Positions 1 through 40,715 of a stretch of DNA of 40,715 nt are shown here, in pieces. This stretch comes from Nitrososphaerota archaeon. Its GTDB lineage: Archaea > Thermoproteota > Nitrososphaeria > Nitrososphaerales > Nitrosopumilaceae. The notes beneath the pieces were generated by a model that ran no database searches, was not told the DNA's origin, and saw only the letters and a program-made list of their open reading frames with translations. How positions within the stretch are numbered: position 1 is the first letter of the stretch; each line of letters opens with the position of its first letter. The position numbers were made by a program, and so were the translations under genes. The stretch spans positions 1 to 40,715 of the forward strand of contig JAGWGC010000004.1 in NCBI GenBank assembly GCA_028867615.1, given 5' to 3'.

Positions 1-255
1 CTGTTAACCATTTACTTTGATCATTTGATCTAGGTTCTATTTGTACAAATTTATGTTCCTTCATAACTGAAATACCTAATTTTTCATGTAACATAAGATT
101 CTGAGTTATCATCTAGCAATGTAAGTCTTTTTTCAGTCAATAATAACAATTGGTCATATAACAATACCCAATCTTTGCCTCAGATCTACATGAATAATTT
201 ACAAACATGTTTTTCTAGACTTAATTTTATTAGTAAGTGAAAGACGTATGTCCCT

Positions 256-1209
256 ATGACTGAATCTTCGATGTGGGTAGAAAAATATCGTCCAACCAAG
301 ATCTCATCCATAATAAACCAAAAAGAAATAGTAGGTAGTTTACGATCTCTTTTGAAGAACACATCAGAGATGCCTCATCTGTTATTCTCGGGTTCTGCAG
401 GAGTTGGCAAGACTACTACTGCATTGTGTCTTGCAAGGGAGATTTTGGGAGAGTCATGGCATGAACATACTTTGGAATTGAATGCCTCTGATGAACGTGG
501 TATCAACATGGTAAGAGAAAGAGTAAAGAAATTTGCAAGATTCTCAGGTTTAGACACTAGTATTCCTTTCAAGCTTATAATTTTGGACGAAGCTGACGAG
601 ATGACCCCAGATGCCCAGACTGCTTTGAGAAGAATTATTGAAGATACTGCAAAGCATTGTAGATTCATCATGATTGCAAATAACATATCAAAAATTATCG
701 ATCCCCTTCAGAGCAGATGTGCCGTTTTCAAGTTTACAAGGATAACGGAAGAAGACATAGTCAGCCACTTGGAAGAAATTTGTAAAAAAGAGAAGGTAAA
801 GTATAACCAAGAAGGTTTGAAAACTTTGTATCAGTATTCAGAAGGAGATATGCGTCATTCCATAAACATGTTACAGGCTGCAGCAAGCATTGGAATGATA
901 AATGAGGACAATGTAAAAGCCTCTGCGGGGCTTTCCAAGACAAGTGATGTAAGTATCGTTTTGAAACTTGCACTGGGAGGAAAAATTTCAGAGGCCAGGA
1001 ACAAAATGATTGAACTTGTCAAAGTATATGGAATGTCAGAGTCAGACTTTTTGAAATATCTAAATGAAGAATGTTACAGAATCAAGACTGCACACTTGTC
1101 AGAGATGTTGGAGACAATAGCAAAATACGATTACAGGTTAATCATAGGAGCTAACCCAGAAATCCAGCTGTCGGCATTACTGGCAGAACTTGGAAATATA
1201 GAAAAATAA
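256..1209 (+). CDS. rfcS: Replication factor C small subunit (clamp loader)
   Basis: 317 aa; WVEKYRP, Walker A GSAGVGKTTT, LIILDEADEM, ELNASDERG and SRC motifs typical of archaeal RFC-S. Confidence 0.96.
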   Translation: MTESSMWVEKYRPTKISSIINQKEIVGSLRSLLKNTSEMPHLLFSGSAGVGKTTTALCLAREILGESWHEHTLELNASDERGINMVRERVKKFARFSGLDTSIPFKLIILDEADEMTPDAQTALRRIIEDTAKHCRFIMIANNISKIIDPLQSRCAVFKFTRITEEDIVSHLEEICKKEKVKYNQEGLKTLYQYSEGDMRHSINMLQAAASIGMINEDNVKASAGLSKTSDVSIVLKLALGGKISEARNKMIELVKVYGMSESDFLKYLNEECYRIKTAHLSEMLETIAKYDYRLIIGANPEIQLSALLAELGNIEK

Positions 1210-1440
1210 TAGCGCAGAGAGAGCAGATAAACATTTTGGTAACCCACAATGAATAATTTTTGTATTTAATTTAGCATCATTATTTTCAAAAATAATTTTT
1301 TAATTTTCATTCCTAGTATAGGTCTAGTGGAAATATAATCATATTGGAACAATTTTGGATCCAGTTTATTCATAAAATCATGGTGCGGGCCTGGGGGTTG
1401 CCGCCAGAACAATTGTAGTGGGCACCGTTCCAGATTTTTT

Positions 1441-2280
1441 TCATTTGAATTTCATCCTATAAAAAATGATTAAAGAAGTGATACTAGCTATTAACACAGG
1501 AATTGCAAACGGAAATTCAGGAACTTTTTCTTCTTGAAGTATTGCAATATCTATTGGTTGTGACCACAAAAATACCCTAGTACAGGTTCCATTTACATCA
1601 CCTAGTATTTCTCCAACTGCTGCCAACTTGTACGATCCTGGAATTATGGATGAAGCAAAATTAGTATTTGTACTGCGAAAAAATAACTCTTCATTTTCGA
1701 CTATGGATTTGGTAGGTTCTAATTTTAGAGAACCTATGTAATCAGCCATTTCCATAGACCCACCTTCCGAGAGAGAATGCGAACCAATTCCTTCAACTGT
1801 CGTACCATTTGGATATGTTAATTGATACCCCAGCGGAACTGTTGGAAATTGTGTAATGTCTACAGACTTGTTGCCTATGTTTGAGATTGCAGTTATAAAA
1901 TAATACCTTTCTCCCACTGTATAATTTACACTAAACAATTTGTGTAAAGGATAATCATATTCAACAGAATAGGGGGAAGCAATATTATTTTGAAAATCTG
2001 TCAAATTACTAATATTAATTGAAGTTACAAGTTTTGTACCATCATAGTCAATCATGGCAGTTCTAGTGAAATTTTGATTTATTCCTCGTACAACAACAAT
2101 ATTTGCATGATCAAGATACCCTACAACAGGATCTTTGCTTGGAAACTTATTGTATAATTTAGAACATGCATCAGAATGATCTTCTACAAATGCAGGTTTT
2201 ATCTCAAGATATTTTTCTGCAAATACTGTATGTGGCAATATAAAAAATACAATAAAGATACTCGATATTGTTTTTATCAT
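1441..2280 (-). CDS. Secreted protein with C-terminal PEF-type sorting/anchor segment
   Basis: N-terminal signal peptide MIKTISSIFIVFFILPHTVFA; C-terminus VPEFPFAIPVLIASITSLIIFYRMKFK. Confidence 0.8.
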   Translation of the reverse strand: MIKTISSIFIVFFILPHTVFAEKYLEIKPAFVEDHSDACSKLYNKFPSKDPVVGYLDHANIVVVRGINQNFTRTAMIDYDGTKLVTSINISNLTDFQNNIASPYSVEYDYPLHKLFSVNYTVGERYYFITAISNIGNKSVDITQFPTVPLGYQLTYPNGTTVEGIGSHSLSEGGSMEMADYIGSLKLEPTKSIVENEELFFRSTNTNFASSIIPGSYKLAAVGEILGDVNGTCTRVFLWSQPIDIAILQEEKVPEFPFAIPVLIASITSLIIFYRMKFK

Positions 2281-2484
2281 GAAATAAATAAAAAAGAAGG
2301 AGATTTATCTTATTGTCAGTGTTCCGTAATCTTGATCTATTCCCTGTATTGGACTATAGATGAGGTTGCCACCGGGATGATTTTGACAAGTTTTGCAGAA
2401 AAGTATTCAATAAAAACTGACAAAATCATGTGCTATAGTGATAGTAAACCTTTTAGAATCTTCTGAGGATACGAAGTATCAAAA

Positions 2485-3090
2485 GTGGAAAAAGAGAATC
2501 TGAACAATAAAGAGGACACCAAGCTGACATTAGAAGATTCTATTGAAATCTTGACCACTGATGACGAACGCTTGAAGATTATAGGTGAAGAAATATCAAA
2601 TGAAACGGGTATGGCAATTCTGTCTAAATTATTTGAAGGGGTCACAAATGTATCTGCAATCGCCTCTAGTCTTAACATATCAGTTCAGTTAGTAGCATGG
2701 CATATTGAAAGGCTGTCAAAAGTTGGTTTGATCAAGATCAACCGTATTGACATGAGTGACAAAAATAAAGAGATACGACATTACGAACCCAAAAAACTCG
2801 CTCTTATAATCATGCCATCGTCAGTTACAAAATCTCCAGTTCATCTTAATATTTTTAAAAATGCCTTAAAAAAAATTCATGATAAAATCCCTGTAATAAC
2901 TACTTTTGTTGGGAGCAGTATTGTAATTTATCTTACACAGAAAATTTTGAATTTAAATCAAATAAGTGTACAGATGAGCGATCCTGATGCAGTTCATTAT
3001 TTTTATGATACTCCAGACTTTGCAATATCCATTACAGGAGCAATAGCAGCTGCAACAATAGTGTGGTTCTTGAAACGACGGAAAAATTAA
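2485..3090 (+). CDS. Winged-helix transcriptional regulator with C-terminal transmembrane segments
   Basis: ISNETGMAILSKLFEGVTNVSAIASSLNISVQLVAWHIERLSKVGLIKI reads as an ArsR-like wHTH; hydrophobic C-terminal part; GTG start. Confidence 0.75.
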   Translation: MEKENLNNKEDTKLTLEDSIEILTTDDERLKIIGEEISNETGMAILSKLFEGVTNVSAIASSLNISVQLVAWHIERLSKVGLIKINRIDMSDKNKEIRHYEPKKLALIIMPSSVTKSPVHLNIFKNALKKIHDKIPVITTFVGSSIVIYLTQKILNLNQISVQMSDPDAVHYFYDTPDFAISITGAIAAATIVWFLKRRKN

Positions 3091-3130
3091 GTTACAATAT
3101 CAAAACAATATTTTAAAAAAGAAAGGGGGG

Positions 3131-4384
3131 TTAGTTACATGCAACAGGCTGATTTATCAAATGGCTCCATGTGGAGGTTGCACCATTTAGATAACCAGAT
3201 ATCACTGCATTTGTAACAGTAATGTTTTTGTTACAATCTTGGTCTTCATCATTCGCACTTTGCCAGCCTGTCCATACTCCATTTAGCTTCTCACTTGCAC
3301 CAGTAGCTTGAACTGTACTTGTAATGTCTGATGACCAAGTACTTGATGCAGCTGTATTAGCATTTTCGAAATAAGCTGAGTTTACTATTTCGTTGCCTTG
3401 TGCAACACTGCTACATGGTACACTACTTAGATGTGAAAGTAAAGAGGTTCCATATGACTCCTGTTCCTTATAGTTAGCACTTCCACTGCATAGGACTTCT
3501 GCGGTCAAGGTCTGACCATTCACCCATGCTGGAACACTGCCAGGATATCCAAATATGTGTGGAAATGAATTTCCATATGTGGAACTATCTGCGTACACAA
3601 TATTTTTGGAATCTACTTGAGGACTATCGTTACAGCTAGCAAGACAGCCTGCCGGTCCAATAATGTACCAACCTGTCTGCAAATAATTTACACCAGGAGT
3701 AGATGAAAATCTTTCATTGACAGATTGTTCCACAAACCCATCTAGGTGGCTCCATTGTCCGCTGAAGGACGGAGTAAGAAGATTTACAATTGATCCTTGA
3801 ATGGAGTTTCCTGAACCTAATATGTCAGTTTGTGCTGCAGCTGAGTACGAATGCTTGGCTCCTATAGCCTCTGCACTAGGAAGTAAATTCATTCCCTCTG
3901 CCTGTAAATTAGATTCTGGATCTATCGAATGGGCTAAACCAGTATTGCATACTGAGTTTATTGATGGAAAGTCAGAAGCAACGATCTTGTTTGTACTAAG
4001 ATCAATGTTTACAAGAGCATCCCATCCATTTACACATGTTTTTTGTGCTGCTACATTTGCTGGGAGATGAAGATGTAGTATCATGTTGGTCCAATGCGAT
4101 GTTGGAACAGTGGTGCCTACATAATCTTGCGTGACAAATTGCCATTTATCTGACCATGCCTTTATTCCAGGAACGGTCATTGCAATTGCCATGTATGCAT
4201 CCTTTTGGGATTGCTGTAGCTCAGGTGTGGGTGGGAAGTTTGGTCCAGGAATATTTTCTGATACAGCTGCTTGTGCAGTATGAGTCAGGACGTTGGCTTC
4301 TAGTGGAGATGTCATCAGTGCAAAAACTGCTAATGCAGCTAGTGCGGTATAGAAGATGTTTTTTCTAGTCATTGTCCAGTACAA
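3131..4384 (-). CDS. Secreted protein of unknown function
   Basis: 417 aa with signal peptide; segment LHLHLPANVAAQKTCVNGW...IDPESN resembles IHLYLPSNIGKHECENGSYGF...VDPESN of the array protein at 29066. Confidence 0.7.
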   Translation of the reverse strand: MYWTMTRKNIFYTALAALAVFALMTSPLEANVLTHTAQAAVSENIPGPNFPPTPELQQSQKDAYMAIAMTVPGIKAWSDKWQFVTQDYVGTTVPTSHWTNMILHLHLPANVAAQKTCVNGWDALVNIDLSTNKIVASDFPSINSVCNTGLAHSIDPESNLQAEGMNLLPSAEAIGAKHSYSAAAQTDILGSGNSIQGSIVNLLTPSFSGQWSHLDGFVEQSVNERFSSTPGVNYLQTGWYIIGPAGCLASCNDSPQVDSKNIVYADSSTYGNSFPHIFGYPGSVPAWVNGQTLTAEVLCSGSANYKEQESYGTSLLSHLSSVPCSSVAQGNEIVNSAYFENANTAASSTWSSDITSTVQATGASEKLNGVWTGWQSANDEDQDCNKNITVTNAVISGYLNGATSTWSHLINQPVACN

Positions 4385-4658
4385 CGGAGTAATTAATGAT
4401 AAGTTTTAATCAAATTGAAATTTGACTTAAAATGTTTATGCAAAATTCACAATACAGAGAAAACATTGTAAGAAATTAGTAAAAACCCATTAAATCAAAA
4501 ACAATTACATAAAGTCTAGAAATGCAGATTTACATCATGTAGCAATAATGCGAAAAGATCACTTGAAGATCAACAACAAAATTATCTTCCTAATAAATTG
4601 TTAAGTTAAATTTGAATTTCATCAAAACCTATAAAGTGATTTTAAAATTGAGTATGAT

Positions 4659-4943
4659 ATGTCAAGGCAGACATACAGAAACGAACTTAAGATAATTTCA
4701 GAGATCTTGGAATCAGTCACGGAATCTGGCTCCAACGGTAGATACATCACTGAAATAGTCAGGGATGCAAACCTCTCCTACAGCATGGCGCTGGAGAAAC
4801 TAAAGAAGTTGGTTGATGGTGGCCTGGTCAAGACTGCGCAGGGGGAGAAGAGCAGGGTCTATGTAGCCACCGAACAAGGCATCAAGTTTTATCGAGAACT
4901 TGGGAATTTTGAAGAACTTACATCATGTCTTAGAGTTACATAA
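4659..4943 (+). CDS. Small winged-helix DNA-binding protein
   Basis: 94 aa; ISEILESV...ITEIVRDANLSYSMALEKLKKLVDGGLVK...YVATEQGIKFY wHTH pattern. Confidence 0.75.
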   Translation: MSRQTYRNELKIISEILESVTESGSNGRYITEIVRDANLSYSMALEKLKKLVDGGLVKTAQGEKSRVYVATEQGIKFYRELGNFEELTSCLRVT

Positions 4944-5315
4944 ATAGACTCTCTTCCAAGCTATTGGAACTTCATTCATGTACAATAGTTTCTTAATTGG
5001 TTTGAAATATCGACTAAAAAAATTAGGACTGAGATAATCTTTGTCAGTTGACTGCAGTTCAGTTCTGTCTCTCATCTTCTTAGATATTGACAAAAGTACA
5101 CCCATGGCCCAGGCTGGATCATTCTTTGATTTATTTACAAATTGAGATGCTCTTTCCTCAAATGTTCCTGTCAAAATATCTTCCAGGACGTCACAAAGTA
5201 TTCTTCTCAATGTCCTGGTGTACTTTTCCTTGGTAACCGGAGATTTTATTCCCTGATAGAATAATTGCAGGGATTCCTCACTAATACTTTGAATGTCTTC
5301 CTTTCTTAGTTTCAA
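4923..5315 (-). pseudogene. Tyrosine recombinase/integrase N-terminal fragment
   Basis: 130 aa with core-binding-like SPVTKEKYTRTLRRIL...SPNFFSRYFKPIKKLLYMNEVPIAWKRVY, no catalytic domain; 3' end overlaps the neighbouring wHTH gene. Confidence 0.6.
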
Positions 5316-5507
5316 GACATATTTCCATGCCTAGTGGAACCATAAAAAGAAGATTATACTGGTGGGCCCTTTTGAACTCGTCATTTTACTATTTAAAAAA
5401 ATCTACGGGCCCGGGGGGATCTTAAACAATAATGTCCGTGATTATAATTCCCACATAGTATACACAACACAAAGATTTATCTTTTTTCTTTTTCAAAGAT
5501 TTAGAGT

Positions 5508-5723
5508 TTATTTTTTTCTGCGTGAATTTATCAAAAATATAATTGCCATTACAAAAAAAGATGTTGTGAGTATTAAAAGAAAATAAGCACGAAAGTAATC
5601 AAATGGCAATGGTAAACCGGGCAGACCTGTGTGCGATGCAAAAATTGGAAAGCATCCATATGTCACGGCTAGCGATATTCCGCCAAAGATGAAAAGAACA
5701 ATTGAAAGATGTAGAGTTTTCAT
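5508..5723 (-). CDS. Small membrane protein of the MKTLHL-tag array
   Basis: 71 aa MKTLHLSIVLFIFGG..., two hydrophobic segments; tag atgaaaactctacatctt. Confidence 0.7.
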   Translation of the reverse strand: MKTLHLSIVLFIFGGISLAVTYGCFPIFASHTGLPGLPLPFDYFRAYFLLILTTSFFVMAIIFLINSRRKK

Positions 5724-5739
5724 TTTGAATCTATTGTGT

Positions 5740-6813
5740 CTATTTCTCTATCGATACTTGCTCTATATCTGACAGTTTTGTACCATTAAAGAAAATATCA
5801 AGCATAGATTTCATTCCTTGATCAAAAGGCATCATAGAATTGAAGATTACATGATACTTGTTTTGATAAAACTCAAAAGCGTAAAGATCCAAGTGGTTTT
5901 TCTTATCACTAGTGTATGCATTATACGAATAAACAGTATTATTTCCAAACTGCCAAGCTTGTGCAAATTTTATCATGCCGTGATAACTGGAATAATCTGT
6001 TGACAACCCTGTGCAGTTGCAATATGAAATATCAATGCTTGGAGTGAATAAAGTTGGTTTGTCCAGAGTGTATCTGAAATGTACTTTATTTACATCATAT
6101 GATATATCAATTAGGAATGATCCGTCTTCGAGAAATAACGGTATAGAAATTGGGATTTTTGACTGGCTCTTGTATTTTTCTAATAAAAGTCTGGAAGAAT
6201 TCAATACTTGATCTTTTGATAAATGCCTACCATCACCTACCAAACCATTCTCATTTACAGTCCATGTGGGAGTTTTTACATAGATGTATCCAGCATCATC
6301 AGCACCTAGGTCAAGTTGCGGTAATGCGTTTTCTACTGGCTTGGCCAGTATCTTTATACCGAAAAAGTATGATGCACCATCAATTATCCTATACTCCTCA
6401 AAATGACACGGATCTTCAATTCGTTGCCTTTCATATTGTGGCCAGTATTTTACCAAGCAGTGTGAATCTAAGTCAACCATACTATATGCTCTATATGATG
6501 AGATGTCATCTCTATCCCCACCAAGCCACGAAGGCAGCCGTATCAAAAGAAATCTTTGGTATGCATTTGCACTGTCACTATAATTGTATGAGCTTGGATA
6601 CATGAAATATCCAAAGCCATTTGGCTTCATGTCTGATACTTTGACATATCCAGTAGATGAATCTGTAAAAGCAGAAGGATAAAGGTAAATCCTGTCATTT
6701 TGTTTTGATATTGCTGAAGGAGAAGTCAATACAATTATGCCATACACTACAATGGCAAAAACAACTATTGAAATCATAAAAATGGAGAATTTTGAAATGT
6801 GTAGAGTTTTCAT
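5740..6813 (-). CDS. Secreted MKTLHI-tag protein, unknown function
   Basis: 357 aa; tag start followed by signal-anchor; ATGA overlap with the upstream gene at 6810-6813. Confidence 0.75.
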   Translation of the reverse strand: MKTLHISKFSIFMISIVVFAIVVYGIIVLTSPSAISKQNDRIYLYPSAFTDSSTGYVKVSDMKPNGFGYFMYPSSYNYSDSANAYQRFLLIRLPSWLGGDRDDISSYRAYSMVDLDSHCLVKYWPQYERQRIEDPCHFEEYRIIDGASYFFGIKILAKPVENALPQLDLGADDAGYIYVKTPTWTVNENGLVGDGRHLSKDQVLNSSRLLLEKYKSQSKIPISIPLFLEDGSFLIDISYDVNKVHFRYTLDKPTLFTPSIDISYCNCTGLSTDYSSYHGMIKFAQAWQFGNNTVYSYNAYTSDKKNHLDLYAFEFYQNKYHVIFNSMMPFDQGMKSMLDIFFNGTKLSDIEQVSIEK

Positions 6814-7361
6814 GGTACCACCTGGACATATTTAGTGGATGCATTTGCCAAGGGTGAACCAAATAATGTTCTCCATGCAAATGCAGTAAGAGTATAATTT
6901 CCAGGAACCGTCGGCGTCCAGCTAACGGCACATTGCGAAAAAGATTGTTTTGGAGTGAACATTCCTTGTCCCCATCCAATATGATACCCCAAACCTGTTG
7001 AATTAGACACCTGTACAATACAATAGTAATAGATGAGAGGTTGTGTATTTTCCATCTTTGTAATGTTGGCTACAACCTGGTAAGGCTGATTCACTTTAAC
7101 TATATTTATTGGATAGGTGTCAATTGGTCCTGCTACATACACGTTAGTTTGTACTGCAAAAGGTAAGAGAGTGTAATTTTTAGGAATATTTCCAAACAAG
7201 TCTTGATAATTAGTCAGATTTGCAGATAGATTTTGATTAGTTTGATCAAGGATTTTTGTTTGAGATTGTAATGTTAGAATTTGAAAAAGCATAACAGATA
7301 TGATTGCTATTGATACCATAATTACACCAATTACAAGTATTAAGAGATGCAGAGTTTTCAT
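6810..7361 (-). CDS. Secreted/membrane-anchored MKTLHL-tag protein with Ig-like C-terminal part
   Basis: 183 aa MKTLHLLILVIGVIMVSIA...; SWTPTVPGNYTLTAFAW resembles archaeal secreted beta-sandwich segments. Confidence 0.7.
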   Translation of the reverse strand: MKTLHLLILVIGVIMVSIAIISVMLFQILTLQSQTKILDQTNQNLSANLTNYQDLFGNIPKNYTLLPFAVQTNVYVAGPIDTYPINIVKVNQPYQVVANITKMENTQPLIYYYCIVQVSNSTGLGYHIGWGQGMFTPKQSFSQCAVSWTPTVPGNYTLTAFAWRTLFGSPLANASTKYVQVVP

Positions 7362-7368
7362 TTTACAT

Positions 7369-8478
7369 CTAGTATCCTTGGTTTTCTGTAAACGGTTTAG
7401 GAATCATCTGTATAGTTTTTGTTCCGTTCTGAAATAATATAGTAAACATTCTGTTTGTAGGCGTTAGATGTTCATGATAATCAATTTTGTTTCCATCAGA
7501 CGTTGCGTTAAATGAAGCATAATCACCAATTTTTGGGCTATCAATAAGACCTCTAGGAACAAACAGAGTCATCTTGCTGTCACCTGTAGTTTCAAGTGAC
7601 AATGTCAACCCATGAGTTGTCAAATCAGACGCAATGTTGTTAATTTTACTTCCTATCGAATAATACGTTATTGTAGAATTGGTATTGTATAGTGATACAG
7701 TCTGCAATGGAACTCCCCAACCCCTATCTACAAGTTTAGACGCAGAAGACAAGGTCACGCATGCAGGATTATCTTGCAGATACTCATTTGTAGGGTCAGA
7801 TTTTTTTATTATCACTACCGAGCCTGCTTTGCAGTTTAGATCTTTAGCATCAATCCCGTACTGGGCTTGTCTTGACGGTGACAACAGAGTTGTTTTGACT
7901 GGAAATTCATGAATTATGTTTGCTTCTTTGAAGATCCATTTTCCATCAACTTGTTGCCAAGTTCTGGTATCACCATAATCATCGCTTAGACTAGGTGTAG
8001 AATATTTGTAAAGTGTTTTTCCAGCAAAAGGTTGTACAGAATATGAAAATATTATAGTAGCGTTATCATGTCTTGGTGCATCATTACCTAGACTACCACC
8101 AACCCCAGTACGAGTAGTAAGCCTGTCATGAATTACAATATAACAGTGCTCATTTGAACCGAGTGTTATTTGTGGATAGCCACCTTCTCCACTACCATCT
8201 TTGATATCGACATCATTTATCAACATGGTCTCATTTTTTGTGTTGTACAATTCTAACCAACCAATAGCCCAAGGTCCTATGGAACCATTGTTATCAACAC
8301 AGGATTTTACGCCATCAGCATAAAATGAAATAGGTCCCCACAACTCAACTTGGGTTACAATGATTGGAGGTACACCCGTATCTAGAATAATTGTGGTATC
8401 AGCGCTGGCTAGATGAATTTGCACACAAGTAAACAGAGCTATCAGAATCAAAGTTATCGAAAGGTGTAGAGTTTTCAT
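7369..8478 (-). CDS. Secreted MKTLHL-tag protein with divergent RGW-type Cys module
   Basis: 369 aa; signal peptide; LSPSRQAQYGIDAKDLNCKAGSVVIIKK...NPACV...KLVDRGWGVP. Confidence 0.75.
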   Translation of the reverse strand: MKTLHLSITLILIALFTCVQIHLASADTTIILDTGVPPIIVTQVELWGPISFYADGVKSCVDNNGSIGPWAIGWLELYNTKNETMLINDVDIKDGSGEGGYPQITLGSNEHCYIVIHDRLTTRTGVGGSLGNDAPRHDNATIIFSYSVQPFAGKTLYKYSTPSLSDDYGDTRTWQQVDGKWIFKEANIIHEFPVKTTLLSPSRQAQYGIDAKDLNCKAGSVVIIKKSDPTNEYLQDNPACVTLSSASKLVDRGWGVPLQTVSLYNTNSTITYYSIGSKINNIASDLTTHGLTLSLETTGDSKMTLFVPRGLIDSPKIGDYASFNATSDGNKIDYHEHLTPTNRMFTILFQNGTKTIQMIPKPFTENQGY

Positions 8479-8482
8479 TTGA

Positions 8483-9937
8483 TCATATCATCTGCGCTCC
8501 AATGATTTCTATCATATGAGTTCCATTTGTAAATGGAATTGATATAGTTCTGTCAATTGTAGTAGCATTGATTTCTTGAAAGATAGACTCCTGACCGTTT
8601 ACCAATACATAGAACTTGTCATCATTACCAGTTGGTAGTTTTGCATCAATCATTGCCCTAGGCAATGTTACTGTCAATGTTCCATTACTTGGTGCTTTCA
8701 ATGACAATACAAGGGATTTTGATGGCGTATCCATTTTTGCGTCAAGAATTTTTCCATTTCCTATCACGTCATAATTTATTGTAAAATTGGTATTGGCCAC
8801 ATTGATGTACATTGGAGTAACCCCAGTATCATAGAGGGATGTTTTTGGATACTGTGTAACATCAAATCTCTTTTCAGTCATGTTTGAGGCATATCCTACA
8901 TGTACGGTATACGTTCCAGATTGGTTGAGATAAAATGGTCCTCCCAAGTCTCCCATGGTGTATTTATCGTCAATCTGACTCATAGTAGAAGGACATGAGG
9001 TCCATGTTGTCTTACCCTGCCACACTATGACACCATCACGGATTACAAGAACGGATGGAAAATCACAATGACCATAGCCTTTCACATTTATTCCAAAATT
9101 TACTGGGTCGCCAATGACATATGTTGAATTCAGACCATTTATTGTGATGTCTAGATTTTCCTGCGGAATTGAGGTGTCTACTCTTACTAGCCTCAAAATT
9201 GCAAGATCATCAGGATTGGTACAGGACTCACTGACACTTGGAGGGTATACGCATACGCGCGAATTGTGAATTACCGCGTAATGGTCTACTCCATTAACTG
9301 TAACTTTTTCGGTATAGATGTTGGCACCCAGTTTCTGGGCCGTAAAATTTGGATTGTTCGGGCATGGTAATCTAAATACTTCACATGGGCCTGGAATGGT
9401 ACTGCTTGTATTGAGAGAAACCACGTTGGTCGCATTTTCTGCAGACTGTGGCAACACCAAGACCCAGCCATAAAGCCATGGGTGTGGTTCTGTATCATAC
9501 TGAAATTCACCAATATTTGTGAAGGTAAAGTTGAATGACTTGCCTGGCAAAAGCATTCCACCATGTATAGAGTGTGTTGCATTCCAGAAGAGTGGATCGT
9601 CATGGTTTTCAGCCATTATGGTATTTGCCTCAGTTTTGTCGTCGTTTGTCCATTGAACGGTGTTGTTTGCTCCAAGAACAGCTATTAGATATCGTGGTTC
9701 ATAATTTTTGCCAGAATTTGGATCAGCAGAACCATCTGGAATTATGATCTTAGAAATACTTGTAGGTATGCTAGTCTGATTTGTTTGGTTTTGGGATTGA
9801 CTTTGATTTGATCGTACAAAGCCAACAATATCTACAGAAGGAGGATGAATAATGGGGTTGAAAATTATGTATGTGCTCACAATAACTAACGACACAATTG
9901 CTACTATTGTGATTATTGTAAGATGTAGAGTTTTCAT
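8483..9937 (-). CDS. Secreted MKTLHL-tag protein with cupredoxin-like N-terminal domain and beta-sandwich C-terminus
   Basis: 484 aa; LGANNTVQWTNDDKTEANTI...GEFQYDTEPHPWLYGWVLVLP cupredoxin-like but lacking the ligand Cys; LPRAMIDAK...TNGTHMIEI. Confidence 0.75.
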   Translation of the reverse strand: MKTLHLTIITIVAIVSLVIVSTYIIFNPIIHPPSVDIVGFVRSNQSQSQNQTNQTSIPTSISKIIIPDGSADPNSGKNYEPRYLIAVLGANNTVQWTNDDKTEANTIMAENHDDPLFWNATHSIHGGMLLPGKSFNFTFTNIGEFQYDTEPHPWLYGWVLVLPQSAENATNVVSLNTSSTIPGPCEVFRLPCPNNPNFTAQKLGANIYTEKVTVNGVDHYAVIHNSRVCVYPPSVSESCTNPDDLAILRLVRVDTSIPQENLDITINGLNSTYVIGDPVNFGINVKGYGHCDFPSVLVIRDGVIVWQGKTTWTSCPSTMSQIDDKYTMGDLGGPFYLNQSGTYTVHVGYASNMTEKRFDVTQYPKTSLYDTGVTPMYINVANTNFTINYDVIGNGKILDAKMDTPSKSLVLSLKAPSNGTLTVTLPRAMIDAKLPTGNDDKFYVLVNGQESIFQEINATTIDRTISIPFTNGTHMIEIIGAQMI

Positions 9938-9938
9938 T

Positions 9939-10994
9939 TTATCTCAGAGGAATCTTAAACTCCCACGGTCCACCCAACACTTCAATTGTCATTTTAGCAG
10001 GTGTCATAAAATTAGCAGCAGGTCTTTTTCCAGCTTCAACACCACTATTTGGAGAGGACATCCTACGCCAAGATATTTCCTGGATTACAAAATTTAGCTC
10101 TTTTGCTTTAGCTGCCAATGGCGGGACCATTATGCCATACATGTTGTAATGAAAGTCAATCATGTCATTTGAATGGCCTCCCTGTCCCTGATATTGAAAT
10201 ACCACATACGAATTTCCAAGATCGTCTGTTATCTTCACCATGGGATGTAATGTTGGATGGCCAAACTCTTGTCTTTTTGGTACCAATTTTTCCTTGACAT
10301 AAAAGTAAAATCGCGTTCCTGTGTCATATACTTCAAGCGCAGGAAAGGTCAGCGCAAATATTCCAGTTTTTATCTGCTTGACAGCTGGTATAACTTTGCG
10401 CAAACCATCAAGCCCAGGATTTGGGTAAAAATCATCCTTTGTCGCTTCAACAAATTCAAACTTGGTATTTTTCCCTATTATGTGAAAATCATCTTGTGGA
10501 GATGCATCACGAACTGAAAATGGCGTCATTTTATCTGAATCAAGATGTGAAACATTTACTCGATTTCCCTTACAAACAACAAGTCCATCAAGTTTTACCA
10601 AATCAAGATTTGTTTCTTCATATTGGAATTGTTCTCGTATCGTTGTCAAGGTAACTTTGGTTGCGTCTACTGCTTCAGTCTTGCTTACCTGCATCAGAGA
10701 GCCTGCATCACCTCCTCTTGCATTAAATGAAACAATATCGCTTACTCGCATCATTGGGATGTTTTTACTTGCATCATCAAGGAAAACAAAGTCTGCATCA
10801 AAGGCTCGCTTGTAGCTTGATTCCATTGGAAAACATTTGGCACCTACTGTTTTTGTCCCAAATACTTTTACAACATCGCCGCTTTTTACTCCCAGTTTTT
10901 CCATGTGGGCACTGTCTAGTCTGATATGACTTTTGCCTAAATCTTCATCATACAATCCTCGTATTCTAAAAGTAAGTGTAGGTTGACTTTCCAT
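9939..10994 (-). CDS. Stand-alone CDC48/p97 N-domain-like protein, no AAA module
   Basis: From MESQPTLTFRIRG; LYDEDLGKSHIRLDSAHMEKLGVKSGDVVKVFGTKTVGAKCFPM matches the double-psi barrel start of CDC48-N; no Walker motifs; ATG 10994 lies 25 nt from the TATA-like box. Confidence 0.75.
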   Translation of the reverse strand: MESQPTLTFRIRGLYDEDLGKSHIRLDSAHMEKLGVKSGDVVKVFGTKTVGAKCFPMESSYKRAFDADFVFLDDASKNIPMMRVSDIVSFNARGGDAGSLMQVSKTEAVDATKVTLTTIREQFQYEETNLDLVKLDGLVVCKGNRVNVSHLDSDKMTPFSVRDASPQDDFHIIGKNTKFEFVEATKDDFYPNPGLDGLRKVIPAVKQIKTGIFALTFPALEVYDTGTRFYFYVKEKLVPKRQEFGHPTLHPMVKITDDLGNSYVVFQYQGQGGHSNDMIDFHYNMYGIMVPPLAAKAKELNFVIQEISWRRMSSPNSGVEAGKRPAANFMTPAKMTIEVLGGPWEFKIPLR

Positions 10995-11012
10995 TTTACA
11001 TGTACTGTACGT

Positions 11013-11038
11013 GTATAGTTTAAAAAACTGGTGTATAA
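11013..11038 (-). promoter_or_regulatory. Shared promoter element P1
   Basis: Minus strand TTATACACCAGTTTTTTAAACTATAC, upstream of the 10994 start. Confidence 0.65.
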
Positions 11039-11103
11039 TTCTTCTATTTTGCAATATGATATAATAGAAAAAGAAATATCTTTGATACTCATACATATGA
11101 TAC

Positions 11104-11967
11104 ATGCTTGAATTTCCAATTGATGAAATTTACAGGAGAGTGGCAAAATTTGATTCAATACGTGAAGACCTGTATATCACGGTAGGCTCAGGTACAGGTT
11201 TTTTCTACTGGTACAATGATGAGGTTTTCTTTGTCACATCAAGACATCATGTTATAGTAGAGGAAAAAGCGTACCTCCCAGATTCGATCATGATATATCT
11301 TGACACAGAGCCAACAAATTTGCATCCCAATACAATTACTGTACCATTATACGACAAAACAGAGAAACCTGTATGGCAAGTCCTTGCAACAAATTCCGAG
11401 CAAATCTTTGTATCAATCCCAATGCCAAAAGATATCATAATTCAGGATTACACGCATTGCTTTATTGCAGTATCACATTTTCCATCTGTGGTATCCCTTC
11501 CAGTGGATGACATCATAGTGAACATTCCAGTGTCAGTCTGCGTTTCACTGGCAGGATATTTTTATTCAGAACTACAAGACTGCAAAGCATTCCAAAAAAC
11601 AATAGAAAAACAAGGCGAGTTTAGAATCAACCGAAGAGGATTTGCCACAGATATGATTGAAATGATCCTGGTCTTGTTACAGCACAATTTGGATAGATTA
11701 AAGGAGCTTGAAGAAAAAAGCAACATTACACAAGAGAAAAGAATGGAAGAGTCTGCAATTTTACTAGCAATACGCGATAACATGATACTTGAATTAAAGA
11801 AAGTAACGGTCCAATTTCATGATGTTTTGGAGCCATCAGTGTTTGAGAGGATACATGGCATATTTTCCATTCTAAAAGACAGTAACCTGGAAGATTATCT
11901 AATAGTCAGACACTTGATACAAAAAGTGTTATCGATACTTGGCCAGAATATTATATTTACACAATAA
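11104..11967 (+). CDS. Trypsin-like fold N-terminal half fused to a helical C-terminal region
   Basis: GSGTGFFYWYNDEVFFVTSRHHVI resembles the His-containing start of trypsin-like peptidases; no GNSG-type nucleophile motif seen. Confidence 0.55.
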   Translation: MLEFPIDEIYRRVAKFDSIREDLYITVGSGTGFFYWYNDEVFFVTSRHHVIVEEKAYLPDSIMIYLDTEPTNLHPNTITVPLYDKTEKPVWQVLATNSEQIFVSIPMPKDIIIQDYTHCFIAVSHFPSVVSLPVDDIIVNIPVSVCVSLAGYFYSELQDCKAFQKTIEKQGEFRINRRGFATDMIEMILVLLQHNLDRLKELEEKSNITQEKRMEESAILLAIRDNMILELKKVTVQFHDVLEPSVFERIHGIFSILKDSNLEDYLIVRHLIQKVLSILGQNIIFTQ

Positions 11968-12098
11968 TGCCAGACTAATTTGTTTACTGGAAGATACAGA
12001 ATTTTACCATCTAAACAATTGCATGGGAAGAGACCGTAAAAACAAACATAGAAAGACTAGGAAAGTAGAAATGATAATTGTTCTTTTATGTAAATTGT

Positions 12099-13568
12099 TC
12101 ATTTCCCAAATTTCACCCTGTAAAATACAATTGTAGAAATTATGCCAATCAATAAAACTGGAATTGCAAACGGAAATTCCGGGATTTTGATTTCATGATT
12201 CAGATTTATTATATTTCCAAATGTATTCCCATCATCATTACTTGCTCGGAAATAGATGTTATCTCCTGGGGCATCCATATCCCAGCCAACATAGACATTC
12301 CCACCATCTACAGCCAACTCAGGCTCTAGGTTGCCATTTTCTTCAAGGCTGCCACTCAGATTGATTACATTATCAATAGTACCATTATCACCACTTTTGG
12401 CGAAAAATACATCTCCCCTATGTGAAGTAATGTTAAAAGCCCTCCAGCTAAGGTATACATTTTTTCCTGATGTAGCATCCAAAGTGGAAGTCCAGAGATC
12501 ATCCCCTGAGGATATTTTGATGGGTTCGCCAAACGTATTGCCTCCATCAGAACTTTTTGTAAGATATAGACCTTGACTAGAATTCATCGTATTAGCACCA
12601 GTGTTAGAATAATGATAAAAAGAAACAAAGACATTATTTCCATTTACAGCAACCTGTGGAGATTCTGAATTATAACCAAGTTTTTTGCTTAGATTAATTT
12701 TGTTGTTAAAAGTGGAACCCCCATCAGAACTTTTTATAAAGAATACGTCTGGATACTGACCTTCTGACCACACTACAAACACATTATTTTTTGATGCTGC
12801 TAGTTGAGGAACAAGTGCTAGCGTTACATTGCTCAGATTGATGGGTTTTGTAAAAGTTGCTCCATTATCAGCACTCTTGCTGAAAAAAATATTATCTGTT
12901 TGGCATTTATCATGCGGACAGACTGATTCACCATCCCATGTCACATAGATATTGTGTTCATATACAGCAATTTTTGTATAAAGGGATTCACTATCATCAA
13001 TAGATACAGGCTTTCCAAATGTAATACCGTTATCAGTACTTGTTCTAAGACCATGGTTGACCTTTAAAGAAGTCAAATTATTGTAGTTTATTGCCATGTA
13101 CACATTTGGCTCTGTTGCAAGCATTGCATGGATAACAGCATATCCTCTGCCACCATTAGGATCTAAAACAATTGGATTTGCAAACGTGTTACCATTATCA
13201 ATACTTTTTTCAAAAAAAACTTTTGTGTTACCGTCTGGATAACTGGAAAACCATGTCAAGTAGACAGATTTTCCTGAGACCTCCACATGAGGATCTGAAG
13301 CATAGCCGTTGTCATTAGTTATTTTTATAATTTTATCAAAGCTTGCACCGCCGTCAGTACTTTTTCTAAAGAATATGTCTTGATGGTCAGTGTTACTATT
13401 GTATACAACATAAACATTATTTCCAGATGCAGCAATTTGTGAGAGTTGAAACTTTGGAGGACCTGATCCTTCCATGTAGGCATTATCTGCAAAAGCTGCT
13501 CTGAGACAGAATATTCCAATTATCATAATTACAGATATTGTAATTATTGCAACGTGCATGGTTTTCAT
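12099..13568 (-). CDS. Secreted BNR/Asp-box (sialidase-like) beta-propeller with PEF-type C-terminus
   Basis: From MKTMHVAIITISVIM; repeated S.DGG.TF/S.DNG.TF boxes; C-term IPEFPFAIPVLLIGIISTIVFYRVKFGK. Confidence 0.8.
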   Translation of the reverse strand: MKTMHVAIITISVIMIIGIFCLRAAFADNAYMEGSGPPKFQLSQIAASGNNVYVVYNSNTDHQDIFFRKSTDGGASFDKIIKITNDNGYASDPHVEVSGKSVYLTWFSSYPDGNTKVFFEKSIDNGNTFANPIVLDPNGGRGYAVIHAMLATEPNVYMAINYNNLTSLKVNHGLRTSTDNGITFGKPVSIDDSESLYTKIAVYEHNIYVTWDGESVCPHDKCQTDNIFFSKSADNGATFTKPINLSNVTLALVPQLAASKNNVFVVWSEGQYPDVFFIKSSDGGSTFNNKINLSKKLGYNSESPQVAVNGNNVFVSFYHYSNTGANTMNSSQGLYLTKSSDGGNTFGEPIKISSGDDLWTSTLDATSGKNVYLSWRAFNITSHRGDVFFAKSGDNGTIDNVINLSGSLEENGNLEPELAVDGGNVYVGWDMDAPGDNIYFRASNDDGNTFGNIINLNHEIKIPEFPFAIPVLLIGIISTIVFYRVKFGK

Positions 13569-13816
13569 TTCTTTTGAACCCGTCCTGATATTGTGAAATA
13601 TATTCCAAGTAGGGTTAAAACTAAACCTGGCATTCCAAATGGTAGAAGAGACCATGGATCTTCAAGAGGGCAATTAGTTCCAGGTTTGCTACATGTTTTT
13701 TCCATGTATTCTTTATGTTGAAAATCTTCAACAAGATAAATACTAGTCAATGCCAACAAGAAACAACCTACAGAAAAAATTGAGGTTTTCATCATTGTAA
13801 GATGTAGAGTTTTCAT
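13565..13816 (-). CDS. Small membrane protein of the MKTLHL-tag array
   Basis: 83 aa; tag start; two hydrophobic segments; ATGA overlap with the next gene. Confidence 0.7.
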   Translation of the reverse strand: MKTLHLTMMKTSIFSVGCFLLALTSIYLVEDFQHKEYMEKTCSKPGTNCPLEDPWSLLPFGMPGLVLTLLGIYFTISGRVQKK

Positions 13817-13822
13817 TTTATC

Positions 13823-14224
13823 CTATGGCCCACATACTGCCAATTCAAGTGGTACAGGTTTTGTGTAGATTGCCTTACCAGTATGGTCATCTAGAGCAAT
13901 CACGTATCCGGTATCATCATTTCTAAATACTGAAAGATAAGCAAAATGATCTCTTGCATCATTTGGAATAACAGAAAATGAGCATGTAAATATTGAATTT
14001 TCATCTATTTTGTGATTATCAGTAACTGGAAGGATTTTTCCATCAGATGTGATATGTACATGCCAGTCAGTTTCATGTGGAAAGATCCCGTATTTTGAAG
14101 CTGTGTAATTAGCCGACTTGGAAACATTCCATGAAATTGTGTCAGTTGTTGGAACAAGTAACAAATATGCTAGAATGGATATAGCTACACCAGAAACAAT
14201 TATTGACAGATGTAGTGTTTTCAT
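13823..14224 (-). CDS. Small secreted MKTLHL-tag protein
   Basis: 133 aa; tag start and signal-anchor. Confidence 0.7.
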   Translation of the reverse strand: MKTLHLSIIVSGVAISILAYLLLVPTTDTISWNVSKSANYTASKYGIFPHETDWHVHITSDGKILPVTDNHKIDENSIFTCSFSVIPNDARDHFAYLSVFRNDDTGYVIALDDHTGKAIYTKPVPLELAVCGP

Positions 14225-14233
14225 TTTTCATTG

Positions 14234-15412
14234 TTATGGAGGTACATATTTTATTCCCATGCCGCCACCCACTCCTATTATGTGATAATCATATGATCGT
14301 AGCATGCAGTAATAGGTATGATCAAGCCATGGAAAATCCCCTGTGACAATTCTTGATTGATTATCATATCCAACTGCAATAGGTGTACCAGAACAAAAAA
14401 TTGTCAGACCGTAAAACCCAGCCTTGTTACCAGAAGTTATCGTATACACAACAGTGCTATTCCCATGTACAATATTTGCTTGTAAGGGAGATACTAAGAT
14501 GTCATTAGTATTCTGTGATAGGTTTTGTGCATCAAAAACACTTGGAGTTACCATAGTGGGTTCATTTCCATTAAAATAATCTACACACACTTTTCCCGTA
14601 GAGCCTAGTGGCATGTACAAGATAGGTACAAAGCCTGTTCTTGATTCGTATGGGACATCACATTCACCAAGTGAAACTGTGCGTATTGTTTGCAAGGATG
14701 AGTGATTGTCATAACTTACAAGTAGTTTTATTTTATCATGGTATATGGTAATTCCAGCTTGCGGCATTGTATGATTACCAAGAATTGTAATTGAGTTTGT
14801 TGCTACATGCGGACCATATTGAGCTGGAATTGAAATTCCACTAATTTTGGTAACAGTTCCATTTTGAACAAGGGCTGTCCCACCATAGATTTCTTCCAAA
14901 CCATCTTTGAATTTTACATCAAGATTTACAAAAGCACCACCTGGTGTAATCAAAGTTCCTTCAGGAAAAGAAAACGTAACGTTATGAAATTGCATAGACA
15001 TGCCTTTTAATTTGTAAATGTCATTGTCTAGCGTAGTTTGATAAAAAGTCTGGTTGTTAACTGATACTAGACCATCATCTTTATCGATTCCATCATACGA
15101 ATAATCATACAATGAAACCTTGGGAATTAGATTAGAACTGTCATAATAATGGACTTGTTTCAGGTTGTAAGTTTTGGCAGACAATATATCAGTGTCAGCA
15201 ATTCTATTAAAGGGATTAGATAACGTCCAACCATTTTGTATCAATCTAGTAACATGTTCAGGCTTTACACATGCAGGAGAACCATCTTCGACTTTTATTA
15301 CAAGAGTATAGTCGGTAGAACATTTTACATCTTCTGCCGCTATTCCTGACTTGAATTGTTTCAGCGGAGGTAATGACGTTGATACAAAATTTGTATCTGG
15401 GAGTATATGCAC
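14234..15412 (-). pseudogene. 5'-truncated array gene lacking tag and signal peptide
   Basis: PPLKQFKSGIAAEDVKCSTDYTLVIKVEDGSPACVKPEHVTRLIQNGWTL and AGFYGLTIFCSGTPIAVGYDNQSRIV modules; GTG-start ORF begins inside the protein next to the mobile block; the open frame continues upstream into the repeat arm. Confidence 0.6.
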
Positions 15413-15575
15413 AATAGGTGCATCTGCAACATTCTGTCCAAATATGATCTTTATCGGTATGTCACCGATGGGTTCTGTATAATCTGCGGTGTATTTTTTG
15501 ACTGTAAAAAATCGGTTGATCGGTTTAACGATCTTAACCTCGAAAATTATCTATCAGTTGAGAAAGCAATCGAAG

Positions 15576-15758
15576 ATGTTTCGAGATTGCTACATTTCCT
15601 TATTTGTCAGGTGTAGAAAGTGCAGTAAGAAAATAGATCCAGCTTATGGATATTGGCATCATAAGAATAAACCACCTCTAAAAGGTGGATATTATCATCC
15701 AGAGTGTGGGATGATGAACAATCCTGCACCTACAGGATTTTTACCATTTGCACCCTAG
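15576..15758 (+). CDS. Small zinc-ribbon-like protein
   Basis: MFRDCYISLFVRCRKCSKKIDPAYGYWHHKNKPPLKGGYYHPECG; CxxC plus H..EC. Confidence 0.5.
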   Translation: MFRDCYISLFVRCRKCSKKIDPAYGYWHHKNKPPLKGGYYHPECGMMNNPAPTGFLPFAP

Positions 15759-16144
15759 TCAAAAGATATTTCGTTTAGAAATGGTCCTTTTATTGTATAA
15801 TCAAAGTTACCCAATGGTGTAACGTCATTACATAGCTTGGGAAGACCACCATAAAGATCAAAGAGAGTAAATTCCGCATTTTCTCGATCAGTTTGATGAG
15901 GTACTAGTGCATAATACACTTCTATATCATCAAGATTAGACATTGTTTTTCTCAAACAATCATTTGGTTCTGATTTACCTTCATGTATTTTCATTCGATC
16001 GTATATTTTACCCTGTCCAACGTATCTTGCTTTTAATTTTCCATCAATTTTTTTTGCAATAATATACACGCCTTCATTTTTTGGATATTCAAAAGTACTG
16101 TTTGGATGTCCGTATGTGATTCTACTACTCCACTTTAGAGTCAT
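15755..16144 (-). CDS. GIY-YIG nuclease-like protein
   Basis: EGVYIIAKKIDGKLKARYVGQGKIYDRMKIHEG with downstream Glu in DRENAEFTLFDLYGGLPKLCN. Confidence 0.65.
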   Translation of the reverse strand: MTLKWSSRITYGHPNSTFEYPKNEGVYIIAKKIDGKLKARYVGQGKIYDRMKIHEGKSEPNDCLRKTMSNLDDIEVYYALVPHQTDRENAEFTLFDLYGGLPKLCNDVTPLGNFDYTIKGPFLNEISFD

Positions 16145-16187
16145 GATGGATCCCCATTAACTTTAGAAGTTATAAACAAAGTGGTAA

Positions 16188-17315
16188 TTATAGTAACACC
16201 TCAGTTGAACTATTTTGGATCAATGTGATCCATTTGTTATCCCCTGCGATCTTTATTCCACAAGCTTCACTTGGAGTCTTACCGTCTAATCCTTCATGAG
16301 TCCTAAAGTAATTATGATAAATCTCGTAACCCTTCAAGATTGGAGTATCTTTCTTCTTTAGACCTCGCATTACCTTTTCACGATCTCTTATCTCTCCGTT
16401 CAATCTCTCCATCTTGTTGTTGTTCTTGTCACCCTGTAATCTGATGTGTCTAATGTGTAGTGTTCGTTTTGTCCTGTCAACTTCCCAAAACTCTTTTCGG
16501 TAAGCTTCACTGTAAGAATGTAAACCGTCAGTGATCAAGACCTTTGGTTTTGTACCAGCTACTTCCTTGCCTTTCTGAAATAGACTGCTTGCATCATGAC
16601 CTTCTTTTCTATCAGCTACTTCATGTGCAATTAGATAACGGGTTTCATCATCCATTAGAGCAAAGACATACTTGAGATCACCTCTAATCTTTACAAAGAT
16701 TTCATCCGCTCTCCAAGCATCACCCACTTGTGGAGTTATCTTTTCAATGTACTTACCCATAAGTTCGGTATACTTCTTAATCCAGTTGTAAACAGTCTGA
16801 TGTGTTACATCCATTCCAAGAAGCTTGAGAGATTTTGAAACATTCCTTAATGATTCTCCACTAAAGTACAACTGCATAGCTGTTGTAACGCCCTTTGGAT
16901 TGTGCTTCATCTTGGCAAAGCCTAGATTGGTGCTGAATGTCTTGTGACAATCTTGGCAGACATATCTTTGAATATCATAATTCTTGTTGTGTCTAATTCC
17001 ATACTTTTTGATCTCTTTTGACTTGCAGAATAGGCATGAATCTATTATAACTGGTTGAATTGTTACCTTGTTCTTCTCTCGTACTTCATCTCTAATCTTG
17101 ATTGAAAATTCTACTGCATGAATGTGCTTGCAGCATACGTGTCTGAATACATGGTCAGCACAGTTGCAAGTCCAGTTTGTAACTGTCTTGATAACATCAT
17201 AATCTCTCTTACTAGTCTGTGAATGAACATGATAGTGATAATCTGAAACTCTGATTAGGTCACTTTTCAAGGCTATTTCTTTGCCTTTTTCTTCACGTGG
17301 GTTTATTTCTGTCAT
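16188..17315 (-). CDS. IS6/IS240-like DDE transposase with N-terminal SWIM-type zinc finger
   Basis: CNCADHVFRHVCCKH; zinc ribbon CLFCKSKEIKKYG...YVCQDCHKTFS; DDE-type DAWRADEIFVKIRG, LITDGLHSY, KMERLNGEIRDREKVMRG. Confidence 0.88.
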   Translation of the reverse strand: MTEINPREEKGKEIALKSDLIRVSDYHYHVHSQTSKRDYDVIKTVTNWTCNCADHVFRHVCCKHIHAVEFSIKIRDEVREKNKVTIQPVIIDSCLFCKSKEIKKYGIRHNKNYDIQRYVCQDCHKTFSTNLGFAKMKHNPKGVTTAMQLYFSGESLRNVSKSLKLLGMDVTHQTVYNWIKKYTELMGKYIEKITPQVGDAWRADEIFVKIRGDLKYVFALMDDETRYLIAHEVADRKEGHDASSLFQKGKEVAGTKPKVLITDGLHSYSEAYRKEFWEVDRTKRTLHIRHIRLQGDKNNNKMERLNGEIRDREKVMRGLKKKDTPILKGYEIYHNYFRTHEGLDGKTPSEACGIKIAGDNKWITLIQNSSTEVLL

Positions 17316-17319
17316 TATT

Positions 17320-17392
17320 ATCTACGTAGATATAATATACGTAGATATATTAAGTTTGCTCTAAATACGTAGATATTCTTAAATACGTAGAT
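17320..17392. repeat. Four-copy TACGTAGAT cluster (palindromic core ATCTACGTAGAT)
   Basis: TACGTAGAT at 17323-17331, 17338-17346, 17366-17374 and 17384-17392, between the divergent transposase and AbrB-like genes. Confidence 0.8.
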
Positions 17393-17406
17393 GAATATTT
17401 GAAATT

Positions 17407-17607
17407 ATGCCCAAATGGAAAAAAGATGCTAAAGAATTTACAGTTAGTGTTAATTTTAATGAAGATAGAGGATACCAAAGTTCCATCCCAAAACCAATCA
17501 TTGATGTTTTAGGAGATCCTAAAAAAGTAACTTTTGTTATCGATGGTAAAAATATAAAAATTAAACCTGAGCTTCAAGGTTCAAAGCTAAAGGGAGCTAA
17601 ATTATGA
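17407..17607 (+). CDS. AbrB/SpoVT-like DNA-binding protein
   Basis: 66 aa; KEFTVSVNFNEDRGYQSSIPKPIIDVLGDPKKVTFVIDGKNIKIKPE. Confidence 0.55.
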   Translation: MPKWKKDAKEFTVSVNFNEDRGYQSSIPKPIIDVLGDPKKVTFVIDGKNIKIKPELQGSKLKGAKL

Positions 17608-18002
17608 GCGATACGAATAAGACTGATTCAGATGTCAAAATCAAAACACATGCGATTGAAGATAAAACATCTTTAATCCAAACCGAGATGCCTAGACCAG
17701 TGTATGCTGATAGTGTAAAATTAGCAATAGATTACGATAATCTAACTGCAACGCTCCTTCTTTTCACTAAACACATAGTACCAAAATTTGATAAAACTTT
17801 CAGATTTAGTAACATACAGTGGGAATTGATAGGTCAAGTAAAGGTTCCATTGGCAGAAATGTACAACATATCTCAATATTATATTAGTCGAGTAAGGGAA
17901 TCTCCTGCTTTCAAAATCATTAGTGCTGAGATCAAAGGACCCGTAAATGAAGAACAAACTCATGAATCTTTTCTTGACTTCGGACCAGTTAGTAAGGTAT
18001 AA
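17604..18002 (+). CDS. Conserved-looking protein of unknown function
   Basis: 132 aa, ATGA overlap with the AbrB-like gene; possible HTH-like VPLAEMYNISQYYISRVRESP. Confidence 0.5.
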   Translation: MSDTNKTDSDVKIKTHAIEDKTSLIQTEMPRPVYADSVKLAIDYDNLTATLLLFTKHIVPKFDKTFRFSNIQWELIGQVKVPLAEMYNISQYYISRVRESPAFKIISAEIKGPVNEEQTHESFLDFGPVSKV

Positions 18003-18005
18003 CGA

Positions 18006-18215
18006 ATGTCTCAGGACAATGTAAAAAAATGCAATAACTGTGGAAGAACATGCATTATTGAGGAATATGATGCTCATAAGTGTAGAATATCAGCTGAGAT
18101 TCTAGAATCCGATGGGACTAGATGGGTGTCTTATGATGGAGTAAACTTTATTCTAATTCAACCGACTTTTGACAGTCAATTTTTCCACCGTAGATTGGAC
18201 AGAACCCACCGATGA
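18006..18215 (+). CDS. Small zinc-finger-like ORF running into the right inverted-repeat arm
   Basis: CNNCGRTCIIEEYDAHKC; C-terminal third overlaps the opposite gene and is probably not native. Confidence 0.4.
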   Translation: MSQDNVKKCNNCGRTCIIEEYDAHKCRISAEILESDGTRWVSYDGVNFILIQPTFDSQFFHRRLDRTHR

Positions 18216-18834
18216 TATCCTTGATCTTCTTTTCATATTCTTCTTCGGACAAGACAGCTTTTGTAGAATCAATGCCAATGTCAAGTGTAGAGTTTATCAC
18301 ATCCACTCCTACTGAATTAAATGGTATGGTTCCCATTTTGCTTCCCATCAGATTGGATATGGCATCACTTGCAATCACCAGTTTTTTGTTTAGCTCCTCG
18401 TGGGCCTTTTCATCAGATTGGAAGTTTGGGTCATCTATGATGGCAATGTCGCCTTGTGCGTCTGCGTAGGGTTTGCTCCATACCGTATTAAAAAAAGGCG
18501 GATAACCATTTGTATAGACAAGATATTTTTCACCCTGAACTATAGAGTATCCGCATCCTTGAAGGTCATTTGTCATTACAATCAATGGTTTTTGGCCTAC
18601 TGTGCCTCTCCAAATTTTGTCTACTGTAAAGTATACTTTCCATTGATGATCTGTAGTATTGTCAATATGTTGCACAGTTCCAGCAAAAACCTCGTCTGAA
18701 AGTAGGTAAAACTGTGGCGCGTTATATGATGTCAATTTCGCAGAACAGGTGTCTGCATATGCATGCTGAGTTGTACCAAGAAGTATGACAAATAGACTCA
18801 ACGTCATTATCATTGCAAGATGCAAAGTTTTCAT
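18148..18834 (-). CDS. Secreted MKTLHL-tag TIMP/NTR-like protein; C-terminus overlaps the repeat arm
   Basis: CSAKLTSYNAPQFYLLSDEVFAGTVQHIDN...WKVYFTVDKIWRGTVGQ...GCGYSIVQGEKYLVYTNG; ends GGFCPIYGGKIDCQKSVELE inside the IR. Confidence 0.7.
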   Translation of the reverse strand: MKTLHLAMIMTLSLFVILLGTTQHAYADTCSAKLTSYNAPQFYLLSDEVFAGTVQHIDNTTDHQWKVYFTVDKIWRGTVGQKPLIVMTNDLQGCGYSIVQGEKYLVYTNGYPPFFNTVWSKPYADAQGDIAIIDDPNFQSDEKAHEELNKKLVIASDAISNLMGSKMGTIPFNSVGVDVINSTLDIGIDSTKAVLSEEEYEKKIKDIIGGFCPIYGGKIDCQKSVELE

Positions 18835-18843
18835 TTTCTAAAA

Positions 18844-21114
18844 TTACCTGTTACAAACTCCAGATTGGTTCATGATGCTAGAACCAACCCCGACTGTTAT
18901 AGGATAGTCGTATGCAGCATAATTCAGTCCCGTATTGGAATCTGTAATACCAGCAGGCCTGCCATATACCACAGGATTTAATCCATAATATCCATCATCT
19001 AGGTCCTTGGTAATGATTGAAAATGTATATGTGCCATTAGACCATGGCTTGAATGTAACAGGATTATCACTTACTGACATATGACCCAGTCCGAGTATCG
19101 GGAAACTTTTCACCAGATCCCGATTAGCGACATTCCAATTACATACATCAAAAGACTTTACAAATCCAGGATCTGTTTTGGATTGATCAATCGTACTGTC
19201 CTTGTAGTCAAACATAAAGTCCACGGGCTTGTCAAAAGAGCGCACATGTAACGAGAATGTTACATTTTGGCTGGTTGGTGTAAGGTGAACTGATGTAACA
19301 GTAGTATTTGTAATATCATAAAGCAGTTGTTCATGAGATACTGTTTTTATATAATAGACTCCAACGTTATGCAATCCAGTTATTTTGTACTCGTATGTTT
19401 GCAATAGACAATAGAATGTTTGTCCATACCATGGAAAATCATCTAAAATAATTCTTGACTGATTGTCATATCCTACTGCAAAGGCTTGCCCTCCACAAGA
19501 AAATGATATACCATAAAATCCAGCCTTGTGACCAGTGTTTACCGTATAAACAACTGTTGTGTTTCGGGTCGTAATGGTATTCTGCGATGATGATATAGTG
19601 ACATTGTTGGTGTCATTTGCCAGATTGTTTGCATCAAAGACTCTAGCACCAACATTACTTTGAGATGTAGAGTGATAATATTGTACACATATTTTTCCAG
19701 TCGAGTCAGTGTGCATGTAGAGAACCGGAGTATAGCCTGTGTGTATTATGGTACCATTGTCGTACAGTGGACTTGAATGTCCAGTTCCATAGTTATACGG
19801 TACATCACATATACCATGGGTTGCCGTTTTATTCAACCCAAGTCCAATACTTGCCATTTCTTTTAACCACGACATTACGCTCATCTGGATCATGTTGTCT
19901 CCCTTTTCAAATGGAATTGTGATGGTTCTATCAGTAGATGTGTCTGTTTCGTTAAAGATGCCTATTGAACCAGAGTTTGTCATAATGTAAAATGTATCAT
20001 TTTTGTCACCAAGGTTTGTGTCAATTACAGATCTTGGCAGAGTTAATTTCACATTGCCATCAGTATTAGACTGGATTGGAATGAAAAGCCGCTTTCCCTG
20101 TACATCTCTTATGATGCCTAATAGTTTTCCTCCTGTTATATCATATGTTACCAATGAATCAGATCCTGTGACCTTGATTGTGCTTTGTAGGTTGGTTTTT
20201 TGATTTTCAGGCTCGGCCCAACCACGTATCAAAAGTTGTGCGGCATGAGAAGCATAAACACATGCAGGGGAACTGTCTTCTGATTTTATTACGAGGACAA
20301 AATCTTTTTGGCATGTGATATTTTTTGCAGGTATTCCAGATTTGAACTGTCCAAGCGGATCTAATGTTATGGTAACTACATCTCCGCCTCCACCATAAGT
20401 TCGAATCGTTTCATTCGTATTGTTTTTTACCAAGTCATTTGACGCAGAGGAATTTACTTTGATTTCTACACTGCTGTATGATATGCCATGTGTTGCATTT
20501 ATTTGCCAGATTCCAGAAATTGCATTTGTTGGAATTTTAAGATCATTTGACGAAAACTGCCCTGTATTGTCTGAATTTGTTTGGATGGATTTCACAACAT
20601 TACCGTTTGGATCAATTAATGACAGTTGGATGATTCTATCAGGACCTTCCGCACCAAGTACTTTGACAGAATCTCCTGCCGCATATGTATTTTTGACTAC
20701 ATTAAGTGCTATCGGAGGACCAGACGGCAGACCTATCACAAAGTGAGCAGTCACATTACTTGTAGAAGTACTTGCAATAACAGAATAGACGCCTAGTTTG
20801 TATGAAGAGATATCTAAAGTGTAGTTGACAACTCCCGTTGAAGGAATCTCAATGCTATGTGAAAATATGGCAGTTCCTGATTGATTGTCAATTTTGAGAT
20901 ATTCCAGCTTGTTTGGAACTCCAGTTATTGTGATAACAGGTTTGTCTGAATTTTCATAATGCGACTTGTCTGACTGGATTGAGATTTGTATTGGGTTCAT
21001 GCCTAAACATGTTTGTTTTCCATTTACTGTATCACATGTAGCATAGACATGACCGGTAAGAAACATTATGAAAAATACTGATGCGATAATTGCGGTCAGA
21101 TGTAGAGTTTTCAT
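18844..21114 (-). CDS. Large multi-module secreted MKTLHL-tag protein
   Basis: From MKTLHLTAIIASVF; beta-sandwich repeats; DPLGQFKSGIPAKNITCQKDFVLVIKSEDSSPACV...LIRGWAE; LPRSVIDTN; GFYGISFSCGGQAFAVGYDNQSRII. Confidence 0.85.
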   Translation of the reverse strand: MKTLHLTAIIASVFFIMFLTGHVYATCDTVNGKQTCLGMNPIQISIQSDKSHYENSDKPVITITGVPNKLEYLKIDNQSGTAIFSHSIEIPSTGVVNYTLDISSYKLGVYSVIASTSTSNVTAHFVIGLPSGPPIALNVVKNTYAAGDSVKVLGAEGPDRIIQLSLIDPNGNVVKSIQTNSDNTGQFSSNDLKIPTNAISGIWQINATHGISYSSVEIKVNSSASNDLVKNNTNETIRTYGGGGDVVTITLDPLGQFKSGIPAKNITCQKDFVLVIKSEDSSPACVYASHAAQLLIRGWAEPENQKTNLQSTIKVTGSDSLVTYDITGGKLLGIIRDVQGKRLFIPIQSNTDGNVKLTLPRSVIDTNLGDKNDTFYIMTNSGSIGIFNETDTSTDRTITIPFEKGDNMIQMSVMSWLKEMASIGLGLNKTATHGICDVPYNYGTGHSSPLYDNGTIIHTGYTPVLYMHTDSTGKICVQYYHSTSQSNVGARVFDANNLANDTNNVTISSSQNTITTRNTTVVYTVNTGHKAGFYGISFSCGGQAFAVGYDNQSRIILDDFPWYGQTFYCLLQTYEYKITGLHNVGVYYIKTVSHEQLLYDITNTTVTSVHLTPTSQNVTFSLHVRSFDKPVDFMFDYKDSTIDQSKTDPGFVKSFDVCNWNVANRDLVKSFPILGLGHMSVSDNPVTFKPWSNGTYTFSIITKDLDDGYYGLNPVVYGRPAGITDSNTGLNYAAYDYPITVGVGSSIMNQSGVCNR

Positions 21115-22655
21115 TGTTTTTTTCCGGATTTCAAAACAACAACTGTACACAGTACTGCCACAGGAATACCGAATAACAATAACAAAATAAAACCGCTTCC
21201 TTCTTGGAATATGTTTGCTGGCCTAGGTGCGTCTACAAATACATCACTGCAACAGAGAATTGTTTTGTTTTCCTCATGATTGAGGTTAATTAACGGTCCA
21301 AAATCTTTGCCATGATTATTGCTTGCCATTACATACAGATAGTCTACAGGCATTGTAGAACGCAATATAACATAAACATGATTTTCATGGGCGGTCAGAC
21401 CGCCGGCCAGACCTTCAAATCCACCAGTCCATAGCAGCCCTTTGTTTATCAGAACAGGATTACCAAAACTTGTACCGTTGTCTGTGCTCTTTATGAGCAA
21501 AGTCTCTGGACTTCCAAAAGTATCCTCGTAACCATAGCTAAAAAACACATCATTTGAGCTGGCAGCAAACCCAAAGATCTCAGGTCTAGCATAGTCATGT
21601 ATGAGAGTCGGATTGCTAAAGGTAGAGCCGCCGTCAGAACTTTTTGTAAAATAGATTCCAGATTTGTAGTTGTTCTTGTCGTAAGCGTTATCATAATGGT
21701 AAAACGCGACGTAGACATTGTTTCCTTGTGCTGTAAGGTGTGCGGATGTAGATTCTCCAATGTTATGGCTTAGATCGGTCTTGGCACTAAAGGTATGTCC
21801 TCCATCTGCGCTCTTTGTAAAAAATATGTGAGGAAACTGTCCTTCCTGCCATGCAACATAAACATCATTGTCAGATGTCACCATCTGGTGATAATTTGAT
21901 ATGTCGTCTCCCTTGCTTAGATTGATCTGGCCACCAAAAGTAGAGCCGTTGTCTACACTTTGTCGTAACACAATATCAGACTGCCTGCACATAGGCGAGC
22001 AGTTAGCATAGTATTCCGATGATACATAGACATTGGTCCCAGATATTGTAATCTTTGATGTTAGCGAACTACCAACCTCGTTAAGAATTATAGGCTTGTC
22101 AAATGTCTTGCCATAGTCGTTGCTCTCTTTGAGTAAGAGATTCCAGTTGCCCGTAGTATTTCCATATTTCATAAGTGCGTAGACATTTGGGCCGTTTGTA
22201 GCTAACTGTTCGATGAAGGTGTTTCCCGACTGCGGGCCTGAATCCAAAAGCTGTGCATCACCAAACGAGTTTCCGCCATCTGTACTCTTTCTGAAAAACA
22301 CATGCTTGCTGTTGTCACTCAAACTGGAGGAATCCCAAGCAACGTATACATTATTTCCAGATACTGTCACATATGGTTCTGATGCATCGCCTGTTTCATA
22401 ATTGAGTTTAATTATATTACCAAAATTTTTTCCACCATCAACACTTGATCGAAAAAAGACATTGCCTGGACCGCTGTTTGAATTTTCTTGGTATGTGACA
22501 TAGATGCTGTTTCCCAAGGCAAGAGTTTGTGAGATTTGATAGTGTGCAACCTCCACACGCCCACCCATATTCTGTGCAAAAGCTTGGTGAGATATGATAA
22601 TTATGATCATGGTGACTACAATTCCAGTTATCATTACAAGATGTAGAGTTTTCAT
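21111..22655 (-). CDS. Secreted BNR/Asp-box (sialidase-like) beta-propeller with C-terminal TM
   Basis: MKTLHLVMITGIVV; repeated STDGGNSF, SVDNGSTF, SADGGHTF, SSDGGSTF. Confidence 0.85.
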   Translation of the reverse strand: MKTLHLVMITGIVVTMIIIIISHQAFAQNMGGRVEVAHYQISQTLALGNSIYVTYQENSNSGPGNVFFRSSVDGGKNFGNIIKLNYETGDASEPYVTVSGNNVYVAWDSSSLSDNSKHVFFRKSTDGGNSFGDAQLLDSGPQSGNTFIEQLATNGPNVYALMKYGNTTGNWNLLLKESNDYGKTFDKPIILNEVGSSLTSKITISGTNVYVSSEYYANCSPMCRQSDIVLRQSVDNGSTFGGQINLSKGDDISNYHQMVTSDNDVYVAWQEGQFPHIFFTKSADGGHTFSAKTDLSHNIGESTSAHLTAQGNNVYVAFYHYDNAYDKNNYKSGIYFTKSSDGGSTFSNPTLIHDYARPEIFGFAASSNDVFFSYGYEDTFGSPETLLIKSTDNGTSFGNPVLINKGLLWTGGFEGLAGGLTAHENHVYVILRSTMPVDYLYVMASNNHGKDFGPLINLNHEENKTILCCSDVFVDAPRPANIFQEGSGFILLLLFGIPVAVLCTVVVLKSGKKQ

Positions 22656-23434
22656 TTTTTACTAGTTGTCGCTTCAAGTTCTGCCACATATTTTCTATAC
22701 ACATTCAATAATTGTTGAAATGTAGAAATCAGACTCTCATTACGATTGGAATTTATGAATTTTTTGATATCAGATACCTTGTGATTTTCTTGCATCATTT
22801 TACGGCTGATGTTTTTTATCTCTTCTTGTTTTTCTGATATTTCCTTTTCATATTGTTCTATGTCTAGCTTCAATCTTTTTAATGTGTCAGAATTATGCAC
22901 ATTCTCATGATGGATTGATACAACTGGGAACATTACACATCCAGTAGCTTTCTTGGTTATCGTAAAGAGGGTTTTTTGGTCAACTATTACATCAGTGTCA
23001 GGGGTTATAGCCACAATTTGAAATGCCAATCTTCCTCCAAAATAAGGAATCAGGACATTGTCATTTTTTGTCACAGGCATGCCGTTTAATGCATCGGCAA
23101 GATATCTTTCATCAAGTGATGGTATGGAGTCAAGTGGAACTACTGTGATTTTTTCAGCAGGTACAGTCTTTATCTTTCGTATGGTCAGATTATCTCCAAT
23201 GTTCGCTCCAGTGTTGTTTCTTCCTATCCCATCTATTCTGATAGTTTGCTTTCCCTCATCAGTAGGATATAGGGGAAGACACCGTGCTACAGATCTTTTC
23301 TTTCCAGTAATTTCCAGAATGTCTCCAATTGATGCACCTAATGCTTCCATTGACTTGTGATCGATACGCGCTACTCCTCTTCCTACGTCACGTGCATATG
23401 CCTCAAGAATTATCAAATTAATTGTTTTATCCAT
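22652..23434 (-). CDS. Stand-alone CDC48/p97 N-domain with C-terminal coiled coil, no AAA module
   Basis: LIILEAYARDVGRGVARIDHKSMEALGASIGDILEITGKKRSVARCLPLYPTDEGKQTIRIDGIGRNNTGANIGDNLTIRKI...VPLDSIP is a near-canonical CDC48-N read; helical LKRLKLDIEQYEKEISEKQEEIKNISRKM. Confidence 0.88.
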   Translation of the reverse strand: MDKTINLIILEAYARDVGRGVARIDHKSMEALGASIGDILEITGKKRSVARCLPLYPTDEGKQTIRIDGIGRNNTGANIGDNLTIRKIKTVPAEKITVVPLDSIPSLDERYLADALNGMPVTKNDNVLIPYFGGRLAFQIVAITPDTDVIVDQKTLFTITKKATGCVMFPVVSIHHENVHNSDTLKRLKLDIEQYEKEISEKQEEIKNISRKMMQENHKVSDIKKFINSNRNESLISTFQQLLNVYRKYVAELEATTSKK

Positions 23435-23456
23435 CACATGTACGGGATAATCATCT

Positions 23457-23477
23457 CTTAAAAAACTGGCGTAGATT
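23457..23477 (-). promoter_or_regulatory. Shared promoter element P2
   Basis: Minus strand AATCTACGCCAGTTTTTTAAG, 24 nt upstream of ATG 23434. Confidence 0.65.
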
Positions 23478-23521
23478 CTCTCCGTAACTTTCTTCTAAGA
23501 AATAGAAAATTATCAATTTTC

Positions 23522-23580
23522 CCAAAAAGACTTTTTAAAATATGCTTTTTGTGGTTTAAAATAGTAAGATTATTGAGTTT
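23522..23580. repeat. Inverted copy of the 59-60-bp operon 3'-end repeat (partner 33379-33438)
   Basis: Reverse complement AAACTCAATAATCTTACTATTTTAAACCACAAAAAGCATATTTTAAAAAGTCTTTTTGG. Confidence 0.8.
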
Positions 23581-24494
23581 TATTTTATCTCTAAATCAAG
23601 TGGTTCCGTAACACGGTTATTTACCGTAACATATGGGAAAAAACTACCGACAGGTGCAGACTTATCAATTGTCATTTTAATAGGGATGGTATCTTGGGTT
23701 TTGTTTGCAAGACCTGAAACATAAACTGCTGGAACAGTTATTCCACACGGAAGATTCTTTATCTCAAGGCGAAATGCTCGTACATTTAATGATTCTGACC
23801 AAGATGAAAATATAATGAAATTGTAGGACTTTCCCCTTTCTACCTCAAGGAGTGGTATGGCTGAATAGTGTGGAAAATAACTTGATGCATTCTCAAGAGA
23901 GGTATTGATTCCTGCTTCTCTTATGATGGGAGGTACAATTGGATGATACATTATTTTTGTAGCATTTGATGAGCCTGTGAGGTTGGTTGTACCTGCAAAG
24001 ACAGTGTTGATGTAAACCAGCACATTATCAGAGACACCATTAAAATCATTTCCGGAAGGACCCGGCGTAAACATCTCATTATGAAATTGTAATGATTTGT
24101 TAGTATCCCAATCCGTAAAGTAAAAACATCCTGTCTGGTCAGTTGTCGTTTTGCCCATCAGTAAATTTTCTGATATTGTAGTACCATTGTCAAGTGTGGC
24201 GTTGTTTAGATAAAACATAATTTTTTGATTTGCCAAACCAGTCCCATTTTGGTTGGTTAAATATCCTTTAACTGACATGCCATCAAATGATTCCATGGTT
24301 ACAGTTGGAAACACTGTGGAAGAAAGTGCAGTGCTATAGTTTCCAAGCTTTACGCTTGAAGAAGTATTGTAAGATTCATTGTTTTGTAGCGTCAGAGGAG
24401 GATGCGTATTAAGATAGGAGTTCAAAACAAATACAACCATACTTGTTGCTATAATTCCTAGTGTTATGACTATTACAAGATGTAGAGTTTTCAT
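23580..24494 (-). CDS. Secreted MKTLHL-tag protein
   Basis: From MKTLHLVIVITLGII; signal-anchor; beta-rich body. Confidence 0.75.
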   Translation of the reverse strand: MKTLHLVIVITLGIIATSMVVFVLNSYLNTHPPLTLQNNESYNTSSSVKLGNYSTALSSTVFPTVTMESFDGMSVKGYLTNQNGTGLANQKIMFYLNNATLDNGTTISENLLMGKTTTDQTGCFYFTDWDTNKSLQFHNEMFTPGPSGNDFNGVSDNVLVYINTVFAGTTNLTGSSNATKIMYHPIVPPIIREAGINTSLENASSYFPHYSAIPLLEVERGKSYNFIIFSSWSESLNVRAFRLEIKNLPCGITVPAVYVSGLANKTQDTIPIKMTIDKSAPVGSFFPYVTVNNRVTEPLDLEIK

Positions 24495-24496
24495 TT

Positions 24497-25897
24497 TTAC
24501 TTCCCTTGTTCTAAAACTGCAAGCTGCAGTATTACTTCCTTGTAGTCCATGCCTGAAATCTCCACTTTTGTGAGCACATATGCTCCTGATACGCAAGGGG
24601 GATTCAAGGGATCAATATATGAAAAGTCGGAAGCGTTTACTTGGTCTGCCGTATATCCTACTGCCAATGGATAGCGCTCACAGGCAAGTCTTGGAATTGA
24701 TTGATCGTAAAAACCCGTAGCATTTGCAAGTGGTCTTATGGTGTAAGTTACCGTATAGTTTGTTCCTACAGGATAGTTTGCAAGATCAACCGTACTGGGT
24801 ATTGTCACAATCTTGAATGAATTGTCATAGTTTTTTCCCGGAGTTATGCTAAAAGAACCGTCGTGTTTTTCATAGTGTAGGTTACCAATGAGACCAGTTG
24901 GTTTAACATCAAGTACATGTTGGCAGTTTGGACCGTTACAATCATTGTAATTGGAAATTATAGTAAATGTGAGTTTGGCACATGCGGTAGAGTTTGTTTT
25001 CATCAAAAGAACTGGAACTGTATTAAGACTAGTATGATTTTCTGGAACGGTATAGAATTGCCCACAGTCACTTTCTGATAGACTGTTAGACTCTACATTT
25101 CTGCATGCAATATTGGGGCCAATACATGGGTGCTCAAGATCCAGTTGTTCTTGTAATGAGTTTGGCTTGTCAGCCCAACCCCTTTCAACTAATTTGGAAA
25201 CATCATCGGGTTTGACACATGCAGGAGAACCATCTTCGGATTTTAGGATCAATACAAAGTTGGTTTGACATTGAATGTTTTCTGGCATTATTCCCCACTT
25301 GAGTTGCCTCAAGGGCGACACCAATACAGGATAGTTTGAACCAGATTTTAAATCAGAGACTGAAAAGAACGTAGATGATGTGTGCATTCCATTTGAAAAT
25401 TTCTCAACTGTATAATTTCCTACTTTTGTCGGTATGAACTGCCATATGATCTGTTTCATATGAGTAGCATTTGGTTCAAAGATCAGGTGTTTTTTGTCAT
25501 CAAACGCAAATCCTGTATCACTTGTCATGTTAATTTCAACATCTATTGTTCTAGTATCAGGAGACTCTGGCCAGGCATCAGCCCGAAGCAGAATTTGATG
25601 GTTTGTAAAAAAGTTGTCAATGTTTCCCTTTGAATCAGTTAAGAATATGGGGTCAGGCGGTGGACCAGGATTTGCATAACCTGTTACCGGAACGCCGGTT
25701 TCATAATGCAGGGTAAGGTTTTTTCCATTTTGATCAGTTGTTTGTAGCGGAGTAACCCATCCTCCATTTTGAGTCCTGATTGCATTTGAAGGCATTGAAG
25801 ATGTGGAATTAGTCACATTCTGTGCAAATACCAATTGGATGCCAAAGAAAGTAGTTACAAGTACGATTGTAATCACTGAAATTTTTATGATTTGCAC
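24497..25897 (-). CDS. Operon-first secreted protein without the tag
   Basis: GTG start giving MQIIKISVITIVLVTTFFGIQLVFAQ; SPLRQLKWGIMPENIQCQTNFVLILKSEDGSPACVKPDDVSKLVERGWAD. Confidence 0.75.
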   Translation of the reverse strand: MQIIKISVITIVLVTTFFGIQLVFAQNVTNSTSSMPSNAIRTQNGGWVTPLQTTDQNGKNLTLHYETGVPVTGYANPGPPPDPIFLTDSKGNIDNFFTNHQILLRADAWPESPDTRTIDVEINMTSDTGFAFDDKKHLIFEPNATHMKQIIWQFIPTKVGNYTVEKFSNGMHTSSTFFSVSDLKSGSNYPVLVSPLRQLKWGIMPENIQCQTNFVLILKSEDGSPACVKPDDVSKLVERGWADKPNSLQEQLDLEHPCIGPNIACRNVESNSLSESDCGQFYTVPENHTSLNTVPVLLMKTNSTACAKLTFTIISNYNDCNGPNCQHVLDVKPTGLIGNLHYEKHDGSFSITPGKNYDNSFKIVTIPSTVDLANYPVGTNYTVTYTIRPLANATGFYDQSIPRLACERYPLAVGYTADQVNASDFSYIDPLNPPCVSGAYVLTKVEISGMDYKEVILQLAVLEQGK

Positions 25898-25920
25898 GTT
25901 AATGGTACAGTACATACATT

Positions 25921-25943
25921 GTTTAAAAAATTAGTGTAGAATT
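25921..25943 (-). promoter_or_regulatory. Shared promoter element P3
   Basis: Minus strand AATTCTACACTAATTTTTTAAAC, about 25 nt from GTG 25897. Confidence 0.6.
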
Positions 25944-26037
25944 TCTCTATTTGAAAAAATAGGAGCCGAGTCTTATATGCCATTAGTTAATGTGTTCCAT
26001 GATGAGTCTTACAAGTTCCAGTACAATATTGTATTTT

Positions 26038-26565
26038 TTATCTGCACATTTTTATTAGATAAATAATTCCACCAGCGATTGTAATTATAATTCCTAAATA
26101 CAGTAATGGAAAGAAAATTGTAGGATCTACTGTGTAATAAAATCCTCCTATCGGACATAGTGGGTCAATACAAAATGGTTCTGATTGTAACTGAGGTATA
26201 CGTACTGGCATTGCAAAAAGTAAAGATGATGTCATTATACTACCAATGAAAAATATCCATTCCGGTATGAATTGTCTTGAAATTGACATTCTATTTCTAA
26301 TTGAGATGATGGTACCAGCAAGTAGGCTTGTTGTACCTGTATAGTACAACGCTTGACCAATTCCTATGTATGGTGCTTTTTGATAGAAAGGAGGACTGGG
26401 ACAACTTACACCATGACAAAATTTTGATTCTGACAGTTCTTTATGATATTGTTCTATTTCTGCGCTCGTCATTAGCATCCTTATGGAATTGAGTGTTAGA
26501 CCAAAGACAATAAAGATGATGCCGACAGAAAAAAGTATGACAAGCAATATTTGGTTTTTGTTCAC
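26038..26565 (-). CDS. Multi-pass membrane protein
   Basis: 175 aa with four hydrophobic segments. Confidence 0.65.
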   Translation of the reverse strand: MNKNQILLVILFSVGIIFIVFGLTLNSIRMLMTSAEIEQYHKELSESKFCHGVSCPSPPFYQKAPYIGIGQALYYTGTTSLLAGTIISIRNRMSISRQFIPEWIFFIGSIMTSSLLFAMPVRIPQLQSEPFCIDPLCPIGGFYYTVDPTIFFPLLYLGIIITIAGGIIYLIKMCR

Positions 26566-26623
26566 AAACTACTTTTGCATGGTTTGAAAATAAACCTGAT
26601 GCAGGCGAAGGTTGGAAAATGGA

Positions 26624-26650
26624 TTTAGATCACGGATTGTAGTTGACTAA
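26624..26650 (+). repeat. 29-bp palindrome family, copy A (degenerate)
   Basis: TTTAGATCACGGATTGTAGTTGACTAA, 61 nt upstream of P4. Confidence 0.6.
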
Positions 26651-26710
26651 CATTTATTCTACCAATTAGTAGGCTCAGTTTTGGGCAATTTGGAAAAATG
26701 TTAAGGTGGC

Positions 26711-26735
26711 AATCTACACCACTTTTTTAAACTAT
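26711..26735 (+). promoter_or_regulatory. Shared promoter element P4
   Basis: AATCTACACCACTTTTTTAAACTAT; ATG 26758 lies 26 nt downstream of the TATA-like box. Confidence 0.7.
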
Positions 26736-26757
26736 ATCAGTCCAGTACGTTTCAAGC

Positions 26758-27192
26758 ATGAAAACTATGTCTGTTTTGATAATTGCAGGAATGATAATAA
26801 CATCCGCCATTATTTTTTCTTTATTTATGGTACAATCTGAAAAGCAATTCAATATCTACATTACAGGAATTCATACTGCTGCTGGATACGTATATGTTAA
26901 TGGCAACCGGGCCACACAAATTGTTGATCCAATACGTAATACATTTGGAAACTCAATTCATGTTTCTAAAGGAACTACTGTTGTGCTTCATGTTATGAAC
27001 AAAGACCAAGATACTAGTACTGTGATGGATTTCAACATTGACGGATTTAATGTACACATAAACCATCTGAGATATTCTCAATCTCAATCAGTAACTTTTC
27101 TTGCTGATAAAAAGGGAATTTTTACTTATTATTCAAACTTACATCCCGAAATGAATGGCACAATAACAATTGATCCTGTGGATATTCATTAG
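26758..27192 (+). CDS. Membrane-anchored cupredoxin-like protein with altered copper site
   Basis: MKTMSVLIIAGMI; KKGIFTYYSNLHPEMNGTITI keeps His/Met but has no Cys in the ligand loop. Confidence 0.7.
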   Translation: MKTMSVLIIAGMIITSAIIFSLFMVQSEKQFNIYITGIHTAAGYVYVNGNRATQIVDPIRNTFGNSIHVSKGTTVVLHVMNKDQDTSTVMDFNIDGFNVHINHLRYSQSQSVTFLADKKGIFTYYSNLHPEMNGTITIDPVDIH

Positions 27193-27195
27193 ACC

Positions 27196-28611
27196 ATGAA
27201 AACTCTACATTATTGCATAATTACAATCTCGTTGATAGGAGTTAGTTTTTTTGTTAGTGAAGATGCGTATGGATGTCTTGGCAATTGTCCACCTATAACT
27301 CCGCCACCTCACTACGCTTCCTCACCAATTACAGTTCACACAAATCTTGAAAACTATTCTACTGGAGATAACATAATAATTACAGGTCATATTTTTAATC
27401 AAACCAAAGATACGCCTCTGATGATCAAGATCTTTGATCCTATACGCCAACTCCAATTTGACAAGAATGTTCCTGTTTCATCAAATGGAAATTATACTTG
27501 GACACTCTCAACAGTTGACTTTTGGTCATTTGACGCTTCAGGCAATTATACAGTGCTAGCTCAGTACGGTCAGGTCTACGCAATTACTAATTTTAATCTT
27601 AATTCCACCTTGACTCAATACCTATACGCACAAAGCCCATTATGGCAATTCCATAACGGCATGCCAGCTGAAGACGTGCACTGTCATGCGGGTTTTAGTT
27701 TGATCATCAGAAAAGAAAACTTTGCTCCGGCTTGCACGCATCCAATTACTGCAACCAATCTTATTCTTAGCGGCTGGGCTCTTGGAACACCTCCGATAAA
27801 ACTTTTCATTAATAGTATTGACATGAGCGGATTACGACAAAACTATACGGTTGGTCAACCCATTGATGCCACAGTAAATTATGCAGGATATTGGAGTAGG
27901 GCATGGGAGCCAGACGTAAAGATTTTTGATGCAAATGATACTCAAATCTGGTTTAATTGTCTAAGATGTATTACAAATAATGTCATACTTGGAGGAGGAC
28001 CATCAATTCCATCATATGGTAATTTTACTTATCATGTACAGGATTACAATGGACGCCTTCCAATAATCAATAAAACAGGAACCTACACAATGGTTGCATC
28101 GCTTGACAATAAAACAGCAAGTGCCGAGATTATTGTAGTAAAACCATCGATGCTACCTGCATCATTTGAGCCATGTGACACTCCTTATCCTCAATCAAAT
28201 ACAGGTGTAGCAGTATTGTACATGTCACCTAATTCAACAGGGAAAATTTGTGCGACATATCACAATCCAGATTCTCCTACGCAATCTAACATCAGTGTTT
28301 TTATCGCAAAAGATATGCAACAGCAAGCAAGCGAAATCACTACCTCTGCATCTCCTGATATTGTTCCAACGGGAAACAGTACAATAGTGTATACCATTAA
28401 AACTGGAAGTCAAGCAGGATTCTATGGCATATCCTTTTTTTGTAATAGTGTTCCATTTGTAGTGGGTTATGACAATCAATCAAGAATAATTTTGGATGAT
28501 TTTCCATGGCTATATAAAAATGACATATGTCTTTCCCAGACCAATGTGTTTCAAATCACGGGTTTGAGTGGAATTCATGTAAAATATGTGACTGAGGCAC
28601 ATCGTGGTTAA
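27196..28611 (+). CDS. Multi-module secreted MKTLHY-tag protein
   Basis: SPLWQFHNGMPAEDVHCHAGFSLIIRKENFAPACT...LILSGWAL; GFYGISFFCNSVPFVVGYDNQSRIILDDFPW. Confidence 0.8.
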   Translation: MKTLHYCIITISLIGVSFFVSEDAYGCLGNCPPITPPPHYASSPITVHTNLENYSTGDNIIITGHIFNQTKDTPLMIKIFDPIRQLQFDKNVPVSSNGNYTWTLSTVDFWSFDASGNYTVLAQYGQVYAITNFNLNSTLTQYLYAQSPLWQFHNGMPAEDVHCHAGFSLIIRKENFAPACTHPITATNLILSGWALGTPPIKLFINSIDMSGLRQNYTVGQPIDATVNYAGYWSRAWEPDVKIFDANDTQIWFNCLRCITNNVILGGGPSIPSYGNFTYHVQDYNGRLPIINKTGTYTMVASLDNKTASAEIIVVKPSMLPASFEPCDTPYPQSNTGVAVLYMSPNSTGKICATYHNPDSPTQSNISVFIAKDMQQQASEITTSASPDIVPTGNSTIVYTIKTGSQAGFYGISFFCNSVPFVVGYDNQSRIILDDFPWLYKNDICLSQTNVFQITGLSGIHVKYVTEAHRG

Positions 28612-28631
28612 TAGCAATGACTGGATTTGAA

Positions 28632-28679
28632 ATGAAAACTTTACAGGTCTTAACAATTCTCATTGGGACTGTATCATGA
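28632..28679 (+). CDS. 15-codon tag mini-ORF MKTLQVLTILIGTVS
   Basis: atgaaaactttacaggtc...gtatcatga; TGA overlaps the ATG of the next ORF. Confidence 0.4.
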   Translation: MKTLQVLTILIGTVS

Positions 28680-28915
28680 TTTCAATTGAAAAAATTGTTT
28701 TCATAATTGGTTTTATGACTATTATGTTTGGTATGATCGTGGTAGTGAGTTCAACGTCAGTATTTGGAAGTTATGCTTTATGGTATGTAGGACAAAATAT
28801 GCCTGATAGAAACTTGGCACCACAGCAAATTTTGTTACTTGTTGGAATCAGCATCCTTATTGGCGGTTTTTATATGGTCGTTAAAAGTAAATTTACGCTG
28901 TCTGCTAAATTATAA
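28676..28915 (+). CDS. Small membrane protein
   Basis: 79 aa with two hydrophobic segments; ATGA overlap with the tag mini-ORF. Confidence 0.6.
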   Translation: MISIEKIVFIIGFMTIMFGMIVVVSSTSVFGSYALWYVGQNMPDRNLAPQQILLLVGISILIGGFYMVVKSKFTLSAKL

Positions 28916-29016
28916 CTCATGTAAATGATCTTATGTAGTTATAAAAAAGTTGGTATTGAATACAACACTCCCAGTGACACCTTGTGATCGTTAAAAATTT
29001 TTTTAAAAAACGCATG

Positions 29017-29043
29017 AATTCTACACCACTTTTTTAAACTATG
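29017..29043 (+). promoter_or_regulatory. Shared promoter element P5
   Basis: AATTCTACACCACTTTTTTAAACTATG; ATG 29066 lies 27 nt downstream of the TATA-like box. Confidence 0.7.
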
Positions 29044-29065
29044 GTATCCAGCACATGTAAAGTGC

Positions 29066-29668
29066 ATGAAAATTCTACACCTCTCATTAATCACAGTTTT
29101 ACTTTTGACACTTGCTCCCATGTTAAATGCTTCGGGATATGGAATTGGACCCACAGTAACAGTCCAGTTGCAAGAGTCTCCACTAAAACAATTCAAATCA
29201 GGTGTTGTCACACAAAACATAGCATGCAAGGAGGGATTCGTACTTGCAATAAAAAAACAAGGACATCAGCCAGCATGTGTAGATCCTGACACTGTACCAA
29301 AACTTGTACTTAGAGGATGGTCAGAAAATCCATTAGATAATTTACTTTTAAAATATGGAAACCAAACACAAGCAAACCTTGTTTTCTATGACATACTAAA
29401 TGAGCCAAAAATAAGGGATTGGTCCATGAAAGGATGGAGATTTAGTGATTATAGCTATGCATCAAATGGTGAAACTGGCCAATCTTCTGCTACAATACAT
29501 CTCTACTTGCCTTCTAACATTGGAAAACATGAATGTGAAAATGGCTCATATGGATTTGTAGTAATCAATCTAAAACCAGTTGAAATTGAGCATAACTATA
29601 CAGAGGTAGGCTGTGAGATAGTTACAACTACTGCCACAAGTGTGGATCCTGAATCAAATGGACGATAA
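29066..29668 (+). CDS. Secreted MKILHL-tag protein with RGW Cys module
   Basis: SPLKQFKSGVVTQNIACKEGFVLAIKKQGHQPACVDPDTVPKLVLRGWSE. Confidence 0.8.
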   Translation: MKILHLSLITVLLLTLAPMLNASGYGIGPTVTVQLQESPLKQFKSGVVTQNIACKEGFVLAIKKQGHQPACVDPDTVPKLVLRGWSENPLDNLLLKYGNQTQANLVFYDILNEPKIRDWSMKGWRFSDYSYASNGETGQSSATIHLYLPSNIGKHECENGSYGFVVINLKPVEIEHNYTEVGCEIVTTTATSVDPESNGR

Positions 29669-29678
29669 GTATTAGAAA

Positions 29679-30305
29679 ATGAAAACTCTACATCTTTCAA
29701 TCATTGTTGGAATGGGAATTACTTTGCTTGTTATTGGAAATTCCAACTTATCATTTGCACAAGAAGGTGGACTTGATCTAGGTGGTTCAAAGTCGTATAC
29801 TATCTATAGTCCATTACAACAATTCAAATCAGGAATAATGGCAGAAGCTGTAAAATGTTCTACGGACTATACTCTCGTAATAAAATCTGAAGATAATTCT
29901 CCAGCTTGTGTAAAACATGATACTGCTCAAAAATTGATTGAACGAGGATGGGCATTGAACTATGTAAATATAGTTGGCAAGGAATCAATTAACTTATCAG
30001 CATATCAAGGAGTCTCTAATGAGGCTTTTTACAACAATGGAACAGTGGTCTCAAATTTTACTATTGACGTGAATATAAAAAATTTCACGCCATCAAATAC
30101 TTTACTTGCTTTACAGGTCTACCATAATGATGGAAGTATATACAAAACAATAAGCGTGCCTTCAGATACGATACAACTAGACGGTTTTTACAAATATGAT
30201 CTAATTGCCGTATTGGATAAAAATCATCCAGTACCATTCAAAATTATTGCAACTTACAATAACGAAACTGCTATGACATATGCTCCCGTCTTTGCTCATC
30301 CTTAG
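29679..30305 (+). CDS. Secreted MKTLHL-tag protein with RGW Cys module
   Basis: SPLQQFKSGIMAEAVKCSTDYTLVIKSEDNSPACVKHDTAQKLIERGWAL. Confidence 0.8.
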   Translation: MKTLHLSIIVGMGITLLVIGNSNLSFAQEGGLDLGGSKSYTIYSPLQQFKSGIMAEAVKCSTDYTLVIKSEDNSPACVKHDTAQKLIERGWALNYVNIVGKESINLSAYQGVSNEAFYNNGTVVSNFTIDVNIKNFTPSNTLLALQVYHNDGSIYKTISVPSDTIQLDGFYKYDLIAVLDKNHPVPFKIIATYNNETAMTYAPVFAHP

Positions 30306-30307
30306 AA

Positions 30308-30355
30308 ATGAAAACTTCGCCTGTTTCCAAATATCTTATGCCAATTTGTGTTTAG
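30308..30355 (+). pseudogene. 15-codon tag mini-ORF MKTSPVSKYLMPICV, probable decapitated array gene
   Basis: tagaaATGAAAACT right after the previous stop; its stop codon lies in palindrome copy B. Confidence 0.35.
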
Positions 30356-30379
30356 ACCGCTGTATCGCAGTTGGCTAAA
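30351..30379 (+). repeat. 29-bp palindrome family, copy B
   Basis: TTTAGACCGCTG TATCG CAGTTGGCTAAA. Confidence 0.75.
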
Positions 30380-30422
30380 ACATTTGTTCGAGTACCATTA
30401 GTAGGCTAAAACTGCGAAAGAA

Positions 30423-30692
30423 TTATTTTCTTGAAAATGGAATAAATGATTTCTCTTTTAGCCCAAAAATTAGAGTCGGTATTCCAACTATGGCCATACA
30501 AATAGAAGTCGAGAGAGATAATAGCATATTTGAATAATTAGCAGAGCACTCATGAGATGTAAAAGGTTGAGTGTAATCTATCTGACAAGTCGGAATTATC
30601 ATGTGAAAAACCATCAAATTATTCTGTGGTATGGATAAAATCGATCCAAAAATAATCATTCCAATCCCTAATACAATCTTCAATTTCTCCAT
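30423..30692 (-). CDS. Small membrane protein
   Basis: 89 aa with two hydrophobic segments. Confidence 0.55.
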   Translation of the reverse strand: MEKLKIVLGIGMIIFGSILSIPQNNLMVFHMIIPTCQIDYTQPFTSHECSANYSNMLLSLSTSICMAIVGIPTLIFGLKEKSFIPFSRK

Positions 30693-30746
30693 AAATAACT
30701 AAAACGATTTATGATAATTAGGTTTGTGGAACAATCTTACAGTGGG

Positions 30747-30769
30747 AATCTACGCCAGTCTTTTAAATT
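30747..30769 (+). promoter_or_regulatory. Shared promoter element P6
   Basis: AATCTACGCCAGTCTTTTAAATT upstream of ATG 30790. Confidence 0.6.
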
Positions 30770-30789
30770 GCCAAATAAGATTTTAATTC

Positions 30790-31938
30790 ATGAGAATTAG
30801 GTGGTGGTTTGTTTCAATGGGAATCACTGTTGGATTAGTACTTGCAGGCATGTTGTATCTTGGAAATTTCCTTTGTTTGCCAGTAGAGGATAATCCTTGT
30901 ATTTCATTCCTTGGAGGATCTGAAACTATGACACAGGCATCATCAAAATCTGGCTTGACATTATCTGATAATGGTTCTGATTACGTAGTTGTAAATCCTG
31001 ATACCAATCGCATCTATGTTGCAAACAGGATCTCTCATACCATTTCAGTCCTAGATGGAAACACTAACGCAAGGATTGCAGACATACCCACCAACGGTAT
31101 GCCAATATGGATGGCTATCAATCCACATACAAACAGAATCTACGTAACTGAAAATGTCATACCTGATAACAAACATAACGATGCAATCTTGGTCATCGAT
31201 GGTACAAACAATGATAAAATTGCCGAAATACCTTCATTGATTGATTCTCAAATAGCAATAAATCAAAAAACAAACCTAGTCTATGTTATTGGATATGAAA
31301 ACATCACCGGAGTAAACCCAAATGGTATGCTGTATGTTATGGATGGTAATAACTATACCAAGATATCTCAATTACAAATCAACATGAATCCCTTTGGAAT
31401 ATCTGTAGACCCAGATACAAATCGTATCTACATATTGAATAGAAATCCTCACCCTGTAAATTCTATATGGCAAAACAGTACTGTATCTGTACTAGATGGT
31501 AGCAATTACACAAAAATATCAGAGATAGAGGTTGGACTTGATCCTCATGGAATAGATATCAACCCCATTACACATCGTGTCTATGTTACAAACTATAGAG
31601 GCGGGACAGTCTCTGTGATTGATGGGATTGGCAACAAAATCGTAGGTCAACCAATCTCTCTTGCCCCTGGCATAGAACTCATGGCAGTCAATCCGATTAC
31701 AAACAAGATCTATGTTGCAGACGGATTAAATGGAACAGTATATGTTATTGATGGGAACACTGATACAAAAATCAAAGAGATACATCCTTTGTGGGGTTGG
31801 AGTGTAGCTGTAAATCCAATCACTAACAGGATATATGTGCCAAACTACGTCTTTAACAATGTCGCAGTTGCAGACGAAAAATCACATAATATAACATCGG
31901 TTATTCAACTGGGTCCATATCCTAAGAATATTAAATGA
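30790..31938 (+). CDS. YVTN-family beta-propeller, secreted/anchored
   Basis: Repeated NPxTNRIYVxN...ISVLDGxTN.KI motifs; N-terminal TM. Confidence 0.88.
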   Translation: MRIRWWFVSMGITVGLVLAGMLYLGNFLCLPVEDNPCISFLGGSETMTQASSKSGLTLSDNGSDYVVVNPDTNRIYVANRISHTISVLDGNTNARIADIPTNGMPIWMAINPHTNRIYVTENVIPDNKHNDAILVIDGTNNDKIAEIPSLIDSQIAINQKTNLVYVIGYENITGVNPNGMLYVMDGNNYTKISQLQINMNPFGISVDPDTNRIYILNRNPHPVNSIWQNSTVSVLDGSNYTKISEIEVGLDPHGIDINPITHRVYVTNYRGGTVSVIDGIGNKIVGQPISLAPGIELMAVNPITNKIYVADGLNGTVYVIDGNTDTKIKEIHPLWGWSVAVNPITNRIYVPNYVFNNVAVADEKSHNITSVIQLGPYPKNIK

Positions 31939-32024
31939 TTTGTTGCCATCAGTTAATGTTAATTAAAATGCAAATAATGATTAAACTACACTTGATTCTA
32001 CTCATATTCTAAATATGATCTATG

Positions 32025-32053
32025 TTTAGATTACTGTATTGCAGTTGACTAAA
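32025..32053 (+). repeat. 29-bp palindrome family, copy C
   Basis: TTTAGATTACTG TATTG CAGTTGACTAAA. Confidence 0.75.
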
Positions 32054-32097
32054 CATTTGTTCGAGTAGGCTCAATTCTGAAAGGATCTTACTGAGAT

Positions 32098-32120
32098 AAT
32101 CTACGTCAGTTTTTTAAATG
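32098..32120 (+). promoter_or_regulatory. Shared promoter element P7
   Basis: AATCTACGTCAGTTTTTTAAATG; ATG 32143 lies 24 nt downstream of the TATA-like box. Confidence 0.65.
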
Positions 32121-32142
32121 ATACTTGTACCTTTATCTCAAA

Positions 32143-32763
32143 ATGAAATCTGTAAATCTCTTTGCGCTAATGATGACAATTGGTTTTCTTGGTTTGATTC
32201 ACTCACAAGTATATGCACAAATGGAAAACAATGGAACTCAATTTTCTAATGGTACACTACAAACAATTGTGTTACAGTGGCCTCCACAGTCTGCTATCCA
32301 ACATATTACAGTAGTCATAGGAGTAAACAACACAATCAAGTGGGTCAAAGAAGGTCTCAAGAGTGATACTATTACAGCAGATAATACCAACGATCCAGAT
32401 TTTGCAAAAGCCGCACCATATTTTGGAAATCATTTTGATGGTACACTTGTAAATTCTACTCAAGTGGGAATGAATGAAACCGAGATATTTTATAAAGACC
32501 CATCAGGTCAGGTTAGAAGTTTTTTTTCAGAACCTGGAAGGTATGCACACAACATACTGGATGAAAGAAACCCTTTCTTTCAATACACCTTCACAAGAGT
32601 AGGTACTTTTGGTTACCATGGTAAACCATGGGAAAGATGTTCTGTCACTGTCTTGGCTCCGTTGTCAAGTGCTTCTGTCCCAGAATTTCCGTCTGTATCT
32701 CCGGTTTTGTTAATTGGTATTTTGTCATTGATTTTCTTTCATGGAGTAAGGATTAGAAAATGA
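32143..32763 (+). CDS. Secreted cupredoxin-like protein with degenerate copper site and PEF-type C-terminus
   Basis: MKSVNLFALMMTIGF; VVIGVNNTIKWVKEGLKSDTITA...VGTFGYHGKPWERCSVTVL; VPEFPSVSPVLLIGILSLIFFHGVRIRK. Confidence 0.75.
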   Translation: MKSVNLFALMMTIGFLGLIHSQVYAQMENNGTQFSNGTLQTIVLQWPPQSAIQHITVVIGVNNTIKWVKEGLKSDTITADNTNDPDFAKAAPYFGNHFDGTLVNSTQVGMNETEIFYKDPSGQVRSFFSEPGRYAHNILDERNPFFQYTFTRVGTFGYHGKPWERCSVTVLAPLSSASVPEFPSVSPVLLIGILSLIFFHGVRIRK

Positions 32764-33374
32764 AAACTCTGCATCTTTTAATAATAATTGGAGTGACAAT
32801 AGTAGGATTTATTGCAACAGTTGTAATTATGCCGAATCAGAATAATGAGAAAGTAATACTAAATGCAAATGGGGGTAAACCACTCGATTTGACATTTCAT
32901 GTAAAAGAACTTGATGTGAGAACATATGCTATCGTCACTCCTAGCCTTTCAATAAAAAATGCTATAGTTACGGAAACACTAACTTTCGTTAACCCTGCAT
33001 TTCCCATAGTGCTTGAAAGAGGAAAAAACGCTACGTTGAAAATCGAAATAGAGTCACATGTGCCTTATCCCTTGTCTTTGCAGTTACGGGTTTTCAATAA
33101 TGTAGACAATAATTATGATCTGGCATTTGCACATGTCAAGTTTAACGGTGATGCCTCTGGTTTACCAAATGGCTTAACTGCATCATTTAACAATGATGTG
33201 ACCACAGTGGATGCAAATGGTAGTGACCAAGAGACTTTGACCTTTAATGTAGGACAGAATGTACAAGCAGGTAATTATCAAATCGGCGTACTTGGACTTG
33301 CCACTATCAATAGTCCTGCCGGCACCGAGATGGGTAACAGTCATACCCTCTGGATACCAATCACAATAAAGTAA
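32760..33374 (+). CDS. Secreted MKTLHL-tag protein
   Basis: 204 aa; start overlaps the previous TGA; signal-anchor; NVQAGNYQIGVLGLA segment. Confidence 0.75.
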   Translation: MKTLHLLIIIGVTIVGFIATVVIMPNQNNEKVILNANGGKPLDLTFHVKELDVRTYAIVTPSLSIKNAIVTETLTFVNPAFPIVLERGKNATLKIEIESHVPYPLSLQLRVFNNVDNNYDLAFAHVKFNGDASGLPNGLTASFNNDVTTVDANGSDQETLTFNVGQNVQAGNYQIGVLGLATINSPAGTEMGNSHTLWIPITIK

Positions 33375-33378
33375 AAAG

Positions 33379-33438
33379 AAAACTCGATAATTTTATTATT
33401 TTAAACCACAAAAAATATACTTTACAAAGTCTTTTTGG
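33379..33438. repeat. 59-60-bp operon 3'-end repeat (partner 23522-23580)
   Basis: AAACTCGATAATTTTATTATTTTAAACCACAAAAAATATACTTTACAAAGTCTTTTTGG. Confidence 0.8.
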
Positions 33439-33456
33439 TTGTCGACTCGATTAATT

Positions 33457-33485
33457 TTTAGACTACTGGATTGCAGTTGACTAAA
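33457..33485 (+). repeat. 29-bp palindrome family, copy D
   Basis: TTTAGACTACTG GATTG CAGTTGACTAAA just upstream of the integrase remnant. Confidence 0.75.
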
Positions 33486-33501
33486 AAACAATATTAGGAA
33501 A

Positions 33502-34460
33502 TTGACAGACACGGGTTTAATATCGGGTTTTGGTAGTATGTATGTGGATAAGGGCTTAGTAGTCTTTGAGATATATTGTAGGTCTGAAGCTACTAAAGAG
33601 CATTACAGATATTGGTTTAATGACTTTTTGGGTTGGTGTAAGGTAAATGTTGAACCTATATTACGGGAGAGGGTCTTTTACAATTGAAAGAGACAGCCTT
33701 ACAGGAGATGATAGAAGATTATATTATGGAGAAGCGTAAGGGTTTGTCTCCTAATACGTTACCATTGCCTATTGCAAGTTTGAGGTTGTTCTTTTATATG
33801 CAAGATAAAGTCTTGAATTGGAAACGTATCAAAAAGATGATACCTACACAGGTAAAGAAGGCTGGGTATTCTGCCTATCAGAATGATGACATTAAGACTA
33901 TGCTGATTAGTGCAGGGAGTAAAAGAAATCGAACAATAATTTCTTTCCTAGCATCAATAGGGTGCAGGATCGGAGCAATACCCGACTTGAAGATAGAACA
34001 CCTTAGCAATATGTCTGATGGTTGCAAATCAGTTTTGTTCTACGAGGGTTCTAATGAAGAATATTATGGATTTCTTACACAAGAGGCAAGCAAGGTGTTA
34101 GATGAATATTTAGATGAAAGAAGAAAGGATGGAGAACATCTAACAGAGAAAAGTCCAATATTTAGAGCGGAGTATAGTATAGGTATACAGCCTGTAAAGG
34201 TTTTGACTTTGCGAGGTATTGGAATATTTGGAAATTTTGGCAGGATCGGAAGGTATCAGCATTCCCGTATTCTTGGAGGGACTTTGGTATTACACCTTCA
34301 AGAAGAACAGAAAGATGAGAAAATGAGAGAATATAGTTTAGAGGAAGTTATCGGATTTTTACTAAATTTGCTAGATGATACTTATGATAATGATACAGAG
34401 GCGAATGAGAAATTGAAGATAATTGAACGAGAAAAAATCAAGCGACTAAGGAGAAGATAG
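33502..34460 (+). pseudogene. Degenerate, frameshifted tyrosine recombinase
   Basis: 61-aa ORF (GWCKVNVEPILRERVFYN*) and 258-aa ORF (LKETALQEMIEDYIMEKRKGLSPNT...) meet with a frame change; CRIGAIPDLKIEHL resembles catalytic-domain start but no HxxR...Y block is readable. Confidence 0.65.
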
Positions 34461-34523
34461 ATGGAATCTCAAATGTAAATAGAAGATGTGTGTGGTTACT
34501 AATTCGCCACACACAGAGAGTAA

Positions 34524-34700
34524 CTACTTCCTTTTTAGTGGCTTTAGGTTCTGTTTGCGTTGTGTCCTTTTAGGCAACTCCAACAACCATCTTCTAAGAG
34601 TTACTTGACCTACACATTCCTTTAGAGTCTGCATAAGTGTTCCGCTCTTGAGACTTGCTTCCACTAATTCCGATATTTCTTCATAGGTTTCGTTATCCAT
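34524..34700 (-). CDS. Small basic protein ORF, below the supplied track cutoff
   Basis: 58 aa MDNETYEEISELVEASLKSGTLMQTLKECVGQVTLRRWLLELPKRTQRKQNLKPLKRK. Confidence 0.45.
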   Translation of the reverse strand: MDNETYEEISELVEASLKSGTLMQTLKECVGQVTLRRWLLELPKRTQRKQNLKPLKRK

Positions 34701-34801
34701 TGTTTCACCGATTTGCCCTTTTGGACAAACATAATATTACACGATCTTACACTTTAAGATTTCCTGATGCGGTACTAGGATTACATAAACAAGCAACATA
34801 T

Positions 34802-35365
34802 TCACATGTTACGATATGTATAGATTATTCTTTGAGTTAATGTGATTCCTGTAATTATAACAACTGCTATAATGGCGTAATCCATTCTTACCATTCCGAT
34901 TATAGCAATAATCAATAATCGCTCTGCGCGTTCTCCTATCCCTACACCTTGAAGTTGAACTCCAAGAGATTCAGCCCTTGCTCGTGTATAGCTTACAAGT
35001 AGAGACAGTCCTATTGCCAATAGGACAAGATAACCTTGTGAATATCCACCAATTAAAATTCCAAGAAATATTGCAACTTCTACAATCTTATCAAAAACAG
35101 AATCAAGAAATGCACCTTTTTTAGATGTCTGTCCAGTGATCCGTGCCACTTGACCATCAACAATGTCGAAAAATCCAGAAACAAGCAACAGAACTCCTCC
35201 CAAGATAAAGGAATATTCAAGATGAACAGCATAAATTATTGCAGATGAAAATCCAAAACAAAGTCCAATCGTTGTCCAAAAATTTGCAGATAGTCCCGTA
35301 GCGGTAAACTTTTTACCAATTTGCTGAAGTTGGAATTGTAGTTTTTCTCGTAGTTTATTCAGCAT
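34802..35365 (-). CDS. CDP-alcohol phosphatidyltransferase, possibly archaetidylinositol phosphate synthase
   Basis: FDIVDGQVARITGQTSKKGAFLDSVFDK matches DGxxARxxG...GxxxDSxxD. Confidence 0.88.
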   Translation of the reverse strand: MLNKLREKLQFQLQQIGKKFTATGLSANFWTTIGLCFGFSSAIIYAVHLEYSFILGGVLLLVSGFFDIVDGQVARITGQTSKKGAFLDSVFDKIVEVAIFLGILIGGYSQGYLVLLAIGLSLLVSYTRARAESLGVQLQGVGIGERAERLLIIAIIGMVRMDYAIIAVVIITGITLTQRIIYTYRNM

Positions 35366-35605
35366 TAAGAACTAATGATTATTATTCATTATCAATTAAT
35401 ACATTTTTCTAATGCAATACAAGAAAAAAGTCCCTATTCTTTTGATCTAGTAAATATTTTCAATTATATATACTAAGTATTCTTTCTAAATTGAATGAAA
35501 TTAAATAAATTTTTACGATATAACATAATTCAACTTACATCACTAAAATTTTCGTATGACGTATACTATGTCATTTCAAGTATTAATGATAAAAAAGAAG
35601 GGGGT

Positions 35606-36220
35606 TTATTGGATATCCAGATAGACATTTCTGAATGAACCATTACCGCTAGGCTCGTGTAACCCTATTTCAAGTACGTATGTTCCAGGTTGAACATTTT
35701 GTGACGTTGAAATTGCCATGTTGACACTTGCTCGTTGAGATATACCAGATGACGTTGTACTTGGAAGATCCACAGATGTTTTATCAAATGTTGATGTTAG
35801 TCCCAACACACTAGATACCACTGGATTAATGCTGTACGGTAACTGTATTACCCTACTATTAGATCCAGATGATAGAATCCTTGAACTAGGTACTTTTGTT
35901 GTAGTGTGGAGTTTTACAGTTATGTTCAGATGTAGATCTTTGCCAAGTGGTGCAAATATGCCTACGGGTAGTACAGTGTTCTGACCAGCTTTCAGAATAA
36001 TATGTTGTGGTGCTACAGCATAGTAATCAATACCAATACTGTTAAACTGTTGTGCAGATACTTCTGGTGTAATTCCCAATGCCATATTATGCGCTTGGTT
36101 CGTTACAACACTTGTAGTTTCTATAGAACTTGATTCCGCATTATTTGTTGTAACAATACCCACAATGACAGCAATTGCAACTAAGCCTGCAACATAATAC
36201 AATTTTCTATATACTCTCAT
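35606..36220 (-). CDS. Secreted protein
   Basis: From MRVYRKLYYVAGLVAIAV; SQNVQPGTYVLEIGL segment similar to the 32760 protein. Confidence 0.65.
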   Translation of the reverse strand: MRVYRKLYYVAGLVAIAVIVGIVTTNNAESSSIETTSVVTNQAHNMALGITPEVSAQQFNSIGIDYYAVAPQHIILKAGQNTVLPVGIFAPLGKDLHLNITVKLHTTTKVPSSRILSSGSNSRVIQLPYSINPVVSSVLGLTSTFDKTSVDLPSTTSSGISQRASVNMAISTSQNVQPGTYVLEIGLHEPSGNGSFRNVYLDIQ

Positions 36221-36228
36221 TTTTTCAC

Positions 36229-36903
36229 CTAACATGTTCCATCATCACAGATCGTCATGGAATTAATTGAGAATGAACCACCATTATTCCAGTAATCTGC
36301 TTTTGCCAATAGGCCAATGGTATCAGTGTCTGTGCTAGTTTGAGGATTACCTCCAGTATAGAAATTGTCCTGTCCTGCAGTATTTCCATAGTTACAGTTC
36401 AAATTATATCCGCCAGTTTCAGTTGAAGCTGAATTTGCAACCACAAAATTACATCCACCCAGATAGTAATTCGTATCATAACCATCTACTTGATATGATA
36501 AAGTTGCATGACTGCTACTGGATGGAACCTGAATGACTCCTTTATAGGATATATTTGATGAAAATGTGATTGTTGTACCAGAGCTCAGTAACGATGGACT
36601 TGATCCATAGCTAGTATGTCCTGAATTTTCGTTATTCCATGCGTTAGCTATGTTCTTATATTGATTCACATTATTGAACGATTCAATATATTCTGGAGCC
36701 GATGACAAGGCGTCTGCACATGCTGTAGAAGTCGCCGAACATGCTCCTCCCTGAAAACTGGGATTAGCATCTAAAGGACTATACGGTCCGCTTGATGTTG
36801 AACTTGCGCCAAAAGCAGGCGATATTGTAAGTCCAATGAACAATGCACCAAGTATACTTGCAATACCTGTCAAGGTTTTTGTTTTTTTGTTTTGTTTTTT
36901 CAT
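36229..36903 (-). CDS. Secreted protein
   Basis: 224 aa with Lys-rich N-terminus and signal peptide. Confidence 0.65.
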   Translation of the reverse strand: MKKQNKKTKTLTGIASILGALFIGLTISPAFGASSTSSGPYSPLDANPSFQGGACSATSTACADALSSAPEYIESFNNVNQYKNIANAWNNENSGHTSYGSSPSLLSSGTTITFSSNISYKGVIQVPSSSSHATLSYQVDGYDTNYYLGGCNFVVANSASTETGGYNLNCNYGNTAGQDNFYTGGNPQTSTDTDTIGLLAKADYWNNGGSFSINSMTICDDGTC

Positions 36904-37156
36904 TTTTTCAATTCTCCTTTATGCTTTTTGTGTGTATGAAGTGGCCTAGTCTTCATACCGCACGATCTGGTAGCCATACAGTGTGTTTCACACTGCATAT
37001 CGCGGTTATGGTAAAGCATATCCGGTACAATACAAAAATGATTAAAAAGGTTTGAGGGGAAGATTTCGGAAAAATTCGGAATTGTTCACCTCAAAACTTA
37101 AATCATATCATCATGGAACTCACTCTGCAAATTTAATCACAACAGAAAATAAAAAA

Positions 37157-37720
37157 TCAAAATTCATTATATGCTACGGTAGGAGTCTTTGGAATTATAT
37201 CAAAAGTTACGACATTATTATCTACATGACAGTCTATCCTGTCACATAACCTGTTCAAGATAACTCGATTATACTCTGAAAGATACCTTGACCATTTGAT
37301 TCCTTTGGTGTGCTGGAATAGCAACCTGTGATTCTTGGTAGAAAGGTCGTGCTTGAAGGCATACCAACCAGAGTATTTTCCAAATGTTTCATAATATCTA
37401 TCCAGTATTGAAAAGAAATCAAGCCTTCCCCCAAATAGCGAGAGTAGAACACCAAAATTTCGTGTAGCCTGTTCTCGTGCAACCTCTTCCAAGTCTTCAG
37501 GTTTCATTCTTTCTATAATGGCTTGGAAACAAGGAACCGGCAATGTTACTGTACCTATTTGTGATAAAGGAATATCAAATACGGCAGTCTTTCTCATAGA
37601 TTGCGATACCAATGTACTTGAAGTTGTATCACGTGTGCGTGATTCTCTTTCAAAATATTCTACTAGATCTTCTGGAATTGAATATGACTTTCGCCTTGAC
37701 TTGCCTTTAGATTGTTCCAT
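37157..37720 (-). CDS. Protein of unknown function with ribbon-helix-helix-like N-terminus
   Basis: RRKSYSIPEDLVEYFERESRTRDTTSSTLVSQSMRK resembles RHH; unknown C-terminal domain. Confidence 0.6.
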   Translation of the reverse strand: MEQSKGKSRRKSYSIPEDLVEYFERESRTRDTTSSTLVSQSMRKTAVFDIPLSQIGTVTLPVPCFQAIIERMKPEDLEEVAREQATRNFGVLLSLFGGRLDFFSILDRYYETFGKYSGWYAFKHDLSTKNHRLLFQHTKGIKWSRYLSEYNRVILNRLCDRIDCHVDNNVVTFDIIPKTPTVAYNEF

Positions 37721-37903
37721 GACATAGCACCAGGGAGGAACAATTGATCCATGTTATTGTCATCTTGGACTAATCGAGTACCGGACAGGTCATACTTAAG
37801 GGATCCGTATGTATGTTCAGTAAGAATCTTAGTCAATATAAAAAAATTAAGACTTGCAATTGTTAATCAATATTTATTTAATTCATATATCACATGATAT
37901 CCA

Positions 37904-38116
37904 GTGCCAAGAAAAGAATACAAGACTATCACAATAAAAAATGCCACTTATGATAGATTCCTAAAAACAATTCAGGCACAAAAAAGAAAGACGCCTAGAA
38001 TACATCAGACAGAATTTTTGGAGTTATTGCTTGACATGTATCACAAAAAATCACTAGAGCCACACTACAGAGAAATTAATAAGATTCTGAAAGATAAACG
38101 TCAAACAAAAAATTAA
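37904..38116 (+). CDS. Small ribbon-helix-helix-like protein
   Basis: 70 aa; YKTITIKNATYDRFLKTIQAQKRKTP...TEFLELLLDMYHKK; GTG start. Confidence 0.5.
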   Translation: MPRKEYKTITIKNATYDRFLKTIQAQKRKTPRIHQTEFLELLLDMYHKKSLEPHYREINKILKDKRQTKN

Positions 38117-38178
38117 TTCTAAAAACTAAAATTGTACATAGTGAAGTACGAAAACTTTTTTTTGCGCCAATTCACCCC

Positions 38179-38535
38179 GTCACTTCGTGACACCCCTCTT
38201 GAGACTTCGCTTTTTGTCTAACAACGGCTCGCTCGCTCATCCTCTGGCTACGGCAATCGCTTTGCTCATGCCTGCCAGCCCTACGGGACGGACTTACCGA
38301 GCAAGAGGAAAGATTATGTCCTTTCCACAAAAATTCACCCAGCAGACACACCCCTACGGGCTACCCGTCTTACATCCCTCTTTTTTCTCCAAGTCCATAA
38401 TTCTCACTTCGTTCAAACGGCACGATTTACCTCGTGCCGTCTTCCCTCTTGCTCGCTTCGGACGGCTGCCGTTGGCAGCCTCTCGCCCGCCGTTGAGGAA
38501 CTCCGCTTTGCTCCGCACTCCTTCAACTTCGTTGA
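38179..38535. ncRNA. GC-rich hairpin-dense segment, candidate structured RNA or palindromic element
   Basis: Perfect hairpins GTCAC-TTC-GTGAC, ACGGG-CTA-CCCGT, ACGGCACGA-TTTACC-TCGTGCCGT, GGCTGCC-GTT-GGCAGCC, TCAAC-TTC-GTTGA plus nested long-range complements. Confidence 0.45.
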
Positions 38536-38584
38536 TAGTCGTTTGGCAGGGATTTCATATTTTTGGAAGAATCAAGTTATTTGG

Positions 38585-38613
38585 ATTAGACCCCTGCTTC
38601 ACAGTTGACTAAA
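38585..38613 (+). repeat. 29-bp palindrome family, copy E
   Basis: ATTAGACCCCTG CTTCA CAGTTGACTAAA. Confidence 0.6.
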
Positions 38614-38911
38614 AAACATTAAGAACAATCAGGATAGTCGCAATTTCTTTTTTTATGTCCTGCAAGGTTAGGATTATCACAAGTCTGATCCCCCCTCCCC
38701 ACCCAAGACCACACAGATTTCTGGAATTAGTTTAAAACACTATTTGCCTAATCTGATAAGTTCCGGTACAATATTGCTCTACTTTGGTTGGAGTCTAGGA
38801 GGACCCAGATATTAACACAATGTAATTTCAGATCCATATTTCCAATAGTTTGAATCTGATGGAATGCAAGACTATATGGTCTTCTTTTTCTGTTACAAAT
38901 ATTTCCCAAAT

Positions 38912-38954
38912 TGACTCATAATATAAGAATTCTTATATATATGAAATCTTATAT
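38912..38954 (+). repeat. Left 43-bp inverted repeat flanking the ATPase gene
   Basis: TGACTCATAATATAAGAATTCTTATATATATGAAATCTTATAT. Confidence 0.85.
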
Positions 38955-38962
38955 GATTTAAC

Positions 38963-40168
38963 ATGCAGATTGGAAAACCTGCCTCCCCAGAAGAGCTAGT
39001 CGACAGAGAAGATGAGGTAAAAAGCATAGTTACCAAGATGAAATCCAAGATAAATTACAATATAGCAGTAGTAGGCTATAGAAGAATAGGAAAATCATCC
39101 ATTCTAAAAAAGGCTGCAGACATTTTATCCAAGGATGATAAAACAGTTGTTGTTTATTTTGATGTACAAAAATTCATGGGTGATCCGAAATCATTTTTGA
39201 TAAATCTCCAGAGCGCAATTTTTAATGCCTATGTAAAAAAACTCGACAAGATTGGCAAATTAAAAGCCAAAGCTGGAAAATCATTTGATTTTATTGGCAA
39301 GATAGCAGAAGCGCTTTCTTCCAAAAAGATCAAGGGAATAGGAATAGAATTTATGCCAGGTATGTCTGCAGAAGAATTTAGCATCATACCAAAAATAGAA
39401 TTCGAAGACAAGGACATAAACTATATGCCAATGTTTCTTGCAGTTTTCAAAACTGCCAATGCCTTTGCAGAAAAAGATAACATGAAATTTATAATAATCC
39501 TAGACGAATTTCAGGAGATAATAAATCTTCATCGTCATAAAGGATTGAAGAACATCCTGGAATTATTTAGAAGTATAATTCAAGAAAGAGGAAATAACGT
39601 TTCATATATTGTATGTGGATCCCATGTCCATCTCCTTCGTTCTATTTTATCAAATGGCAAGTCTGCATTATTCCAACATTTCACAGAACTATGTGTAGGA
39701 GAAATGAATGTGAAAAACTCGATAATTTTATTTAATGAATATCTTACAGCAAAAGGCCTCAAGACTGACGATAAAATTGCCACTGAAGCTTATAATCTAG
39801 TGGGAGGCCAGCCATACTATCTCATGGCGCTAGCAGAATCATGGGAACCTGGAAAAAAACTATCAGATGTATTTGGGAACCTGCTTTCTTCATCAGTTGG
39901 TAGCTTGAGGTTGTATGCCCAATATGTATTGGCAGAAGATATTGCTACAGCGCAGGGAGGACCAACATTGAAATCAATTTTGGAAAAACTTGCCGTTACA
40001 GACAAAGGCCTGTCATATTCCGGACTATCCAAGGAACTCAGACTTCCGACAAGTTCCATTGTTCCCTACATGAATGAACTAGTCAAGACAGACTTGATTG
40101 TAAAAGAAGGAACTGTCTATAAAATACGAGACAACATAGTCAAACAATACCTCAGACTAGCCAATTGA
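38963..40168 (+). CDS. Archaeal ATPase (PF01637-like, STAND-type)
   Basis: LVDREDEVKSIV; Walker A VVGYRRIGKSSILKK; Walker B FIIILDEFQEI; C-terminal wHTH-like region. Confidence 0.88.
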   Translation: MQIGKPASPEELVDREDEVKSIVTKMKSKINYNIAVVGYRRIGKSSILKKAADILSKDDKTVVVYFDVQKFMGDPKSFLINLQSAIFNAYVKKLDKIGKLKAKAGKSFDFIGKIAEALSSKKIKGIGIEFMPGMSAEEFSIIPKIEFEDKDINYMPMFLAVFKTANAFAEKDNMKFIIILDEFQEIINLHRHKGLKNILELFRSIIQERGNNVSYIVCGSHVHLLRSILSNGKSALFQHFTELCVGEMNVKNSIILFNEYLTAKGLKTDDKIATEAYNLVGGQPYYLMALAESWEPGKKLSDVFGNLLSSSVGSLRLYAQYVLAEDIATAQGGPTLKSILEKLAVTDKGLSYSGLSKELRLPTSSIVPYMNELVKTDLIVKEGTVYKIRDNIVKQYLRLAN

Positions 40169-40210
40169 TATACGAATTCGTATACATAAGATTTCTTATA
40201 TTATGAGTCA
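40168..40210 (-). repeat. Right 43-bp inverted repeat flanking the ATPase gene
   Basis: Reverse complement TGACTCATAATATAAGAAATCTTATGTATACGAATTCGTATAT, 38/43 identical to the left copy; overlaps the stop codon. Confidence 0.85.
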
Positions 40211-40267
40211 TGCTGGAATTCAAGTGCTGTCTCGATTGCCTGAAACAGTGCTTGAAGGGTTAAAGCA

Positions 40268-40309
40268 GGTACCATCTTGAGGGAGAATTTTCTCACTTAG
40301 AATGGTACC
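40268..40309. repeat. Hairpin-forming inverted repeat
   Basis: GGTACCAT...GAGAA-TT-TTCTC...ATGGTACC. Confidence 0.5.
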
Positions 40310-40413
40310 GTAGAATTTAGTTGAAAATGAGTGGGTGTACTGTTAAAGTGCATGAAGTATATTCGTGAATGGATTTGATGTCCAGCCATACCTAGAATTT
40401 ATTCGTAAACTAA

Positions 40414-40692
40414 TCACATTATAGTTTTGAGTTCTTTTCTTATTTTTGCGATCTTTGCAGCATCAATACCGTCAGCAATTTGCTCCATCTTGAGTACAAA
40501 TTCTTTGGTCGTAGAGATCAGTTTTGTAGCATCAATTTTTACAGTAGAAGTGTAATATTGTGCCTCCACCCGATCTTTTTTAGATTGTCTTAAATCTTGC
40601 AAAAGCTGTTGCGGAAGATCATTTCCAAATAGGTAGACGAACAAGGCAATTGTACAATCATGTATCTCACACTTTATTCCCATTCTTGACAA
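40414..40692 (-). CDS. Small protein of unknown function
   Basis: 92 aa helical ORF near the window edge; start uncertain. Confidence 0.45.
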   Translation of the reverse strand: MSRMGIKCEIHDCTIALFVYLFGNDLPQQLLQDLRQSKKDRVEAQYYTSTVKIDATKLISTTKEFVLKMEQIADGIDAAKIAKIRKELKTIM

Positions 40693-40715
40693 TAGTGCAT
40701 AAATGATAAAATATT

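Follow-up and report, generated by a model that had tools for sequence, protein, structure and literature searches.

About 27 near-constant start letters are common to dozens of different secreted-protein genes in Ca. Nitrosotalea, a genus of acid-soil ammonia-oxidising archaea. This tag is a real and unusual feature: a joint within coding sequence for gene exchange, found genus-wide. It is well supported that the shared start is a joint at which whole genes would be swapped, lost or passed between Nitrosotalea species. We consider it probable (roughly 0.78) that the tag is both the shared 5′ head of an operon-borne secreted-gene family in Nitrosotalea and the joint for cassette exchange. The stretch of DNA analysed here (40,715 nucleotides, hereafter the window) corresponds to one contig in a draft Ca. 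Nitrosotalea genome, and excerpts of two Nitrosotalea genome papers (PMC5767755, PMC4836417) contain no mention of such a tag or cassette family.

A shared coding start in secreted-protein operons

The original prediction listed 17 window genes with a common head of 18-21 nt, and all 17 start codons proved to be in-frame gene starts. Counted over the first 18 nt of the coding sequence, 15 of these genes have at most three mismatches to the tag, while the genes starting at 13568 and 26758 have five. The corresponding 21-mer matches the window 12 times at ≤3 mismatches, against 0.01 expected. Perfect copies on the reverse strand lie at 5706..5723 (gene 5508-5723), 9920..9937, 13799..13816, 22638..22655 and 24477..24494. 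Copies on the same strand with one mismatch are found at 8461..8478 and 21097..21114, and those with two at 6796..6813 (gene 5740-6813), 7344..7361 (gene 6810-7361), 14207..14224 and 18817..18834; the diverged copy with five mismatches (MKTMHV) is at 13551..13568. The forward strand carries a perfect copy at 29679..29696, one with a single mismatch at 32760..32777, one with two at 27196..27213 (MKTLHY) and one with three at 29066..29083 (MKILHL, an operon-leading gene). Two further forward copies are diverged: 26758..26775 (five mismatches, MKTMSV), which opens an operon-leading cupredoxin-like gene, and 32143..32160 (four mismatches, MKSVNL), which comes in addition to the 17 genes first listed.

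Among 198 non-redundant tagged genes, the conserved stretch extends from about -3 to +27 (AAA-ATG-AAA-ACT-CTA-CAT-CTT-TCA-ATA-ATT) and is thus longer than first described. Codon choice in these genes is position-specific over codons 2-9, with opposite codons used for the same residue at nearby positions (CTA for Leu4 but CTT for Leu6; ATA for Ile8 but ATT for Ile9). The predicted synonymous excess over the gene bodies is present in the tag codons: Leu4 is CTA at a frequency of 0.71 compared to 0.15 in bodies, Thr3 is ACT at 0.83 compared to 0.30 (ACA being the commonest codon in bodies), and the corresponding values are 0.76 and 0.28 for CTT at Leu6, 0.77 and 0.31 for TCA at Ser7, and 0.78 and 0.38 for ATA at Ile8. 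The number of window copies with CTA at Leu4, 12, was exactly as first reported. The bias declines stepwise over codons 7-12 and is near the body background by codons 10-12. As third codon positions are more variable than first and second positions in most codons of the tag, its protein sequence is also constrained. Amino-acid variants of the head (MKTLHY, MKTLHI, MKILHL) are common.

The bodies behind these heads had been called unrelated, which is mostly right, although 6 of the 15 clustered window bodies fall into one loose linkage cluster, with a WING-49 domain in several. Pfam backs the propeller and cupredoxin labels but returns no match for the bodies termed TIMP-like. The PEFG-CTERM model TIGR04296 scored 19-21 bits, against a cut-off of 25, in two examined window proteins, one of which (1441-2280) is untagged.

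The tag is characteristic of internal genes in operons for secreted proteins, not of secreted genes generally. At ≤3 mismatches it is carried by 79% of internal operon genes for secreted proteins and by 38-46% of operon leaders in the loci examined, compared to 9% of other secreted genes outside the arrays. Operon starts share a promoter, TCTACRCCA-N-TTTTTTAAA, and since the start codon lies 25-26 nt downstream in most leaders, their mRNAs are predicted to be leaderless or nearly so. The window holds this motif on the forward strand at 26713..26732 (TCTACACCACTTTTTTAAAC, with the ATG 25 nt past the motif), 29020..29039, 30749..30768 and 32100..32119 (the last two with four mismatches each). 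On the reverse strand it occurs at 25921..25940 (two mismatches), at 23456..23475 before a CDC48_N gene (four) and at 11018..11037 before the CDC48_N-like gene 9939-11105 (two).

It is common for tagged genes to share 4 nt with a neighbour or to be spaced from it by up to ~12 nt. An ATGA overlap with the previous gene is present in 72 of 244 tagged genes (about 30%); in the window, the tag at 21097..21114 overlaps gene 21111-22655 in this way and that at 22638..22655 overlaps the upstream CDC48_N gene. In such cases, the A-run before the ATG is part of the last codon of the upstream gene and the TGA is its stop; the last residue of the upstream protein is Lys in 62 of the 72. Because the tag often holds the upstream Lys-stop and always the downstream start, an exchange at the tag spares both genes.

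The 1.6-Mb draft genome that contains the window has 58 matches to the 18-mer at ≤3 mismatches (reversed control, 5), mostly in a few contigs. Among genomes of the genus, 34 of 37 carry the tag at ≤1 mismatch, and other families of the order have no tag excess comparable to that in Nitrosotalea. Spread beyond the genus was rejected: other genera of this family do contain matches to the 3′ half, but those inspected fall within the coding sequence of unrelated genes or are not near a tag-like start. Exact 20-mers outside Nitrosotalea and unnamed 'Thaumarchaeota' records were limited to five bacterial contigs, which we take as chance. No exact 20-mer of the tag was found among viral contigs, on which basis a viral origin was rejected.

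Homology breaks and probable recent exchange at tags

Homology blocks of at least 85% identity and at least 250 bp, drawn from data that are mostly draft metagenome assemblies, provided 250 block ends. Tagged starts coincided with 93 of these ends where 7.0 were expected (13 times chance), whereas untagged starts coincided with 8 where 8.0 were expected (1.0 times). Split by position, the enrichment was 16.7-fold at internal tagged starts, 2.5-fold at internal untagged starts (7 observed) and 0.9-fold at other untagged starts. The difference between the two internal classes indicates that the excess is more than whole-gene movement in tight operons.

A comparison of tag pairs that share a homologous flank led to the same picture. 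Homology stops at the tag in 57 pairs and continues across it in 3, while at a point 60 nt inside the body it crosses in 33 and breaks in 5; for positions between 60 and 400 nt into the body, 29-37 cross and 1-6 break. Non-recombined collinear orthologue pairs of tagged genes numbered only three. Identity profiles of one-sided pairs switch at about -3 to +12, with breakpoints placed only to within the tag, since tags are alike and BLAST blocks therefore run through any of them. One tag-to-tag homology block in the window (18826-21113) is bounded by the copies at 18817..18834 and 21097..21114.

In two recent events the crossover falls inside the tag. The first is a strain-level indel. Window positions 1147-13818 and 13791-15267 match a contig (C177) of the genome bin G047 at positions 1-12672 and 17668-19144 with 99.6-99.7% identity; that is, the contig follows the window for 12.7 kb at 99.6%, carries 5 kb of extra genes and then resumes the match. 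The tag at 13799..13816 forms the joint, and the crossover is confined to AAATGAAAACTCTACA (13803..13819, reverse strand) by bases that distinguish the sequences to its left and right. Bin G047 appears to be mixed: its contigs that are near-identical to the window's genome have a coverage near 25 and the others near 10, and its contamination is given as 7. The 5-kb indel is thus a probable difference between near-identical strains, an assembly error being the less likely cause. At window positions 1147-1206, C177 resembles the other lineage in its rfcS end before turning near-identical, a pattern that a real transfer or a chimera would each explain.

The second event is a 1,352-bp cassette that extends from tag to tag and is 97.3% identical between contig C203 of the window's genome and contig C295 of G047. 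Its homology sets in with the start codon of one tag and is lost 14 nt into the following tag. For comparison, the window's genome and the G047 copy share 85% identity in the core gene rfcS. Other tag-bounded cassettes likewise exceed core identity (93.7% against 77%; 94.6% against 85%). The same body is also found with different heads, and a homologue of gene 6810-7361 on C203 (MKISYF) is 83-84% identical with a head that differs over the first ~15 codons. The recombination or conversion seam foreseen in the original prediction, at which bodies are swapped behind a fixed head, is therefore well supported: homology breaks concentrate at tags, crossovers lie inside the tag, and tag-to-tag cassettes are shared between species.

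A model of tag-to-tag exchange and its alternatives

In the model that we propose, a cassette would extend from one tag to the next and comprise a head, a body, a stop and the next head. Recombination between tags, with the crossover mainly at -3 to +12, would insert, delete or replace whole bodies. The joint would be frame-safe, as it would bring the downstream start codon and the N-region of the signal peptide and, in about 30% of tagged genes, also the last codon of the upstream gene (mostly Lys) and its TGA through the ATGA overlap. Every exchange would place part of the tag on a new body, and tags would thereby be kept alike within and between species (concerted evolution), while the consensus would be maintained by selection for MKTLHLSII as a signal peptide, together with some additional constraint on the sequence.

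Homogenisation by exchange is probably the main cause of the nucleotide identity, a conclusion that we hold with less certainty than the seam itself. In its favour, genome G049 has a dialect of its own, ACG-CTG-CAC-CTT-GCA-ATA-ATT, which adjacent genes carry although their bodies are mostly unrelated, and tags are slightly more alike within genomes than between them (0.701 vs 0.663; permutation p 0.025), a small difference that indicates weak homogenisation within genomes. Against homogenisation alone stand the deep, GC-richer lineages G018 and G049 (rfcS 70-75% identical, GC 42-48%), which retain CTT at codon 6, ATA at codon 8 and ATT at codon 9; these codons would drift unless cassettes keep flowing. 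A residual sequence constraint on CTT-NCA-ATA-ATT is thus observed in these lineages, and it is neither 16S pairing nor a replacement of the Shine-Dalgarno sequence.

This constraint bears on a rival explanation, possible but clearly less probable, in which codons 2-9 are read by the ribosome, a small RNA or an RNA-binding protein on internal operon genes and are selected for that role, with recombination at the tag as a by-product. Besides the codons kept at 42-48% GC, the opposite codons at Leu4/Leu6 and Ile8/Ile9 and the preference for internal secreted genes (79% vs 9% outside arrays) would fit such an element. However, the complementarity of the tag to 16S (from N. devanaterra; the assembly of the window's genome has no 16S) scored 18.0, equal to the shuffled mean of 18.1, and pairing as a downstream element was rejected. 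Tagged and untagged internal genes have similar Shine-Dalgarno frequencies (0.14 and 0.18), which also excluded the tag as a substitute for that sequence. An antisense or small RNA was discarded as well, as the window has no Rfam match and no antisense RNA candidate was noticed; one inspected tag-like match away from a gene start (C16:1524) sits within a long ORF. The stepwise fading of the bias over codons 7-12 and the more variable third positions likewise speak against an element read in this way. A translation or RNA-binding element, the other role in the original prediction, hence found no support, although the deep lineages still keep part of the head's codons. A combined version, in which a selected nucleotide element at the stop/start overlap is both recombination site and start signal and Nitrosotalea species trade ready-to-express secreted genes, seems to us unlikely.

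As for the engine of exchange, a dedicated site-specific recombinase could use the tag as its site, like the shufflons of phase-variable surface genes, and the crossovers are indeed confined to a short, defined interval. An ORF beside the cluster (33708-34457) resembles archaeal XerA/integron-integrase and XerC/D models at scores below threshold (34 bits against NF040815, cut-off 220 bits); an ORF on the other side (4923-5315) is similar by eye only, and homologues of both stand at one edge of the N. devanaterra cluster. Yet such homologues occur in only 3-4 of the 37 loci with three or more tags, on which ground a dedicated linked recombinase was rejected. Furthermore, ORF 4923-5315 has no Pfam or NCBIfam match and ORF 33708-34457 is partial, the tag is coding sequence without an obvious inverted pair of recombinase arms, and 14-20 bp of shared identity would equally suit general short-homology recombination. 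We regard the dedicated enzyme as improbable. Because the recombinase-like ORFs near the cluster are partial or weakly matching, and few tag-rich loci have them, we favour general homologous or short-homology recombination as the engine of tag-to-tag exchange.

Shared descent with protein-level selection only, which would make the heads paralogous signal peptides retained for MKTLHLSII, is very improbable. It would agree with the conservation of the first two codon positions, which equals or exceeds that of the third in most codons, and with the common amino-acid variants. It is contradicted by the codon-specific conservation and the breaks at tags, and also by tagged orthologues with saturated bodies, which use the same codon at 0.45 of body positions but at 0.65 in the tag. 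As this value is close to the 0.67 for tags of non-homologous pairs, simple descent fails to explain the tag. Least probable of all is a DNA-level site bound by an operon regulator and resembling the promoter element TCTACRCCA: AAACTCTACATCTTTCAATAATT looks by eye like AAATCTACACCACTTTTTTAAAC, but a promoter within every internal gene would start RNA inside the signal peptide, and the breakpoints at tags would be left unexplained.

Known systems and the meaning of the tag

Phase-variable surface lipoprotein loci of mycoplasmas (vpma/Xer1, vsa/HvsR, vsp) resemble the Nitrosotalea arrays in having a conserved joint at the gene start and variable bodies exchanged by recombination. In vpma (PMC2268961), recombination takes place at sites between -1 and -72 of the 5′ untranslated region, the tested switch requires the Xer1 adjoining the locus, and inversion leaves one gene transcribed, from a unique promoter. 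In contrast, the Nitrosotalea joint lies inside the coding head at the stop/start overlap, and its many copies occupy several operons with promoters of their own, several of the shared type being recognisable in one window by sequence alone. No recombinase is consistently linked to it, and the exchange is seen between strains and species.

Integron cassette arrays share with Nitrosotalea exchangeable genes, few promoters, repeat joints and sharing across species. Unlike in integrons, the coding starts of the genes themselves form the repeat, and no full integron integrase was recognised; the overlaps of 4 nt or spacings of 1-12 nt leave no room for attC sites. Secreted families of the conotoxin type show 'position-specific codon conservation' of the signal region over divergent, generally related mature parts. 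The codon-level conservation of the signal region is common to both, whereas Nitrosotalea swaps whole unrelated bodies in archaeal operons. Finally, ATGA overlaps allow translational coupling by termination-reinitiation (PMC6728339), and many internal tagged genes overlap the previous gene in this way. Such overlaps are nevertheless widespread in prokaryotes and need no 27 conserved nucleotides.

The tag would provide a nucleotide-resolved case of archaeal gene exchange through a short coding joint that leaves both neighbours intact, and it may serve as a simple marker to find exchanged cassettes in any Nitrosotalea genome. Exchange at such joints would explain the fast change of the surface and secreted repertoire in acid-soil ammonia oxidisers.

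Insertion element and identity switch

An IS6-like element with cargo ORFs occupies positions 15471-18206 and carries a DDE transposase gene at 16188-17315. Its termini are GGGTTCTGT/ACAGAACCC, its target duplication is 8 bp long (CACCGATG), and contig comparison revealed that the element is missing in the matching contig of G047, another Nitrosotalea genome. Against contig C177 of G047, identity jumps sharply from ~83% to near-100% at the end of the core gene rfcS (window 1147-1209). This switch reflects either transfer of the island between species or an assembly chimera.

Tagged proteins and their shared head

Several tagged proteins that otherwise differ have the WING-49 domain (NF058652) in common (18847-21114, 27196-28608 and 29679-30302). 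At the tag loci of the deep lineages G018 and G049 (L235-L254, L169 and L170), conservation of the head is stronger in its 3' half, CATCTTNCAATAATT, than in its 5' half. Judging from its sequence, CATCTTNCAATAATT may, when extended by the GCA that comes after it, give a candidate short dyad, TTGCAATAATTGCAA.

Shared promoter and operon leaders

The shared promoter motif, located at 26713-26732, 29020-29039 and similar sites, has the consensus TCTACRCCA-N-TTTTTTAAA, followed by GTCCAGTACG close to the start codon. By eye, its upstream element is similar to the tag. Operons of tagged secreted genes are led by genes 9939-11105 and 22652-23437, whose products both contain a CDC48 N-terminal domain, with CDC48_2 additionally present in the second; no AAA domain was reported in either protein. 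Both genes are preceded by the shared promoter. On sequence grounds, the operons behind this promoter look like one regulon.
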